64,000 nt of DNA from Propionispira arboris (GTDB lineage: Bacteria; Bacillota; Negativicutes; Selenomonadales; Selenomonadaceae), in NCBI RefSeq assembly GCF_900109225.1, contig NZ_FNZK01000013.1, positions 62,001-126,000 on the forward strand, read 5' to 3'. Below the pieces are notes generated by a model that did no database searches, had not been told where the DNA came from, and saw only the letters and a list, made by a program, of their open reading frames with translations. Shown here piece after piece: positions 1 to 64,000 of this stretch; position 1 is the first letter of the stretch, and every line of letters starts with the position of its first letter. Made by a program: the position numbers and the translations under genes.

Positions 1-98
<98 letters not shown>

Positions 99-168
99 TT
101 AATCTCCTTTTATTTTAATAATATGAATTTAACACTCATTTTTGATCAACTAGAAATTTATATTATAT

Positions 169-1137
169 TTAATACCATATTGTAGTTTTTTCCTGAGGAA
201 TTTTATTAAATAAAACCGTCGACAAATAACGTTCTCCCGTATCGGGAAGGATAGCAACAACTGTTTTTCCTTTATTTTCAGATCGTTTGGCAATTTTTGC
301 TGCAGCAAAAGCGGCTGCCCCCGAAGAAATACCCACCAATAAGCCTTCAACTCTTGCCAAAACACGAGCCGTGTCAATTGCTTCTTCATTTCTCACTTTG
401 TAGATTTCATCTACAAGCTTCAAATCCAAAACTTTTGATACAAAACCAGGTCCAATACCTTGGATTTGATGAGCTCCCAGTTTACCACCGGATAAAACTG
501 GTGATGAGGCTGGTTCAACGGCCACGATTTTGATGTAAGGATTTTTCTCCTTCAACGCAGCTGCGATTCCAGTTATGGTCCCCCCCGTCCCAACACCGGC
601 AACTAAGATATCAACCTTCCCTTCTGTAGCTTCCCAAATCTCAAGCCCTGTTGTTTTTTTGTGTATTTGGGGATTTGCCGGATTTTCAAATTGCTGCAAA
701 ATAATGCTGTTTACAATCTGTCCATTCAATTCTTCCGCCTTGCGGATTGCTCCTTTCATGCCTTTTTCCCCTGGAGTCAAAACCAATTCTGCCCCCAGCG
801 CTGTCAAGAGTGTTCTACGTTCCACACTCATTGAATCAGGCATTGTAATAATCAGTCGATACCCTTTTGCTGCCGCAACAAACGCCAGCCCGACACCAGT
901 ATTACCACTAGTCGGTTCAATAATGACCGAATCTTTTGTAAGAGTTCCCTTCTCTTCTGCATCTTGAATCATCGCATGAGCCAGCCGATCTTTGATACTG
1001 CCGAGCGGATTAAAATATTCTAATTTGAATAAAAGTTCACTTTCTTCCACTTTTGCTAATTTCGCAAATGATTGTGATCTCAATATGGGTGTATTCCCGA
1101 TAAGTTCGACTAAATTATCTACTATAATATTAGACAT
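169..1137 (-). CDS. Cysteine synthase-like PLP enzyme (copy A)
   Basis: 322 residues, a normal length for the cysteine synthase / O-acetylserine sulfhydrylase family (fold type II PLP enzymes). Visible motifs are the PLP lysine in NPLGSIKDR (Lys49), the substrate loop PTSGNTG (about 75-81), the PLP-phosphate loop GTGGT (about 180) and the C-terminal DTGERYLST. The start is an ATG preceded by AGGGGGA. It lies between the nifB-like gene and the nifH-like gene, and a paralogue sits at 4749-5732 in the same cluster. Family chemistry is replacement of the O-acetyl group of a serine or homoserine ester by sulfide or a thiol. In this setting it may capture sulfide or methanethiol released by the nitrogenase-like enzyme. 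Which ester and which thiol it uses cannot be read from sequence. Confidence 0.88.
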
Positions 1138-1191
1138 TTATTTTCCCCCTGCAAACACATATGATTTTCTGCCGTTCCCAGCTGATATGCT

Positions 1192-2058
1192 TCAACCATG
1201 TGAAAACGTTTCCTTAACTACAAGCTGCCCCAGATAAACCTGCTCACTAAAATTACTTTTCCCTGGAACGCCCACAGCATCCGCACGACATCTTTGACAA
1301 TGGCGGAAAACATCTATATATTTTTCTGCTTCACGTCTTGCTCCATCAATATCATTACAACCTGGTTCTACATAATCTTTTAATTTATGCTGTGGAATCA
1401 GCGGAATAATATTATATAAAGTTGCCCCAGCCTCTTTAACCTGTCTAGCCACTTCCTTAATATGGAATCGATTAATTTCATTGATCAATACCGTATTAAT
1501 TTTTATGGTAATGCCCGCATCGGCTATTTTCTGGATTCCAGCCAATTGATTTTTGATTAAAATATCAGCTGCTTCAACACCTTCATAGCGTTTTCCATGA
1601 TAAACAATTCCTGATATAATTTTAGCCTGTATCTCTGGATCGACCGCATTAACCGTTACCGTCAAGGTATCAATCCCCACATCAATAATTTCTTCAGCCC
1701 GTTCATTTAGCAATAAGCCATTCGTACTCATACATTTTAAAAGTTGCGGGAATCTATCCTGAATCAACCGAAAGGTTAACAATGCATTATCGGTCGCCAG
1801 TGTATCCCCCGGCCCAGCAATGCCAGCTACCGTTATATCAGGGCAAAGTTTCAAACCGCGTTCAATCGCTTCAATCGCTTGTTCTGGTTTTAAAATAGAA
1901 GCTGTTACTCCCGGTCGGTTTTCTGTTGTATTGATTTTTCTATCACAAAAATTACACTCAATATTACAACCCGGACACACTGGCAGATGCATTCTGCCTT
2001 TATTTTGTTTAGCACCAAAACATGGATGTATTTCTCTTACTCTTACCTGATCAATCAT
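1192..2058 (-). CDS. NifB-like radical SAM cofactor maturase
   Basis: 288 residues, the size of stand-alone NifB without the fused NifX domain. The radical SAM motif is CNIECNFC (Cys31, Cys35, Cys38). The NifB hallmarks RMHLPVCPGC, VAGIAGPGD and the C-terminal HCQRCRADAVG, whose cysteines help hold accessory clusters, are all present. NifB fuses two [4Fe-4S] clusters with a SAM-derived carbide to make the [8Fe-9S-C] NifB-cofactor. Its presence implies that at least one NifDK-like protein here carries a carbide-containing cofactor rather than a simple [4Fe-4S] cluster. It is followed by a cysteine-synthase-like gene and preceded by two NifX-like carriers. The molybdenum and homocitrate insertion genes usual in nif clusters are not seen in the window. 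Confidence 0.92.
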   Translation of the reverse strand: MIDQVRVREIHPCFGAKQNKGRMHLPVCPGCNIECNFCDRKINTTENRPGVTASILKPEQAIEAIERGLKLCPDITVAGIAGPGDTLATDNALLTFRLIQDRFPQLLKCMSTNGLLLNERAEEIIDVGIDTLTVTVNAVDPEIQAKIISGIVYHGKRYEGVEAADILIKNQLAGIQKIADAGITIKINTVLINEINRFHIKEVARQVKEAGATLYNIIPLIPQHKLKDYVEPGCNDIDGARREAEKYIDVFRHCQRCRADAVGVPGKSNFSEQVYLGQLVVKETFSHG

Positions 2059-2101
2059 TTTTTCTGCCTTCTTTCCTTTTTATTCCGTAAACAGCTTCTA
2101 G

Positions 2102-2473
2102 TTACAGAACTGGTTCAGCCTTCACCTTTAATTTATTTTGTTTTGCATCATAAGCAATAATCTTCTTCATGGCATTTTCAATAAAATCACGAATTGTAAT
2201 AGCCTGTATCCCGTGTATTTCCAACACACGTCCTGCCCCACCACCAATCTGAGCACATAAAACATACCGACAGTCCGACACAGCCAGCACAGCTTTTTCC
2301 AGCGCCCACTCATCATGCCCGCCTGCATTACAGGGTGATTCTATAGATCTGTCTTCAAGAAAACGATACTCTTTCTTTTCATCTACCTGAACAATAAGGA
2401 ATTTTTCAGTATGCCCAAAATGTTGATTAACGACTTTCCCATCGGTCGAAGAAATTGCTACTTTATATGACAT
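2102..2473 (-). CDS. NifX/NafY-like dinitrogenase iron-cofactor family protein (short)
   Basis: 123 residues matching the DiNase_FeMo-co (NifX/NafY/NifB C-terminal) fold: it opens MSYKVAISSTDGKVVNQHFG, with the typical HFGHTEKF sequence and a C-terminal half containing GGGAGRVLEIHGI. Such proteins bind and shuttle NifB-cofactor or FeMo-cofactor precursors. It precedes nifB directly in the transcript (43 bp gap), and a longer relative lies 380 bp upstream. The start ATG is preceded by GGAGGCG. The cofactor-carrier function is an inference from family and neighbours; family members also occur outside nif systems. Confidence 0.82.
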   Translation of the reverse strand: MSYKVAISSTDGKVVNQHFGHTEKFLIVQVDEKKEYRFLEDRSIESPCNAGGHDEWALEKAVLAVSDCRYVLCAQIGGGAGRVLEIHGIQAITIRDFIENAMKKIIAYDAKQNKLKVKAEPVL

Positions 2474-2513
2474 AAAAACGCCTCCACTTGTTTATATAAA
2501 ACAGGAACCTACT

Positions 2514-2618
2514 CGTGTAGTGGGACATTGATATTTAATTTTTAATTTTCTTGCTTCACTTTATATTCTGCCAATATATGAAAACTTAATTTATTAAAAA
2601 TCAATGTGTCATTACACG
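2514..2618. repeat. Imperfect terminal-inverted-repeat element between the nifX-like genes
   Basis: A 19-bp sequence CGTGTAGTGGGACATTGAT at 2514-2532 recurs in inverted orientation at 2600-2618 with 3 mismatches, enclosing 67 AT-rich bases. To its right, on the plus strand, an ATG at 2718 opens a 59-codon frame (to 2897) that begins MEVTVQNFIRELNKGPGK and overlaps the end of the next gene. Together these look like the end of a decayed insertion sequence. The 380-bp gap (2474-2854) between two otherwise adjacent nifX-like genes fits an insertion event. The family is not recognised. Confidence 0.4.
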
Positions 2619-2854
2619 TACATAACTCACGAAAGATTTTCATGATATCCCTTATTTTTATTGAAACATTATGCTATCCTTGCCTATAAAATAAATAAGT
2701 GAGAGTAGGCAAGTTTCATGGAAGTAACTGTTCAAAATTTTATTCGTGAACTGAATAAAGGCCCAGGGAAGCTATTGGTCGTCTTTGTGTTCAGTTGTAA
2801 TAATTTGTTTAGTGCATTATATAGTGCCCACAAGTTTGCTTTCTATTTTTTTAT

Positions 2855-3307
2855 TCAGGCTTTTCGTAGTGAAATATGCTGGTCAATTTTACGGTAATAG
2901 TCAATAATTTTTTTCAAAGCAGCTTCGATTTTATAATCGACTTCAAAAACGGCAATTGATTTTTTTTCTAATTGTTTTTTGACACCAGCACCAACTTTTT
3001 TACATAACAAACAACGGCAATCAAGAATTTGAACAATTTTTTCATTTATTTCCGTTTCATCATGACCACCACCGCATCCACCACCTTGACTTTTACAAGA
3101 ACTCCCCGAACTGCAAGCTGAAGTATCTTGTCCTAATGCAGGATGTTCCGCGACTTGGTGCGGCAAAACAGTCGCAGGTGCTGTTCTGCCTAGCTGTTGA
3201 AAGCTTCCATCATCTTCAACACGAACAATCAAAAACGTTTCTGTGCTCCCAAAATGAGCATTGATTTCCACACCATCCGTAGAAGCAATTGCTATTTTGT
3301 ATGCCAT
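2855..3307 (-). CDS. NifX-like protein with a Cys/Gly-rich insert
   Basis: 150 residues from the ATG with AAAGGAG six bases upstream. A longer in-frame start would overlap the porin gene and lacks a ribosome binding site. The N-terminus MAYKIAIASTDGVEINAHFG and C-terminus KKVGAGVKKQLEKKSI match the dinitrogenase iron-cofactor (NifX) family. Between them, at about residues 60-85, is a Cys/Gly-rich stretch, CSSGSSCKSQGGGCGGGHDE, absent from the shorter paralogue at 2102. Another CRCLLC motif follows. The insert could bind metal or an Fe-S species, or be a flexible linker; that is speculation. Cofactor delivery to the NifDK-like proteins is the likely role. Confidence 0.78.
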   Translation of the reverse strand: MAYKIAIASTDGVEINAHFGSTETFLIVRVEDDGSFQQLGRTAPATVLPHQVAEHPALGQDTSACSSGSSCKSQGGGCGGGHDETEINEKIVQILDCRCLLCKKVGAGVKKQLEKKSIAVFEVDYKIEAALKKIIDYYRKIDQHISLRKA

Positions 3308-3357
3308 AAATGGCTCCTTTCTGCCAAATGATCCGTCTTCATATTCTTTCGTTTTGT

Positions 3358-4635
3358 TTAAAAGAAAAACCACAGACGGCTATAATAATATTTAGTGGTT
3401 GAACTATTATCTACGGTAGATTTCCCATCGATAAATTCATTTCTCCAAACAACATTTTTCCAAGGAACATACTCTGTACCAATTTCATACCCCTTAAAAC
3501 CACCATCACCAACACTAGCAATATCGTAAGTTGTGCTTATTGTACTATTTTTTTCCATACGACGATATTGTGTATACAGTTTGTACGATCCAATTTGTGA
3601 TACATCTGTTTTTTTATAACTAATTTGCAGCGAATATGCTTTATTCTCTTGATTTGCATTTGACTTTGCATAATCTAAGCTAGCCGAAAAATCCGGACTG
3701 AGTGGAAACGTTGCATAACCCTGCCAAACGTTTTTGCTTGTGCCAGCTACCGGACTAGAAAAATTATGATAAGCTAAACCAAGTTGTGCTGGACCAATAT
3801 TTTTTGTAAGTTCCAGACTTCCATACGTATTCGTATCATTGTTGACATCAACTGGAGTCGAAATTTCCGTTCCATAACGACCTGTTATTTGGAAATTGTT
3901 TGCAAGTTTATAATTTGTTAAAATTCCTTTAAAAGCTCCATCATAAATGAGACCGTCAAGTACGGTTGCATGACGACCTTGGCGACCAATAGAGGTCGTA
4001 CCACCAAAAATATTACCAGTCACATAGGCTTCATTTAAAGAAGTCCCTGTACCATTTTTACCGAGGGTTCCCGTTTCATATTGATCGGACTTGTTTAAGG
4101 TACTCGTATTTTGCAAGCGTGTTGTGAAGCTCCATTGATCGTCAATTTTATATGTTGTATAGATTCGTGTACGCGTAGAAAATGGATTACTTTTTGTTTT
4201 TACACCATGAGAATCCGTATCTTGATTTTGATATTGAAAATAATGTTCTCCCGAAAAAGAAATCCGATCAGCAAGGTTTTTTGCAGCAGGTTTTTCATTT
4301 TCCAAATGAACACCTAATGCCGTAAGTTCTGGTGAATATTCTGTCTGAAGTTTATCCAAAAGTGCTTTATCATCCGTATTAGCTTTATCAAAATTTGCAG
4401 TTGCTTTAGCCACAATGACCGCAATTTCATAGCGTGTCAAAACCGTATTTGGTTTAAATTGATGGTCTTCATTTTCAAAAACCCCATCTTTTTCCAGTTG
4501 TTGGATATTGCTGTATTCCCAGTTTTCCAAAGGAACTTTTTGAAAAGGATTGGCAGTAGCTGCTCCAGCAAATACGGTATGAGTCGACCCAGTCACCAAT
4601 AAAATATTTAAAATAAGTGCTAAACTTTTTCTCAT
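3358..4635 (-). CDS. SLH-domain outer-membrane porin (OmpM-like)
   Basis: About 425 residues from the ATG that gives a clean signal peptide (MRKSLALILNILLVTGSTH...VFAG). A TTG four codons upstream is a poorer start. The mature protein opens with one S-layer homology domain (NWEYSNIQQLEKDGVF ... LTRYEIAVIVAKA, about 40-90), then a long beta-strand-rich barrel with alternating aromatic residues ending in ...RLWFFF, the terminal aromatic expected of outer-membrane barrels. SLH-barrel porins tether the outer membrane to peptidoglycan in Negativicutes. Its position between a cysteine synthase and NifX-like genes suggests a dedicated outer-membrane channel for the sulfur compound handled by this cluster. 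A stray general porin is the alternative. Confidence 0.88.
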   Translation of the reverse strand: MRKSLALILNILLVTGSTHTVFAGAATANPFQKVPLENWEYSNIQQLEKDGVFENEDHQFKPNTVLTRYEIAVIVAKATANFDKANTDDKALLDKLQTEYSPELTALGVHLENEKPAAKNLADRISFSGEHYFQYQNQDTDSHGVKTKSNPFSTRTRIYTTYKIDDQWSFTTRLQNTSTLNKSDQYETGTLGKNGTGTSLNEAYVTGNIFGGTTSIGRQGRHATVLDGLIYDGAFKGILTNYKLANNFQITGRYGTEISTPVDVNNDTNTYGSLELTKNIGPAQLGLAYHNFSSPVAGTSKNVWQGYATFPLSPDFSASLDYAKSNANQENKAYSLQISYKKTDVSQIGSYKLYTQYRRMEKNSTISTTYDIASVGDGGFKGYEIGTEYVPWKNVVWRNEFIDGKSTVDNSSTTKYYYSRLWFFF

Positions 4636-4748
4636 GTTTTTCCCCAACTTTCTATCTATTGTTTATAAACAATAGATTCTAAATGATCATCTCGATTCCT
4701 AAACTATAGTGGCTTTGCTAAGCCTAAAATGTAGGTTAACTTTTCTAG

Positions 4749-5732
4749 CTAAACAAATAAATTCGTTGATAAATAACGAAGACCCGTATCCGCTGCAATA
4801 ACAACAATTCGTTTACCACTGTTTTCCGGGCGTTTTGCCAGTTTAGTTGCTATATGGATAGCTGCACCGGAAGATGTTCCCAATAAAACTCCATCGGATT
4901 TCGCAACGGCCCGAGCCGCTTCGTAGGCATGAATTGTTTCAACTTCAAAAGCTTCATCATAAATATCCGTATTCATTGTTTCCGGCACACGTTCTTTTGC
5001 AATTCCAAAAAAAGGATGTATCCCCGTAATTTCTTCCGGTTTTGGATTGGTATCACTTGGTATGGAATTAGGACCTGGCTGTATAGCAACAATTTGCAAG
5101 TTCGGATTTTTAGACTTCAAAAAAGCACCTGCACCAGATATGGTTCCACCAGTCCCCACCGTTGCAACCAGAATATCAATTTTTCCAGCTGTATCTTCCC
5201 AAATTTCAGGACCCGTTGTCCGTTTATGTATGTCTGGATTTACGGGATTTGCAATCTGATTAACAAAAAAGATATTTTTTTGCTTCGATAATACATTTTC
5301 TTCCAAGGATTTAATCGCGGCTACAAAATCGCCTTTGGTTTCAGCCAGCACGCTAGCTACTGCAGGTTCTTCTGATAGCTTGATTGTTTCTCCGCCAAAA
5401 GCCTGAATTACTTTGAATCTTTCCTGGCTGACCTGATCTTGGATATAGACACGGAATTTATACCCTTTAGCCGCAGCTATAGCAGCTAAACCAATCCCCG
5501 TATTGCCACTTGTTGTTTCGACAATCGTATATCCTTTTTTGAGTAATCCTTTTTGTTCAGCATCTTCAATCATCGCCAAAGCAATTCTATCTTTTATGCT
5601 TTGGTTGGGATTGAAATATTCAAGCTTTACCACCACCTCCGCTTTTAATTGGTTCTGCTGTTCATAATTGACAAGTTCCAGCAGCGGCGTATGCCCCACT
5701 AATTCTGTAATGGATTTATTTATTTTACCCAT
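4749..5732 (-). CDS. Cysteine synthase-like PLP enzyme (copy B)
   Basis: 327 residues from the ATG that has GGAGGAGGT eight bases upstream; a start seven codons earlier lies within that ribosome binding site. Motifs: PLP lysine in NPNQSIKDR (Lys47), TTSGNTG substrate loop, GTGGTISGAG phosphate loop and DTGLRYLST near the end. It begins 33 bp after the second NifK-like gene and is therefore probably co-transcribed with it. It is clearly a paralogue, not a recent duplicate, of the enzyme at 169-1137. Two cysteine synthases flanking a nitrogenase-like set argue for sulfur assimilation as the purpose of the cluster. The exact acceptor and thiol are unknown. Confidence 0.88.
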   Translation of the reverse strand: MGKINKSITELVGHTPLLELVNYEQQNQLKAEVVVKLEYFNPNQSIKDRIALAMIEDAEQKGLLKKGYTIVETTSGNTGIGLAAIAAAKGYKFRVYIQDQVSQERFKVIQAFGGETIKLSEEPAVASVLAETKGDFVAAIKSLEENVLSKQKNIFFVNQIANPVNPDIHKRTTGPEIWEDTAGKIDILVATVGTGGTISGAGAFLKSKNPNLQIVAIQPGPNSIPSDTNPKPEEITGIHPFFGIAKERVPETMNTDIYDEAFEVETIHAYEAARAVAKSDGVLLGTSSGAAIHIATKLAKRPENSGKRIVVIAADTGLRYLSTNLFV

Positions 5733-5764
5733 AAAAATGGACCTCCTCCACAATCATAACCGGC

Positions 5765-7063
5765 TTAGTTGAATCTGGTTTTCACAACTGAATAAATGTC
5801 TTCGATCAATTTTAAGCCGCCATCATAACCGACATAATAACTGTTCATCACTAAACGTTCATTCACCGGCCAGGAAACATTCAAGAAATGTGCATTTGTT
5901 TTCGCCGCAATGTCTTTTTCCCAATAACCACCAAGCAGCAATGGATAGCCATGATAATCCGTATTTTCTATCTCTTGTTGAATTTTATAACCATCCACGC
6001 CAAACTCCACAGCTGCTTCGATATCATAATTCAAATCTTTAAAATATCCTTCAATGTCATTTCGATATTGTTTTGGCGTATCATCGACAATATATTGTTT
6101 AGCGGGGAACAGCCCCATATCATTGACCAAAAACTTTGTAATTCCCAAAACATATTGTGCATCGGCTACCACGGAGAATTTTTTTGACATAACGCGAGTT
6201 TCGAGAAATAAATCGGCAAAACGTTCAATATAATAGTAATAATAGGCTTCTTTTTCGCTGATCAATTTTTCAATTTTCCCTTGATCGACTCCCGCAAAAT
6301 TGCCGACTGCCCGCAGAAATTTACTTGTTTCAAAAGCACCGATTGGCAGTGTTGGATAATGTAAATACGGTGTGCCAAATTTTGCTTGCATCCGTTTTAC
6401 ATTTTCCAATCCAACCCAAGGTGAAACCAATAAATTAAACTGTGCTTCCGGAATTTTTTTTATATTTTCAATGCCACGTTTATACCCGAAAATAGTATTC
6501 GGAATCAGACCAAGTTCTGCCAAAAGTTTTTCGAGTTCACGCAAATTTCCCAGCCAAAATTCATCTTGATAGGGCACATCAGCCCATATATTGACTAAGC
6601 CTGGTGTCTTTTTTTCCGTAGGGCTTAAATATTGTTCAACAATTGCATCAACGACCCATTCATGCCCCTGATAATTATTGCCTTTAAAGCCAGGTGTCGA
6701 AGCAAAAATCACTGGTTTTTCCGCATCTTTAAAATCCGCCACAATTTCATCAACATTGTCCCCCACAATTTCTGGTGTGCAGCCAGTAAGTACCACATAT
6801 AAATCCGCATCAATAACTTTCAGGGAATTTTCAATCGTGGAGTGCAGTTTTTTTTCGCCACCAAATACAACATCCTGTTCATTGATACTTGTACACGGAA
6901 AAATATTAGGTGAGAAATACCCGCTGCTGCCGGATGAATTTGATAGCTTCTGCGCACATCCCGCCCCCGAATGAAGAACGGGAATTGCCCGTTCAATTGC
7001 CTGTACGGTAGACATTGCCCCCATTGCACATTTATATCGCTGCTTATCTAATATCTTTGCCAT
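5765..7063 (-). CDS. NifK-like nitrogenase superfamily subunit, second pair (K2)
   Basis: 432 residues, shorter than true NifK (about 520) and similar to nitrogenase-like K subunits. Cys12, Cys36 and Cys95 (motifs YKCAMGA, SGAGCAQ, LTGCTPEIVGD) occupy the three NifK positions that ligate the P-cluster. The VVFGGEKKL motif common to the superfamily follows at about 65-73. It starts 56 bp after the D2 gene, so the two should form an alpha2-beta2 complex. It ends just before the cysteine-synthase-like gene. Whether D2K2 is catalytic or a NifEN-like scaffold cannot be settled from sequence. Confidence 0.87.
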   Translation of the reverse strand: MAKILDKQRYKCAMGAMSTVQAIERAIPVLHSGAGCAQKLSNSSGSSGYFSPNIFPCTSINEQDVVFGGEKKLHSTIENSLKVIDADLYVVLTGCTPEIVGDNVDEIVADFKDAEKPVIFASTPGFKGNNYQGHEWVVDAIVEQYLSPTEKKTPGLVNIWADVPYQDEFWLGNLRELEKLLAELGLIPNTIFGYKRGIENIKKIPEAQFNLLVSPWVGLENVKRMQAKFGTPYLHYPTLPIGAFETSKFLRAVGNFAGVDQGKIEKLISEKEAYYYYYIERFADLFLETRVMSKKFSVVADAQYVLGITKFLVNDMGLFPAKQYIVDDTPKQYRNDIEGYFKDLNYDIEAAVEFGVDGYKIQQEIENTDYHGYPLLLGGYWEKDIAAKTNAHFLNVSWPVNERLVMNSYYVGYDGGLKLIEDIYSVVKTRFN

Positions 7064-7119
7064 AATCTAACGAGACCTCCATTTTCACTTTGCACTTTCG
7101 ATAAACGTGCTGCCAAAAA

Positions 7120-8580
7120 TCACTTTGTTTTTTCAAGAAACAAATCTAATTTTTGTTTATACCACCAGTCTGTATATGGCAGTTTAACCATCTTAGCCAG
7201 ATTTTTTTCAAAGCTTCGGTTGCGAATCGTATCTAAAACGGTATGTGCAAACTCTAACGTTCTTTTGTAGCCAAAGATCATATATTCATCTGCTACATAA
7301 ACGGCCGGATAGCCTTGTTTAATTGCCCAAACTGTCGATCCCGGATGCCTGGATAGATATAGATCCGGCTTATATGTGTTTAAAATATTAAGAATCTCAA
7401 AATTTTGCTGATCGGCTACACTGACCTCAAAATTCGGTGTATTTTTTAGCAGATAATCCATTGCTGGTGGAATATCGCCATTTTCATAACGTTTGTCATA
7501 ATGCCAGGCGGCTGCCCAAACGACTTCCATACCAAGCTCTTGTAAAACTCTTGATACTTCAAAAGTATAGCCAGGTCCCATGCCCAAAACAGCCCGCAGA
7601 CCTTCCAATTCTTTCTTAACTTCTTCAATCTGCGGTAAATATATGCTTCGTTCAGCTTGTATATATTGTTCGACTTCCGTTTCTTTATGAATTACTTTAC
7701 CAATTTCGCGAAGCCAAGTTTCAAAGCCAACAACGCCCAGGGGATTAATTGTCCTTATATAAGGAACACCATATTTTTCTTCCAAACCATTTCCTAAATA
7801 ATTTCCTAAAGTCCCGCAAATGCATACGGTAGCCAACGATTCAGAGATATGTGACAATTCTTCTACGGTCGCATTGGCATACAAAAAGACTGGCTCCACA
7901 TCAAAGTTTTTAAATAGCGCAATAATATCATCACGAGCACTTTCATAAAAGTTCTTAAAATTAATTTTGTTACGTTTCTGTTTTGGTTCTTTTACAATCG
8001 TTGTCAAAACAGCATGATCCGAAAGATCAAAGCCGCTTGCCCAGATTCTCGATTTAAACCCTTCACAATGAATCGCGGCAATTGGTACATCAATCTCATC
8101 TCTGAGTTCGGCAACAATGCTGTCAATATCTTCGCCAATAATTCCTGTTGCACAAGAACTGCTGACAAATATAGCTTTGGGTTTATATCGTCGATTTGTT
8201 TCCACAACAATATCATGCAAGGAATCGCCAGCACCAAAAATTGTATCTTCTTCGCTCATATCCGTGCCAATATAAACGGTGTTATTTACTACGCCTCTTT
8301 TTTTCGCAACCTGTTTCGTAACCGTATAGATCTGCGCTCCCGTTACCGAGCAGCCTGCTGGTCCATGGTGAATAACGGCAACATCACGAATACCTGATAA
8401 TTGTCCAAGTGCACACCCAGAAAGGCATGTACTAGATTGTGAAAAGCAGCGTACACCACCTTTTAACGATCCACAATTACTTTGATTTGCTAAATCTTGT
8501 AAATCACCTACATATCCGGTAATTGACCCAAGTCTGTTTTCTCTTGTCCCAATATCGGAAATATCGAGTTGCATTGCCAT
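7120..8580 (-). CDS. NifD-like nitrogenase superfamily subunit, second pair (D2)
   Basis: 486 residues; the start ATG has AGGAGGT seven bases upstream. Cys52, Cys77 and Cys143 match the NifD P-cluster ligands with the usual 25-residue spacing between the first two. Cys255, eleven residues before GLEEKYG..., aligns with the cofactor-ligating Cys275 of NifD. The histidine that ligates FeMo-co (His442 in Azotobacter NifD) is not conserved: the segment GYPAVYVADEYMIFGY has Tyr428 (or Val, depending on gap placement) there. This contrasts with the upstream D1, which keeps it. Loss of this His is also a trait of the scaffold protein NifE. D2 may thus be a scaffold or a catalytic subunit with an altered cofactor. 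Confidence 0.87.
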   Translation of the reverse strand: MAMQLDISDIGTRENRLGSITGYVGDLQDLANQSNCGSLKGGVRCFSQSSTCLSGCALGQLSGIRDVAVIHHGPAGCSVTGAQIYTVTKQVAKKRGVVNNTVYIGTDMSEEDTIFGAGDSLHDIVVETNRRYKPKAIFVSSSCATGIIGEDIDSIVAELRDEIDVPIAAIHCEGFKSRIWASGFDLSDHAVLTTIVKEPKQKRNKINFKNFYESARDDIIALFKNFDVEPVFLYANATVEELSHISESLATVCICGTLGNYLGNGLEEKYGVPYIRTINPLGVVGFETWLREIGKVIHKETEVEQYIQAERSIYLPQIEEVKKELEGLRAVLGMGPGYTFEVSRVLQELGMEVVWAAAWHYDKRYENGDIPPAMDYLLKNTPNFEVSVADQQNFEILNILNTYKPDLYLSRHPGSTVWAIKQGYPAVYVADEYMIFGYKRTLEFAHTVLDTIRNRSFEKNLAKMVKLPYTDWWYKQKLDLFLEKTK

Positions 8581-8616
8581 TTGACTTACCTCCTGCTTTT
8601 ATGTGCTTCGTTCAGT

Positions 8617-9906
8617 TTATAAATTATCATACAAATCTTCGGTTAGTGTTAAACTGCCCCGATACCCGGCATAGGTACGATTGAATATCAAGCGATCCGT
8701 AATTGGAAAAGAAATTACACTACACTGAATATCTTTTTGTAAACCTATTTCCCGTTCATTTGTACTACCGATTAATAACGTAATCTCTTCATTTTCAGCT
8801 AAAGCTTTTGCGATATGATATTGATCTGACTCAAATAAAACCTGTGGTGGCTTTGCATACTCAAGTGAAGTCAAACGATTTTTTATCCGCTCCTTATCCT
8901 CCTCACGAAACATCGGTTCGGTAATAATGGTCAAAAGCGGTGTAAAACTATAATCATTTGCTAAATATCGCGTTAAACCAATTGCCATATTGGAATCCCC
9001 CACAATCGCAAAACGCTTCCAGCTGAGTGCCCCGATTGCTGTTTCGAGATAATTATAGACATACTCTTCTTCTTCTTCAGCGATAACCGCTTCAACCCGC
9101 ACTGTATCAAGGTCAAGTGCTGCTGCTATCTGTCTGATAAAGTCTGTCGTATCGGTCGCACCAATTGGCAGTCCTTCAATACGAAGGCTTGGCACAGCAA
9201 ACTCAGCTTCATATTGCTCGGCAGCATCCTTTAACAGCCAAGGATTTACGATAATATTTAACGCTGCAGCTCCAGAATTTTTAATTTCATCCATACCTTG
9301 ATGCTGGGTAAAAAATGTATTAACCTCTAAACCAAGTTTATTTAAAATACGAGTCAATTCCTCGAAGTTTCCACTCCAGAAAGGATCATGATTGGGGATA
9401 ATACCCAATAAATTCACCAGATTTTTCTGTTTAGGTCTTCCCTTTTCTACGATCTGATCCAAAAAAACTTTGAAAACAGTTTCATAACCATAATCACTAT
9501 TGCCGGCAAAACCCGGTGTTTCTATCGCATAAATCGGATGACCTTTGGCGCGAAATTCATCAACAACACTTACAATATCATCACCAATAATTCCAGCCGT
9601 GCAACCAGTCAATACAAAATAAGCTTTTGCATCAATGACCTCAATCGTTCCTTGAATCGTACTGCGAAGTTTGTTCTCACCACCAAATACGACTTCTTTT
9701 TCTAACATATTTGAAGAGGGAATTGACACGCTCGATACAAAAAATGGTGTCTTACCTCCAGCCTGCCCCGACTCACCAGCACTTGTCTGCATGCAGCAGC
9801 CAGGCCCTGCATGAAAGATAGGACATGCCCTGTCAATGGCTCCTAATACTGCATTGATTCCCCCAAGAACACAATTACCTCTTGGATTTTCCGTTACTTT
9901 TGACAT
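8617..9906 (-). CDS. NifK-like nitrogenase superfamily subunit, first pair (K1)
   Basis: 429 residues; start ATG with TAGGAG eight bases upstream, 11 bp after the D1 gene. Cys12, Cys37 (in GPGCCMQ) and Cys102 (in LTGCTAGIIGDD) align with the P-cluster ligands of NifK. The superfamily motif VVFGGENKL is at about 72-80. Length and organisation match K subunits of non-nitrogen-fixing nitrogenase homologues. It is expected to pair with D1 at 9918-11357. K1 and K2 share motifs but are diverged, so the duplication of the DK pair is old. Confidence 0.87.
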   Translation of the reverse strand: MSKVTENPRGNCVLGGINAVLGAIDRACPIFHAGPGCCMQTSAGESGQAGGKTPFFVSSVSIPSSNMLEKEVVFGGENKLRSTIQGTIEVIDAKAYFVLTGCTAGIIGDDIVSVVDEFRAKGHPIYAIETPGFAGNSDYGYETVFKVFLDQIVEKGRPKQKNLVNLLGIIPNHDPFWSGNFEELTRILNKLGLEVNTFFTQHQGMDEIKNSGAAALNIIVNPWLLKDAAEQYEAEFAVPSLRIEGLPIGATDTTDFIRQIAAALDLDTVRVEAVIAEEEEEYVYNYLETAIGALSWKRFAIVGDSNMAIGLTRYLANDYSFTPLLTIITEPMFREEDKERIKNRLTSLEYAKPPQVLFESDQYHIAKALAENEEITLLIGSTNEREIGLQKDIQCSVISFPITDRLIFNRTYAGYRGSLTLTEDLYDNL

Positions 9907-9917
9907 GGTTCAAACTC

Positions 9918-11357
9918 CTATCCTTCGATATATTTAAATGGATTTTCTGTGTACCAGCTTTCTCGATAAGGCAGTCTGGCATGTTTGGCAAGTTTCACAT
10001 TGAACCCCGGATTGTCTACCTGATCAGCAATTTTATTGCCCAAATACAAAATACCATCATACCCCATCGTTGGTCGTTTCATATCTAAAACATGCGTAGT
10101 TGGAATACCAAGTCGTGCCGCCCAGGTTGGCACACCAATAAATACATCTGGCTTCAATCTCTTGACAAGATTAATCTGCTCAAACGGCTGCATATTGGCA
10201 ATATCAACCACAAAATTCTTATGAATTCCATTCAAATATTCAATATCAAGTTGAGCATCAACATCATATGTAGGTGTTTCTAAGCCAACTAGTTCCATGC
10301 CAAAGTCCTCTAATAATGCCGCAGCCGCAAACGATCGCCCTGTACCGCCGCAAATAAATACTTTTTTACCTTGGAGCCGCTTTCTGATTTTTTCAATTTC
10401 CGGCAAAACCCGTGCATGCTCTTGTTCGATAATTGCTTCTGCTTCACTGGCTTTGCCAACAATCTTTGCGATGCCACGAAACCACTTATCGGTATTTCTT
10501 ACACCAATTGGCATTACCGTATGGGAAAACGGAATATCATAGACATCGGCAAGTTCTTGCATAAACTCATCGGCAAAAACTTTACAAATGGAAGTTGACG
10601 CCACCGCTGCCGGTATTTTCTTTATTTTTTCTAGAGAACTGTAAAATGGGATATAATTTGCTTCTACCCCCAATGTCGCCAGCATTCTTTCAATTTCCAG
10701 CTGGTCTTTATAACTTACGGTTGTTGGTGCAAATAAATTGATCAAATTTGGTATCTTCTCAATTTTTTCTTTATTTAAAATGTACTTTGTTATCGAAATA
10801 AAGGCCGCATCAAAACCAGATGCACAAACTTTTGATTTAAAACCTTCACAATGAATCGGTATCAATAAGGCTTTATTCGTTTGTTGTAAATCTCGAATGA
10901 CTGCATCAACATCATCACCAATAATGCCAGATGCACATGAGGTAAAGATAAAAATCAATTTCGGATCATAACGTTCCCCGGCATAGGTAATCGCTTCCTG
11001 AAGTTTTTTTTCACCCCCGAAAACTACATCGTTTTGATCAATATTGCTCACGATAATCCGTGGATTTTTTATCAGCTTCACACCACGATGCGCCTGTCCT
11101 ACACGAAAAACATCGGTCGCCATTGTAGTACATCCTATGCAACCTTGCGGTGAATGAGCAATAAACACCGCATCATCCAACGACATTAATGCTGCCATAC
11201 TGTTGATCTGTTGGCATTGCAGTCCTTGTGCGAAACTTCGATCCGCCTTTTTTAGACAACCCTTGTTAAAATCCTGTTCTAAATTTTGGCTGGTATCGCC
11301 TAAATCATTGAATGTATGGGGCCTGCTTTCACGAATCCCCGAATATATTTCACCCAC
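9918..11357 (-). CDS. NifD-like nitrogenase superfamily subunit, first pair (D1)
   Basis: 479 residues from a GTG start with GAGGAGGAA upstream. P-cluster ligand positions Cys48, Cys73 and Cys141 are present. Cys258 (STSICKVF) aligns with FeMo-co ligand Cys275, and His422 in PTTHVLDMKRPTMGYDG aligns residue for residue with His442 of NifD (MHSWDYSGPYHGFDG), so both cofactor-anchoring residues are kept. That suggests D1 binds a NifB-derived carbide cluster and is catalytic. Other residues around the cofactor differ from true NifD (for example Trp444 becomes Leu424), arguing against nitrogen fixation. It follows an ABC transporter operon by 78 bp and precedes K1. Best functional guess: methylthio-alkane-reductase-like C-S bond reduction. 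Confidence 0.88.
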   Translation of the reverse strand: MGEIYSGIRESRPHTFNDLGDTSQNLEQDFNKGCLKKADRSFAQGLQCQQINSMAALMSLDDAVFIAHSPQGCIGCTTMATDVFRVGQAHRGVKLIKNPRIIVSNIDQNDVVFGGEKKLQEAITYAGERYDPKLIFIFTSCASGIIGDDVDAVIRDLQQTNKALLIPIHCEGFKSKVCASGFDAAFISITKYILNKEKIEKIPNLINLFAPTTVSYKDQLEIERMLATLGVEANYIPFYSSLEKIKKIPAAVASTSICKVFADEFMQELADVYDIPFSHTVMPIGVRNTDKWFRGIAKIVGKASEAEAIIEQEHARVLPEIEKIRKRLQGKKVFICGGTGRSFAAAALLEDFGMELVGLETPTYDVDAQLDIEYLNGIHKNFVVDIANMQPFEQINLVKRLKPDVFIGVPTWAARLGIPTTHVLDMKRPTMGYDGILYLGNKIADQVDNPGFNVKLAKHARLPYRESWYTENPFKYIEG

Positions 11358-11435
11358 GCAGCTTCCTCCTCATTTAAAAGCTCATAACTCGGTTAGCTTA
11401 AAGCCACCAGACATCAGCCTATTTCATTCACTATA

Positions 11436-12191
11436 TTAAATATAATACATATTTTCTGCCGAAATAATTCGTGCCAAAAACTGTTTCGTTCGTTCCTCTT
11501 TGGGGTGTCGGAAAATTTCTGCCGGAGTACCCTCTTCGACAATAAAACCACCATCCATAAAGACAACTTTGCTCGCAACATCTTGCGCAAAAGACATTTC
11601 ATGTGTGACAACAATCATCGTAATACCACGCTCAGCCACACTTTTTATAACCGCGAGTGTTTCACCAACCAGTTCAGGATCAAGTGCTGAGGTTGGTTCA
11701 TCAAATAAGATAACCTCTGGATCTAAGACCACGGCTCTGGCAATTCCAACACGCTGCTGCTGTCCCCCTGATAACTGGCATGGATATGCATCTTTTTTTG
11801 CCAATAACCCCACCCAAGCCAATGTATCTTCTGCTTTTTTTTTCGCATCCGCATATGGTACATGCCGTGCTGTAATCAGCCCTTCCATAACATTTTCCAA
11901 GGCTGTTTTATTATGAAACAAGCTATAATTTTGAAAAACGAACGCTGTTTTGCGTCTAATTTCCAAAATTTCTTTGCTTGAAGCTTTTTTCAAATCTACC
12001 GTTTGCTCACCAATTGTCAATGTACCGGCATCGGCTTTTTCCAAAAAATTAATGCAGCGCAATAAAGTTGTTTTTCCTGAACCACTTGGTCCAAGTATTA
12101 CAATGACATCGCCTTTGTTAACCTGAATAGAAACATCGTGTAATATCTCATTTTTTCCAAACGACTTTTTTGCATTTTTAATTTCGATCAT
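11436..12191 (-). CDS. Polar amino-acid-type ABC transporter ATPase (operon A)
   Basis: 251 residues, the standard size of GlnQ/TcyN-type ATPases. Walker [10 protein letters not shown] at 34-42, signature [14 protein letters not shown], Walker [15 protein letters not shown] and the H-loop VTHEM are all present. Its start overlaps the stop of the upstream permease by 4 bp, a sign of translational coupling. With two permeases and a lipoprotein it forms a complete importer directly ahead of the nitrogenase-like genes. It probably brings in an amino-acid-like organosulfur substrate, but the family sequence does not define the ligand. Confidence 0.93.
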
Positions 12192-12895
12192 ACTAAATTC
12201 CTCCTGTATTTATCACCCCGTTTTTCAATACGCATGGCAAATTTTTCGACAAGGATTGTAAAAATCCAATAAATCAAAGCAGCAGCGATATAGCCTTCAA
12301 AAAAAGCATATGTTTTTGAAGCTGGAATAACAGAACCTGCCAGCACTTCCGTTATTCCAATAACCATAACAATCGAAGAACCTTTAATGGTACCCACAAT
12401 ATTATTCGTCAGCATCGGCAATGCTACTGGAATAACCTGGGGAATAATAATCCGTCGCAACGTTTGCAGCCTCGTCAAACCTACTGAATACCCTGCCTCA
12501 TACTGCCCCTGGTCAACGGAGAAAAACGCACCTTTTATGGATTCTTCCATATAGCAGGTCGCATGCAGTGATAAAGCAAAAATACCAATCCAAATCGTAT
12601 TAATGTCAGCCATGCTGATGCTTAAATGTAAAACTGCTGCAAAATTATTGAATGCAGCCATAAACAAAAGATGATAAATCATCAAGGCTACGACAAGCGG
12701 TATACCCTGATATAACGTAATCAAAACAGCCAATAACGGGGCGAAAAATGGAATTCTATAAACCCGAATTACAGCGATCAAGATTCCCAAACATAAGCCA
12801 ACCAATATTGGAATAAAGGTCAGTTCAAAGGTATTCGGCAGATACTCGATACCCGATCGCACAGAGTCATAAAAATAAATAAAATTAAAACCCAT
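12188..12895 (-). CDS. Polar amino-acid-type ABC transporter permease (operon A, second)
   Basis: 235 residues with about five hydrophobic segments typical of the His/Glu/Gln/Cys permease family and the EAA loop sequence [23 protein letters not shown] around 130-150 that docks onto the ATPase. Start ATG with GGAG five bases upstream. It lies 9 bp after its partner permease and overlaps the ATPase gene by 4 bp. The two permeases are paralogous and should form the heterodimeric membrane channel in the cytoplasmic membrane. Confidence 0.92.
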
Positions 12896-12904
12896 CGTAT
12901 CTCC

Positions 12905-13591
12905 TTATCTGCCATAGGCTAATTTTTTATCTAAAAGATAAAACGCACCTTTGACCAGCAAACTGATGATAATAAAAAATATCGCAATAAAAACATACGC
13001 TTCTAATACATGTTTTGTAGCTGTCCCAATAGTTTTTGCTCTTCCCATAATGTCTACAACACCAATTAAAAATGCCAATGATGTATTTTGAAACAACCCG
13101 ATAAAGTCAGAACCAAAACTCGGAACCGCTACCCGCACTGCCTGAGGCAGGATAATCCGCCGAAAAGCTTGAAATTGTGTCAAGCCAACAGAGTAAGCCG
13201 CTTCCAGTTGTCCAGTCGGTATCGCTAAAATAGAGCACCTAAAGATCTCCGATAAAAAAGCTCCCTGATTGAGTATATATGTAATATATACAAAAATAAT
13301 TTTATCCCAACGATTTACATTAATATTGAACAATTGCTGCATCACGATCGGAATCCCGTAAAATACAACCAACAATTGAACCAACATTGGAGTACCACGC
13401 ATAAAAGATACATAAATCCCCGCCACCTGATGAAGAATCGGTATTTTTTTTATCCGGATCACGGCAACCAGCAGAGCCAAAATGACACCAAACAGCGTAG
13501 CATAAAAAACAATTTTAAAAGTAACCGGTAGATACGCTACAATTTGGGGTATATTTGTAAAAAACCTGTCCCAATCAAACAAATCCACCAT
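12905..13591 (-). CDS. Polar amino-acid-type ABC transporter permease (operon A, first)
   Basis: 228 residues, membrane-spanning throughout, with the EAA motif QLEAAYSVGLTQFQAFRR preceding LPQAVRVAVPSFGSDF. It belongs to the same permease family as its neighbour at 12188. It begins 6 bp after the binding-protein gene and ends 9 bp before the second permease, so all four genes of this importer are one transcript. No feature distinguishes cystine from other polar substrates. Confidence 0.92.
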   Translation of the reverse strand: MVDLFDWDRFFTNIPQIVAYLPVTFKIVFYATLFGVILALLVAVIRIKKIPILHQVAGIYVSFMRGTPMLVQLLVVFYGIPIVMQQLFNINVNRWDKIIFVYITYILNQGAFLSEIFRCSILAIPTGQLEAAYSVGLTQFQAFRRIILPQAVRVAVPSFGSDFIGLFQNTSLAFLIGVVDIMGRAKTIGTATKHVLEAYVFIAIFFIIISLLVKGAFYLLDKKLAYGR

Positions 13592-13597
13592 CGCTAT

Positions 13598-14434
13598 TTA
13601 CTCACTTTCTGTGTAATTACCACCAATTACTTTCGTAGAAATCTCAGCTAATTTACCCGATTCTTTTAATTTTTTCAAAGCTCCATCAATTGCCGTCTGC
13701 AATTCCGTATTACCTTTCGCAAACACAAAGTAAGTCTTGGATGTAGCAACAGGTTCCCCCACTTGTTTGAGAACAGCCTTCCCGTTACCATATGCCTTAT
13801 TGAATTTATCCGCATCGCGTTTTGTTACAATGACTGCATCCCAGACCCCATTATTAATGCCAACAACCGTTTCTTCATCTGTACTATTATCGGCATAAGC
13901 CAAAATGATTGGATTATCTTTGTGCGTTTCATTGAATTTTTCCAAAAGATACGTTGAATTACTGCCAGTTGAAGTCTTGACCTTCTTGCCCTGTAAATCA
14001 CTTAAAGAATGAATCGTTTCATTTTTTGCCGCTACTGTAACATACGTTGTATACGTCGTATAACTTTCTTGTCCGAATAAATATTTTTTCTGACGTTCTT
14101 CATTTGATTCATACTGATGTGCACCAATATCAATTTTGCCAGCATCTAATGAAATAAGCACATTCGCAAAATCATACGTCTGAAATTCAAATTTATACTG
14201 CGGCAATAATTCATTAACTGCTTTTAATACCTCATATTCATAACCGCTTAAATTTCCATTTTTATCTAAAAAGCAATATGGTTCATAATTATTACCCGTA
14301 CCGACAATAATTGTCTTTACATTAGTATCACTTGTCTTCGTCTCATTGTTTGTGCCGCATGCCGTAAGCAGGACAATACTTACTAAACTCAGCATTAGTA
14401 TGGTAAGGATTTTGCTAATTTTTAAATTTTTCAT
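13598..14434 (-). CDS. Family 3 extracellular solute-binding lipoprotein (operon A)
   Basis: 278 residues from the ATG preceded by AAAGGTGG; an in-frame start 28 codons further upstream adds a non-signal, Cys-rich sequence and is rejected. The signal ends in the lipobox LLTAC with lipidated Cys26. The rest matches the SBP_bac_3 fold (NYEPYCFLDKNGNLSGYEYEV, QGKKVKTSTGSNS), as in cystine/polar amino-acid receptors. It heads the ABC operon A that runs into the nitrogenase-like genes. Expression is probably controlled by the promoter at 14725-14753 and the hairpin at 14544-14591 in its 280-nt leader. Confidence 0.93.
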   Translation of the reverse strand: MKNLKISKILTILMLSLVSIVLLTACGTNNETKTSDTNVKTIIVGTGNNYEPYCFLDKNGNLSGYEYEVLKAVNELLPQYKFEFQTYDFANVLISLDAGKIDIGAHQYESNEERQKKYLFGQESYTTYTTYVTVAAKNETIHSLSDLQGKKVKTSTGSNSTYLLEKFNETHKDNPIILAYADNSTDEETVVGINNGVWDAVIVTKRDADKFNKAYGNGKAVLKQVGEPVATSKTYFVFAKGNTELQTAIDGALKKLKESGKLAEISTKVIGGNYTESE

Positions 14435-14543
14435 AGTTTCCACCTTTGACCTTTCAAAATTTATAATATAATTTCTTTTATTGCATCTATAACAGTATGT
14501 TCTTAAACCTACCATCATATAGTTAACAATCGCTGGATTGGCA

Positions 14544-14591
14544 TAAAAAAAGAGGTTATAAAATATGCATAATGCAAATTTTATAACCTCT
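14544..14591 (-). terminator. Intrinsic terminator / attenuator in the leader of ABC operon A
   Basis: Read on the minus strand, a perfect 14-bp stem (AGAGGTTATAAAAT paired with its complement, 13-nt loop) is followed at once by seven Ts. It lies between the promoter at 14725-14753 and the binding-protein start at 14434, so it can act as an attenuator for the transporter and nitrogenase-like genes. If transcription starts elsewhere it would merely terminate upstream readthrough. No known riboswitch consensus is recognised in the 130 nt before it. Confidence 0.72.
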
Positions 14592-14724
14592 AGTTTTCTA
14601 GTCAGTTGATAAACGTTATGTAATTTTTAAGCTATACTGTAAAGGATAAAATGTATAACATAAACCTACAGATATTTCCGGCAAAGTAATATCATACTCC
14701 AATTATATGAATACTATGAATATC

Positions 14725-14753
14725 ATTCTATTATTTATATGAAACTTTGTCAA
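14725..14753 (-). promoter_or_regulatory. Sigma-A-type promoter for ABC operon A
   Basis: On the minus strand TTGACA (14748-14753) and TAGAAT (14725-14730) are separated by exactly 17 bp, a near-consensus vegetative promoter. The predicted start is near 14718, giving a leader of about 280 nt before the binding-protein gene. The leader contains the terminator-like hairpin at 14544-14591. Confidence 0.7.
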
Positions 14754-14862
14754 CTATATTTTTTAAAACTACTAATCATGTGTGATTAATATATTTTCAA
14801 AAACTTCCATAAATGACGATAGCACTAGATCAAATTGAACACGCACTGTCATTTTAAGGCAT

Positions 14863-14893
14863 AAAAAAACGCCCCACATTAAAATGAAGCGTC
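14863..14893 (-). terminator. Terminator after ABC operon B
   Basis: On the minus strand an ACGC...GCGT stem with inner CAT/ATG pairing is followed by seven Ts. It lies about 215 bp after the end of the ATPase gene at 15109 and ends that operon before the next promoter. The interval 14894-15108 contains only a short relic frame (about 14999-15069, reading LSTLRDVVERLQGIKKL to a stop) of unknown origin. Confidence 0.6.
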
Positions 14894-15108
14894 TATTTTG
14901 AAGAATTTACCGCTAAAATTTTAAAAATATTAAGAAGATGCTTACTCACTATTCCATAGCAGCATACAACCACCCCGAATACAATCTACTATATATCCTT
15001 AAATCTTCCTGAGTTTTTTTATCCCCTGCAATCGTTCTACGACATCACGCAACGTAGATAATTTAATAGCAATTTGTCGGTGTAAATTTATGAAAATTGC
15101 CTCTCCGT

Positions 15109-15861
15109 TTATATATTATATTCTTCTTGCGGTAGGATGCGACGGAGAAACGTTTTCGTGCGTTCTTCTTTGGGTCTGAGAAATATTTCTTTGGGCGGTC
15201 CTTCTTCAACAATCTTGCCATCTGCCATGAACACGACATTTGTCGCAACATCAGCAGCAAATTTCATTTCATGCGTCACAATAACCATTGTTTTCCCTTC
15301 TTTTGCCAGCTGTTTAATAACAGCCAATACTTCTCCCACAAGTTCAGGATCAAGGGCTGAAGTTGGTTCATCAAACAAAATAACATCCGGTTCCACAGCA
15401 ATTGCTCTGGCAATACCTACTCGTTGCTGCTGTCCACCAGAAAGTTGAGACGGATAAAAAGAAGCCCGATCCGCAAGTCCGACTTTTTCTAAAGCCTTCA
15501 TGCCAATTTCAACTGCTTTTGTTTTCACAATTCCTCTACCCACAATGAGACCCGTCGTTACATTTTCTAAAGCTGTTTTATTTTGAAATAAATTATAATT
15601 TTGGAAAACAAATGCTGTTTTTTGGCGAATTTTGCCAATTTCTTTGGAAGACACTTTATGCATGTCAATAGATATGGTGTCAAATTCCATCTCGCCTTGA
15701 TCGGCTCGTTCCAAGAAATTCATGCACCGCAGCAAAGTTGTTTTTCCTGAACCGCTAGGTCCCAAAACAACAACGACATCACCTTTTTCGACCGTGATAT
15801 CAACACCTTTTAAAACTTCTTCCTGCTTATATTTTTTATATATATTTTTTACTTTCAACAT
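15109..15861 (-). CDS. Polar amino-acid-type ABC transporter ATPase (operon B)
   Basis: 250 residues from the ATG with GTAGGTGG five bases upstream; a GTG three codons earlier overlaps that site. Walker [10 protein letters not shown] (34-42), [28 protein letters not shown] and VTHEM are all present. It is a paralogue of the ATPase at 11436. It is the last gene of operon B, nine bases after the permease, and energises that importer. Confidence 0.92.
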
Positions 15862-15870
15862 TTTATCCAC

Positions 15871-16584
15871 CTACTTTTGTTTACTGAGACGATACCGTCC
15901 CATATGTGCTTCAGCAAAATGGAATAACACCTGCGCAATTGAACAGATGATAATATACCCCACAAAAACATCCAAATAAGCCTCAATGTAGTTATACCCA
16001 TAAGAAGCTGAAACTTTCGCCACTGCAGTCATATCTTTTACCGTCATCAAAAAAGCCAGTGATGTTCCTTTAATTAAATTCACCGTAAGATTACAAAGAT
16101 TCGGCATAGCGACGACCATTGCCTGTGGCAGTAAAATATGAACATATGCCTGTACTTTCGTTAGCCCTGCACATTCAGCGGCTTCAAGCTGTCCTTTTTC
16201 AACACTACCAAACGCTGAACGCAGTACTTCGGATAAAAGCGCGATAATATTTAACGTAAATACAATATATGCATAAAAAATAGGGTCCCAGTCAAACACA
16301 TTAATATCAAATGACCAGGCTTTCATCAGTGCGTTAAGCAGACTTGGCAACAAACTATAAATCATGAGAATCTGCAATACAATGGGCGTACCTCGAACAA
16401 ATGTGACATAAGCACTCACAGGCACTTTCCAAAGGCTCTTGCCTTTTTGCAAGCGAATAAGAGCGATCGTGAAAGCGAAAGGGGCTGCCGCCAAAAGAGG
16501 TATAATGGTAAGTTTAAGCGTAGTTGGCACAGCTGCCAAAACAATATAAAATGTATCGATTAAAAATTTATAATTGATTTCCAT
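15871..16584 (-). CDS. Polar amino-acid-type ABC transporter permease (operon B, second)
   Basis: 237 residues from the ATG preceded by GGGAGGAA; a longer in-frame start would run back into the upstream permease gene. The EAA loop reads QLEAAECAGLTKVQAYVH followed by LPQAMVVAMPNLCNL. Five hydrophobic segments suit the HisM/GlnP family. It pairs with the permease at 16601 in the cytoplasmic membrane. Confidence 0.9.
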   Translation of the reverse strand: MEINYKFLIDTFYIVLAAVPTTLKLTIIPLLAAAPFAFTIALIRLQKGKSLWKVPVSAYVTFVRGTPIVLQILMIYSLLPSLLNALMKAWSFDINVFDWDPIFYAYIVFTLNIIALLSEVLRSAFGSVEKGQLEAAECAGLTKVQAYVHILLPQAMVVAMPNLCNLTVNLIKGTSLAFLMTVKDMTAVAKVSASYGYNYIEAYLDVFVGYIIICSIAQVLFHFAEAHMGRYRLSKQK

Positions 16585-16600
16585 TGCTATTCCTCCCTTG

Positions 16601-17299
16601 TCAAGCTGCCTGTTTATGCCGAGAAAATCTTTGTTCAATCCAAAGGAATAGTTTTTCCATACCAATGGTAAGCATTAGATAAATCAATGCCAAAGCCAAA
16701 TACGTTTCCATTGCATAGGCACCATAATTCATCGATACAATAAGCTGCCCCTTACCGATAAGATCAATAAATCCGATGGTATAGGCTAACGAGCCATCCT
16801 TCATTAAACTAATGACCGAGTTGCCAAAATTCGGCAAAGCCACGACGGTCGCCTGGGGTAAAACAATATGAAAAAACGCCTGCCACGGACTAAGACCAAT
16901 ACTAACAGCCGCTTCATACTGTCCGTGATCAATCGCTTCATATGCAGACCGCATAACTTCAGAAACAGGTGCAGCAAAAAGAAGGGTGAAGCTTATAATT
17001 ACAAAAAATAATTTGTCATAATCATTGATATTTGTATCTAATACTTCCAAACAAAATTTAGGTAAACCGTAAAACACAATAAACAAAAGTACGATCGGCG
17101 GCGTGCAGCGAATGATATACGTATAAGCTTGTGCCAATCGCTGAAAAAGCTGGTAAGAACCCTCTTTCGCCCAAGCCAATAGCCCGCCGGCAATGGAACC
17201 AAAAAAGATCGTTCCCACTACCACAGCAAGCGTTGCTGACAAAAAGGGCAGCAATATTGGAAAAACATCAACTAAAAATTGTAGAGAAAATGGACGCAT
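16601..17299 (-). CDS. Polar amino-acid-type ABC transporter permease (operon B, first)
   Basis: 232 residues; start ATG with AAGGAGAG upstream, 22 bp after the binding-protein gene. The EAA motif is QYEAAVSIGLSPWQAFFH followed by LPQATVVALPNFGNS. It belongs to the same family as the three other permeases in the window. With the gene at 15871 it forms the membrane domain of the second importer. Confidence 0.91.
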   Translation of the reverse strand: MRPFSLQFLVDVFPILLPFLSATLAVVVGTIFFGSIAGGLLAWAKEGSYQLFQRLAQAYTYIIRCTPPIVLLFIVFYGLPKFCLEVLDTNINDYDKLFFVIISFTLLFAAPVSEVMRSAYEAIDHGQYEAAVSIGLSPWQAFFHIVLPQATVVALPNFGNSVISLMKDGSLAYTIGFIDLIGKGQLIVSMNYGAYAMETYLALALIYLMLTIGMEKLFLWIEQRFSRHKQAA

Positions 17300-17321
17300 A
17301 GGAATTCTCTCCTTTAAGCAA

Positions 17322-18185
17322 TCAGTCTTTTACATATTGGAAAAGATCTTCACCAAAATATTTATTTTCGAGTTCCTTAATCTTCCCACTATCTTTTAAT
17401 TGTTGAATTGCTTTATCATAATCATCAGCCAATTGCTGATTCTTTTTATTGAAAACTGGATAGGTTGGAATCGCTTTATATCTTACAAATGAAAGTTTAT
17501 CCGCTAAATTGTGGTAAGAACCGGTTTCTTTTTCTACATTGCTTTTGTAGCTAAGTTCAATATCAATATAAGCATCATAACGACCTTCTAAAACCCAGGT
17601 ATATGCATCAGCAACCGTAAAAGCTTCCGAAGAAACCAACTTAATTGGTGTATCCGCATGCGTTTTATTAAAAGCTTCAATAACATTATATTGAGCATTT
17701 TGTGGTGCAATCGGTACTAGCTTGCCACTAAACTTGGCAAAGGATTCAATATCCTTAATCTGCTCAGCATTATCTTTACGATATACCAAACCGATAACAC
17801 TTGCGCCCACTGGTTCTTTCGGGAAAATGAATTTTTCCTTACGAGCTTCAGTGAGCCATGCACCTTTTGTACCCAGATCGTATTTCCCCGACTCAACGCC
17901 AATTAAAAGATCATCATCTGAGGTTGGCACAAATTCAAATTTATACTGTGGCAAAAGTTTTTGTACTTCTTTTAATACGGCAACTTCAAAGCCATCGGAT
18001 TCACCCTTATCATTCACAAAATCATAAGGTACGTAAGCTTGTGTATGTGCAATATGAACAACTTTAGGTCCGCCCTCGGCTGCACCGGAAGATTTGTCCA
18101 CTGTCTTGTTTGCGCCGCCGCAGCCAACTAGCCCCAAAGCAAGACCCGCTACGATAAATAAACCAAAAACATTTTTCAATTTCAT
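17322..18185 (-). CDS. Family 3 extracellular solute-binding lipoprotein (operon B)
   Basis: 287 residues from the ATG with GGAG nine bases upstream; an alternative TTG three codons before it is less likely. The signal ends with LVGCGG, lipidated Cys22. The mature part follows the SBP_bac_3 pattern (AYVPYDFVNDKGESDGFEV, LPQYKFEFVPT), as does the receptor of operon A. It begins 35 bp after the zinc-methyltransferase-like gene, so enzyme and importer appear to be one operon and may act on the same compound. Confidence 0.92.
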   Translation of the reverse strand: MKLKNVFGLFIVAGLALGLVGCGGANKTVDKSSGAAEGGPKVVHIAHTQAYVPYDFVNDKGESDGFEVAVLKEVQKLLPQYKFEFVPTSDDDLLIGVESGKYDLGTKGAWLTEARKEKFIFPKEPVGASVIGLVYRKDNAEQIKDIESFAKFSGKLVPIAPQNAQYNVIEAFNKTHADTPIKLVSSEAFTVADAYTWVLEGRYDAYIDIELSYKSNVEKETGSYHNLADKLSFVRYKAIPTYPVFNKKNQQLADDYDKAIQQLKDSGKIKELENKYFGEDLFQYVKD

Positions 18186-18220
18186 AATTTCCAACTCCTT
18201 ACAACTTTTATCAAATAAAT

Positions 18221-19216
18221 TTACTTTTTCCCTGCGTCACGTACCCATTCAAGACGCTCTAGCGCCAATCCGCGAGGTACAGTACAATCAGCTCCCAATA
18301 AAATGCCTTCACGACCTGCTTCTGCAAGCAAACGCTGTGTTTCCGCTTTGACGGCTGCTTCATCACCTTTAGCGAGAATGTCTTCTACCGTGTTGCCAAA
18401 GCCACCAATGACAGCTTTTCCGCCGAAGATTTTTTTCCCTTCTGCCAAGGAAATATTTTCTACAATCGCCGCCCAATTATATGCTTTCACCTCATAATTA
18501 ACATACCAAGTCAAATCATTATGGTGTCCATCATAACCACAAATATGCAAAACATTATTCGGATTCGCATGGTTTGCTGCTTGTAATATTTTTTGTTCAC
18601 CTGGAGCAAAAACATCTAAATATACATCCTTTGTAATGCGTGAATCATCAATATTCTGTACACTGAAATAAATACCATCCGCACCACCTTCTTTTATGAT
18701 TCGTTCAGCTAACGTTGCGATATCTTGTGCAATTACGTCCAGCCCATGTTTAACAGCCTCTTTATCTGCCGCAATAAAGTCACCAAGTAAGGTTTTATTA
18801 TAATTCGGTAATGACCATTCGAGTACACGTGCTGGGGCAAAAATATTATAAAAGGTGAATACTTCTCGTTTAATAAATTTCTGTAATTCTTTGACTAAAG
18901 CAACTTGTTTTTCAATCCAAGGATGATCTTTACCAAGTGGCTCTAATTTGCCAAAATCTACTGCCGAATGAATAGCAGCGAACGCTGGATGCGGATAAAT
19001 AAAATATCCATCACTCATAAGTTTCACAAAGTCCGGTTTGAATGCCTCATAAAAAGCTCGATGCCCCTCAATATTTTTTTCAGAAAGTGTTGGATCGGTA
19101 GATGCATCTGCCTGATCTTCATTCTCTAGAAAATGAAACCAAAATCCAACAGGTACTCGTTCTACTTTTTTATTTTCCAATGCCGATTCCACAAGTTCTC
19201 TCTTTGTCTGTGCCAT
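18221..19216 (-). CDS. Uroporphyrinogen-decarboxylase-fold methyltransferase (MtaA/CmuA type)
   Basis: 331 residues. The URO-D family fold is clear, but it carries the zinc-site pattern of corrinoid/thiol methyltransferases rather than of HemE: His224 and Cys226 in VLHICGYDGHH and Cys311 in LLGADCTVPRG. Such enzymes move methyl groups between a corrinoid protein or methylated substrate and a thiol. It heads operon B, ahead of a complete ABC importer and next to the nitrogenase-like cluster, so it may process a methylated sulfur compound or methanethiol. No corrinoid-binding partner is encoded nearby. Its promoter and a palindrome overlap the region 19261-19320. Confidence 0.83.
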   Translation of the reverse strand: MAQTKRELVESALENKKVERVPVGFWFHFLENEDQADASTDPTLSEKNIEGHRAFYEAFKPDFVKLMSDGYFIYPHPAFAAIHSAVDFGKLEPLGKDHPWIEKQVALVKELQKFIKREVFTFYNIFAPARVLEWSLPNYNKTLLGDFIAADKEAVKHGLDVIAQDIATLAERIIKEGGADGIYFSVQNIDDSRITKDVYLDVFAPGEQKILQAANHANPNNVLHICGYDGHHNDLTWYVNYEVKAYNWAAIVENISLAEGKKIFGGKAVIGGFGNTVEDILAKGDEAAVKAETQRLLAEAGREGILLGADCTVPRGLALERLEWVRDAGKK

Positions 19217-19260
19217 AAAAAATTCACCATACCTTTTCTTTATTTCTAAAATAATTGCGC

Positions 19261-19285
19261 AAAAACATATAATTAATATATGTTT
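19261..19285. promoter_or_regulatory. Palindromic operator candidate at the start of operon B
   Basis: The 25-bp near-perfect palindrome AAAACATAT...ATATGTTTT lies 7 bp downstream of the -10 element of the promoter at 19293-19320, that is, across the expected transcription start. This is a classic repressor position. The cognate regulator is not identified. Confidence 0.45.
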
Positions 19286-19292
19286 TATTTAT

Positions 19293-19320
19293 TAAAATAG
19301 CATAGTTGAACAGTATGTCA
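19293..19320 (-). promoter_or_regulatory. Promoter of operon B (methyltransferase-ABC importer)
   Basis: Minus strand TTGACA (19315-19320) and TATTTT (19293-19298) are spaced by 16 bp. The predicted start falls inside the palindrome at 19261-19285, about 60 bp before the methyltransferase start codon. Confidence 0.62.
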
Positions 19321-19383
19321 AGTATGAAATTAATTTTTATTCTGCAAATGCTGTAATATTGTAATATATATATTTCTCTCATA

Positions 19384-19423
19384 AATAAAAAACTGCACAG
19401 AGTATGTTCTCACTCCATGCAGT
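19384..19423 (-). terminator. Terminator downstream of the MerR relic
   Basis: On the minus strand ACTGCATGGAGT...ACTCTGTGCAGT forms a stem-loop followed by six Ts. It closes the transcript coming from the direction of the MerR relic before operon B begins. Confidence 0.62.
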
Positions 19424-19502
19424 AAACAAATAAATCATATTTTTCTGTCACCATTCATTGACTCAATTTCCCATGATTAATCGCAATATTATTATAGCTT
19501 AC

Positions 19503-19850
19503 TCAATCTTTGGTATCCTTCAGTTCATGTTTTTTCCCAATTGCTAAAGTATCATGTCTTTTAATTTTGTAGTCCAATCGTTCTATAGTTCTTTTCATTG
19601 CTTCTTGTTTTTCATATAGTTTTCGCCATTGTTCAATCAGCAGTTTTTTTCTCGCTGCAATTGTCGAATCACCCTGTTGAAAAAGTGCCACATACTCAAT
19701 CAGTATCTCGATTGGCGCCCCTGCAACTCGCATTCATTTGCTAAACTCAACCCATTTACAGTCTTCTTCCGTATAATCATAGATACCACTTTTATTACGA
19801 TGCACTGTCGAAACAAGTCCAATGTGTTCATAATGCTGTCGACAAAATTC
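19503..19850 (-). pseudogene. Decayed MerR-family regulator
   Basis: The C-terminal part (19503-19733) reads MRVAGAPIEILIEYVALFQQGDS..., the dimerisation helix region typical of MerR regulators. Directly upstream in the same frame, after a nonsense TGA at the FSK/MRVAG junction, the minus strand continues with YEHIGLVSTVHRNKSGIYDY and TEEDCKWVEFSK, the core of the MerR DNA-binding domain. The first HTH helix and a start codon cannot be found, so the gene is dead. Two promoters with MerR-style 19-bp spacers lie 1-2.6 kb away (20747 and 22106), which such a protein may once have controlled. Confidence 0.82.
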
Positions 19851-19878
19851 ACCTTGTTGCCTCGCTTGTTTTAATACA

Positions 19879-19921
19879 AAATATAAAGTAAATTTTCCTC
19901 GCTAAAATTTACTTTATATTT
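19879..19921. repeat. Perfect 18-bp stem-loop between nadD and the MerR relic
   Basis: AAATATAAAGTAAATTTT and its exact inverse flank a 7-nt loop. It lies 105 bp downstream of nadD and could terminate it, although the trailing T-run is poor (TTTTG). Confidence 0.5.
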
Positions 19922-20025
19922 CTCAAAATCTGCCTTGTTTTGAAAACACTATTTTGAATAGTGCCATCAAAATACCAACGCAGACAATCCTAAAAGTTTT
20001 TATACTACAATCTTCCTATTCGAAT

Positions 20026-20640
20026 TTAATAACTACGATACAATTTTTCCTTATTGATATAATGTTCAACGTTTTCCGGTACAATATAGCAAATGGACTT
20101 ACCCGCCCGTACTTTTTCCCGAATCTCGGTTGAAGATATCTCTAGTTCAGGAGTTTTCAGCCGGAAAATCCGTCGTTTTCCCGTTTCTCCGAAATGATGA
20201 ATCACCGCTTTGATCGCTCCAATTGACCCTTGGCGGGGAGCGACTATCACTTTGCACAAGCACAGCAATTCGTCAATACCATACCAATGTGGCAAGCTTC
20301 GAATGAGATCAGACCCGATGATCAGATAGAGTTCGGTGTTCTCACCATAGTTTTTCTTCAAGGATTTAACCGTGTCTATGGTATAGGATGGACCATTGAT
20401 TTCCACAAGGGGTAACACATTGAAATAAAGATTGGAATCTGTTGCCAGCAGTGCCATCCTATAACGATGCTGGACCGACGTGACCGCCATTTGCTGTTTA
20501 TGCGGCGGACAAGTGTCCGGAATTAATACCACTTGATCCAGTCCATATTCCATTCGAGCCGCATCGGCTGTCACCAAATGCCCCATATGAATCGGATCGA
20601 ATGTCCCTCCCATAATACCAATTCTTCGTATTGCCTGCAT
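20026..20640 (-). CDS. nadD: Nicotinate-nucleotide adenylyltransferase
   Basis: 204 residues, full length for NadD. It has the nucleotidyltransferase signature GGTFDPIHMGH at about 11-21 and the second adenylyl-binding motif ISSTEIREKVRAGKS near 165, with SGPSYTIDT-like middle sequence (NGPSYTIDTVKSL). The enzyme converts nicotinate mononucleotide and ATP to deamido-NAD in the NAD pathway. It stands alone here, away from its common obg/rsfS neighbours. The MerR-type promoter at 20747-20777 lies about 107 bp before its start and may now drive it. Confidence 0.93.
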   Translation of the reverse strand: MQAIRRIGIMGGTFDPIHMGHLVTADAARMEYGLDQVVLIPDTCPPHKQQMAVTSVQHRYRMALLATDSNLYFNVLPLVEINGPSYTIDTVKSLKKNYGENTELYLIIGSDLIRSLPHWYGIDELLCLCKVIVAPRQGSIGAIKAVIHHFGETGKRRIFRLKTPELEISSTEIREKVRAGKSICYIVPENVEHYINKEKLYRSY

Positions 20641-20746
20641 GCCACCACGTCCGTTCCGCTATCCATTTATACCACAAAAACTAACAGTGCCCTTGATCTT
20701 GATTAATTCTTGCTATGGCATCCAATGTTAAACAGTTTACTTACCT

Positions 20747-20777
20747 AAATTACCACATACAGTAAACTCGAAGTCAA
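20747..20777 (-). promoter_or_regulatory. MerR-type promoter with 19-bp spacer (upstream of nadD)
   Basis: Minus strand TTGACT (20772-20777) and TAATTT (20747-20752) are separated by 19 bp, starting with TCGAGTTTACT, the stretched spacer and operator half-site arrangement of MerR-activated promoters. The gene now downstream is nadD. Confidence 0.55.
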
Positions 20778-20827
20778 CAAATATGTGCCAACCCCTTTCA
20801 AAGCTGAAAATCCCTTTTACAAATGGT

Positions 20828-20995
20828 TTATTCGCGAATAAAGTTTGTAAAGATCCCTTGTTCTTTTTTTGGTAAAGCAACACCATTTTCCAAACCAGCT
20901 TCCTTACATTTAAGGGAAAATACCATATTGCTTGCAATGGTTCGCATACGCTGCATCTCAGACAGTCTCCCAGACTGTTTTATACATTTTTTCAT
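20828..20995 (-). pseudogene. C-terminal relic of a flavodoxin-family protein
   Basis: A 55-residue frame whose second half reads MQRMRTIASNMVFSLKCKEA followed by KKEQGIFTNFIRE. This matches my recollection of the C-terminal tail of NAD(P)H-dependent flavodoxin-family oxidoreductases. The flavin-binding N-terminal domain is absent, so this is a remnant, unless the short frame has been retained for another use. It ends inside the 16-bp palindrome TTTATTCGCGAATAAA (20827-20842). Confidence 0.45.
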
Positions 20996-21019
20996 TTAAT
21001 TTTGATGACAAAAGCTATC

Positions 21020-22060
21020 TTAGTCCAGAGAAATCAATTCATATTTATCATTGCCCATTTTCAATTTGCGCATGGCATCCAACTGATGCAGCCCATGACG
21101 GGATTCTATACGTTCTACGAGATCATGTTTTTCATTTTCTGGTTTTTCATAGACCAGATCTACCGATGCTTGATCAATTGCCAGTATGTCTGTCGATGCC
21201 AAAATGCCGATATCGGAAATTGTTGGCTCTGCTGCACGCACACCAGCACAATCACAATCTACTGACATACGGCGTAAAACGTTGAGGTAAATGATATGTT
21301 TGCCGAAATAATCAACCGTTGCTTTACCTGAATCCGCCATATTTTCCATAAATAAATCTTTTGTATCCATCTCGTTCCAATCCGCACCTTCTGGCGCCGT
21401 TGGTTTTTTAAATCCATGAACCATATGCTTGCCAATTTTTCCATCAGCACAGCCAATAGCAATATTCTTGAGCGATCCGCCAAATCCGCCCATAGCATGA
21501 CCTTTAAAATGTGTAAGTACAATCATCGAATCGTAATTCACGATATGGCTGCCCATTGATACTTCTTTAAGATGGAGTGCATTTCGAACTGGCAGCATAA
21601 CTGCGCCGTCCTCGTCCATTATATCTACTGGACAAAATGTCCAGCCATTAACCTCTAGCGTCTTACGATGCTTCTCCGTAGTATTTCGATCTCCGGTATA
21701 CATTGTATTCGTTTCAACGATTGCACTATCAGGAACCTTCGCTTGAAAAGCTTTTACCATGTCACGCGGCAAAATATTAGGACCATGCTGCTCACCTGTA
21801 TGCAATTTAATTGCAACTTTTCCATAGATGCCCTCGTCGATCTTATCATACAAACGAATTAAATGGTCTGCATCAATCTGTTTTGTAAAATATACTTTTG
21901 CTGTAGAACCAACCGTCCTTGCACCACCCGTTACATCTGTACTGCCAATAACAGGTGCCTGCGCAAGCACTTTTTCCACTCCACCAATACTAGCAGATAG
22001 AGCTGCCCCAACCGCTGCCGAACCAGCCAATTTAACAAAATCACGTCTTGAAATCCCCAT
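21020..22060 (-). CDS. Tat-exported DUF362-family protein
   Basis: 346 residues with a twin-arginine signal MGISRRDFVKLAGSAAVGAA, predicting export of a folded, probably cofactor-bearing protein. The body is DUF362: TGEQHGPNILPRDMVKAF, FKGHAMGGFGGSLKNIAIG and the C-terminal GIL...AIDQASVDLV. DUF362 proteins are of unknown function and often carry ferredoxin domains, but none is visible here. It is driven by the MerR-type promoter at 22106-22136 and stands as a single gene. The exported location and redox-type signal suggest an electron-transfer or metal-related role; that is inference only. Confidence 0.82.
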   Translation of the reverse strand: MGISRRDFVKLAGSAAVGAALSASIGGVEKVLAQAPVIGSTDVTGGARTVGSTAKVYFTKQIDADHLIRLYDKIDEGIYGKVAIKLHTGEQHGPNILPRDMVKAFQAKVPDSAIVETNTMYTGDRNTTEKHRKTLEVNGWTFCPVDIMDEDGAVMLPVRNALHLKEVSMGSHIVNYDSMIVLTHFKGHAMGGFGGSLKNIAIGCADGKIGKHMVHGFKKPTAPEGADWNEMDTKDLFMENMADSGKATVDYFGKHIIYLNVLRRMSVDCDCAGVRAAEPTISDIGILASTDILAIDQASVDLVYEKPENEKHDLVERIESRHGLHQLDAMRKLKMGNDKYELISLD

Positions 22061-22105
22061 TTAAAACATCCCTCCTAATTTGTTTGATATTACCTGTTCT
22101 TTTTT

Positions 22106-22136
22106 AGTTTACAACCTGCAGTTAACTCTAAGTCAA
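22106..22136 (-). promoter_or_regulatory. MerR-type promoter of the DUF362 gene
   Basis: Minus strand TTGACT (22131-22136) and TAAACT (22106-22111) are 19 bp apart, with TAGAGTTAACTGCAG in the spacer. This matches the long-spacer promoters activated by MerR regulators of the aldehyde-stress type. It lies 46 bp before the DUF362 start codon. Confidence 0.68.
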
Positions 22137-22245
22137 GAAATTTGTTCATTTCTTTTCGTTCTTTATTTTTTTACTTCGATGACCTAGTTGATTTTTACTA
22201 AAATAAATTTTTATTGAAATTGCCGTCTTTTCTCTATCTAAAACA

Positions 22246-22740
22246 TTAATTTTTGATATCTGTCAAAGCGGCGAATTCTTTCTGACTCTTATAATGTGCA
22301 ATACGCTCTTCAAGTCGTTCAATCGTTGCTTTGAGTGCCTGAGACCCAAGAACCATACGGAGTGGTGCCGGATTTTTATCAACGCTCTCAATAATACACT
22401 GCGCCATCTTAGCCGGATCGCCAGGTGCTAATCCTCTCGCTGCATCAAGCATATTAAGAAAGCCATGGCACGATTCATATTCTGGCATGAGATTGGCCAC
22501 TTTTGCACTGTCATAACGAAACTCTGTACGTGCTCCGCCCGGTTCGATAATCGTTACGCCTATATTGAACTGCTCTACTTCCTGAGCTACCACTTCACAG
22601 AACCCTTCAATACCAAACTTTGTCGCATGATACATTGAATTTGCCGGATAAGCAACTTGACCGCCATAGGATGAAATCTGAAGAATCCGTCCGCCTCCCT
22701 GTAACCTCTCATATATGGCAGAACCGAACGAATCAACTGG
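22246..22740 (-). pseudogene. Short-chain dehydrogenase, N-terminal third deleted
   Basis: From about FGSAIYERLQGGGRI the frame is a clean SDR C-terminal two-thirds, with the catalytic Ser/Tyr/Lys in ISSYGGQVAYP...SMYHATKFG and the substrate-side sequence IIEPGGARTEF. The nucleotide-binding GxxxGxG region is absent. Upstream the frame runs into a LysR fragment (22742-22929), so a deletion has joined two genes. The product could not bind NAD(P). Confidence 0.85.
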
Positions 22741-22741
22741 C

Positions 22742-22929
22742 ACGACGTTGATCGTTAATAACAATATCTGGCCCCGTCCGCAGAAAACCATATAGCTCCT
22801 CATGGGTGCCGTTTGTAATTTGAATACCAATCGCCGGATATTTTACTGTGAAATATAACAAACCTCCGCAGCTTCCGTAAAATTTTTGCAACGAACAACT
22901 GCTTGAAAATAACGGATTTGTTTTATCAT
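22742..22929 (-). pseudogene. LysR-family regulator relic fused to the SDR relic
   Basis: The minus strand starts MIKQIRYFQAVVRCKNFTEA and AEVCYISQ, the LysR helix-turn-helix, and stops after 28 codons. In another frame it continues with YPAIGIQITNGTHEELYGFL and RTGPDIVINDQRRAS, part of a LysR effector domain. The dimerisation helix and most of the effector domain are missing, and SDR sequence follows immediately. Confidence 0.78.
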
Positions 22930-23051
22930 ATTGACCCTCCGTACACATATCTACTAATATCTATCATTTATTCTACCATTTCATGACAATGATACCAATG
23001 GCGATTGTGCTAATTTTTCGCCATCAGGTAACTTTCTATTATACGCTTACC

Positions 23052-23666
23052 TCATAGCTTTCTCCCAATCATAATAAACAATGAATAGTTCAATATAACG
23101 CCCTCAATATTTTTTACATCTTTGTAAAACGTACTCGAACGTAACCCTTTGTAGCCAAGTTTTACAAGGATTTGCTTCAATTCAGTTTGATTAAAACCAT
23201 TATGCCCATTAAAATCTGTCTCTGCTTTATGAAAACTACCATCGTCTTCATCTAAATCCACAATGCACAGACACCCGTTTTGCTTTAGTAATTTATATAA
23301 GTTTGCCAAAGTTGTATCAACATCGACAATATGATGTAATGCCATAGATGTATAGATTAAATCATATTTAGGTGTTAACAAATAATCATCATTAATATTG
23401 TGTTGATAAGCTGCCATATTTTTTACTTTATGCTGTTTGATTTTTGTGTTTAATGTATCGACCATACCTTTTGCTGTGTCAATGCAAACTATATCTTTAA
23501 GCTTGTCATAAAGATTAAAACTGACAAGACCCGTTCCACAACCAAATTCTAAAGCACTATAAGACTTTTCAATTTCAGTGGCAGAAGCTATTTCTGCCGC
23601 AATGACCTTTGCTCTGTTTATTCTTTTTTCATTATCCCAACTTATAGACTGAACATTAAAATTCAT
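23052..23666 (-). CDS. Class I SAM-dependent methyltransferase
   Basis: 204 residues. Motif I LEFGCGTGLVSF at about 40-51, motif II region IVCIDTAKGMVDTLNTK and the post-II sequence YDLIYTSMALHHI are those of Methyltransf_11/UbiE-like small-molecule methyltransferases. The substrate is unknown. It stands alone between decayed genes and the divergent thi operon. Confidence 0.85.
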   Translation of the reverse strand: MNFNVQSISWDNEKRINRAKVIAAEIASATEIEKSYSALEFGCGTGLVSFNLYDKLKDIVCIDTAKGMVDTLNTKIKQHKVKNMAAYQHNINDDYLLTPKYDLIYTSMALHHIVDVDTTLANLYKLLKQNGCLCIVDLDEDDGSFHKAETDFNGHNGFNQTELKQILVKLGYKGLRSSTFYKDVKNIEGVILNYSLFIMIGRKL

Positions 23667-23829
23667 TTTTTAACCTCTTGTTATATTGCAGTCATAGCCT
23701 ATCGCAGACTACGCTAAAAGAAAAACTTACCATCAATCCGATCATCCCTCATTCTATCAAAAATATCAGTATCAGAAAAGTAAAAAGTGAACGTTTGGCT
23801 GTTAATTCATTTTTTCTGCATATTTTCGC

Positions 23830-23857
23830 TTGCATTCACCGTTAAAATCGATATAAT
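23830..23857 (+). promoter_or_regulatory. Promoter of the thi operon
   Basis: TTGCAT (23830-23835) and TATAAT (23852-23857) with a 16-bp spacer lie about 65 bp before the TPP aptamer on the plus strand. Confidence 0.65.
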
Positions 23858-23921
23858 TAATAGATAAAGCTTATTTTCTTCAGCTGCCGGAGGAGCGTCC
23901 GTCAGTTTACAACAAACAACT

Positions 23922-24007
23922 AAATAGCTAGGGAGTCCGTGTTTCGGACTGAGAGGAAGCTTCAGCTTCGACCGACCTGCTGGAATGTTCTGTAGGACTT
24001 GCTATTT
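23922..24007 (+). promoter_or_regulatory. TPP (thi-box) riboswitch aptamer
   Basis: The aptamer is closed by AAATAGC (23922) pairing with GCTATTT (24001). Inside are the diagnostic GGACTGAGAGG (pyrimidine-sensor arm), a short GAAGCTTCAGCTTC hairpin, and GACCGACCTGCTGGAATGTTC (pyrophosphate-sensor arm, the ACCTG...TGGATAAT...GTAGGA region in degenerate form). The genes downstream are thiW and thiM, exactly what this riboswitch controls. A terminator follows at 24045. Confidence 0.88.
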
Positions 24008-24044
24008 TGTGTTAGTGAATATGATTTTTTTGACAATATGCAGT

Positions 24045-24082
24045 CGCTGCCGGAACTTTCGGACAGCGGCTTTTCTGTTTTT
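24045..24082 (+). terminator. TPP-riboswitch expression-platform terminator
   Basis: A GCTGCCG...CGGACAGC stem followed by TTTTCTGTTTTT lies 38 nt after the aptamer and 31 nt before thiW, so TPP binding should stop transcription here. Confidence 0.75.
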
Positions 24083-24112
24083 CAAAACTTTATATCAAAG
24101 GGGTATTTTTTT

Positions 24113-24637
24113 ATGCAAAGAAACGCACATCTTTTTAAACTTATTGTCCTATCGATGCTTGTTGCACTTGGTGTCGTTATCTCACCCATTCTTCGAATCG
24201 AAGGTATGTGTCCAATGGCACATTTTATCAACATTACCTGTGCTGTACTACTTGGACCATGGTATGCACTTCTATGTGCGACCACGATTGGAGTACTGCG
24301 TATGCTGCTTATGGGGATTCCGCCACTAGCACTGACAGGTGCTGTATTTGGAGCCGTATTGTCCGGACTGCTCTATCGAGCATCGGGTGGCAAGCTCATC
24401 TATGCTGTTCTCGGTGAAGTCATCGGCACCGGTCTCATCGGTGCCATTGTATCTTATCCGGTTATGGCTTTGCTCTATGGAAAAACTGAGCTCACTTGGA
24501 TGTTCTATGTACCACTTTTTATCTCTGGCACGCTGATCGGCGGTACAATTGCCTACTTCTTTCTCATTGCGATGCGTAAAAACGGTATGCTCAAAACAAT
24601 GCAGCAAAAGCTAGGAGCGAAAATCTATGATAAATAA
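24113..24637 (+). CDS. thiW: ECF transporter S component ThiW (thiazole precursor uptake)
   Basis: 174 residues from the ATG after AAAGGGGT; an upstream in-frame extension would start inside the riboswitch and is rejected. It shows about five or six hydrophobic helices and the ECF S-component pattern (VALGVVISPILRIEGMCPMA, GPWYALLCA, GIPPLALTGAVFGA). ThiW is the predicted substrate-binding membrane subunit of an energy-coupling-factor importer for hydroxyethylthiazole. It overlaps thiM by 11 bp and is controlled by the TPP riboswitch. The shared ECF ATPases must be encoded elsewhere. Confidence 0.9.
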   Translation: MQRNAHLFKLIVLSMLVALGVVISPILRIEGMCPMAHFINITCAVLLGPWYALLCATTIGVLRMLLMGIPPLALTGAVFGAVLSGLLYRASGGKLIYAVLGEVIGTGLIGAIVSYPVMALLYGKTELTWMFYVPLFISGTLIGGTIAYFFLIAMRKNGMLKTMQQKLGAKIYDK

Positions 24638-25448
24638 AGCAACGCTCATCGCCGATCTTCTCAATATAAAACACAAGATCCGCCTTGCCAGTCCACTCAT
24701 TCATTGCCTTACCAATCCCATCTCGATTAATGACTGCGCAAATATCGTACTTGCATCCGGTGCCAAACCAATCATGGCTGAACATCCTGCTGAAGTTGCT
24801 CAGATTACAGCTGCAGCTGCTGCTTTGGCCGTAAATCTCGGCAATGTCACGGACGCCCGCCTTGGATCTATGCTAATCTCTGGTAAAGTTGCCCATGAGA
24901 AATCAATTCCTTCCATCATCGACCTTGTTGGCATTGCCTGCAGTGACTTTCGCCTGGAATTCGCCCAAAAGTTCATTGCTGCGTGTCAGCCAAATGTTCT
25001 TAAAGGAAACCTCTCCGAGCTAAAAGCTCTCGCCGGTCTTAGTAATAATGCCTGCGGCATTGATGTTGGATCAAGCGATACTCTCTCCCCGGACACAATC
25101 ACTATGCTACAGACACTGGCCCGCAAAAACAAAGCGGTAATCATTGCAAGTGGTCCAACCGACATTATAACCGATGGAACCACGACCTTTCTCGGCAATA
25201 ATGGCACAGCAGAACTAACTAATATAACCGGCACTGGATGCATGCTCAATGTACTCACTGCAGCTTGCATCTTTTCACAAAATATCTTCAACGGCTGCTT
25301 ATTATCCATTACCATTCTCGGTATTAGTGGTGAACTTGCTGCCGAAAACTCCACTGGTCCCGGAACCTTTCGGGCTGCCTTACTCGATGCAGTATATAAT
25401 ATGACAGATGAAGAATTTGCAAATCGAATGAAGCTAAAAAAAGCTTAA
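24627..25448 (+). CDS. thiM: Hydroxyethylthiazole kinase
   Basis: 273 residues, full length. It opens with SPLIHCLTNPISINDCAN, the ThiM signature, keeps PIMAEHPAEV in the substrate site, and has the ribokinase-like catalytic loop NITGTGCML near 200, with the conserved Cys. The enzyme phosphorylates the thiazole alcohol for thiamine salvage. Its start overlaps thiW, and a strong terminator follows at 25474. Uptake plus kinase under one TPP riboswitch makes a compact salvage operon. Confidence 0.95.
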   Translation: MINKATLIADLLNIKHKIRLASPLIHCLTNPISINDCANIVLASGAKPIMAEHPAEVAQITAAAAALAVNLGNVTDARLGSMLISGKVAHEKSIPSIIDLVGIACSDFRLEFAQKFIAACQPNVLKGNLSELKALAGLSNNACGIDVGSSDTLSPDTITMLQTLARKNKAVIIASGPTDIITDGTTTFLGNNGTAELTNITGTGCMLNVLTAACIFSQNIFNGCLLSITILGISGELAAENSTGPGTFRAALLDAVYNMTDEEFANRMKLKKA

Positions 25449-25473
25449 ACTCATGAAGTACACAACCTAAAAA

Positions 25474-25526
25474 GACCTGTGGCGGAGGGATAATTTATTT
25501 TATCCCTCCCTGTACAGGCCTTTTTT
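25474..25526 (+). terminator. Terminator of the thi operon
   Basis: A long stem, AGACCTGT..GGAGGGATAA against TTATCCCTCC..ACAGGCCT, is followed by TTTTTT, 26 bp after the thiM stop. Confidence 0.85.
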
Positions 25527-25567
25527 CATCATCTGTATTATTATTTGAATAATATCATTTTTATAAT

Positions 25568-25800
25568 TTATTTAGATCTTTTCTGAAGGTGCCTAGCCAT
25601 AGCTAAATCTGCTTTAGCTAATTTTTTCCGACCTACTATCTTATAGCAATTTTCCCTCACATATAAAGTGCTGACTGATCCGGTGCTAAAGCAATTGCCT
25701 TTGTATGCTCATCAATCGCCATTGCGATATTGTTTATTTTCTTATAAAGTTCTGCCCCATCTATATAAATCGGTATAAAATCCGGTTTCAAAACGATACA
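25568..25800 (-). pseudogene. TPR-repeat protein relic
   Basis: The minus strand reads KPDFIPIYIDGAELYKK then INNIAMAIDEHTKAIALAPD, a good tetratricopeptide repeat. After an in-frame stop a second repeat, YKIVGRKKLAKADLAMARHL, follows in another frame before the final stop. No start codon or earlier repeats remain, so this is the tail of a dead gene. Confidence 0.55.
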
Positions 25801-25986
25801 TTTTTAATAGGAATTTTTCTTTTAACAGTTAACATTTCGCTTGAGCTTATATACTAAAAGGTTTATACTTGTATAAAATTTAAAAACTTATTAAGCTATT
25901 ATAACAGAATATTTAGACTATATAAAAACTACAAAGCGATGAGCAAAGCTGTTTCAGCGTTTATAATAAAAGGATGGTGAAAAAGT

Positions 25987-26880
25987 ATGAATAAAAAATT
26001 GGCGCATAAATTAAAACAGAAAAAGAAAACTGATTCATTAACAACGTTAGATTCTTTTATGACCGAAGCGGTGCACAACACATTAACCGCGCAAACGAAG
26101 TATTTTATGCTGGATGGCTCAGCGGAAGGCGTTCATGATTTACGAATTGCATTGAGAAAACTGCGAGCCTATTTATCTTTTGCTGCCTTACTATATTCTG
26201 TTGAATCGCAAGAATATTGGAAAAATATTTTGCAAAGTTGGAGCGTACGTACGGCAGAAATCCGGGAATTGGATGTACTGCAAGATGAATGGTCGAAAGC
26301 AGGCAGCTTGCTGAACATAGATAGTTTGCAAGATCCGTTGAACGGTTACTTGTTAAAGCATAGAAATAATCTACTGGCCTTGTTTAGCGAGTCCCTGCAA
26401 ACGGGCAAATTGACCGAAGATTTACAAGCCTTTTTATTTTGGATTTTAAATGAAAAAACACAAGTTAAAGAAGATTCTTGGCAAAGTTATACGGATTGGC
26501 GATTAAAAAAATGGTTAAAAAATTTGCGTCAGCAACTGAAAAATATAGATATTATGGATAATGAAGCGATACATCGCTTACGGATTAAATGCAAAAAAAA
26601 CCGCTATATATTGGAGTGGTATTCACGTACACGAAAAGATCAGAAAGCAGCTCGTATAGCAACTGTTTTGAAGCAGTTGCAGGATTATTTAGGAGATATT
26701 CATGACCTTGAGCCTGAGGTTGAATTGCTTAATAAGTTAGGCGGCAACGCTCAAGAAAGTGAGCTGTTAAAAGAAATTGCGCTGCTTAGCGGCTGGCAAG
26801 CCAAGCGTGCGTATGATGCATTTCAGGCTTTTTCCGCTCAAGGAAAAGACAGTTATTGTACTTTGGTATTGGAAAAATAA
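25987..26880 (+). CDS. CHAD domain protein
   Basis: 297 residues; start ATG with AAAGGATGGTG upstream. Both halves of the CHAD fold are visible: VHDLRIALRKLRAYL at about 49-63 and AIHRLRIKCKKNRYILEWY near 195, each with the conserved His and basic residues. CHAD domains bind inorganic polyphosphate and often sit near polyphosphate or phosphate genes; here the gene is alone. A 55-bp inverted repeat just after the stop may terminate it. Confidence 0.9.
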   Translation: MNKKLAHKLKQKKKTDSLTTLDSFMTEAVHNTLTAQTKYFMLDGSAEGVHDLRIALRKLRAYLSFAALLYSVESQEYWKNILQSWSVRTAEIRELDVLQDEWSKAGSLLNIDSLQDPLNGYLLKHRNNLLALFSESLQTGKLTEDLQAFLFWILNEKTQVKEDSWQSYTDWRLKKWLKNLRQQLKNIDIMDNEAIHRLRIKCKKNRYILEWYSRTRKDQKAARIATVLKQLQDYLGDIHDLEPEVELLNKLGGNAQESELLKEIALLSGWQAKRAYDAFQAFSAQGKDSYCTLVLEK

Positions 26881-26885
26881 AATAA

Positions 26886-27045
26886 ATATAGGCACAATAG
26901 AGATTAAGCTGCTCAGCTCACCCTCTATTGTGCCTATATTATGCTCATCTACTTTGTTAAGTTGTGCCTATCACACAACCCTTGATTTCATGGGTGTAGC
27001 TGAGTGGGTTCGAACCACGGACTCATTGAATACCAGCTAAGCAGG
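26886..27045. repeat. Repeat module copy A with a tRNA-like 3' relic
   Basis: A hairpin (AATATAGGCACAATAGAG and its inverse, 26886-26940), an 18-bp block CACAACCCTTGATTTCAT (26974-26991) and a tRNA 3'-half-like segment (minus strand GTGGTTCGAACCCAC with flanking arms, 26991-27045) recur in the same order at 55664-55853. There the last part is an intact tRNA-Ala. Copy A cannot fold as a whole tRNA. The two copies bracket 28.8 kb of accessory genes. Confidence 0.68.
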
Positions 27046-27181
27046 GAAATAGGCAAAAGATTAGATTTATTTTTGCTGCCATAGACAATCACCTACGCCC
27101 ATAACATTTATAAAACAAATTCGACAAGCATTCCCTAACTTATTCGTAAAAAGAGATCTTATGCATTAACTACCTAAAAAA

Positions 27182-30145
27182 TCAAGCATTTTCCAATAAA
27201 TGAAAAACGGCATCTACATTTTCTGCTTTCTCTATTTGCGAAATAATATCTAAATTACTAATAATTCTATAAACCCGCTGAAACTCATTTTGTGACTGTT
27301 CATTCAGTGCCAGCATAAATATCAAAGAAATCATTACCCCTGATTCCCATTCAATGGCTTTTTTCAAGACCAAAATCCCTATGCCAGATTTAATAATGTC
27401 TTCCCCATATCCATGCGGTATAGCCAAACAGTTATTTATTACAGTGGATCCCATATTTTCCCTTGCCATAACACCTTTTATATAATTCTCGGTCACATAA
27501 CTTTTATCCACAAGTTTATTTACCAATAAAACCAATGCTTCTTTTTTACTTTTTACTTCTTCATTTATTTCAATAAGCTCCCTATTGAAAACTTTAGAAA
27601 AAGCTTTATCCATATACAACTGACTTGCTTCATATCGGTTTTGCACCATTTCAATCAGTTTTTGTGGTCCGTTCTGTATCACCTCTGCCGCAGAAATAAA
27701 AGGTATATCATGATATCGTTCATTGATCGAACCAACAATTATAAGGATATTTGAATTTTGCATAATCGTATCAATTTGTTCTTTTATTGTCACTGCATCC
27801 AGTACCCCTATTGGTATTATATTTATTTTATTGCATATTTGTAAAACCTCTTTTTTGATTATACTTGCAATATACTGAGCTACGCCTTCTCCTGTTAAAC
27901 AAAAGCAAACTATGACATAATTCGATTTTTTTCTATTTTTATCCAAATGAGATATTTTGCTGATTTTTTCTTTTGTTAAAGAATCTGCCACCATATCCAA
28001 ATTATTTTCCGGCAATAAAATTTTCCGAACAGCATCAATCACCATTAAGGTATCCGTTCTGGTAATTGTCCGTGTTGCTATACCGGTCTGTAAAGTAATC
28101 TGATTTCCAAATGTATCTAATGAACCCATATCAACCAACAGCAAGACGCCTTTCCCCTGATCTACCTCCATTACAGCCTCCAGTGTTCTCTTAAATGCAA
28201 TTTCAATTTTTTCATCCAATGACATCTCAACAGCCTTAACTAAATCAACGCCTAAAAACCGATTCGCTACACTTACCATTCCCTGCGCAACATTTCCATG
28301 TGACACAACAACGATTCCAATGGCAGCTGTATCATAAACATCTTTATTTGCAGTGGCTTTTAAATACATAGCAATAAATCCGACTTCCTCTTCTGGCAAA
28401 TCTATTCCCAAATGCTCTTTTGTTAAAAATGCCATTTCCTTAGCCACTTCATATTCTCTCGTATAATATTGCTTTACATTATGTAGACAAAGATTGGAGC
28501 TGTATTTGCAAGTTTTTATTCTATCGATCGAAGCATTCAAATGTGTCGCCAAACAATAAAATAATGTATTATCAAAGCTGCCTAATTTCGCTTCTGCTAT
28601 CGTAAGCATTTTTTCGACTAACAGAATAATTTCCGGACGCACAATTACCCTCAAATCTTTTGTAATTAAGTTATATTTATTATTTTTAATTTGGCTAATT
28701 ATTTTTTTCAGATTGGTTTCAAGTCCATCCGTAATAATACGATTGATAATTTCGTCCGATAATCCCTGTTGCTGTAACTGCTGGTATTCCACCTCAATGT
28801 TTTTATAAATGTCATTGGGAAATGTATATGCACTTTCTTTTACTTTTTCAAATATCTTAGTTCCCGGTAAAAAAATCAAATCATCGGAAAGAATTTTTTC
28901 AACTTTTTTCCTGTCCCAGACTATATTATATAAACTCTTTGAAATATGAATCGGTAAAGTCGGTACATCAATCATAATAGAATCATCGTCAAGACCGTTT
29001 GTCACATATTCTAAAAATCCCTTCGCACAGGATACCTGAATATCTGACCGCAACTCTCCTATATTCCCTACACAGTTGTAACTTAATAAACTGCGCAATG
29101 CCTGTAGCGTTACAATAATTCTTTTGTTGAGTAATGTCGCTTCCTGAAAGAAAAATTCTCGGATCATATCAAGTCTTTCTTCTAAAGTTCGCAATGCTAA
29201 CGAAGGTAATTCTATCACCATAGATATTCTCCTTCGAAAAGTAATCAAAAGATTTTTCTCTATATCTTCCGAAGTTGCCGCAATAATCATAACCTTCGCT
29301 TTATGAAGAGCATTCGTTTCTCCCAACCTTCGATAATGTCCCTTATCAATCAACTGAAATAACATTTCCTGGCCATTGGGTGGTAGGCGATGTACTTCAT
29401 CAAGAAATAAAATCCCTCCATCCGCTTTTGTCACCAGTCCATCCTGATCATTTTCTGCTCCAGTAAAAGCACCTTTACGATACCCAAAAAGCTGTGCAAG
29501 CAATAATTGTGGATTTTCCGCATAATCGGCACAGTTAAAGGGAATAAACGGATAGTCGTTTACATTCGTTTTTTTATAAGCCAACGCAAATTTATACATT
29601 AGCTCCGCCAGTTCCGTCTTCCCCACTCCAGGGGCACCTATAATCAATGTATGCAAACCATTGGATGGATACAAGATTGCTGCCTTAGCCTGCTCTATTT
29701 TTGGTTTTAAACTTCTTTCATGACCTATCATTGTCAGAAAAATATCACTTGGCTTGTTATTTTCCAAAGGCTCTTGCATTATTTTTTCTTTTTTTTCATT
29801 TTTTGCGAAACCACTTGTCTGTAATATATCAAAAAAGCTATTGGTTATCGTATTTCTGGATATATGAAAACCCAATGTATTTAGTTCCGTTGTCAAATTA
29901 CGTTCAGAGATGTTAGGATTTTTCTTTACTATTCTTTTTATTTCTTCCTGAAGTAAAGTCTTACGCCGTTCCTGTGCATCCGGTATTCCTAAAGCATTTC
30001 TGATTTCACCAGTTCTGCTCCGACTAATATATAATTTGCTAGAAATCTCTTGATCTGCTAGTGGATTTTTTTTATCTTCCTCACTTATGATTTTGATGAC
30101 TTGTTCCTCTATACCATTAGTTGTTTTAGAAACCTGCACTTCCAT
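27182..30145 (-). CDS. LevR/ManR-type sigma-54-dependent PTS activator (for RLP operon 1)
   Basis: 987 residues from the ATG after AAGGGGGAC; the longer in-frame start has no binding site. Domain order: N-terminal winged HTH region (1-130); AAA+ sigma-54-interaction domain with Walker A GAPGVGKT (170-177), sigma-54 loop GAFTGA (225-230) and LFLDEVHRLP; a PTS regulation domain with His535; an EIIA-Man-like domain with SHGNVAQGM (His616); a EIIB-like segment (CFCLTGEGVAQ); and an EIIA-Fru/Gat-like end with LAIPHGYG (His911). Such activators are tuned by PTS phosphorylation. It lies next to a galactitol-type PTS operon with a sigma-54 promoter at 37423, its probable target. Confidence 0.93.
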   Translation of the reverse strand: MEVQVSKTTNGIEEQVIKIISEEDKKNPLADQEISSKLYISRSRTGEIRNALGIPDAQERRKTLLQEEIKRIVKKNPNISERNLTTELNTLGFHISRNTITNSFFDILQTSGFAKNEKKEKIMQEPLENNKPSDIFLTMIGHERSLKPKIEQAKAAILYPSNGLHTLIIGAPGVGKTELAELMYKFALAYKKTNVNDYPFIPFNCADYAENPQLLLAQLFGYRKGAFTGAENDQDGLVTKADGGILFLDEVHRLPPNGQEMLFQLIDKGHYRRLGETNALHKAKVMIIAATSEDIEKNLLITFRRRISMVIELPSLALRTLEERLDMIREFFFQEATLLNKRIIVTLQALRSLLSYNCVGNIGELRSDIQVSCAKGFLEYVTNGLDDDSIMIDVPTLPIHISKSLYNIVWDRKKVEKILSDDLIFLPGTKIFEKVKESAYTFPNDIYKNIEVEYQQLQQQGLSDEIINRIITDGLETNLKKIISQIKNNKYNLITKDLRVIVRPEIILLVEKMLTIAEAKLGSFDNTLFYCLATHLNASIDRIKTCKYSSNLCLHNVKQYYTREYEVAKEMAFLTKEHLGIDLPEEEVGFIAMYLKATANKDVYDTAAIGIVVVSHGNVAQGMVSVANRFLGVDLVKAVEMSLDEKIEIAFKRTLEAVMEVDQGKGVLLLVDMGSLDTFGNQITLQTGIATRTITRTDTLMVIDAVRKILLPENNLDMVADSLTKEKISKISHLDKNRKKSNYVIVCFCLTGEGVAQYIASIIKKEVLQICNKINIIPIGVLDAVTIKEQIDTIMQNSNILIIVGSINERYHDIPFISAAEVIQNGPQKLIEMVQNRYEASQLYMDKAFSKVFNRELIEINEEVKSKKEALVLLVNKLVDKSYVTENYIKGVMARENMGSTVINNCLAIPHGYGEDIIKSGIGILVLKKAIEWESGVMISLIFMLALNEQSQNEFQRVYRIISNLDIISQIEKAENVDAVFHLLENA

Positions 30146-30554
30146 AATTCTGTCCCCCTTAATTAATATTACAGTCAAAGGTAACATATATACATGGTTT
30201 TTCGTGACATCATCTATTTTTAAAGGCAAAAAAGGATCCCTTCTATTCTGACTACTATTTCAGCACCCCCTTATTTTTTAAATTTTCTGTTTTTTTATTC
30301 TCTTTTATCACAAATTTTTAGAAATGAATCACATTATCTATGTATAAAATGCGGTGCGTTCCTAGTAAAATTTAATTATAATTCCAAGCGTAATATAAGA
30401 TGTTCCTTAATAAAAAATCATCTGCTCCCCTGTATTCTGTAACGTGCAAAAAACAAAATGCAAAGAAAAATCAGATGCAACTACAGCATAACAAGACTGC
30501 TTCGGATTTGCAATATTCTTATTTAAATTTATATTCTTATTTCAAAAGATGGTA

Positions 30555-30590
30555 GTAAAAGAGCCCGAGAATTTCCTCAGGCTCTTTTAC
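30555..30590 (-). terminator. Terminator of RLP operon 1
   Basis: AAAAGAGCC(T)GAG pairs with CTCGGGCTCTTTT around a short loop, 21 bp beyond the RLP stop on the minus strand. It separates operon 1 from the LevR gene. The remaining 30230-30554 stretch is AT-rich and holds no recognisable gene. Confidence 0.85.
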
Positions 30591-30611
30591 TTACTCTGTT
30601 ATATCAACACT

Positions 30612-31931
30612 TTATTTTGCCTTGAGGTCAAAAATTTGTCGTTCCCCATAAACACCCCATGCATCAATAGCGCTTTTAAGTTCCTTATTTTTACTGTCTT
30701 TACAAGCTTCTTTAAGCGATACGCCTTTCATCACAGCATCAATACCTTGCCTGAATGCTTTGCCTCCGGCAGTAGGACCTTGTGGATGTCCAATTACTGC
30801 ACCACCGGCAGCTATAATTACATCCTTGCCAAATTTGTGTATAAGCTCTTCAATATGGCCCTGCGTTGTTCCGCCTCCCGGCATTGGCATCATTGGCTTA
30901 ATGTGCTGCCACGGAGTCAAACAAGCATAACCTGCCTGGATAAAGGTATCCATTGTCAGCGGGAATTTTCCATAAGGACTCAAGACAATCCCCATATCGA
31001 GACCAGCAAGACGAGGCAGCTTTGAGCATACGAGACTGGCCGACATACCTGACCATGGTGATTCATATAAAGCTCCCTGCATATCACAATGAGACAATAT
31101 TGGAACATTGATGTCCGGATCATCTGCCAGCATCCTGCAAGCATCCATTCCAACCGGCCATGCATTTATCATTAACGCATTTGCCCCAGCATCAATTGCC
31201 CGAAGAGCATTGTCCCGCAATTTTTCTGTTCTATCTGTGATATTAAAGGTATAAAGTGTTTTTTCACCTTTTTCTTCATCCGCAGATTTCAATGCTGCCA
31301 TAACAGCTTTGACTCTGTCGACCAAATGGCAGTGATCCGGATCGGCTGTCAATTCGTCATCTTTTATGATATCTACGCCGCCTAATGCGATCGAATGAGC
31401 AAGCTCTGCTGTTTGCTTCGGATTCAAACCAATACACGGTTTGATCATTGTATTTACCAAAGGTCTGTCATGTACATTCAATAAATTTCGTATTCCCTCT
31501 ATGCCAAATTTAGCACCTTTAAATTCTTTTAAAAACTTATGTGGAAATTCCAAATCTAACAATTTCAATTTGCCCATGCTTGAAATATTACCAATTACAG
31601 TTGTAAACATCATAGCAAATTGAGCACCAAAATTATGTGTTGGAAATGCCAATCGTAGAATAAAATGTCTTTCTGTTACATCCGCAGGATACGAATCGGA
31701 GTAAGCTGGAACCTCATAAATTCCAACCACGCGACCAAGATGTTTTTCTCTTAATGCATGCGTTTCGCCAGGTACAGCAACCCAAGTGCCAGTAGTCTGT
31801 TCAACAGCCAATGCTGCGGCATATTTAACAGCTTCCATTGATTTCGCATTTGCCACATAATATGTTGCGATTAAATATTTTTCATCTTCTAAACCATCAG
31901 GAAATTGCATAAACAAAGGATCAATATACAT
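30612..31931 (-). CDS. RuBisCO-like protein (form IV), operon 1
   Basis: 439 residues with the large-subunit fold. The carbamylation/metal triad is intact: Lys190, Asp192, Glu193 in GGVDIIKDDE. Lys164 in TMIKPCIGL matches catalytic Lys175 of plant RuBisCO, but the next lysine (Lys177) is Cys. His281 matches His294, Arg295 is replaced by Cys282, and Lys322 in the loop-6 position (SPYGKF) is kept. The phosphate loops MPGGGTTQG and AAGGAVIGHPQG are present. It is therefore not a CO2-fixing RuBisCO but an enolase/decarboxylase-type relative. It is last in a PTS-dehydrogenase operon, recalling the apiose-pathway RLPs (OiaC/OiaX) that cleave 3-oxo-isoapionate 4-phosphate. Confidence 0.92.
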   Translation of the reverse strand: MYIDPLFMQFPDGLEDEKYLIATYYVANAKSMEAVKYAAALAVEQTTGTWVAVPGETHALREKHLGRVVGIYEVPAYSDSYPADVTERHFILRLAFPTHNFGAQFAMMFTTVIGNISSMGKLKLLDLEFPHKFLKEFKGAKFGIEGIRNLLNVHDRPLVNTMIKPCIGLNPKQTAELAHSIALGGVDIIKDDELTADPDHCHLVDRVKAVMAALKSADEEKGEKTLYTFNITDRTEKLRDNALRAIDAGANALMINAWPVGMDACRMLADDPDINVPILSHCDMQGALYESPWSGMSASLVCSKLPRLAGLDMGIVLSPYGKFPLTMDTFIQAGYACLTPWQHIKPMMPMPGGGTTQGHIEELIHKFGKDVIIAAGGAVIGHPQGPTAGGKAFRQGIDAVMKGVSLKEACKDSKNKELKSAIDAWGVYGERQIFDLKAK

Positions 31932-32005
31932 AAGATAACCCCCTTTTTTATTTTAAACTATAGCGTTTCATGACGGGCCCATCAAAAAACAAACTATGGT
32001 TTTTG

Positions 32006-32983
32006 TTAAGATAAAACGGCCTTCCCTAACGCATGATCAATAATCAATATGTCCGTCAGGCCACCTGTTAGAACTCCCTTTAATGCATAGACTTTAGATA
32101 CTCCAGAAGCTACCAGGATTTTTGTTTTAATTTTTTTAAACACATCAAGTTCTATTCCTATGGTACGATGTTTTAAAGATGTACTGCATTCTTTCCCTTG
32201 ACCATCAATAAACCTAAGACTGATATCGCCAACGGCACTTTTCTTCTTTAATTCAAGAATTTCGTTATCGAGAAGATACCCACCCTGTTTGTACAATAAT
32301 GAATCAACATTCGGGGAAAAAGCTCCTACGCTGCTTAAAGATATGCTGATATGCTTGAACATTTCATAGATCATGCTTACATATTTTTCAGCTTTTATAG
32401 AATCTACGGTTCTACTATTACTCATCAGCCCTTCTGCCAGCAAAGAATAATTTTGCCCCCCAAAAGCCATTGAGATCCTTGCCCCCAGTGCCATTACATC
32501 TAAATCTGGATGACATCCAGAAAGACTTCCATGCATTGTAACAAAACTGGCATTGACTTTTTGACAAGGATTCAAATACTGTATTAGCTCATACATAGTT
32601 TGCCCCCAGCTAAGTCCTAAAACATCTTTCTCTGTAATAATTCTTTGGACATATCTTGCTCCTTCCAGTGCGACGAGTTTTCTCATATTTGCTTTATTTT
32701 CTACAAGATTTCCAAGTTCTTTCATTGGCGGTACAACAATTACATCTTTCAAATTAAAACTATTTTTTATTTGTTCTTCCATTTCAAGACAATCCATATA
32801 GGGATTTCGAATTACAAATTCCACAATCCCATCTTGTTTAGCTTTTTTAATTAAACGAGATACGGTTGATATAGATATATTCAATATATCAGCAATTTCA
32901 TTTTGTGATTTGTCTTGAAAGTAATAAAGATATGCGGTTTTAAATACTAAAAAGGTGGATTGATTATATACTGACGACTGCAT
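32006..32983 (-). CDS. SorC/DeoR-family sugar-phosphate regulator
   Basis: 325 residues. The N-terminal HTH reads KSQNEIADILNISISTVSRLIKKA (split as QNEIADILNISIST and VSRLIKKA), followed by the SorC sugar-binding domain (DVLGLSWGQTMYELI, VASGVSKVYALKGVLTGGLTDILI). SorC proteins respond to phosphorylated sugars. It lies within operon 1 between the PHP and RLP genes, giving this operon a second, substrate-type control in addition to LevR/sigma-54. Confidence 0.9.
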   Translation of the reverse strand: MQSSVYNQSTFLVFKTAYLYYFQDKSQNEIADILNISISTVSRLIKKAKQDGIVEFVIRNPYMDCLEMEEQIKNSFNLKDVIVVPPMKELGNLVENKANMRKLVALEGARYVQRIITEKDVLGLSWGQTMYELIQYLNPCQKVNASFVTMHGSLSGCHPDLDVMALGARISMAFGGQNYSLLAEGLMSNSRTVDSIKAEKYVSMIYEMFKHISISLSSVGAFSPNVDSLLYKQGGYLLDNEILELKKKSAVGDISLRFIDGQGKECSTSLKHRTIGIELDVFKKIKTKILVASGVSKVYALKGVLTGGLTDILIIDHALGKAVLS

Positions 32984-33118
32984 TTTTAAACCGCTCCCCG
33001 TTTTGAAGGTCCCTTCAATTTCTATTTTACATTAAAAGAAAATAACAACAATATAGAAAATATTTTCAATAAAGAAATAATATTCTTTTTAATATTATTT
33101 CTTTTTATCACTCTTTCA

Positions 33119-33982
33119 TCAAAGCCTCACCCTGCTTTTTAACTGTTCAACTATGGTATAAGGACTGCTCGTAATCTGTCCCATTAAAATTTGGGGTTTC
33201 ATTTTTCCATGAAAATCACTACCCGCTGTAATTAATATTTTTTTATCCTGTGCAAATTTTTGATAGTGCCTTTCCTGCTTTTCATTATGCCAACTTGTAA
33301 ATACTTCAATTCCTGCTAAGCCAAACTTCAGCAGCTCAACAATCAAACCATTTTCCTCTTCCCGCAAACTAGCACCCGGATGCGCCAAAATGGGCACACC
33401 GCCGCATTGCAGAATAAGTTCAATAACCTCTTTTGTGTTGGGAAAATACTGCACCGCATTATAAGGACGTCCATAAATCATCCAATCCTGACAAAAATCA
33501 AGTATTCCATTCGCTTTTCCCCTGTATTTTTCTAACATTTGATTTCCATTATTTCTTGAATCAGTAAAGATTGCTCTTCCAAAAGAAATTGGCAATGGAT
33601 CGGAACTATCTTCCATAACTTTTTCTTTTTCTAAGAAAAAACCCGTTTGATGTAATTTATCTATTTGAGCATCAATATTGTTTTCTCTCGCTTTTTTTAC
33701 TTTTTCGCACAGCTGAATAAGCTCTGGCTTATGATAATCTATATAATAGCCTAAAATGTGGAGCCATTTATTTTCATATATAGAAGAAAATTCACAGCCG
33801 GGTATAACTTCTACATTATACTCGCCCCCCCATTTGACAGCCTCCTCAACACTATCGATCGTATCATGATCCGTTATAGCAATCGCCTGAAGCTTAGCTT
33901 CACTTGCAATTTTCACTATTGCCCAAGAAGAAAACTCTCCGTCGCCGCTTGCTGCCGTGTGCACATGCAAATCAACCGCCAT
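33119..33982 (-). CDS. PHP-domain phosphoesterase
   Basis: 287 residues from the ATG with AAAGGGGTGAAG upstream; a start 20 codons earlier overlaps the dehydrogenase gene and is rejected. PHP metal-site motifs in order: DLHVHTAASGDGE (5-17), AITDHDT, GCEFSS, ILAHPGA and GSDFHGK. The family contains phosphatases and nucleases using two or three metal ions. It sits between a zinc dehydrogenase and the SorC regulator, so it may hydrolyse a sugar phosphate in the pathway; the substrate is unknown. Confidence 0.88.
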   Translation of the reverse strand: MAVDLHVHTAASGDGEFSSWAIVKIASEAKLQAIAITDHDTIDSVEEAVKWGGEYNVEVIPGCEFSSIYENKWLHILGYYIDYHKPELIQLCEKVKKARENNIDAQIDKLHQTGFFLEKEKVMEDSSDPLPISFGRAIFTDSRNNGNQMLEKYRGKANGILDFCQDWMIYGRPYNAVQYFPNTKEVIELILQCGGVPILAHPGASLREEENGLIVELLKFGLAGIEVFTSWHNEKQERHYQKFAQDKKILITAGSDFHGKMKPQILMGQITSSPYTIVEQLKSRVRL

Positions 33983-34032
33983 ATTCTTCACCCCTTTAGT
34001 GTTGTTTGAAACTCGCTCCCATAACTTGGTTA

Positions 34033-35079
34033 TTAGTCCCAAGGCTTCAAAACCACCTTAATCCCAAGTCCTTTTTTTATAATATCGATCCCTTCGGCAA
34101 TATCCTTCAAAGGCAATATATGCGTAACAAATTCGGCAGCTGGTACTTTCCCCTCTGAAATTAAATGGAAGGCCTCTATAAAATCTTTAGGTGCGTAAGC
34201 AAATGCACCATAAATTGCAATTTCATCATAATGAATTCTATTGCTGTTTAAATTTATATGACAATTATTAATTGGCAGCCCGCCAAAAAAACATACTCTG
34301 CCTCTTTTCCTTACCATATCTATGGCTTGTTCTTGAACAAGTCCCACCGGGCAGGCAACAATAGCAGCATCCGCTCCTAAATTATTGGTTTCCGCTAACA
34401 CGATTTCATGAACATCTTGCTGCGAGGAATCCACAAAAACATCAATACTTGTAAACCTTCTTACAAGATCCAATCGGCTCTCATTAATTTCTGACATAAT
34501 CACTTTTTTCGCTCCACGAGCCTTCGCAATTACGGCGTGCAAACAACCAATAGGACCAGCACCAAAAATCAAAACCGTATCGCCCTTGCCTACCCCCATA
34601 TTTTTCTGCGCACATATGACAGAAGCGGTTGTTTCTGCCAGAGGAACCTGCTCCATCGGTAAATTATTCGTTATTTTTATTACACAATCATTCGCTAAAG
34701 CCACTTTAGGAATTGCCACATATTGAGCATACCCCCCAGGTATCGTTGTTCCTAAAAACTCTAACTCTTGGCAGTGATTCCCAAATCCAATTTTGCAATA
34801 ATCACAATGCCCACAAGGAATAATCGGATTGACCGCCACTTTATCCCCTACAGAAAAATCCGATATATTTTTCCCTATACTTTCTATCACACCTGCAACT
34901 TCGTGACCAATGACCTGCGGCGGTATGAGCTTCCCATGACCTACATCAAAGGTTCGAATATCTGATCCGCATAAACCAACGGCCTTAACTTTCACCAAAA
35001 TCCCTTCTTCTGGACATAGCGGCATCGGAATTTCTTGCATCTCAAAATCTTTAGGGCCTTTAAATACAATTGCTTTCAT
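34033..35079 (-). CDS. Zinc-dependent polyol-type dehydrogenase (operon 1)
   Basis: 348 residues of the medium-chain zinc family. Catalytic zinc ligands Cys37 (GLCGSD) and His59-Glu60 (GHE); structural zinc Cys89, Cys92, Cys95, Cys103; Rossmann motif FGAGPIGCLHA near 175. Closest in style to sorbitol, galactitol-1-phosphate and threonine dehydrogenases. Placed after the PTS IIC gene, it probably oxidises the phosphorylated substrate made by the PTS to a keto sugar (acid) phosphate for the RLP. The exact substrate is not readable. Confidence 0.92.
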   Translation of the reverse strand: MKAIVFKGPKDFEMQEIPMPLCPEEGILVKVKAVGLCGSDIRTFDVGHGKLIPPQVIGHEVAGVIESIGKNISDFSVGDKVAVNPIIPCGHCDYCKIGFGNHCQELEFLGTTIPGGYAQYVAIPKVALANDCVIKITNNLPMEQVPLAETTASVICAQKNMGVGKGDTVLIFGAGPIGCLHAVIAKARGAKKVIMSEINESRLDLVRRFTSIDVFVDSSQQDVHEIVLAETNNLGADAAIVACPVGLVQEQAIDMVRKRGRVCFFGGLPINNCHINLNSNRIHYDEIAIYGAFAYAPKDFIEAFHLISEGKVPAAEFVTHILPLKDIAEGIDIIKKGLGIKVVLKPWD

Positions 35080-35175
35080 TTTCTATTCCTCTTTTCTAAA
35101 ATTAATAAGGTGTATCCATTCACTTTTTGCATATTAAAAAGAATACACCTCACCATGTACCGTTTTATTTACACA

Positions 35176-36438
35176 CTACTGTCCAAATAATAAAGACAGG
35201 GGCTTCCATATAAGCCAGGGGATTTGCAGTGTTCCACCATATAAACTACTGATCGTCGTCGTCCCTTCCGGAAATGGAAAACCAACAGCATGCCCCATAA
35301 TTGTATGCACAGGTCCAAAATCTGTTGCAATTAATAAACACAGTGGCACAATTAAAAGACTAATAATTAAAGATCTAAATATATTCCCATTTGTAACAGC
35401 AACAGGAAAGCTTAAAATAAAGGTCAGCATGACAAGATCCGTAAACGGCAGCAGCCGATTTCCTGGAAGAATTAATGACATTAAGACAGCTATCGGAATC
35501 ATTATAATGGCAGTAGCCATAACAGCTGGATTTCCAATAGCGATAGCCGTATCCAGCCCAATATAAAATTCCCTCCCCGGAAATCTGTTTTTTAAAAACT
35601 CTCTTGCCCCTTCAGACAGAGGAATCAATCCTTCCATTAAAATTGCTACCATTCTTGGTAAAATAACCATTACAGCGCCCAGCGTAACACCGGTAGTTAA
35701 AATTTTACCTAAGTCATATTTGGCTAATATTGCCAATATAGAACCAAGAACTAACCCAATAAATAACGGTTCACCGAATATTCCGAATTTATCCTGTACT
35801 TTCTTTTGATCAATGTAAATACTGTTTATACCAGGAACCCTGTCTAAGATTTTGTTAAAAACATACGCAACAGGATACCACCCCACAGTTCCTACATGCG
35901 GAAGCGAAATTCCCGGCAAACCAAAAAATTTCTCCACCAAAGGTGCTGTTATATCCGCAAGCTTTAAAGTTACATACTCACAAATCAAAACGGCCGCGAT
36001 TGTCAAATACCAATTTTCCTGCGTTGAATGATATACAATGGCTCCACAAAACAGCATTTGCCAATAATTCCAGATATCTACATCTGCCGTTTTTGTTTGG
36101 TTAATCGCCAACAAAAATACATTAAATAAAAGAATCAGTGGCATAATCACCGGTACAATTATAGAACCGAAACTAACCGCGGCTGATATTGGCCAGCCAA
36201 CATCAAGAATATCCAGTTGAACTCCCATATTTTTAACCATAGCTTGTGTTACAGGACCTAACGTATTCATCAATACCGAAATAACCATATTGATTCCAAC
36301 AAAACCAACACCAATAATAAGCCCTGCCCTGAAAGCCTTACTAAAGCCCTGCCCTAAAAGCAACCCCAGAACTGTGATAATGATTGGCATCATAACCGCA
36401 GGACCCAAGCCCAAAATAAATTGAATTGCATCTAACAT
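35176..36438 (-). CDS. PTS galactitol-type EIIC permease (operon 1)
   Basis: 420 residues, about ten or eleven membrane helices, with the GatC-family sequences LGQGFSKAFRAGLIIGVGF, GWPISAAVSFGS and FYIGLDTAIAIGNPAVMA. EIIC forms the membrane channel and receives phosphate from EIIB. Directly follows the EIIB gene with a 1-bp gap. The GatC family moves galactitol, pentitols and related polyols. Confidence 0.93.
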   Translation of the reverse strand: MLDAIQFILGLGPAVMMPIIITVLGLLLGQGFSKAFRAGLIIGVGFVGINMVISVLMNTLGPVTQAMVKNMGVQLDILDVGWPISAAVSFGSIIVPVIMPLILLFNVFLLAINQTKTADVDIWNYWQMLFCGAIVYHSTQENWYLTIAAVLICEYVTLKLADITAPLVEKFFGLPGISLPHVGTVGWYPVAYVFNKILDRVPGINSIYIDQKKVQDKFGIFGEPLFIGLVLGSILAILAKYDLGKILTTGVTLGAVMVILPRMVAILMEGLIPLSEGAREFLKNRFPGREFYIGLDTAIAIGNPAVMATAIIMIPIAVLMSLILPGNRLLPFTDLVMLTFILSFPVAVTNGNIFRSLIISLLIVPLCLLIATDFGPVHTIMGHAVGFPFPEGTTTISSLYGGTLQIPWLIWKPLSLLFGQ

Positions 36439-36439
36439 A

Positions 36440-36745
36440 TCAGATCACCCCCAGCGTTTGTTTTAATGCAGTGATAATCTGTTCTTCAACTTTTTCCAAA
36501 CCTACACCCGACAAAAAAGCAATCCCGCTTATAATAGGTATAGTAGTTGTCGTAGAAATTGTCGTAGTTGAAACAATTAAATCCGGTGAAAAAGTATTTA
36601 ATTTAGATTTCACTTCAAGTGATTTACATTGTATAATTTCATATTCAATATTGTTTTTTTTGCACATATTAGCCACACCGTTATGAACAACCGTAGAAGT
36701 TGCAATTCCTGTTCCACATACACACATAATTTTTACTTTTCCCAT
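36440..36745 (-). CDS. PTS galactitol-type EIIB (operon 1)
   Basis: 101 residues. The phospho-acceptor cysteine loop is CVCGTGIATST (Cys10), as in GatB. It carries phosphate from EIIA to the sugar at the EIIC channel. Its start has GGAGGGAG upstream. It is adjacent to EIIA (42 bp) and EIIC (1 bp). Confidence 0.93.
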   Translation of the reverse strand: MGKVKIMCVCGTGIATSTVVHNGVANMCKKNNIEYEIIQCKSLEVKSKLNTFSPDLIVSTTTISTTTTIPIISGIAFLSGVGLEKVEEQIITALKQTLGVI

Positions 36746-36787
36746 TCTTTCTCCCTCCTCTATACAAATGTAATATAAATTTGATCT

Positions 36788-37261
36788 TTACTCATTCTGG
36801 TTTATTTGATTCACTATATCTATAAACATTTGCCTATCATCACACTTCAACATTTGTTTAATGAGATGAGAGGCTTGAAACAGCGATATCAAATCCTGTA
36901 AAAGCTGCAACTGTTTTTGCGGTTCTGTTAGGGCAAGCATAAAGACAATTTTCACATCAACAGTATTTTCGGGACTCGCCATCAAATTAAATTTTACTGA
37001 ATTTTTCAAAGTAGCAATTGCAATGCTTGGTTTTAGTACATGCTGTATATCTGCATGCGGGATAGCAACACCAAATTCTTTTGTTTGCAATCCTGTCGGG
37101 TAAACATCTTCTCTTTCAATGAGCGCCTGTAAATAACTCGGTTTTACAATATTCTTTTCCAATAAACAATTTGCTAGCACAGTCATAACATCATATTTAT
37201 TTTCCAATTCCAGATTAAGTACTACTAGTTCAGTGTCCAGTAGATTCACATCTAACAACAT
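36788..37261 (-). CDS. PTS fructose/galactitol-type EIIA (operon 1)
   Basis: 157 residues of the EIIA-2 family, with the phosphorylated histidine in VAIPHADIQH (His69). First gene of operon 1; start ATG with AAGGAGGAGGT immediately upstream. The sigma-54 promoter at 37423-37438 lies about 165 bp upstream. Confidence 0.93.
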   Translation of the reverse strand: MLLDVNLLDTELVVLNLELENKYDVMTVLANCLLEKNIVKPSYLQALIEREDVYPTGLQTKEFGVAIPHADIQHVLKPSIAIATLKNSVKFNLMASPENTVDVKIVFMLALTEPQKQLQLLQDLISLFQASHLIKQMLKCDDRQMFIDIVNQINQNE

Positions 37262-37422
37262 ACCTCCTCCTTTCCTTACAATTCATGCGCCAGAATTTTT
37301 TCATTCAGTATACGGACCTGACTTCACTTATTATCTCGTAAATTCATTTGTCATGTCCCTTTCTATTGTTTCTCCCTTCCTTTTCCGTAAGAATTCTGGC
37401 ACATCTTTCACCATTATATTAA

Positions 37423-37438
37423 TGCAAGTTCCATGCCA
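37423..37438 (-). promoter_or_regulatory. Sigma-54 promoter of RLP operon 1
   Basis: On the minus strand TGGCATGGAACTTGCA matches the -24/-12 pattern TGGCAY-N5-TTGCW exactly. It lies upstream of the PTS EIIA gene, and the LevR-type activator is encoded at the other end of the operon. Confidence 0.85.
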
Positions 37439-37521
37439 GATTTTGGTCAAATTTGTTTTTTTTATTCACTGCCAAATATTCTGATAAGTTTTTAAATTTA
37501 TATTACACATCCTTTCGTTAT

Positions 37522-37799
37522 TCAAAAGATAAATTATAGCCCTATCGAATACAAATATTGAGAGGATCACTATATATGACATTAATCCACTATGTAATAA
37601 TGGGCATAATCTTCCACTCGATGAAATAGATTTACTTTTTAAGAAAATTGACGGATTTTCTTTTATGCGTGGATCAGATCCTACACCCTTTGGATTTCTT
37701 GATGTTTTCTGGAAAAGCGAGAAAGATATTCGCTCTTCTATGAATATTCTCGGCTCTTGCATTATCAAGGAAATCAACGGTTATAAAAACTTTATTTGA
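37522..37799 (+). pseudogene. C-terminal relic of an unrecognised gene
   Basis: The plus strand has a stop-free frame after a TAA, reading TIYDINPLCNNGHNLPLDEI then DLLFKKIDGFSFMRGSDPTP and ending YKNFI-stop. Its composition looks coding but there is no start codon or ribosome binding site. The family is not recognised. It lies just upstream of the sigma-54 promoter, where activator sites would be expected. The interval 37800-37968 shows nothing further. Confidence 0.35.
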
Positions 37800-37968
37800 A
37801 TTCGTTTTTCTTTAGTGTCATATTTGATTATGTCTCTAATTTTTTTGGCCTAAGAACCATATAATTTAACGCTTTTATGAATTTCCAAAAAAAACAATTA
37901 TCTTTGAAAAATCAATAGGGGAAAATCGAATCTAGTTATGAATCGTGAATTTTATTTTATACCATGAA

Positions 37969-38013
37969 AAAGTCATCGAATAGCATACTATGCGTATGCT
38001 ATTCGATGACTTT
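37969..38013. terminator. Perfect 20-bp stem terminator
   Basis: AAAGTCATCGAATAGCATAC and its exact inverse flank a 5-nt loop. On the minus strand the stem ends in TTTTT, 9 bp after the stop at 38022, so it terminates the decayed gene there. Confidence 0.8.
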
Positions 38014-38021
38014 AAATACAA

Positions 38022-38619
38022 TTATCGTTCTATTTTATTTTCTTTGTTATAACGAATATAATTTTCTTTCAAAACTTGCTTACAATTTTTTTCTAATAAA
38101 GGAATATCATTTGCCCTGGTCTTCCACGTCATTGTTGTGTTAACGTTTCCATAATGATGTGCAATAAAACCTCTATTACGGGAAATTTTTTGCAAGTTCT
38201 CCAATTTGTAATAATACCATAAAGGCTCATTCCAATAATAGAGGGTCTTGTGTTCCAAAGAGATATTCTACCGGAACCATCATTTTCTGTAACGCTTTTG
38301 CGCAAGACTCACGATTCGGCCATATTTTTTCTGGTAAAGCTCCATAAAGGGCTATAATCGGAACTGATGCGTTGGAACCAATTGACTCCATTTCTTCTAT
38401 CTTCGCTTTCATCCCTTCGGGTTTTCTCATCGTGACGCGCATCATTTCTGTCGTCCTATTACCTGAAAGTAATTTATACCAATTCGCACTATTTTGCTCA
38501 GAAACATGCGGCGTCAGGAAGAAACTAGCAAAAGTATCCATAACTTCAGGATGTTCTTTTCCCATATAATGGAACTTTATAATGTCCATCTTTCGTGAAA
38601 AATCATAAACATTATGCAC
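38022..38619 (-). pseudogene. Frameshifted unknown protein (possibly alpha/beta-hydrolase-like)
   Basis: Two overlapping minus-strand frames (38227-38619 and 38022-38258) appear to be one gene split by a frameshift near 38235: the first ends VEYLFGTQDPLLLE and the second carries on HKTLYYWNEPLWYYYKLEN. The VPIIALYG...VPVEYLFGTQD spacing recalls the end of an alpha/beta hydrolase, but I cannot assign it. The N-terminus is missing. A terminator follows at 37969. Confidence 0.45.
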
Positions 38620-38639
38620 GCTTGCTAAAACAGCAAAAC

Positions 38640-38816
38640 ATAGCTAGCCAAAATTCTGCTATGCAGTCCTTTATCTTTTCAACACTTGTTATGAACTATT
38701 TAAACTACTTTCAGGAAAACTCCTGTATTCCGATTTATGAATATGTGAAAGCCTTGCATAATTTAACAGGACAATATTTAATCCAGCTTAATATCATGGA
38801 AAAACAGCAGAAATGA
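38640..38816 (+). pseudogene. Short unassigned relic frame
   Basis: A plus-strand frame reads MNYLNYFQENSCIPIYEYVK then ALHNLTGQYLIQLNIMEKQ and stops at 38816. It looks like a C-terminal fragment but has no ribosome binding site and no recognised family; its reality is doubtful. Confidence 0.22.
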
Positions 38817-38859
38817 ACTTTTCATATAATAAAACAGGAACGGTCAAAGGTTAGACTTA

Positions 38860-39726
38860 TTAGTTTAATTCTTTGGAGGTTTTCATATTTAACATTGCAA
38901 TACCTGCATTAAAAATCACTGTGAAGACAGCTATTATTCCCATAGAAGCATATATTTCAGTATAATCAGAATGCACAATTCCATCGATAACGACACCTAT
39001 TCCCATAACTAAATAGATTATGCAAGGCTGAAGCCAATATGTCTTTTTTGATGTAATACTAACATTGCCAGAGTCAAAATCTTTCTTGGAAATAAATAAT
39101 GTGAATATTTGCGAAAAAACATACACTACAAAAAACCACCCTATAAAATTAGATATTGGAACCCCAAAATAGTTTCCTCCATCCCTCCAAACCCAAATAC
39201 CGCCTATAGTAGAAGCTTGAGGATCGGTTACAAGATCCCACATAGTCATTAATAAGGCTGTAGTTATTGGGACAAGGACCTTATAAATTCCTTCAATTTT
39301 CTTATTGAAGCGTCCTAGTACTGCATGTGCTACTGTCCAAGATGTATACACGATGGCAAAATAAGATACCATTATAAATATTGGTACGTTCCAAATACGA
39401 AGTCCTAATCCTTCTCTATAATAGTAATGCCCAAACGGGAATCCCGTTGTTATACTTAGTCCTTCAAAGAAAACACTTACAATCCATGTGATGGCAAACC
39501 ATATTACCATGTTTTTGAACCCATAACGCCGAGTTCCATGAAGCCATGCAAAGATAAACATAGGAATAAATATATTACTTGTTACGTTGGCAATTATATT
39601 TAATTTCATCAATAATGTCATAATTGCTACTATAGCAACGAGACCCCACATAAGATAGTCTGTTATTTTATTTTTGCCAATATCAGCAGTAACAGTTTGA
39701 TTGTAATTCAAATTTGTATTTGCCAT
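38860..39726 (-). CDS. DUF422 / CruF-like carotenoid-hydratase-family membrane protein
   Basis: 288 residues from the ATG with AAAGGTATGG eight bases upstream. About seven transmembrane helices. The DUF422 signature is clear: FEGLSITTGFPFGHYYY (about 90-106), TMWDLVTDPQAS and WVWRDGGNYFGVPISNFIGW. In actinobacteria, deinococci and haloarchaea members are CruF-type hydratases that add water to carotenoid psi-ends. No other carotenoid gene is present in the window, so the substrate here is unknown. Notably a CrtC-like protein, a second carotenoid-hydratase family, lies 1.2 kb away on the same strand. Confidence 0.83.
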   Translation of the reverse strand: MANTNLNYNQTVTADIGKNKITDYLMWGLVAIVAIMTLLMKLNIIANVTSNIFIPMFIFAWLHGTRRYGFKNMVIWFAITWIVSVFFEGLSITTGFPFGHYYYREGLGLRIWNVPIFIMVSYFAIVYTSWTVAHAVLGRFNKKIEGIYKVLVPITTALLMTMWDLVTDPQASTIGGIWVWRDGGNYFGVPISNFIGWFFVVYVFSQIFTLFISKKDFDSGNVSITSKKTYWLQPCIIYLVMGIGVVIDGIVHSDYTEIYASMGIIAVFTVIFNAGIAMLNMKTSKELN

Positions 39727-40015
39727 AATTATAACCATACCTTTCGCTTACTCATGGCACAAAACGGAATAAAGGACCGTTGCCTAGAGCTTTTTTGTAC
39801 AACTAAAATACTTTTTGCAGACACATTGAACGGTTGTTACAATAAAATCAGGAGGTGGCCCGCTAAAAGAAAAACAATTTGATTCAGAAATTAAGAAAGA
39901 TAATGAAAAAGGAATTTGAGTAGGACATACTCACGTACAACGTAGTATTATGCATCAACAACGTTACTTTACCACAAGTGGACAGACTTAAAATTAGTTT
40001 GATTATTACAATACC

Positions 40016-40046
40016 AAATACCGTCATATTGCATTAGACGGTATTT
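40016..40046. repeat. Stem-loop next to the IS630 fragment
   Basis: AAATACCGTC and GACGGTATTT form a 10-bp stem 16 bp beyond the IS630-type stop. It may be an insertion-sequence end or a terminator. The rest of 39739-40061 shows no intact gene. Confidence 0.4.
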
Positions 40047-40061
40047 CTCCGCTATGGTTTA

Positions 40062-40532
40062 TTAATCAGCAAGTACATAAATTGGATACTTATAGTAAAA
40101 CCCCATCCGCGCCAGCAATCCAGTGATTCCCCGAATAGAATATGTATATCCGTATTCTCGTTTAATGTAATTGGCAATCAAACCAGCTGTCCAATTAAAA
40201 TCCCTGGATACTCCGACATCAAAAGGGTGCTGCTTCATAATCAGTTCTTTTAATGTATCTCTTTCTTCGAGTGTAAGTCGTACGGGTCTTCCTGAAATTT
40301 TTTTATCCGGTATACCAGAAAGTCCGGCAGACTGATACTTTTTATATAAATTACATATCGTATTTACTGTTATTCCTGTCTGTTTTGCTACATCACTACC
40401 AATCATGCCAGAGAGATATAGATAGAGAGCTTTATATCTTTTAAAAACTCTTACTATCGTTTCTTTATCCATGGCATCCTTTATTTTAGCTAATTCTTCT
40501 ACAGATACTTTTCTTCTCACTTCTGACGACAT
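40062..40532 (-). mobile_element. Truncated IS630-family transposase (DNA-binding half)
   Basis: 156 residues comprising only the helix-turn-helix part: SGMIGSDVAKQTGITVNTIC, AGLSGIPDKKISGRPVRLT and the winged segment YTYSIRGITGLLARMGFYYK typical of IS630 orfA. The DDE catalytic half does not follow, so this is either a remnant or one half of a two-frame element whose second half is lost. Confidence 0.82.
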
Positions 40533-40615
40533 CCTTTATAAAATTCTTTATGGATATGATTAGAAGGTACTAATTATTTTCATGACGGTCGCCAGAAATG
40601 AACGATAGTATCACG

Positions 40616-40870
40616 TTACGTAGAAAACAAACCATGCCCTATCGTCCAATTTTCTGGCAAATTTATAAATAGATTAAAATTCTTTAATTCATTATATAAC
40701 GGTCCTATTATCCAAAAAATTTTAATATGCTTTAATTCTTTTATTTTTTTATAACAAATCACATACATTGTTGGTAAAACAAGCAATATATGAATAGTAG
40801 CTATACTATTAGAAGCCCACTGGCTATAGCAACGGTCATTGGTCCCCCAACTTTTCATCAGTGGAATCAT
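40616..40870 (-). CDS. Small hypothetical protein downstream of the CrtC-like gene
   Basis: 84 residues with one hydrophobic stretch (SIATIHILLVLPTMYVICY, about 22-40) and a basic/hydrophobic rest. It starts 59 bp after the CrtC-like stop and could be co-transcribed, but the upstream AGGGG is too near the first ATG. No family is recognised; it may be non-functional. Confidence 0.3.
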   Translation of the reverse strand: MIPLMKSWGTNDRCYSQWASNSIATIHILLVLPTMYVICYKKIKELKHIKIFWIIGPLYNELKNFNLFINLPENWTIGHGLFST

Positions 40871-40929
40871 CCCCTAATGTTGCTATTTTTATATGCACAG
40901 TTTGGTTGTACGGTTACCTCATTAACTAA

Positions 40930-41943
40930 TTACTGGCATATATTCCCAATCATTTCTAAATTTACTGCTCGATCAATTTTCTGACCTTTGTAGTTTCCAA
41001 TTCCATGATATAGACATTGACAGCCATCTAATCCTTGTATGTCTCGAACAAATTCAACATTTTCACTATTAGCATATGAAGTTAGTTTCATCTTAAAGTC
41101 AACAGCTGCTACTTTAATGGTCAACACTTTTGGATACTTATTACCGGTCTTGCTACTTGTCCATACTTCGTCATAAGTAATATCAGCGACAGCATTGGTT
41201 TGTGCACCAAATTTGTCAGCGATAGTTGCAAATGCATATCGAGTGTTACCTGAATAAATATCCCAAAGTGAAATGGCTTCTTTTAATTCTTCACCTAAAG
41301 CTAAGCCAAGCCATAACCAAATACTCTTACCCGCAACAAGAGTTCCGTCTAGATTAGCATCTTCTTTTAATATATCTGAACGTTCAACTTTTCCAATTTG
41401 TCTATCAAACCAAGCAACACCATTTTTCACCGCATAAGTTTTACCTTTGATAGTAAATGTACCTTCCATTTTCATATTAGGAAAAGAATATTGATAACTT
41501 GGAGTACCGTTGAATGTAATCAAACCACTAGCACCATTATAGAGAACTTCTTTTTGTGAAGTTAATTTAATATCCAATTTATTTTCTCCAAGATCTAATG
41601 TTAAAGACATAGCATCCCGATTACCTTTTAATGATCCCAAAGATGAGTAAACATTCAATTCATCATAAGAACAATTGTTTTCTGAGGATGCTGGTGCTGT
41701 CAGGTCTTTATTGATCCAAGTATTGTCAGTGGCATCCATAAATACTGTTTCAGCCGATACTATTTCTTTTTCGTCCGGTGTATGAATCATTCCTTGATGC
41801 CATGTAAATCCTAAAATATGTCCATCACTTTCAAAATCTGCCTTTACATACCAAGAGTCAAATGCTATCCCCCTTTTCCCAGGTAAATCGTTAATAACAT
41901 CTACACTTAATGGTAATCCCTTGTTATTCTTTACTTTACTCAT
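40930..41943 (-). CDS. CrtC/AttH lipocalin-like domain protein (carotenoid-hydratase relative)
   Basis: 337 residues. N-terminal YVKADFESDGHILGFTWHQG and later NGVAWFDRQIG, WLWLGLALG match the CrtC/AttH family, which is built of two lipocalin-like barrels; the best-known member is the carotenoid 1,2-hydratase of phototrophs. No signal peptide is evident. Family members in non-pigmented bacteria have unknown, probably lipid or isoprenoid, ligands. It is divergent from a TetR gene with two operator-like repeats between them, so it is very probably TetR-controlled, as may be the DUF422 gene downstream. Confidence 0.75.
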   Translation of the reverse strand: MSKVKNNKGLPLSVDVINDLPGKRGIAFDSWYVKADFESDGHILGFTWHQGMIHTPDEKEIVSAETVFMDATDNTWINKDLTAPASSENNCSYDELNVYSSLGSLKGNRDAMSLTLDLGENKLDIKLTSQKEVLYNGASGLITFNGTPSYQYSFPNMKMEGTFTIKGKTYAVKNGVAWFDRQIGKVERSDILKEDANLDGTLVAGKSIWLWLGLALGEELKEAISLWDIYSGNTRYAFATIADKFGAQTNAVADITYDEVWTSSKTGNKYPKVLTIKVAAVDFKMKLTSYANSENVEFVRDIQGLDGCQCLYHGIGNYKGQKIDRAVNLEMIGNICQ

Positions 41944-42019
41944 AATTATTTACTCTCCTTATTTTTGATTATAGATTAAAAATACTATACTTTTTAGTTT
42001 TCCTATTGTACAATTTCAG

Positions 42020-42105
42020 ATGAGACACATTGTCGCATTTGATGAATTTATATTATCATCCCTATGTTCTAAAGACAAGATACAATATGAGGTAATATGT
42101 CGCAT
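42020..42105. promoter_or_regulatory. Paired TetR operator candidates between crtC-like and tetR
   Basis: Two directly repeated 19-bp sites: ATGAGACACATTGTCGCAT (42020-42038) and ATGAGGTAATATGTCGCAT (42087-42105). The first is a dyad, ATGnGACAnnnTGTCnCAT. The repeats continue for two more shared bases (TT). The second ends just before the tetR ribosome binding site. Spacing centre to centre is 67 bp, between two divergent start codons. This is the classic layout of an autoregulated TetR pair. Confidence 0.68.
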
Positions 42106-42123
42106 TTTAAGGAGGAGAATAAT

Positions 42124-42717
42124 TTGAACAAGAACGCAGGAAAACAAACTGAATTAAAAATAGTAAATGCTTTTTGGACACTGTACAAAAACACAGAAAT
42201 AGAAAAAATTACCATAAAAAATATAACAGCAGAAAGTGGGATTCATAGGGCAACATTTTATAGACATTTTCAAGACATTTATGCTGTCTTGGAATACATA
42301 GAAGCTAAATTATTAGATGGGCTCGATAATATCTATATGGGAATTTTAAAAAGCGATTCTGACATGACTAATTATATAAGAAAAATATATGAGCTATTCA
42401 GAAAAGATTATGAGTATCTCAATATTTTGGTTCGCAATCAAAGAGATTTAAATTTTTCTAATAAGTACAGAATATATCTCAAAAATAAACTTCCTATAAT
42501 TATTCAAAGTGAAAATGAACATGCAAAAATTGTTATTGATATGATGATGACAGTAATAGTAGAAATGATAATCACATGGGCTGATGAAGATATCCTTTCG
42601 TTTGATGAGATTGTATCCATACTAAAGGGATGGTCCTTAGAAGGTTTCTATCCAACATTATTAACTCAATACCAAGTTAAAACATCGATAGATCCATATA
42701 AGTTAACAAATTCATGA
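42124..42717 (+). CDS. TetR/AcrR-family transcriptional regulator
   Basis: 197 residues from the TTG seven bases after AAGGAGGAG. An ATG nine codons earlier precedes that site and lies in the operator, so it is rejected. The N-terminal HTH reads KITIKNITAESGIHRATFYR followed by HFQDIYAVLEYIE, standard TetR. The C-terminal ligand domain is not assignable. It is divergent from the CrtC-like gene, which is its probable target. A perfect 18-bp hairpin with a T-run at 42831-42876 could end its transcript. Confidence 0.9.
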   Translation: MNKNAGKQTELKIVNAFWTLYKNTEIEKITIKNITAESGIHRATFYRHFQDIYAVLEYIEAKLLDGLDNIYMGILKSDSDMTNYIRKIYELFRKDYEYLNILVRNQRDLNFSNKYRIYLKNKLPIIIQSENEHAKIVIDMMMTVIVEMIITWADEDILSFDEIVSILKGWSLEGFYPTLLTQYQVKTSIDPYKLTNS

Positions 42718-43020
42718 TAGATCAGCATAATCTTTTCTAGACCCTTTTTATTGTTTTCCGCATAGTTTATGGCTTGGCGCAATTTCGCTTTAGGTGCTAT
42801 TTTCTCTTTATTCGCTTCAATCCATAACCAAACAGCCTCTAATGCAGGCTTTTCCTGCATTAGAGGCTGTTTTTTCCGTTCTTCGGTTTCGAGAGATGCG
42901 AATTCTTTCTCCATATAAAAGAGTTGATTGATTTGTTCAATACATGCTTTTGTTAAAGTCGTTTCTTCATCATTCAAGCTGTGGCAAAGCATTAACAAAA
43001 TATCTACGTACATGAGCCTT
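42718..43020 (-). pseudogene. IS66 transposase fragment (inverted copy)
   Basis: Minus-strand sequence ACIEQINQLFYMEKEFASLE followed by EAVWLWIEANKEKIAPKAKL and RQAINYAENNKKGLEKI is a TnpC C-terminal section. The upstream catalytic region and the end are missing. It abuts, tail-to-tail or by recombination, the plus-strand IS66 relic at 43050. The overlapping hairpin at 42831-42871 is encoded within it. Confidence 0.7.
42831..42876 (+). terminator. Perfect 18-bp hairpin with T-run after tetR
   Basis: AACAGCCTCTAATGCAGG and its exact inverse flank a 5-nt loop, ending in TTTTTT on the plus strand, 114 bp past the tetR stop. It lies inside the IS66 fragment but is suitably placed to terminate tetR. 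Confidence 0.6.
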
Positions 43021-43049
43021 ATTCGAAAAGTAAGATACGTCGCATATCC

Positions 43050-43614
43050 GAAGAAAATTTGACGAAGCACTGAAATGCCTTCCTGAAAAAGACCGTGAAG
43101 ATCTGGTACACAACGGTGTAAACAGTATTGCACCCAACTATTTGCGATTGAGCGGCAACTTTCCGATTGTGCAACAGAAGAACGTTATAAAAAGCGGCAG
43201 GAACTGGCAAAGCCAGTGCTTGACGAGTTTTTGTCATACCTTCATACCAAGAAAGCATCTACAAAAAGTAGCTTTGGTCGAGCAGTACATTACATGATTG
43301 AACAATGGAAATATCTTGAACGCTATATAAGTGACGGACAACAACAATCGTGCAGAAGACAACATTAAGCCGTTTGTTATTGATCGCAAAAATTTTCTTT
43401 TCGCGAATACGAGTCGAGGAGCTATAGCCAGTGCCATTATTTTTAGCATCATAGAAACTGTGCAAAAGAAAATGGGGTAAATCCATATGCATATTTGACT
43501 TATATTTTCAAAAATGCACCAAACTGGAATATACGAAATGATGTTGAGGCACCGCAACGATTAATGCCGAATTTCGTTCCAGGTTACTACAAAACGAATG
43601 CTGTTACCAACTGA
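43050..43614 (+). pseudogene. IS66 transposase (TnpC) C-terminal relic
   Basis: The plus strand, across at least two frameshifts, reads LFAIERQLSDCATEERYKKR, SSFGRAVHYMIEQWKYLERY, then DNNNRAEDNIKPFVIDRKNF with LFANTSRGAIASAI, and NPYAYLTYIFKNAPNWNIR to the stop at 43614. This is the complete TnpC C-terminal order including the ...NNRAE catalytic Glu region. Frameshifts and the lost N-terminus mark it as dead. Confidence 0.85.
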
Positions 43615-43653
43615 CGTGTTGTCAAGGTAACGGCATTTTTGACGCTTACCGAA

Positions 43654-44601
43654 CTAACATGATAATCCGATAAAAAGAAGTGGATAAATAATAAATAAGA
43701 ACAGTAACGTTGTTACAATGAAAGCAGCAACATTCAAATCAACATTTAAATTATAAATTCTTGAGGTAATTACTGCATTTACTGCCGTTGGCATACATGA
43801 AAGCACAAGAATTGTTCCGAGCATATTAATATCATGGATGACAATATGAGATAAAAAGTAAATTATAATTGGTGTAACTATAAACTTAATGATTGATAAA
43901 TCAAATAATGATAGCCAATATTGACGAATTTTTTTTAAATTTATCGAATATCCGACCGGAATGAGACCTGTCCACGTTCCAAAATGAATTAAAATTTGTA
44001 TTGTACCATTGATTTCATGTGGACGAGGCACATCTAAATAGTGTAAAACTCCACCAAGTAATATTCCTAATACTGCAAGTTGATTTTTTGAGAACAACAT
44101 TGCTTTCAATGATATTTTCTGCTTTATTGATTCCTTTTTAAATCGATTTTCATAAGATTGTGCCAGAGGATAACAGCACATAAACATGAACATATATTGA
44201 AATAGCACCATAATTTGTTGATATGCATATCCTTTTTCACCATAAATAAGAAAAACGCAAATACCACCAATTGTGCCAAAATTTGAAAGACTAGCTGCCA
44301 TCACGTAGGAACCGCGCTCTCGGTCATCAGAATACTTCATTTGTGCAATAATATACGCTATTCCCCCTGGTAAAAATCCCATTGCAATGCTAATGAGTGG
44401 AACCCATAACAGGTCACTATTGATTGGTAATATCCAAAAACTAAAAAAAGAAACAAGAGGGCAAACCACGAGAATATTATTTAAGATCATTTTATTAAAA
44501 AATCCAGCATTAAACACTTGCTGATATTTGCAAGCACATCCTAGTAATAGTGGACCGATCATATCTATAGCAAAAATTAATAACTTTGTTTGTATATCCA
44601 A
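43654..44601 (-). CDS. AEC (auxin efflux carrier)-family permease
   Basis: 315 residues with about ten membrane helices in two halves, and AEC features such as LSNFGTIGGICVFLIYGEKG and VLSCMPTAVNAVITSRIYN. AEC members in bacteria move small organic acids (for example malonate/malate). It lies 113 bp downstream of the second LevR gene on the same strand; whether it belongs to the RLP pathway is not clear. Confidence 0.83.
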   Translation of the reverse strand: MDIQTKLLIFAIDMIGPLLLGCACKYQQVFNAGFFNKMILNNILVVCPLVSFFSFWILPINSDLLWVPLISIAMGFLPGGIAYIIAQMKYSDDRERGSYVMAASLSNFGTIGGICVFLIYGEKGYAYQQIMVLFQYMFMFMCCYPLAQSYENRFKKESIKQKISLKAMLFSKNQLAVLGILLGGVLHYLDVPRPHEINGTIQILIHFGTWTGLIPVGYSINLKKIRQYWLSLFDLSIIKFIVTPIIIYFLSHIVIHDINMLGTILVLSCMPTAVNAVITSRIYNLNVDLNVAAFIVTTLLFLFIIYPLLFIGLSC

Positions 44602-44714
44602 TTCAAGTCCTTCTTTATAAATAAAAGTTTTTTCAATAATCTTTTATCATTCTATAGAAAAAAATAAAATAATGGAGAAAGTAGTGCAAAAAAATCTATT
44701 GAAATTCAGTATTT

Positions 44715-47606
44715 TCACTTGCACTCCAAAATATGGTTTATAAACTCATGCCGATCTGTACACGACATTAATTTTTCCATTAAATTTTGATCAGCCCAGA
44801 CTTGATAAAAAAAACGGAAAACAAGCGAACTTGCTTCTGGTAAAGCAATCATAAATATTTTATCCACAAATTGATCATTTCCCCAGTTAATGGGTTTCTG
44901 CAGCGTGGCAATTGCAATTCCCGGTTTAATAACATGTTTAGCAAAAGTATGTGGGATAGCAATTGTACCAGTCAAATAAGTATTATCCATTCGTTCGCGT
45001 TCGTATATTCCCAGTAAATAGCCTTTTTGCACATAACCATATTTCAATAACAACTGGCTTAGTTCATCCAAAACAACATTTTTAGATTTAAATGTCGCTT
45101 GTGGTAATATAAGCTTATCATCAAAAATTTGATTTAATACTGGAATGCTAGTTTTAACTAAATACTCATTTTGCCCAGCAAACAGTAAATTTCTCAATAA
45201 AGTTTCCCCTTTTTCTTCAAATATTTTATCAATAGATAAAAAAGGAACATTACTAATAGCTGGATCAATGGTACCAATAATTCCAATTAAAAAATTTTCT
45301 TCCTGAATTTTTTTTATTGCATTTATCGCATCCCAATATTTTATAAAGCAAATTGGAATGATCTCAATGTTACTTTGTCTTATTTCTTCTTTAAAATTAT
45401 TTTCAATAAATTTTTTTATTTGTTGCGCTGCACCTTCTCCCGTTATGCAGAGAGTAATTAGAACCGGCTGACCATTATTTATTTTAGGTTTAAAATAATA
45501 ACTTTGATTATCCAAAGTCATATATAAATCTTCCAAAGTCATATTTTGATTAATCGCTGTAAAAGCTGCATCCAGAGCCATAGCTGTATGAACTTTGTTT
45601 ATTGTTCTTGTTGGAATATTGGTTGCTTTTGTTATTAATTCACCAAATGTAATAGCTGACCCCATATCTACAAGAATCAATATACCGTTTCCCATATGGA
45701 TTCGTTCACATAATTCAATAGATCTTTTTAATGCTGTGTCGGTTTTTTCTTCAAAGTCAATATCAACAAAATCAACAAAATTTTGACCAATTAAACTATT
45801 TACAATTTTCGCCATTTCGGATGCAACATGTCCGTGGCTAATAATTATAATATTTACAATTCCATTAGGACTTTTTAGATTAATGGCCTTTTTTCTTAAG
45901 TATAATGCAATAAATCCAGTTTCAGATTCTGGAAATTTGATTTGAAGTTTTTCCTCAGCAAATTTTAAAATTTCTATAGCTGTTAAATATTCATCATGAT
46001 ACTCTTCTTTAATTCTGCTAAGTTCAGGATTAAATATTGGTTTTCCTTGTTTTACTCGTTGAATTGTTGCATGAAGATGTAACGCCAAGCAGTAATAAAA
46101 GCTTTTATCCAATGACCCCAGCCGTTCCTCTGCAATTTCCGACATCTTTGCTACAATACTCGATATTTCATTTCCGACTAAACATGATATATTTTGGGTT
46201 TCCATATTAATATTTATTTTCTGCAAATAACTTGTGGTTCTTTTTAAATGGGTTTCGAGTTCCCTTTCCATAATTTTTCCTATAGTGTTTTGTTCAACGC
46301 CCTGCCTTTTTAATTCCTCAAATCGCTGATCAATAAAACCATAAATTTCATTTGGTAATATATATGAATCCGTATCATCATATATATCGACTTCTTTTCG
46401 TCCCGGTTGAATTGAAATTCCATTATTAATATAGTTTTTTATACCACTATATGTATATTTTTTGCGATATAAACTTTCACACACATCGTTATTAAACTCT
46501 GCCAGACCAATAGTAATACATTTCTTATTCTCATTTACATATTTCAAATAGGCTTTAGCACAAGCCATTTGAATATCACTTCTAAGTTGACCAATATTGC
46601 CGGGACAATTATAGCATAACAGTCCACACACTACATCGGATTTCACATTAATGGGGATGCCAAGTCGTTCAGCTTCCATTCTGAAAAATTCAACAATTAT
46701 TTCATATTTTTCATTTATTGAACGATTATAGAGAGGTGGTAATTCTATAACCATTGGTATTCTTCGTCGAAAAGTAAGGGCAAGTTGAGAATCAAGATCT
46801 TTCGTCGTAGCTCCTATCACCATTACATTAACTTTATGTTCGTTTTCCGATTCCCCCAGTTTGCGAAATACGCCGTTGTCAATAATAGAAAAAAGCATCT
46901 CTTGACCTTCTACTGGCAATCGATGGATTTCATCTAAAAATATTATACCGCCATCAGCTTTTTCAATTAATCCCTTTTTTTCCGTTTCAGCACCAGTATA
47001 GGCTCCCTTAACATGTCCAAATAATTGTGAAAGCAAAAGTTGTGGATTATTAGAATAATCCGCACAATTAAATCGAATTAACGATTTGGGTTTAACTCGT
47101 TCTATCTTTTTAGCAAATTCGAACATAGCCATGGCTAATTGGGATTTACCAGTTCCAGTCTGTCCTATAATTAAAGTATGAAGCCCATTGGGGGGATATA
47201 ATATTGCTGCCTTAGCTTGCATTATTTTTGGGAAAATACTACCATTGAAACCAATAATATGGCAAAATACATCATTATCATTAGTTTGAGTATTCTCATC
47301 AATTTCTTCTATTTCTCCAAGCTCTTTTCTAATAATAGATACAGAAAAGGTAGAAATATCAAAGCCCAAATTTTGAATAGATTTGACTAATTTTCGATCA
47401 GATATATTTTTTTCTTCGCTAATAAATTCCCTTATCTTGTCTTTAAGATAAGGAAGTCGGCGCAGATTATAACTTGGAATATTTAATTGTTTTCTTATCT
47501 TTATAATATTTTGTCTTGATGTTTTCAACATTAAAGCTAAACTGTCATCAGTGTAAGGATTAAATTTATTTTCATTTGCAATAAGCAAACGTAGGTTTTC
47601 TTCCAT
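44715..47606 (-). CDS. LevR/ManR-type sigma-54-dependent PTS activator (for RLP operon 2)
   Basis: 963 residues in the same architecture as the protein at 27182: HTH (1-100); AAA+ domain with GQTGTGKS (148-155), sigma-54 loop GAYTGA (201-206, Tyr in place of Phe) and IFLDEIHRLP; PTS regulation domain (YYCLALHLHATIQRV); EIIA-Man-like ISHGHVASEMA; EIIB-like TLCITGEGAAQQ; EIIA-2-like TIAIPHTFAKH near the end. It lies beyond the ascorbate-type PTS operon whose promoter at 54814 is sigma-54 type, the probable target. The two activators are diverged paralogues, so the loci arose by old duplication or separate acquisition. Confidence 0.93.
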   Translation of the reverse strand: MEENLRLLIANENKFNPYTDDSLALMLKTSRQNIIKIRKQLNIPSYNLRRLPYLKDKIREFISEEKNISDRKLVKSIQNLGFDISTFSVSIIRKELGEIEEIDENTQTNDNDVFCHIIGFNGSIFPKIMQAKAAILYPPNGLHTLIIGQTGTGKSQLAMAMFEFAKKIERVKPKSLIRFNCADYSNNPQLLLSQLFGHVKGAYTGAETEKKGLIEKADGGIIFLDEIHRLPVEGQEMLFSIIDNGVFRKLGESENEHKVNVMVIGATTKDLDSQLALTFRRRIPMVIELPPLYNRSINEKYEIIVEFFRMEAERLGIPINVKSDVVCGLLCYNCPGNIGQLRSDIQMACAKAYLKYVNENKKCITIGLAEFNNDVCESLYRKKYTYSGIKNYINNGISIQPGRKEVDIYDDTDSYILPNEIYGFIDQRFEELKRQGVEQNTIGKIMERELETHLKRTTSYLQKININMETQNISCLVGNEISSIVAKMSEIAEERLGSLDKSFYYCLALHLHATIQRVKQGKPIFNPELSRIKEEYHDEYLTAIEILKFAEEKLQIKFPESETGFIALYLRKKAINLKSPNGIVNIIIISHGHVASEMAKIVNSLIGQNFVDFVDIDFEEKTDTALKRSIELCERIHMGNGILILVDMGSAITFGELITKATNIPTRTINKVHTAMALDAAFTAINQNMTLEDLYMTLDNQSYYFKPKINNGQPVLITLCITGEGAAQQIKKFIENNFKEEIRQSNIEIIPICFIKYWDAINAIKKIQEENFLIGIIGTIDPAISNVPFLSIDKIFEEKGETLLRNLLFAGQNEYLVKTSIPVLNQIFDDKLILPQATFKSKNVVLDELSQLLLKYGYVQKGYLLGIYERERMDNTYLTGTIAIPHTFAKHVIKPGIAIATLQKPINWGNDQFVDKIFMIALPEASSLVFRFFYQVWADQNLMEKLMSCTDRHEFINHILECK

Positions 47607-48075
47607 CTACATAACCCCCAAAAACATTATCAATTTCTACCAGTAAATAAGAAAAAATTAAAGTATTAACTTTTTGGTTCTGGTGTAAATTCCCCATAAA
47701 AAACCCAACCTATATACATATGAAAAAATATCTATTCTATAATCACTCCTTTTTCAGACTGGAATTATAATATCAGAGACAAAATATGGTGAACTTAATT
47801 TTTTGAATACGGTTAAAATATTGGAAAATTATTTGATATGAAATATTTTGCCTATTTAATTATTCCATAAATAATGAAAAGTCAGAACATTGTGATTTAT
47901 TTAAAATAAACTATATTGAAAATAGATAACATTCCTATTTTATCTGGTGTTCATAAGAATAGCATACTTTTTGTATTTATGAGAGTAAAACTTTATACTC
48001 GTAATATTTTCTTAATAAATGAATTGAATACGCAGATACATACACTGTATAAAAGTATATTATACTCACAAAGTA

Positions 48076-48108
48076 GGAAAGTCCTATCTTAAAATATAGG
48101 CTTTCCTC
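48076..48108. terminator. Stem-loop after the DUF89 gene
   Basis: AGGAAAGTCCTAT pairs with ATAGGCTTTCCT, 60 bp past the DUF89 stop on the minus strand. The T-run is weak. The remaining AT-rich interval 47607-48167 holds no supported gene; a LevR promoter should be here but is not obvious. Confidence 0.45.
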
Positions 48109-48167
48109 TTGATTTTTCAATAAAATAATTTTTTTACAATTTCCACTGATTAGTATACGTTCTAGTT

Positions 48168-49037
48168 TCAAATACTTCGTTTTATAATCAAACTTCCTTC
48201 TGGAACATTTAATACACTGGCGCTATAAGCACATTTTGCGATTAACAAAAAATAAATATTCTTATATGAATGCAAACCTGCATAATTAGCCTGACCTTTT
48301 GATAACACAATATCATGCTCTTTAATCCATTTTTCGACTATTGCTGATTTTCTATTTGGACCAGTGTCTGGTTCACCATTACCAATTTTTCTAAATTCCA
48401 CATTAGGAATTTCATTCATCCCAATAGATAGTGCTTCTGTCAATGTCACATCGTTAACAAATGGTCCTCCTTTAACAACTAAACTAATTCGAGAAAATGG
48501 CTTATTTCTTAGTGAATTTATTGTTTCCAAAAGTAATTTATCAAATACTATCTCTCCTGCATTGTCCAAAAAATACAAAATAGTATTTGCCGTCAATAAT
48601 TCTTCACGTAAATAGTTAAAATCTCTTGGTAATCGTTTTTTCTTTAAAAACTTCTGAAGTGTTTTGCCAACATTAAAATTTTTATCTGGTCCAAAATCAA
48701 TTATATTGCCAGCTATAGCAGCCAACGTAGCTTTTGCAATTTTCTTATCAGCATCTGTCTGTTTAATTTTCTCTTTGATTGCTTCAATTAACTTCATGGA
48801 TTCTTTATTATTTATATCTTTAATTTGTTTAAACGGATCAGCATTTCCAATTTCACCACGAAAAACAATATTAACCTCATTTTCCAGTTCATCCGATGAA
48901 AGACTCCAATCAATATTTAACAACAATTCCATAATTTTTCTGAGAGTCTTTTCTTGAATAGAGTCTTCAATTTTTAATCTCTTCATAGTGTCTAAAGACT
49001 GTTTTTGCAGGCAAATAAAGCAGGGGAAATTTATCAC
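48168..49037 (-). CDS. DUF89 / ARMT1-like metal-dependent phosphatase
   Basis: 289 residues from the GTG six bases after GAGGAGGAG; the more upstream TTG lies before that site. Family motifs: NFPCFICLQKQ at the start, FLDNAGEIVFDKLL near 165, VVKGGPFVNDVT and VLSKGQANYAGL. DUF89 proteins are metal-dependent phosphatases often acting on damaged or side-product sugar phosphates. As the last gene of the RLP operon 2 region it may remove dead-end phosphates or play the role that the PHP protein has in operon 1. Confidence 0.85.
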   Translation of the reverse strand: MINFPCFICLQKQSLDTMKRLKIEDSIQEKTLRKIMELLLNIDWSLSSDELENEVNIVFRGEIGNADPFKQIKDINNKESMKLIEAIKEKIKQTDADKKIAKATLAAIAGNIIDFGPDKNFNVGKTLQKFLKKKRLPRDFNYLREELLTANTILYFLDNAGEIVFDKLLLETINSLRNKPFSRISLVVKGGPFVNDVTLTEALSIGMNEIPNVEFRKIGNGEPDTGPNRKSAIVEKWIKEHDIVLSKGQANYAGLHSYKNIYFLLIAKCAYSASVLNVPEGSLIIKRSI

Positions 49038-49367
49038 AATATACTCCTCCTCGTACAATAAAATGTTCTCTTAGAACCTCAATATATATAATAATAAGGT
49101 ATTTAGCCTTGTTCTTTTTTTATTTACGTCCACATGATCTCTTCCCCAATATATTGCATGAATCACCAATAACTTTACTGATAATATTTCTTGAAACTTA
49201 CAATAGGGCATATAATTGAACATTATATGCCCTATTGCAAAAGACTTAAGTAACACGATAGACGTGTTATTTAACCTGGATAAGCTAATTGATAATAGAA
49301 AAATCCGTGGATTATTTTCTTAGTGCACTTTTCTTTTCCATTGCTACACAGCCCCCTGTTTTGGTAG

Positions 49368-49463
49368 TTAAATTTTGCTTATTATAAACATAACAAAGAT
49401 ATAAAGAATACCGAGTAAGAATAAGAATTTTGAATCCTTGGATATTAAGCTTTTCGTAGCCAT
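49368..49463 (-). CDS. 31-residue single-pass membrane peptide
   Basis: ATG preceded by AAGGGGTG at 5 nt opens a 31-codon frame: a polar basic start (MATKSLISKDSK), one hydrophobic helix (FLFLLGILYIFVMFIISK) and a stop. It lies between the EIIC gene and DUF89 on the same strand. Good ribosome binding site, positive-inside topology and position argue for a real small protein, perhaps a permease accessory. The rest of 49059-49550 shows nothing else. Confidence 0.5.
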   Translation of the reverse strand: MATKSLISKDSKFLFLLGILYIFVMFIISKI

Positions 49464-49550
49464 AATAACACCCCTTATTTTTTACATTGATGTTGTTGAT
49501 ATTCAGATTATAGCGTTGATTATGCTTATAGTCTGAACAGCTTCAATTGT

Positions 49551-50849
49551 TTAGAACATATATTGTGCTAAACCAAGGAGGTTTCCAATCCAACCTACCA
49601 CTGTACAGACAACCATTTGGTCCCATTCAGCTGTCGTTTGTGCAAAAGCAACCATTGGACCAAGCATTGGGAAGAAAAGCGATCTTCCTAATGTTGCAGT
49701 AAAACCGAAGAACATTGCACCGACTATAGCAGCTTTTTTACCACCGAATTTATTGGCAAAAATAGCTACAACACCGCCGCCAAAGAAATTTTCATAGGTT
49801 ACCATTAATATTGGAACAGTCAGATCAAATCTCATTAAAATAGCCATACTAATAACAGAACAAATCTGAGCAATAACAAAACCAATCAGCAGCGAATTGG
49901 CACCGTATTGAAAAAAAACGGGGCAGTCAAAAGCTGGTATAGCACCGGGAACTAGTTTTGTGGAAATACCTTGGAAAGCAGGTGTTATTTCAGCAATAAA
50001 CATACGAATTCCATAAAGAAGAGCCATTAGACCAGCGGAGAAACCGAATCCTGCAAATATAGCAAACATGATCCAGTTTTTTCCACCACTCAATGTCATA
50101 ACAAAATCTTTTCCTACAATTAGTGACAAGCCCAAATACATAACGGACATAGTTAGAGCCACTGTGATAACAACTTCTTTGAGGAAAGATAAACGTCCGC
50201 TCAATTCAATATCTTCAAAGCTGTCCTTTGGATCCCCTATTTTGCTTCCGATCCAGCTACCGATTAAGGCACAGGAACTGACACCATGTCCAAATGCTAT
50301 AGGAGCACCTCCCGTTAGTACTTTGGTATAGGGTTGAAGCATATAAGGGAACACCACTTGGTATGTCCCGACAATAACGCCGCCGATTAAGATAGCCGTA
50401 GTACTTGCAATACCCAAATAGTTCATCAGTACCGCACAAACACAGATACATGTCCAATGTGACCAATGTCCTGTCAGGTAGATAATTTTCATTTTTGTGA
50501 ATCGCGCAATTAAGATATTTACGACATAAGCTAAACCTAGTGTCAATGCCGCCGCACTCATAACGTTATCATATGAGGCAATAATAGGAACCCTGGTTGC
50601 ACCCTCCAATACATTTGAAGCACCTACAATTTGCAAAGACATTTTTGTAAAAATATCAACTTGAGCACAAATTGCATTAAGCCCGAGTGTGAAAATGGTC
50701 ATCCCTACATAAATTTTAATGACACCTGTCATAACTCTTTCAATGGGTTTCTTTTGGAGAACTAAACCAATAAGACCAACTAATGCCATGACCACCGCAG
50801 CCTGAGTTAAAACCTCGTTAGCTAAAAATTCCATGATTGCACTAACCAT
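49551..50849 (-). CDS. PTS ascorbate-type EIIC permease (UlaA/SgaT family, operon 2)
   Basis: 432 residues with about eleven hydrophobic helices. UlaA-family sequences include VMTGVIKIYVGMTIFTLG, GGAPIAFGHGVSS and PGAIPAFDCPVFFQYG. This family transports ascorbate and related sugar acids with coupled phosphorylation, in contrast to the polyol-type GatC of operon 1. Between it and EIIB lies an ISAs1 fragment (50925-51058). Confidence 0.9.
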   Translation of the reverse strand: MVSAIMEFLANEVLTQAAVVMALVGLIGLVLQKKPIERVMTGVIKIYVGMTIFTLGLNAICAQVDIFTKMSLQIVGASNVLEGATRVPIIASYDNVMSAAALTLGLAYVVNILIARFTKMKIIYLTGHWSHWTCICVCAVLMNYLGIASTTAILIGGVIVGTYQVVFPYMLQPYTKVLTGGAPIAFGHGVSSCALIGSWIGSKIGDPKDSFEDIELSGRLSFLKEVVITVALTMSVMYLGLSLIVGKDFVMTLSGGKNWIMFAIFAGFGFSAGLMALLYGIRMFIAEITPAFQGISTKLVPGAIPAFDCPVFFQYGANSLLIGFVIAQICSVISMAILMRFDLTVPILMVTYENFFGGGVVAIFANKFGGKKAAIVGAMFFGFTATLGRSLFFPMLGPMVAFAQTTAEWDQMVVCTVVGWIGNLLGLAQYMF

Positions 50850-50924
50850 AGTTTTCTTCGACCTCCTCTTTTTATGGGTATCGTAGATTTGTAGTGTTTC
50901 TTCTTTAAAGCAATATTTATTCTA

Positions 50925-51058
50925 ATCATTAGAATATTCTGATATTTATACAAGGTTTTATGGTTATCTTTGAGCGCCACTATGTAATCCGCCTTCCTTT
51001 GCGTATTCAGCGCAACTACCATAACGATCAGTACACTAGAGATTTTCCAGGTTTTCAA
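50925..51058 (-). pseudogene. ISAs1-family transposase fragment
   Basis: Minus strand ALNTQRKADYIVALKDNHKT followed by LYKYQNI matches the middle of ISAs1-type DDE transposases (GDYVLALKGNQ region). Only about 40 codons remain, sitting between EIIB and EIIC of operon 2. Confidence 0.68.
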
Positions 51059-51110
51059 AATATTCTCTTCATGATTTTTGCCTTGATATTACTCTGGCAA
51101 GACAATATTT

Positions 51111-51404
51111 TTAATCAATAACACCAATATCTCTAAGTTTTGATTCAAGTTCCCCCTTTCCGTAAAAATCTTTTATTGCTATAACCGGAATTTTTCCTTC
51201 AAATCTGTCATTCATTTCTTTTTCAAAAGCGCTAGAAGTCACTACTAAAGTAAGATCGTTGGGAACACTCCCCGAATCAACGCATTCGATATTGGAAGAT
51301 ATTTTTTTCTCTTCAAGGATACTTTCCAGAAGAATCTTCAGGAGCAGGGAACTTCCCATTCCGCATCCACAAATACAAGCACCATTTACTTTTTTCCAAG
51401 CCAT
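51111..51404 (-). CDS. PTS ascorbate-type EIIB (SgaB/UlaB family, operon 2)
   Basis: 97 residues; phospho-cysteine loop ACICGCGMGSSLL (Cys12). Carries phosphate from EIIA to the UlaA-type EIIC. Start ATG with AAGGAGGAA upstream. A 290-bp AT-rich gap separates it from EIIA (51405-51694) with no recognised gene. Confidence 0.91.
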   Translation of the reverse strand: MAWKKVNGACICGCGMGSSLLLKILLESILEEKKISSNIECVDSGSVPNDLTLVVTSSAFEKEMNDRFEGKIPVIAIKDFYGKGELESKLRDIGVID

Positions 51405-51694
51405 AATCTATTCCTCCTTATTTAATGTTATTTCTTAAATGCTCAACTTTCATTACGTGTTGGACTTCAAGAATTGAATATACTTAAAGTATCTCATAAA
51501 ATCAGAAATCATCCTCGCCTAATTTTCCAACACCGCAATTAAGTTGAGCTTATATGTTTTTTGTGTTGTTCAATGAAGTTGCTGACCTAGATTGGACAAT
51601 TGCTTTAACGATATCAAAAAAAATGTTTACAAGACGGTTTCGTCTATTTATTGAAAAAAGCTATACTGACGAGTGTCTGCTTTGCCTATTTATA

Positions 51695-52183
51695 TCAAGA
51701 TGGGGCTATTTCTTGCTGCGAAAGTAAAGTTTCGTCAGAGTTAAATATTTTCATGATATCATTTGCAGCCTGAGCACACTTGATCACTTCCAGAATTTTT
51801 TCTTCCTTTAAAATGTTACAAATATCAGCAAGAGCTTCAACATGTCTTTCTTTAGCTGGTGCACTTAAACCCATTACCACATAAACGGGATCATAATTCT
51901 CATGACCAAACTTGACAGGGGTTTTCAGGGTGATCATACACATGGCTACTTTCTTAGCACCGTCTTCCGGTCGAGCATGGGCCAAGGCAAAACCTGGCAT
52001 CAATACTATATATGGACCATACTTTTTAACGTATTTTATCATCCCGTCAACGTAGGAGCTTTCGACATCACCGTTCTCAAATAGTATATTTCCCACTTTT
52101 CTGACTGCTTCTTCCCAATTCTGGCACTCAACTTGCGTACGAATAGTCTTTTCATTTAGATACTTCGTCAAGTTCCCTAACAA
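51695..52183 (-). CDS. PTS ascorbate-type EIIA (UlaC-like, operon 2)
   Basis: 162 residues from a TTG start with GAGGTGGAG upstream. The phospho-histidine is His69 in MPGFALAHARPEDG, the UlaC/SgaA pattern. It follows the RLP gene by 105 bp and supplies phosphate to EIIB. Confidence 0.91.
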   Translation of the reverse strand: MLGNLTKYLNEKTIRTQVECQNWEEAVRKVGNILFENGDVESSYVDGMIKYVKKYGPYIVLMPGFALAHARPEDGAKKVAMCMITLKTPVKFGHENYDPVYVVMGLSAPAKERHVEALADICNILKEEKILEVIKCAQAANDIMKIFNSDETLLSQQEIAPS

Positions 52184-52288
52184 AACAACTCCACCTCTTT
52201 TCTATTTCTATTAGAATATATTTTGAAGGCTAGTGTCCCCGGAGACCAAATTCACGGCACTCCGGGGTAGTAGCCAATCCAAACTTAG

Positions 52289-53626
52289 TTAAATAGCATA
52301 GAGGTTTTTTAGATTTTCTTCTCCATAAATGCCCCATTTATTAACAGCAACTTCTAACTCTTTATGATCTTTAGCGGCTTCTCTCAGGCTTACACCGTCC
52401 ATACAAGCATCAATAGCCTGACGCAGCGCTTTAGCACCATCTACAGGTCCAGTTGGAAAACCATGCACGGAAGCACCAGCTCCTAACAATACATCATACC
52501 CCGTATCTTGCATAATCGTTGGAATCAATCCTGGTATTACTCCGCCACCAATAAATGGTAATGAAGTTTTTAGATTATAAAACTTGCCTTGACAAATTTG
52601 AATACTACGTATATATTTACTCTGAATATTATCAAATTTACCATAAGGACACTCGATAAGAATAATATCAGCTCCACACATACGCAATAGCTTGAATAGT
52701 ACATTTGAACTTACTCCCTGATACGGGGAAGTTTTCAAAGCACCACCGTAGCAGGTATGAGCCAAGATAGGAACATTAACATCCGGGTCTTCTGCCAATG
52801 ATCTCAGTGCTGACAGACCAATGCCAAAAGCATCTACCATAATCGCATTGGCACCAGCTTTAATAGCTCGCAAGGCATTGTCTTTTAATTTATGAACTTC
52901 ATCCGTGATGTTTACGGTATACATGGTAGTTTCACCTTTAATCTTATCAGCTTTGGCTGCAGCTGCCATATTCAGCTTCACACGATCTTCAAGTTTATTG
53001 AAAGCTCTGTCTCCCGAAATCAGTTCGTCATCCTTAATAATATCCACACCACCTATCGCTGCGTCGTAAAAGAGTTTTGCCCCTACTTCTGGTGTATATC
53101 CTGTGCAAGGTTTGATCATATTGTTTAACAGAGGTCTGTCTTTAACACCCAAGATTTTCCTGATACCGGCTATACCAAATTTAGGTCCTTTGAACTTAGC
53201 AACAAACTTAGCTGGAAAGTCGATATCCAGTAGCCGTAAATATGGCATAGATGTGATATTGCCAGTAATTGTGGCAAATAAAAGAGGCATATTGTCCTCG
53301 ATATTTACTTGAGGAAAACCGATTTTGATTACATAGAAGCGCATATCACGATCAGCTAAGTCCTTTTTCATATAGGTAAAATTTTCATAATCAGGTACTT
53401 CAAAAACAGAGAGAGTTTTAGCAGCATATTTTGCTCTAACCTCGTCTGTCTCTGCTTCTACATCAGTCCAAGACCCTGTGGTTTGCTCTATGCCAATGCT
53501 GGCTGCTTTAATAATCGGGTCTTCGTCCTTTTCAGCGCCAATCAGATACGTGGCAACACAGTAATCATCTAAATTAATTCCTTCAGTCATTGGGTTTAAT
53601 AGTGGGCTATACAACCTGTTCATCAT
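52289..53626 (-). CDS. RuBisCO-like protein (form IV), operon 2
   Basis: 445 residues, start ATG-ATG after AGGAGGAA. Metal/carbamate triad Lys198, Asp200, Glu201 in GGVDIIKDDE; Lys172 in NMIKPCTGY matches catalytic Lys175 and the following position is again Cys; His290 (AHTCYGGAL) matches His294, Arg295 is replaced by Thr291; Lys330 (CPYGKF) is the loop-6 lysine. The phosphate loops IGGGVIPG and GAGASVHGFPTG differ from those of the operon 1 protein (GAGASVHG against AAGGAVIG), suggesting related but different substrates or reactions. It lies between the dehydrogenase and the PTS genes. Confidence 0.92.
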   Translation of the reverse strand: MMNRLYSPLLNPMTEGINLDDYCVATYLIGAEKDEDPIIKAASIGIEQTTGSWTDVEAETDEVRAKYAAKTLSVFEVPDYENFTYMKKDLADRDMRFYVIKIGFPQVNIEDNMPLLFATITGNITSMPYLRLLDIDFPAKFVAKFKGPKFGIAGIRKILGVKDRPLLNNMIKPCTGYTPEVGAKLFYDAAIGGVDIIKDDELISGDRAFNKLEDRVKLNMAAAAKADKIKGETTMYTVNITDEVHKLKDNALRAIKAGANAIMVDAFGIGLSALRSLAEDPDVNVPILAHTCYGGALKTSPYQGVSSNVLFKLLRMCGADIILIECPYGKFDNIQSKYIRSIQICQGKFYNLKTSLPFIGGGVIPGLIPTIMQDTGYDVLLGAGASVHGFPTGPVDGAKALRQAIDACMDGVSLREAAKDHKELEVAVNKWGIYGEENLKNLYAI

Positions 53627-53704
53627 AATTTTTTCCTCCTAATTTTTATTTATTTATTTATTAAAACCATAAGCAAATAAAGAATGGCCATTTCCCATAT
53701 TCAC

Positions 53705-54757
53705 TTACGGATTTATAACAACCTTCAATACTTTTCCCGATTCGGCCAGAGCCATGGCTTGATCGAAATCATCCATTTTCATTTTTGTTACAAGTTTCGA
53801 TAAGTCAATTTTATTTTGAGTAATTAGCTCGATAGCCTTAAAGAAGTGATGGGGACGAGAAATATACGTTCCATGTAAGGTAAGCTGACTGTAATGCAAA
53901 ATATTGCTGTCCAGTTGAATCATACGGTTTTTGTCAGGAAGCCCGCCAAAAAAAACCACATGTCCTCCTTTGCGGACATAGCTGAATGCCTGTTCCTGTA
54001 CAGCTTTTACTGAACATGCTACGATCACAATATCTGCACCTCTCCCATTTGTAACCTTTTTGATAACATCTACCAGGTTTTCCTTCGTTACGTTGACTAC
54101 AATATTCGGCGAAACTGCCGCTGCAACTAATTCCAGCCTTTCTTCAAATACATCAGCAATAATTGTAGTTCCAATACCGTTTAGCTTCAGATTGGCTATA
54201 TGGAGGGCGCCAATTGGTCCTGCTCCGATTATTACGGCCGTATCATTGGAATCGAATGTAATGTTATCATGTGAATTCATTACCGTTGTCAGAGGCTCGG
54301 CTAAAGCCGCTACATCAATATCAACATTATCACTAAGCTTTTTAACCGGACCTTTTTCAATAAACAGACGAGGTACTGCAACATACTCTGCCAAACCGCC
54401 AGGAAAATCTACAGGCCCATTACCCAGACACTTAAGATCAGGGCAAAGATTTTCTTGTCCTTTTTTACAGAAATAACATTCACCACATGATGCAGTTGAC
54501 CCCACAGCAACCTTATCGCCGACCTTATAGTCTGCGTGTAAAGTATTGCCAACATCCTCAACTACTCCGGTAATTTCGTGCCCCATAATGACAGGGTATT
54601 GCTTTATTTTGCCACTGCCATTGCGGATAGTCCTGATATCAGATCCGCAGAGACCACATGCACTCACTTTTAATAAAAATCCGTCAGATGGACATTTTGG
54701 TACAGCAATCTCGCCAACTCTTACTTCATTTGGTCCTGCTAATAAAACTGCCTTCAT
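53705..54757 (-). CDS. Zinc-dependent polyol-type dehydrogenase (operon 2)
   Basis: 350 residues. Catalytic zinc residues Cys37 (GLCGSD) and His60-Glu61 (GHE), structural zinc Cys91, Cys94, Cys97, Cys105, Rossmann motif IGAGPIGALHIANL near 178. Paralogue of the operon 1 enzyme. As first gene after the sigma-54 promoter it should oxidise the phosphorylated sugar (acid) delivered by the PTS before the RLP step. Confidence 0.92.
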   Translation of the reverse strand: MKAVLLAGPNEVRVGEIAVPKCPSDGFLLKVSACGLCGSDIRTIRNGSGKIKQYPVIMGHEITGVVEDVGNTLHADYKVGDKVAVGSTASCGECYFCKKGQENLCPDLKCLGNGPVDFPGGLAEYVAVPRLFIEKGPVKKLSDNVDIDVAALAEPLTTVMNSHDNITFDSNDTAVIIGAGPIGALHIANLKLNGIGTTIIADVFEERLELVAAAVSPNIVVNVTKENLVDVIKKVTNGRGADIVIVACSVKAVQEQAFSYVRKGGHVVFFGGLPDKNRMIQLDSNILHYSQLTLHGTYISRPHHFFKAIELITQNKIDLSKLVTKMKMDDFDQAMALAESGKVLKVVINP

Positions 54758-54813
54758 ATTGAACCCTCTCCTAATTGTAATATTTTTTTCTTAATGTTCT
54801 GCATATTTATATA

Positions 54814-54829
54814 TGCAATTTCAATGCCA
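54814..54829 (-). promoter_or_regulatory. Sigma-54 promoter of RLP operon 2
   Basis: On the minus strand TGGCATTGAAATTGCA fits TGGCAY-N5-TTGCW, 57 bp before the dehydrogenase start. It matches the operon 1 promoter in 12 of 16 positions. Confidence 0.86.
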
Positions 54830-55236
54830 AAAAATGCGATAAAATGTGATATCCGTTTTTAACTGGCTGATATTGCGGGGAAAAAACAAAAAAAACATCT
54901 ATTCCCCATCTATAGAATGTCTTATAGGAACAGAATATTTCATGCTATTTTCTGTTTTTCCGAATAGCAATACTATTTCTCGCACTTTTTTATCAGATCA
55001 GGATAGGATTCTGTACACGTCTATTCTAAAATTCCGGTAGAAATTCAGACTACCAAATTAAGTAAGCATCAAAATACATTACACACCAGTAAATGCTAAA
55101 CTATCATAGTGAAAACCATAGAAAATTAACTAAAGTTGAAAATAACCTATTCTACTCTTACTGTATAACTCCTCAAAAAATATTATAAGAGTAATTGATG
55201 TTATTCTTAGTTTACCTACCAGTAGTTATAAAAAAC

Positions 55237-55276
55237 ACCCAGGATATAGACATTTATCTGTGTCTGCATCCTGGGT
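55237..55276. terminator. Bidirectional terminator
   Basis: ACCCAGGAT..AGACA pairs with TGTCT..ATCCTGGGT; the minus-strand side ends in GTTTTTT and the plus side in ATTTTCATTTTT. It isolates operon 2 from upstream DNA. Interval 54830-55236 is AT-rich and should hold the LevR binding sites, which I cannot locate. Confidence 0.7.
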
Positions 55277-55449
55277 ATTTTCATTTTTCTATTCACATTA
55301 AACAAGAGTATCTTTCATTATAAATGGGGTGAAGAACAAATTAAACTTGATAAAGCAAAATAAAGAGATCGTGCCGCCTTGTCTTGATTTAAAGATATTT
55401 TTTCATAGATAGATTTAAAGCGTGGAAGTAATTTTTTGCAAAAAAAGAT

Positions 55450-55475
55450 GCTGCACATGTTTTATTATGTGCAGC
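55450..55475 (-). terminator. Terminator downstream of tRNA-Ala
   Basis: GCTGCACAT and its exact inverse flank an 8-nt loop; on the minus strand it is followed by ATC and seven Ts. It probably ends the tRNA-Ala transcript. The interval 55500-55660 looks like decayed coding DNA (minus frame NLRPSAKVYALGDT to a stop), not recognised. Confidence 0.65.
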
Positions 55476-55668
55476 AGTTCCATATTTATCATATATCTAT
55501 GCTTGTAATTATGAATATACAGGTATAGATATACTCATATTGGGGATGTTCCCAGAGTAGTACCATTCACGATGCAACCAATTATACCTATGTATCACCA
55601 AGTGCATAAACTTTTGCGGATGGACGGAGGTTTCCTGACTGGAAGAAGTCTTTACCAACATAAATTAA

Positions 55669-55712
55669 GGCACAATAGAGATTAAGCTGCTTCGCTTAGC
55701 CTCTATTGTGCC
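55669..55712. repeat. Repeat module copy B hairpin
   Basis: GGCACAATAGAG and its exact inverse, with an inner AAGC/GCTT pair, duplicate the hairpin at 26886-26940. An 18-bp block CACAACCCTTGATTTCAT (55758-55775), identical to copy A, joins it to the tRNA-Ala 3' end. Confidence 0.75.
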
Positions 55713-55777
55713 CATATGTGCCCATAGACATGACCACTTGACGGTGTGTGCATACCGCACAACCCTTGATTTCATAT

Positions 55778-55853
55778 TGGTGGAGATGAGGGGGTTCGAA
55801 CCCCTGACCCCTTGAATGCCATTCAAGTACTCTCCCAGCTGAGCTACATCCCC
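55778..55853 (-). tRNA. tRNA-Ala (anticodon GGC)
   Basis: A 76-nt cloverleaf: acceptor GGGGATG pairing with CATCTCC, D-arm GTAGCTCAGCTGGGAGAGTAC, anticodon arm CTTGA-ATGGCAT-TCAAG with anticodon GGC, T-arm GGGGTTCGAACCCC, discriminator A and an encoded CCA. A -10-like TAGAAT lies upstream on the minus strand (about 55866). The gene is at the right end of the accessory region bracketed by the repeated module. Confidence 0.96.
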
Positions 55854-55978
55854 AATAAAACTCTAAAATATTCTAAGCCCAGTGCTATAAGGCTTACAAC
55901 GGTTTTTATTATACATTATATGGCTATAGAACACAATACCCCCTATATAATATAATTAGTTCTTTTTTTCACTGCTCA

Positions 55979-56011
55979 AGCAAGGTCGTCCATGAATTGA
56001 ATGACCTTGCT
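55979..56011. repeat. Stem-loop downstream of the beta-lactamase-like gene
   Basis: AGCAAGGTC and GACCTTGCT form a 9-bp stem about 118 bp past the stop at 56129; it may terminate that gene, although the A/T tract is displaced by ten bases. Confidence 0.38.
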
Positions 56012-56128
56012 CTCCTAAAATATCGCATTTTTTTCGATGTACGATGTTTCTATACTTTTCTCATTTAGGATACTTAGTATTTAGCAAACTATTTGGTTCT
56101 TTGCGCCATAACTGTGACATCTTTTTGT

Positions 56129-57025
56129 TCAGCGACCAATCTTATCATAAATTGCCAAAGATAAAGATGACATATCATATAATACATGCGGTTCATCTTT
56201 CACATTTTCAGCCATAATACAGAGAATATAGTCACTACTATGACCATATATAATGCCGCAATCATAATACATGCCATCTAATTCCCCTGTTTTATGGGCT
56301 ATCTTCAAATCATGAGGTATTTGCGCCGGAATTACTGTATTATCTTCTTGTTGAAGCATAATAGCAAGCATAGCCTTATCACTTTCTGGATCAAGACATT
56401 GTGAATTATAGAGTTTTCCCAATATATTCGCCATATCTGTTACCGAAGTATAATTTTGCCGACCTTGCTTAACAGCTTCAAAATCCATCATTTTCCTTTG
56501 TAAAATTGTGTCTTTACACCCTAATTTTTGAATCATGGCGTTGATATTTTCCATTTTTAATTTATCAATTAAAATATTAGCTGCAGTGTTATCACTCTGA
56601 ACAATCATCAAATCCAAGATCTGTCCTACCGTCAGCACCGTACCATCTGGTAGATTGTAAACAGATCCCCCCTCAACTGCTTGTGCATGTTTAATAACGA
56701 TTTGTTCATTAAAATTGAGTTTCCCCTGATTTTTTTGATTAAATGCTTCAATCATGATCGGAATTTTAATTAAACTTGCCGAAGCCATTTTATGAGAATT
56801 TAGTACGACTGCCTTATCATCAACTTTTAAATTTTTTATATAGACCGCATATTTTACATCTTTCTCTATTGGTATCGTTGAAACCTGTTTACTTAACCAT
56901 TTTTCAGACATCGGCTCTGCTGCACCAGCTGCTTCGGGCAAACTCAACCCGATCAAACATATAAATATGAAACATGTGAATATTGACAGTATTACTTTTT
57001 TACCTACAAGCAACTTCTTCATCAT
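56129..57025 (-). CDS. Class A beta-lactamase-like serine hydrolase
   Basis: 298 residues with a signal peptide (hydrophobic 10-30, cleavage near AAGA-AEP). Active-site motifs: Ser84-x-x-Lys87 (ASLIK), Ser144-Asp145-Asn146 (QSDNTAA) and Lys245-Thr-Gly (HKTGELDG). The omega-loop region DFEAVKQGRQN has a Glu but not the ExxLN arrangement of efficient class A enzymes, so it may be a weak beta-lactamase or a peptidoglycan-related amidase/peptidase. It lies beside a permease and a dipeptide epimerase, which favours cell-wall recycling. Confidence 0.86.
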   Translation of the reverse strand: MMKKLLVGKKVILSIFTCFIFICLIGLSLPEAAGAAEPMSEKWLSKQVSTIPIEKDVKYAVYIKNLKVDDKAVVLNSHKMASASLIKIPIMIEAFNQKNQGKLNFNEQIVIKHAQAVEGGSVYNLPDGTVLTVGQILDLMIVQSDNTAANILIDKLKMENINAMIQKLGCKDTILQRKMMDFEAVKQGRQNYTSVTDMANILGKLYNSQCLDPESDKAMLAIMLQQEDNTVIPAQIPHDLKIAHKTGELDGMYYDCGIIYGHSSDYILCIMAENVKDEPHVLYDMSSLSLAIYDKIGR

Positions 57026-57147
57026 AATTTTCTCCTCATATAATATATATTTAAGTTCAACTATTGAACTCCGTGATTATGTGAAACGATTGAGTTAAAC
57101 CCAATCCTAACTTTACTCACTCAAATCTAAATCAAGATATCACTTAT

Positions 57148-58455
57148 TTACGAAAATAAATTGGCATAAATAATAAGAAATACTATTTGCATGGATGCCA
57201 CGATAACGCCATTTTTAATCATAGATTTAATATCCTTCGATTCGGCAAATCCCATCGAACTAAACATATTAGAACCTGGATATACGAAATTCGCCACCCG
57301 AGTAGCTACCACCAGCCCCACTGACCAAGCAGCCATCGATACACCATATTGCGTTACCAATGTACCAAACATGTCATTGAGCATTTTCATTACGGCAACC
57401 GTAGCTCCCGTTAAGCCAAAAGCGCCAGTCAAGCCTCCAATAATCGCAACAAAAGGTTTGCCACCCATATTAACTAAAGGTTGCAAAATAAGCCCTAAAG
57501 CTTTAAACCCTCCAGCTTGTTCAATAAAATTCATAAATGGTTCTAAAAAGAGAAATAAAATAAATAACCCTACATTACCAGCCATACCTTTGACAACCAG
57601 CTTGAAAATTTTATCAATGTTTAAACCACCGACCAGACCTGTAATGATTGATAAACCAAGCATAACGACAATAACATAGGCCGTACCCGCTTTCATTATA
57701 ATGCCATATAAAACAGCCGCAATAAATGCAAGGATAAAAATCAGACTTGAATAATTTTGTCTCTTCGTAGGCGCGAATTGCTCAACATTTTGCGGAATAT
57801 CATAATCATTTTTACCTTTTGTTGTTTTCTGAATGCGATGCACCACAATCCAAGTCGTGACTAACGTTACAAATGCAATTGGCAACGCAACCTTTAAAAG
57901 CATTTCACCATAACTTGTATGTGTTAGCCCAAGTAATGCAATAACTGGCGGTGTAAATGGGCCTAAAATGAGTGCTTCTTCACCACAGGCTTGAAACAGT
58001 ACGCCCACCGTACTACGAGTCAAACCCGCCGCTGCAGCAATAGGTAATATAATCGGTGCCAAAATAGCATTGCCACCAGCCATAGTACCGAGAAGTCCGA
58101 CAACCACAAGACAAGCCAGCATCATCCCCAGCATTGCTTTATTTTCGGTATCAACACCTATACTATAAATGATTTTGTGTACGAGTGTATGACTGACCTT
58201 TGTCTCTGTCAGAACTTCTCCCAGTCCACGTCCCAGCATGATAATCAATCCAACTAAAGCCAAGAAAGATCCCATGGCATTGGACATAACAGTTGCGAAT
58301 GACACGAGTGTTTGACTGGTAAGAATGGCCCCGATAATAACACACAAAACCGTAACTGGCAGAGGGTCCATATCACGAAAAACTAGAACAACATATACGA
58401 AAAGTGGCAATAAACCCAGCAGACCCCACCAAATACTAAATTCTTCAGCTCCCAT
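57148..58455 (-). CDS. Twelve-helix carboxylate or Na+/H+ antiporter-type permease
   Basis: 435 residues, strongly hydrophobic, two repeated halves with GTMAGGNAILAPIILPIA and GAFGLTGATVAVMK resembling the re-entrant loops of the NhaC/GntP/CitM-like superfamily. Gene starts 18 bp after the dipeptide epimerase, so they form an operon. It may import the dipeptide or its amino-acid products; the substrate cannot be fixed from sequence. A secondary peptide importer or Na+/H+ antiporter are both possible. Confidence 0.8.
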   Translation of the reverse strand: MGAEEFSIWWGLLGLLPLFVYVVLVFRDMDPLPVTVLCVIIGAILTSQTLVSFATVMSNAMGSFLALVGLIIMLGRGLGEVLTETKVSHTLVHKIIYSIGVDTENKAMLGMMLACLVVVGLLGTMAGGNAILAPIILPIAAAAGLTRSTVGVLFQACGEEALILGPFTPPVIALLGLTHTSYGEMLLKVALPIAFVTLVTTWIVVHRIQKTTKGKNDYDIPQNVEQFAPTKRQNYSSLIFILAFIAAVLYGIIMKAGTAYVIVVMLGLSIITGLVGGLNIDKIFKLVVKGMAGNVGLFILFLFLEPFMNFIEQAGGFKALGLILQPLVNMGGKPFVAIIGGLTGAFGLTGATVAVMKMLNDMFGTLVTQYGVSMAAWSVGLVVATRVANFVYPGSNMFSSMGFAESKDIKSMIKNGVIVASMQIVFLIIYANLFS

Positions 58456-58473
58456 AAAAGCATTCAGTCCTTT

Positions 58474-59580
58474 CTATCTTACATTTTTATTATCAATTTC
58501 TTGCCAGTCTTCTATAGCTGTTATTCCCAATCCGGGAGTATTGGACATAAAAATCTGATTTTCACAAAAAGTTACACCCCCTACGACTGGATCTGAGGCT
58601 AATAATACTGCTGCGTCCAAATCTGCCTTTGTGATGATTTTTTTTCCAGCTGCTATACTTGCTGCTGCGCTAATGCCAACCTTACTTTCAAGCATACAAC
58701 CCATCATACATTGTACTCCCATAGTTTCAGCCATATCCGCAATTTTAATGGCATTATGTAGACCACCAGCTTTCATTAATTTGATATTAATCAAGTCACA
58801 AGCTCGCATCGACAAAAGTCTAAATACCTCATAAGGACCAAAGGCTGCTTCATCTGCCATAATATTGGTTTCCACATGATCTGTTACATATTTTAGACCT
58901 TCAAAATCATGAGCTTTAACTGGTTGTTCAATGAATTCAATATCCAGCCCAAGATCTTCAAATTTGTGAATCGTTCGAACCGCTTCTTTCGGATTCCAGC
59001 CTTGATTTGCATCCAGTCGAATTTTAACAACATTGCCTACTGCTTCGCGGATGGCCTTTACTCTTTTAATATCCAAAGCTGCATTGGTGCCAACTTTCAG
59101 TTTTAGTTCGGTATAACCTTCTGCCAATGCTTCGAGGGAATCTGTGACCATTTCTTCGGGAGTATTTACACTGATCGTCAAATCCGTTGTCATACTACTA
59201 CTATATCCTCCAAATAATTTATACAAAGGAATTTTATGCAGTTTGCCAAACAGATCATAAATAGCAATATCAATGGCTGCTTTAGCTGAATTGTTATGCA
59301 GCATGGATGCATCTAGATCCGTCATGATTTTTTCAATATTTTCTATATCCATGCCAATGAGCTTCGGACCTATCGTATCACGAATCGCTGCAACAACTGA
59401 GTCTTGGCTGTCACCGGTAATAACTGCCGTAGGTGGTGCATTACCAAACCCGATATCATCGGTATCAGTCATTATTTTAATAATGATATCTTCCGCTGAA
59501 TCCACCTGTCGTAAGGCCGTTTTAAATGTTTTTTTTAAGGGAATACTTACTTTGCCAATTTTAATTTCAGTAATTTTCAT
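58474..59580 (-). CDS. Dipeptide epimerase (L-Ala-D/L-Glu epimerase type)
   Basis: 368 residues of the enolase superfamily, muconate-lactonising subgroup. Acid-base pair Lys160-x-Lys162 (ELKLKVG) and Lys267 (INIKLMKAGG); metal ligands Asp190 (DANQGW), Glu218 (IEQP) and Asp243 (MADEA); substrate-specificity segment MMGCMLES. Such enzymes invert the Glu centre of L-Ala-D-Glu from murein. Operon with the permease at 57148 and near the beta-lactamase-like gene, consistent with muropeptide catabolism. Specificity for other dipeptides is possible. Confidence 0.9.
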   Translation of the reverse strand: MKITEIKIGKVSIPLKKTFKTALRQVDSAEDIIIKIMTDTDDIGFGNAPPTAVITGDSQDSVVAAIRDTIGPKLIGMDIENIEKIMTDLDASMLHNNSAKAAIDIAIYDLFGKLHKIPLYKLFGGYSSSMTTDLTISVNTPEEMVTDSLEALAEGYTELKLKVGTNAALDIKRVKAIREAVGNVVKIRLDANQGWNPKEAVRTIHKFEDLGLDIEFIEQPVKAHDFEGLKYVTDHVETNIMADEAAFGPYEVFRLLSMRACDLINIKLMKAGGLHNAIKIADMAETMGVQCMMGCMLESKVGISAAASIAAGKKIITKADLDAAVLLASDPVVGGVTFCENQIFMSNTPGLGITAIEDWQEIDNKNVR

Positions 59581-59665
59581 GATACAACCTTCTCCTCTTT
59601 TTCCATTTTACTTAACCACATTTAATAATGCCAAAGAATAATTGCACCTGCCATAAACGAGAAAA

Positions 59666-59710
59666 ATCCAACAAGACAGTTCCCTATTAAGAGAACATAT
59701 CTTGCTGGAT
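59666..59710 (-). terminator. Terminator of the DUF3870 gene
   Basis: ATCCAGCAAGA pairs with TCTTGTTGGAT on the minus strand, followed by TTTTC, about 150 bp past the stop at 59858. Confidence 0.65.
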
Positions 59711-59857
59711 TTCATTTAAGTCTACACCTGTTTATAAGCAAGCATATATGTAAATAAAGCAGCATAAATGTATAACATTCAAAAAATATATGATATTCGT
59801 TAAAACAATGAAAAATATTTTAACCAGATAATGATTTTATCATAAAATTCAAACATA

Positions 59858-60223
59858 TTATGATAAATCTATTTGTATTCCTTTTTGAATACAGTTAAAC
59901 TTTTTTTGTGCATCCTTATACGCTACAAAAATAGCTTTCTGGGATGATGCAAAATAGCGACTTTCAATTTCTTGTTTAATTATTTCTGCATTGTCTTTTA
60001 TACTTTTACCAATAAATAAGCTGCGAATAAACTTCGTTGTCGTCTGAAGTGTTGCTGAAACATCACATTGAATAATCATTCCAGTTTCTCTATCAATAAC
60101 AAACCCAATAAAAAATTGTCCAAATTGAATAGTAATAGGATTACTTTGTTGTGTTTTTGCATTACCAACTACATATATTGTATTCTCACCATAACAAAAT
60201 GGTAAATCAATATCTTGTTGCAT
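59858..60223 (-). CDS. DUF3870 domain protein
   Basis: 121 residues covering the whole DUF3870 domain: TIYVVGNAKTQQSNPITIQF, FFIGFVIDRETG, RSLFIGKSI and the C-terminal SQKAIFVAYKDAQKKF. The function of this family, common in anaerobic Firmicutes, is unknown. It stands alone. A GC-rich stem-loop at 60261-60294 upstream of its start may be a leader attenuator or an unrelated terminator. Confidence 0.83.
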   Translation of the reverse strand: MQQDIDLPFCYGENTIYVVGNAKTQQSNPITIQFGQFFIGFVIDRETGMIIQCDVSATLQTTTKFIRSLFIGKSIKDNAEIIKQEIESRYFASSQKAIFVAYKDAQKKFNCIQKGIQIDLS

Positions 60224-60260
60224 AAAATTCAGCCCTCACCTTAATGTTTGTTTTTCCCTA

Positions 60261-60294
60261 AAAAAACAAAGAAACCTCCCTTTAAAAGGCGAGG
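60261..60294 (-). terminator. Possible leader hairpin upstream of DUF3870
   Basis: Minus strand CCTCGCCTTT and AAAGGGAGG pair with one mismatch and are followed by TTTCTTTGTTTTTT, 38 bp before the DUF3870 start. It could attenuate that gene; no aptamer is recognised. Confidence 0.35.
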
Positions 60295-60504
60295 CTCCAT
60301 TGCCAAACAATAATTTATAAAGTCATCGTACCAGAAATCAAAGTATTCGTCAATATAATATCTGCCTGAAACTATATTTTTCATTATTTTTTTATCCATC
60401 GGCATATTTTATAATATCTGGCATATATCGGCTTCTTATATACAAGCGGATACGAAACAGATATACTAATAGGTATCACTCAATAGATTAGGGAGAATTA
60501 CTAC

Positions 60505-60957
60505 ATGGTATTTTTAAAGAAAAAAACTTTTGAAGATGTTTATAAGTGGCGTCGCCATAATAATGGCAGTTGCTTTTATTGTTACGAAGACAAACCCGTC
60601 GCCTACGCTTTTGTTGGTGAAAAAGGCATTTGTCAAGAATGTTTAGATCAATTCAAAATCGGTCATGCTGCTACAGATCGTCATGTAATAGCGTACCTCA
60701 CAAAAAGTCTCAAAACGCATGAGGAAACGGTTGAATGGCTAAAAAAGAACGGCTTAAAATTGATGCCAAATGGAAGAAAAAATGATGTTCACCATTATAT
60801 CGGCATCAACAATCTGGGAATTTTCAATAGTTATTGTTCCATCATTTATGATCAGGTTGCTATCTCAACCGTAGGTCCGAACACGGCAAAAAAGATATTG
60901 GATAGTTATAATGATATTGAAATCTTTAACGATGGCAGCATTCGTATTCTTTATTAA
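60505..60957 (+). CDS. Hypothetical protein with two CxxC pairs
   Basis: 150 residues; start ATG with AGGGAGAA upstream. Near the N-terminus CFYCYEDK and CQEC (about 24-46) form a zinc-ribbon-like pair of cysteines; the remainder (THEETVEWLKKNGLKLMPNG..., VAISTVGPNTAKKILD) is not recognised. Only plus-strand gene in this quarter, closed by the shared terminator at 60974. Likely a small cytosolic metal-binding protein; no function assigned. Confidence 0.72.
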   Translation: MVFLKKKTFEDVYKWRRHNNGSCFYCYEDKPVAYAFVGEKGICQECLDQFKIGHAATDRHVIAYLTKSLKTHEETVEWLKKNGLKLMPNGRKNDVHHYIGINNLGIFNSYCSIIYDQVAISTVGPNTAKKILDSYNDIEIFNDGSIRILY

Positions 60958-60973
60958 AATCTTCACAAAAACA

Positions 60974-61014
60974 AAAAGCATGCCCTGTAAATTTTTACAA
61001 AGCATGCTTTTTTG
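60974..61014. terminator. Convergent bidirectional terminator
   Basis: AAAAGCATGC..GTAA pairs with TTAC..GCATGCTTTT, with T-runs on both sides. It serves the plus-strand gene ending at 60957 and the minus-strand aminopeptidase ending at 61019. Confidence 0.86.
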
Positions 61015-61018
61015 TTGT

Positions 61019-62305
61019 TTAAGAGAAAAATGCCTTTATCATATCCTCAAGCGCTTTTTGATCTTTTATCCCCATCATTTCACGCACAGAATGCATAGCC
61101 AGAATCGGCACGCCAATATCCATCGTACGCATTGGCAAAAGTGCCGAAACGATAGAACCAAGCGTAGACCCTCCTTTTGCGTCAGAACGATTGACAAAAT
61201 GCTGATATAAAATATTAGCTTGATTACAAAGTTCTGCGGCAACAGCTATGGCTTCCGTATCACCAGCATAAGATTGATTTGCGGCCATTTTAAGAACAAC
61301 TCCACCATTTAATATGGGTTTATTGGTTACGTCATTTTTTTCTGGTACGTTAGGATGCATCGCATGAGCAACATCCGCTGACAACATAAACCCACCGGCT
61401 ACATCGGAAAAATATGCACTCCGGGAATACCCCAGCATTTCATAAATGCGTTCGATTATTTGTGGTAAAACAACCGATCCAGCCCCTTGCTTCGTGTGGC
61501 TGCCGACTTCTTCATTATCAAACAGAGCAATGATGTCTATCCCTTGTTTACGTTTTCCTTCTATAATTCCGGACAGGCAAGCCTGCACCGAAGTCAAATT
61601 ATCGAGTCTTGGTGAGGAAATAAACTCATCCTTAAATCCCATAATGCATCCTGTTTCAGTCGGGTATAACGTAAGCTCATAGGCTAAAATATCTTCTTTG
61701 TTACAGCCGATTTCTTTTGCTAAAAAACCATCAAAGAAATTTTTGTCTTTCCCATCTTTTTTCAGCATTGTTGCCAGTGGCAGCATATCTTTCTGTTGGT
61801 TTAATGCAACACCTTCATTAACAGTACGATTCATATGAATTGCAAGATTAGGAATGGTAAGCAAGGGGCGTTTCAGATCAACCAACTTGATCTCTGGTGA
61901 AAAAGCGTTACTGCCTTTTATTGCTACCTTACCTGCTATAGAAAGCGGTCGATCCAGCCATGTATTTAAGATAAGTCCACCGTATGTTTCCACATTGAGT
62001 TTTCCATAGGTATTTTCACTAATTGAGGCTGCGGGCTTAATCCTCAAACAGGGAAAATCCGTATGTGCTGCTGCTACTCGCAGCCCGGCGCGCGCTTTTT
62101 CGCCAATACGAAAGGCAATAAGCGTTGAACCATAGACAGACATATAATATTTTTTGCCCAATTCTAATTTCCAAACTTCGGTTGGCAGCAGTTTTATAAA
62201 ACCGGCTTTTTCTAGTATACATATGCTAGTTTCAACCGTATGAAACGGTGATGGACATGTCTTTATCAATCTTAGTAATTTCTCGGCAGTTTGTTTTGTA
62301 TCCAT
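61019..62305 (-). CDS. M18-family aspartyl-type aminopeptidase
   Basis: 428 residues from the ATG eight bases after AAAGGAG; an in-frame start eight codons upstream lies before that site. Dinuclear zinc motifs: His81-Thr-Asp83 (AHTDFPCLR), FDNEEVGSHTKQGA and the C-terminal PILAMHSVREMMG. Family enzymes remove N-terminal acidic or neutral residues from peptides in the cytoplasm. Probably co-transcribed after the chemotaxis transducer gene (36 bp). Confidence 0.91.
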   Translation of the reverse strand: MDTKQTAEKLLRLIKTCPSPFHTVETSICILEKAGFIKLLPTEVWKLELGKKYYMSVYGSTLIAFRIGEKARAGLRVAAAHTDFPCLRIKPAASISENTYGKLNVETYGGLILNTWLDRPLSIAGKVAIKGSNAFSPEIKLVDLKRPLLTIPNLAIHMNRTVNEGVALNQQKDMLPLATMLKKDGKDKNFFDGFLAKEIGCNKEDILAYELTLYPTETGCIMGFKDEFISSPRLDNLTSVQACLSGIIEGKRKQGIDIIALFDNEEVGSHTKQGAGSVVLPQIIERIYEMLGYSRSAYFSDVAGGFMLSADVAHAMHPNVPEKNDVTNKPILNGGVVLKMAANQSYAGDTEAIAVAAELCNQANILYQHFVNRSDAKGGSTLGSIVSALLPMRTMDIGVPILAMHSVREMMGIKDQKALEDMIKAFFS

Positions 62306-62341
62306 TTGCCCGACTCCTTTTTTCATCATTCTCGAAAAAAT

Positions 62342-63613
62342 TTATAGCTTAAAATGTTGGATACTATTTTTCAATGTACCGGACATTGCAGCTGTTTCTT
62401 CCGCACAACTGGAAACATTCTGCATCGCTGCTGTTTGCTGCTGTGTAGCAGCTGAAATTGATTCGGTATGCTTTTCTACTGCTTCGATAATACTGGCAAG
62501 ATTATCAATCAATTGAACAATCTGATCCGAATTCGCAACTTCTTCCGCCGCAATATTGGTAATGGCATTAATTTCCGCAGCAGTGTGCTTCACTGCCTGC
62601 AAAATCATATCCAATGCAGTTCCTGTCTGCGTAACCGCTGTTACACCAGCTTCTACCTGTGTACTGTTTTCCGCCATAGCAGTGACTACCTGGGCTGTTT
62701 TTTGTGATACATTTTCAATTAAATGTGTAATTTCTTGTGTACCTTGATTGGATTGTTCCGCCAATTTTCGAACCTCTTCCGCTACGACAGAAAAACCTCG
62801 GCCGTGTTCACCTGCACGGGCGGCTTCAATCGCCGCATTTAAAGCCAGCAGATTCGTCTGATTCGAAATGGATGTAATCGTATCAATAATCTGACTGATT
62901 TGCTGCGAATATTCATCTAAATCATGAATCATATCCGATGTTATTTGCGTTTGGTTTTTGATTTTATTCATCGTCTGAATTGTTTCATGCACATTATTTA
63001 AACCTTCTTGTGCCGAATTTTGCGTAGCCACGGAATCTTTCTCTGTCGTGCCAGCTTTAAGCTTGGCCATTTGAATCAGCGATGATAACTGTACCAAAGA
63101 CTGCGATGCTTCCAGTACCGCTTTATTACCTTTTTCGGTTTCACCCGACAAAGACTCCATGCTGCTGGCGATTTCTTCAAATGAAGCAGTTACTTCCTGT
63201 GAGGAAGCTGACATTTCTTCTGAAGCCGCTGATAATTGGTCGCTGGCAGTTGATACCTGCCGAACGATCCGATCCTGACTATCAATCATCGTATTAAAAG
63301 AATCCGCTAATTCAGCGAATTCGTCCTTTGTCTGCATGTCACTATGTACGGTTAGATCACCTTCTCCAGCACGTTTCATCGTGTGACGTAATGTGTCAAT
63401 CGATCTTAAAATGGATCTTTCCAAAAGAAAAACGATACCCATAGCAACTGCCATTTCGATAACAAGTAAAATTACATTTTCGCTAAGTAATTGTCCAAGC
63501 AAACTGGCAGAATTTTGTCCAAGATTACTCAACATGAGGGTTTGACCAATCAAGGTCAACACGAGCAGCGAAAAAAAACCGATCAAAAGTTTCATACGTA
63601 AAGTAAGTTTCAT
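62342..63613 (-). CDS. Methyl-accepting chemotaxis transducer lacking a periplasmic sensor domain
   Basis: 423 residues. Two membrane helices at about 9-28 and 46-65 are joined by only about 17 residues, so there is no ligand-binding domain. A HAMP domain (66-118) follows, then the signalling domain with the hairpin tip [14 protein letters not shown] around 262. It signals to CheA/CheW; input could come through the membrane, HAMP or a partner protein. It lies just downstream of a SpoIIE-type phosphatase gene. Confidence 0.9.
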
Positions 63614-63639
63614 GTATCATCATCCAATCTATAAAGGGC

Positions 63640-64000
63640 TTATTTTATATATAAACATAATGCAGAAATATCATCGCGACGCACCGGATTGCGCATAGCT
63701 TTACAAAGCCAGCGATAACTTGCCGCACTGCCGCTTGGACACGATTCTGCCGGGGTTGAAAGCAGCTCAAATAACCCATCCGTCATAAAATAAAAAATAT
63801 CGCCTGAAAAAAATGACATGGTATGTTGTTCATATATCGCATTTTTATCTAATCCGGCAAAAATACCTGGCTCTTGAATTACCAATGACTGATTTTGGTT
63901 CACGAATAAAAATTGATTGATACCAGCCATACTGTAGGTCAGTTGTTTTGTAGTAAAGTCAAATGAAAAGCCAAGAACAGCCACAAATGAATCATTCTCT
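63640..64000 (-). CDS. SpoIIE/RsbU-type PP2C phosphatase, C-terminal part
   Basis: The frame is open to the right edge (…ENDSFVAVLGF), so the 5' end is missing. About 120 codons show the PP2C-like core LTYSMAGINQFLFV, FYFMTDGLFELL and the terminal RRDDISALCLYIK, with the metal-binding Asp residues. These serine phosphatases usually act on anti-sigma-antagonist proteins and carry sensor domains upstream. It ends 26 bp before the chemotaxis transducer start, so the two are probably one operon. Confidence 0.83.
   Translation of the reverse strand, partial: ENDSFVAVLGFSFDFTTKQLTYSMAGINQFLFVNQNQSLVIQEPGIFAGLDKNAIYEQHTMSFFSGDIFYFMTDGLFELLSTPAESCPSGSAASYRWLCKAMRNPVRRDDISALCLYIK

Follow-up and report, generated by a model that had tools for sequence, protein, structure and literature searches.

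In the L-ascorbate (Ula) and galactitol (Gat) pathways, uptake by a PTS is followed by the decarboxylase UlaD or by GatD, a Zn-dependent polyol-phosphate dehydrogenase. The known reactions of RuBisCO-like proteins (RLPs) are few. The RLP of Rhodospirillum rubrum is a 5-methylthioribulose-1-phosphate isomerase (PMC6302742), while OiaX and OiaC of the D-apionate pathways act on a 3-oxo-acid 4-phosphate, as far as the work of Carter et al. (2018) is represented in PMC6302742.

The window analysed here is a stretch of 64,000 nt of Propionispira arboris (GCF_900109225.1, NZ_FNZK01000013.1 positions 62,001–126,000, forward strand). All of the features described lie on its minus strand, where two operons each carry a full EIIABC, a Zn-dependent dehydrogenase and an RLP; every gene named in the earlier note, which had claimed this set for both loci, is found. 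Operon A consists, in order of transcription, of EIIA (36788..37261; PF00359, 1.6e-33), EIIB (36440..36745; PF02302, 3.6e-10), a galactitol-type EIIC (35176..36438; PF03611, 2.4e-90), Zn-dependent dehydrogenase 1 (34033..35079; PF08240 and PF00107), a PHP-domain protein that is probably a phosphatase (33119..34042; PF02811, 2.9e-11), a SorC/DeoR-type regulator with a sugar-phosphate-type effector domain (32006..32983; PF04198, 1.2e-52) and RLP1, of 439 aa (30612..31931; PF00016, 1.4e-49, and PF02788). Operon B begins with Zn-dependent dehydrogenase 2 (53705..54757; PF08240 and PF00107) and RLP2, of 445 aa (52289..53626; PF00016, 7.8e-48, and PF02788), followed by EIIA (51695..52183; PF00359, 1.4e-31), EIIB (51111..51404; PF02302, 2.2e-10), an ascorbate (UlaA) type EIIC (49551..50849; PF03611, 5.3e-85) and a DUF89/ARMT1-like damage-control phosphatase (48168..49058; PF01937, 1.5e-47). 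The accessory genes, PHP in one operon and DUF89 in the other, differ as had been stated. The nearest NCBIfam models to dehydrogenase 1 are those for L-threonine 3-dehydrogenase and IolM, and to dehydrogenase 2 that for L-threonine 3-dehydrogenase, all with scores below cut-off; the best NCBIfam neighbour of the PHP protein, 3',5'-nucleoside bisphosphate phosphatase, is also below cut-off.

Both operons are within 30612–54829, the range first given for them, but 37466–44600 contains unrelated genes. Operon B is loosely packed, with several gaps of about 260–560 bp, and in its wide gaps neither RNA elements (the one Rfam match is a tRNA) nor direct repeats of at least 20 bases were found. RLP1 and RLP2 are 46% identical, and no other protein of the genome belongs to PF00016. 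There is no dedicated EI or HPr in either window operon; the single EI of the genome (PF05524) is located away from both.

Each operon has a PF03611 protein above the gathering cut-off together with EIIA and EIIB, which places both transporters in the EIIC-GAT group. The scores against the galactitol-specific and ascorbate-specific NCBIfam models (TIGR00827, 431.7 bits against a cut-off of 542.2; NF006919, 352.9 against 380) are too low for either subfamily, so that "galactitol" and "ascorbate", originally given as the PTS families, hold as labels of type and do not identify the substrates.

Two LevR-type activators and two -24/-12 sites, along with the SorC regulator, are also parts of the systems. 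LevR1 (27182..30229) and LevR2 (44715..47606) both combine a sigma54-interacting AAA+ domain (PF00158) with PRD (PF00874), EIIA-man (PF03610) and EIIA_2 (PF00359) domains, and are the likely activators of operon A and operon B, respectively. LevR1 homologues are present in the matching RLP operons of loci L005, L006, L007, L022 and L033, and a LevR2 homologue is in the equivalent operon of L153. The putative sigma54 sites, which are sequence matches and not mapped promoters, are TGGCATGGAACTTGCA upstream of operon A (37423..37438) and TGGCATTGAAATTGCA upstream of operon B (54814..54829), each with 1 mismatch to the consensus. Similar sites precede the related operons in L003, L005 and L033 for operon A and in L141 and L153 for operon B, and in the scanned promoter regions there are 8 sites of this type against about 0.09 expected. 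More than 30 relatives of RLP1 have a SorC homologue alongside.

Both RLPs match PF02788 and PF00016 over their whole length, and the AlphaFold2 model of RLP2 (pLDDT 91.9) has the RuBisCO-superfamily fold, with Z of 43–49 to RuBisCOs and RLPs. In the alignment, E60, N123, K175, K201, D203, E204, H294 and K334 are kept in both proteins, which retain the Mg-carbamate site of RuBisCO and have lost the site for the second phosphate. Arg295 is replaced by Cys/Thr, His327 by a hydrophobic residue, Lys177 by Cys and Ser379 by Gly in both; with the catalytic set incomplete, they are not bona fide RuBisCOs of forms I–III. The Glu60 and Lys334 pair (Glu47 and Lys330 of RLP2) is nearly invariant across the group to which the window RLPs belong and is absent from MtnW and from the clade of L137–L139, whose members are also found beside PTS, TPI and aldolase genes.

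The pairing of PTS and RLP is no local accident. An EIIC-GAT gene is near the RLP in 11 of the 29 loci surveyed, where 0.30 would be expected, and PTS association changes at least six times on the RLP tree. In four genomes (G307, G327, G332 and G333) the EIIC-GAT beside the RLP is the only one present, and EI and HPr are in the operon as well. Operon B is kept in a member of another family (L153), with RLP, Zn dehydrogenase, EIIA, EIIB, UlaA, LevR2, HPr, EI and HAD genes and an RLP 62% identical to RLP2. The combination of PTS, dehydrogenase and RLP is repeated in many unrelated anaerobes; the neighbourhood survey that the earlier note called for, in which PTS and RLP genes might never have been found together elsewhere, instead indicates that the module it described is genuine, recurrent and conserved. 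No literature joining an RLP with a PTS, galactitol or glycerol kinase was found in a search that lay outside most subscription journals.

Beside related RLPs, the PTS and FGGY/GlpK kinases stand in for each other, as would be expected if it is the source of phosphate, the role proposed for it from the start. PTS contexts are seen at 13 loci and kinase contexts at 29, with an overlap of 1. A dehydrogenase is present at 12 of the 13 PTS loci and at 24 of the 69 others (p 1.3e-4), although all of these counts come from loci that are related by descent and not phylogenetically independent, with few independent pairs for PTS and dehydrogenase. The Zn dehydrogenase is itself replaced elsewhere by GlpABC or 2-hydroxyacid dehydrogenases, and the phosphatase-family gene adjoining the RLP may be PHP, which recurs in this position at other loci, HAD-Cof, HAD-IIA, HAD_2, DUF89 or ComB. 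That unrelated enzymes are repeatedly exchanged at the same apparent step supports a predicted order of phosphorylation, oxidation, RLP and, usually, phosphatase. In about half of the kinase loci no dehydrogenase is recognised, and at 25 RLP loci PF09370/UPF0261 genes stand in place of both PTS and kinase.

The pathway that is on balance probable for each operon, judged from gene content and active-site residues, runs from the PTS to the Zn dehydrogenase, then to decarboxylation-type chemistry (or chemistry at an adjacent C–C bond) by the RLP on a 2-oxo-1-phosphate, and finally to the phosphatase. EIIABC would import a polyol or sugar acid and phosphorylate its terminal hydroxyl; the division suggested in the earlier note, a sugar alcohol for one operon and a sugar acid for the other, is one candidate, towards which the sequences point neither way. 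The dehydrogenase would then produce a ketone by oxidising a secondary hydroxyl close to the phosphate. The RLP, which has the Mg2+-carbamate site, may next enolise the 2-oxo-1-phosphate and most likely remove a carboxyl group, or else make or break an adjacent C–C bond. Decarboxylation is favoured because the Glu60 and Lys334 pair, which holds CO2 in RuBisCO, is kept, but the pair alone is not proof of CO2 chemistry. For operon B, one candidate route is tetronate-4-phosphate to 3-oxo-tetronate-4-phosphate to DHAP and CO2. Of ten class II aldolase-family matches in the Propionispira genome, none is above the cut-off for OtnC (NF043034), a result that says little either way. The PHP or DUF89 phosphatase might dephosphorylate the product or destroy a stray phosphate ester. 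The LevR-type activators would read the phosphorylation state of the PTS and turn on expression, with SorC in operon A perhaps sensing a phosphorylated intermediate.

The main rival to decarboxylation, possible if rather unlikely, is that the RLP is a keto-shifting isomerase, with the PTS or kinase and the dehydrogenase turning a polyol into a ketose-1-phosphate, whose carbonyl the RLP would move along the chain to give a form that can enter central metabolism. The R. rubrum isomerase (PMC6302742) is a precedent among RLPs, GlpA-type dehydrogenases yield 2-oxo-1-phosphates, and there are class II aldolases in L005–L007, L022, L033 and L138, the last of which also has a TPI-family protein. Relatives of RLP2 (52% identical) are found within glycerol operons with bona fide glpA, glpK, glpC, MIP-channel and glpP-type genes; the ketone expected there, DHAP, lacks a carboxylate that could be lost, and this counts against decarboxylation. 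The nearly invariant Glu60 and Lys334, however, would not obviously be needed by an isomerase, and the 2-hydroxyacid dehydrogenases at L006, L033, L059 and L073 point towards sugar acids.

It is quite improbable that the RLPs are equivalent to OiaX/OiaC, with 3-oxo-isoapionate-4-phosphate formed from isoapionate or apiitol imported by the PTS. Lys334 is common to the reference RLPs of this type and their substrate is a 3-oxo-acid 4-phosphate (PMC6302742), but the window RLPs score 213 and 194.4 bits against the 700-bit cut-off of the OiaX model and have lost the Arg295 that the references retain. The four-carbon acid sugar kinase gene (OiaK) next to the reference RLPs of L097–L099 is absent from both operons, and the references fall outside both window clades on long branches. 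Score, neighbours and loss of Arg295 rule out OiaX membership, and the 3-oxo-isoapionate 4-phosphate or branched-sugar substrate suggested in the earlier note is not upheld. That the RLPs are MtnW enolases of methionine salvage (the DK-MTP-1-P activity that would have undone the initial proposal), with the PTS genes as functionally unlinked neighbours, is very improbable, since although the closest NCBIfam models and structure (2zvi, Z 48.8 with the RLP2 model) are MtnW and mtnA is found in the genome, membership is ruled out by scores under both cut-offs (372.7 and 334.4 bits against 409; 318.1 and 289 against 513.6), by Asn in RLP1 (N115) and RLP2 (N123) at the position of the catalytic Lys98 of the MtnW references (Asn123 in the alignment) and by a search of the Propionispira genome in which no member of the acireductone dioxygenase (ARD, MtnD) family turned up, and there are no mtn genes beside the RLPs while the PTS linkage recurs elsewhere.

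A large RLP group, mostly from anaerobes, can in this way be tied to a biochemical logic in which a substrate would be phosphorylated, oxidised, passed to the RLP and usually dephosphorylated. A tentative wider claim is that these include a PTS-fed enzyme of the RuBisCO superfamily that acts on a sugar monophosphate beyond the known RLP substrates by CO2 or C–C bond chemistry, be it decarboxylation, carboxylation or retro-Claisen hydrolysis, and that the same group, in glpA-RLP-glpK-glpF-glpB-glpC operons, acts on triose- or tetrulose-phosphate in glycerol metabolism. The candidates are assayable, as the dehydrogenase can produce the RLP substrate in situ, and the PTS and regulator provide a genetic handle. 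CO2 chemistry by the RLP on a substrate with one phosphate, if it occurs, would also bear on the relation of RuBisCO carboxylase chemistry to older sugar catabolism.

Each of the described systems has features in common with the window operons as read here. As in the D-apionate pathways, to the extent that PMC6302742 covers them, the RLP would have a phosphorylated 3-oxo compound as its substrate within carbohydrate catabolism and Lys334 is kept, but there a four-carbon acid sugar kinase supplies the phosphate, and here the PTS would; the proteins themselves are apart in score, at Arg295 and in the tree. MtnW is the nearest by profile and fold, has a monophosphate substrate and is followed by a phosphatase (MtnX), whereas the window RLPs have Asn for Lys98, keep E60 and K334, which MtnW does not have, and lack methionine-salvage neighbours. 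The R. rubrum RLP, likened here by description and not by sequence comparison, resembles the isomerase reading in acting on a ketose-1-phosphate, but is tied to sulfur salvage, unlike the window operons. The short RLPs of L140 and L142, beside cupin and Cys/Met PLP genes, appear to have a context nearer to that of the R. rubrum protein. The Ula and Gat pathways use the same EIIC types, but the window operons have no UlaG, UlaD or tagatose aldolase, their EIICs are under the subfamily cut-offs, and an RLP would stand at the later step. In the known pathway with a class II aldolase-fold decarboxylase, the kind of substrate and the products, DHAP and CO2, are those of the candidate reaction, an equivalence that is hypothetical; there, oxidation and isomerisation come before an ATP-dependent kinase, whereas in the window operons phosphorylation by the PTS would come first and the RLP last.

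Both operons of the window lie on the minus strand, and each carries EIIA, EIIB, an EIIC of the EIIC-GAT family, a Zn-dependent dehydrogenase and a RuBisCO-like protein (RLP), so that the two PTS - zinc dehydrogenase - RLP operons claimed in the earlier note are present with all of their named genes. In operon A these are joined by genes for a PHP protein and for a SorC regulator, in operon B by one for a DUF89/ARMT1-like protein, and each operon is followed by one LevR-type regulator (sigma54 AAA+ domain, PRD and two EIIA-like domains). RLP1 of operon A and RLP2 of operon B, which are 46% identical, are the only PF00016 proteins in this genome; RLP1 of the window is 99% identical to its counterpart in P. 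raffinosivorans DSM 20765 (L003). A congeneric genome (G001, contig 12, locus L144) has a third RLP, of a short type, beside a cupin gene, to the two RLPs here. Between the operons (37466-44600) are genes for a carotenoid biosynthesis protein, a CrtC-like protein, an HTH/transposase-like protein and an AEC-type membrane transporter (43654-44601), which is directly downstream of LevR2 and could be part of operon B or separate from it. Several intergenic gaps of ~260-560 bp occur in operon B (48168-52183), where no RNA family or direct repeat was found to account for them.

Sequence matches to sigma54-type -24/-12 sites precede operon A (37438-37423) and operon B (54829-54814). With two mismatches allowed, such sites are not commoner than chance over the whole window; a stricter pattern has 8 matches, from loci of which some are close relatives, in 8.2 kb of promoter regions from the window and related operons, where background predicts ~0.09.

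The earlier note had made its reading depend on PTS and RLP genes occurring together elsewhere, and a neighbourhood survey of 80 loci with relatives of the window RLPs finds that they do. A galactitol-type PTS adjoins the RLP in L003-L008, L026, L033, L046, L059 and L073, and EIIA/EIIB lie at the edge of L066. EIIC-GAT genes were counted in the whole genomes behind 29 of these RLP loci; from the probability that such a gene lies within the locus by chance, 0.30 were expected, and 11 were observed (P ~2e-16, the loci not being fully independent). The genomes of L004, L033, L059 and L073 have no EIIC-GAT other than the RLP-linked one, and there EI and HPr lie in the same operon. A maximum-likelihood phylogeny with 92 RLPs requires at least six changes of PTS association, which is seen in the RLP1 clade, in L059/L073, in L138, for the second RLP of L026/L046, for the short RLPs of L140/L142, and for RLP2. 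Searching 398 genomes from the phylum turned up an RLP2 homologue, 62% identical, in another family (L153), in an operon RLP2-DH-EIIA-EIIB-UlaA-LevR2-HPr-EI-HAD phosphatase, which is operon B with a HAD gene in place of the DUF89 gene.

The short RLPs (L140:5809-11261 and L142; 379 aa, KDDH instead of KDDE) adjoin cupin and Cys/Met-metabolism PLP genes, neighbours that would be expected of a methylthioadenosine-isoprenoid-type shunt, and a galactitol-type EIIABC is directly adjacent. The genome of the window (G000) has 17 EIIC-GAT permeases in 4.26 Mb, the largest such set among those counted; it carries mtnA and has no ARD match genome-wide.

Where related RLPs lack a PTS, their usual neighbours are either FGGY/GlpK-family kinases or a PF09370/UPF0261 module. 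The main group has 82 loci, of which one combines a PTS with a kinase and none a PTS with PF09370/UPF0261. A recognised dehydrogenase is present at 12 of 13 PTS loci vs 24 of the 69 others (Fisher p 1.3e-4, kinship ignored); it is of Zn type in the window, L005, L007, L008 and L153, GlpA/B/C in L004 (GlpA and GlpB above the NCBIfam cut-off), GlpA-like plus DUF1667 in L026, L018 and L023, and of 2-hydroxyacid type in L006, L033, L059 and L073. The phosphatase-family proteins near RLPs likewise differ in fold (PHP, HAD-Cof, HAD-IIA, HAD_2, DUF89), that of the Syntrophomonas-like loci being of the 2-phosphosulfolactate-phosphatase family. The strongest argument in these data for a single pathway of phosphorylation, oxidation, RLP action and dephosphorylation is that unrelated families fill the same slots, and we infer that the steps follow in this order.

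The Syntrophomonas-like loci (L037-L041, L044, L154-L156, L158) combine a GlpP-type (glycerol-3-phosphate antiterminator family) gene, the RLP, two PF09370 (PEP hydrolase-like) genes and UPF0261, often with the phosphatase-family gene; kinase and PTS are absent from them. A thorarchaeotal RLP locus (L072:5652-9810) adjoins formate-THF ligase, FolD and FtcD/cyclohydrolase genes and an FGGY kinase.

Aligned with MtnW, OiaX/OiaC-type and form I references (spinach numbering), RLP1 and RLP2 both retain Glu60, Trp66, Asn123, Lys175, Lys201, Asp203, Glu204, His294, Lys334 and Gly403. Thr65 is retained in RLP1 and is Ser in RLP2; in both, Lys177 is Cys, Arg295 is Cys or Thr, Ser379 is Gly and the His327 position is hydrophobic, and Gly404 is Ala in RLP2. 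On this reading of the residues the Mg-carbamate machinery and first phosphate site would be largely intact and the second phosphate site gone, and therefore a monophosphate substrate is expected. Glu60, Asn123 and Lys334 are nearly invariant in 35 relatives. MtnW has at the Asn site a Lys (Lys98), its catalytic base, and lacks Glu60 and Lys334, the pair that handles CO2 in RuBisCO. Both RLPs failed the residue test for bona fide RuBisCO and the membership tests for OiaX and for MtnW, the DK-MTP-1-P enolase. The predicted model of RLP2 (pLDDT 91.9) aligns along its full length with RuBisCOs and RLPs (Z up to 48.8), a match that does not tell functions apart. They belong to the RuBisCO superfamily and, by the tests made, to none of these three groups.

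On the reading favoured here, the PTS would phosphorylate the substrate, the dehydrogenase would oxidise it to a 2-oxo-1-phosphate, and the RLP would act through its retained CO2 site, probably by decarboxylation. A chemically simple example for operon B, where the substrate is a guess, would run from threonate or erythronate through tetronate-4-phosphate and 3-oxo-tetronate-4-phosphate to DHAP and CO2. Bacteria do convert threonate to DHAP via 3-oxo-tetronate-4-phosphate, by other enzymes (PMC12540250), and OiaX/OiaC RLPs use the 2-hydroxymethyl analogue of this intermediate (PMC6302742).

The strongest difficulty for decarboxylation is the occurrence of RLP2 relatives in glycerol operons, because the obvious ketone there is DHAP, which could be enolised or carboxylated, not decarboxylated. 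In six Negativicutes genomes spanning three family codes (L131-L136; G169, G136, G144, G053, G072, G066), an RLP ~52% identical to RLP2 lies between glpA and glpK in glpA-RLP-glpK-glpF-glpB-glpC(-HAD)-glpP operons, often with a HAD-Cof phosphatase, and GlpK, GlpA and GlpC are above curated cut-offs.

RLPs linked to a PTS or to a glycerol operon are not described in the literature searched, which omits most subscription journals, and for that reason no categorical novelty is claimed. The PTS-linked RLP operons are instead rated as a variation on RLP-based sugar-phosphate catabolism.
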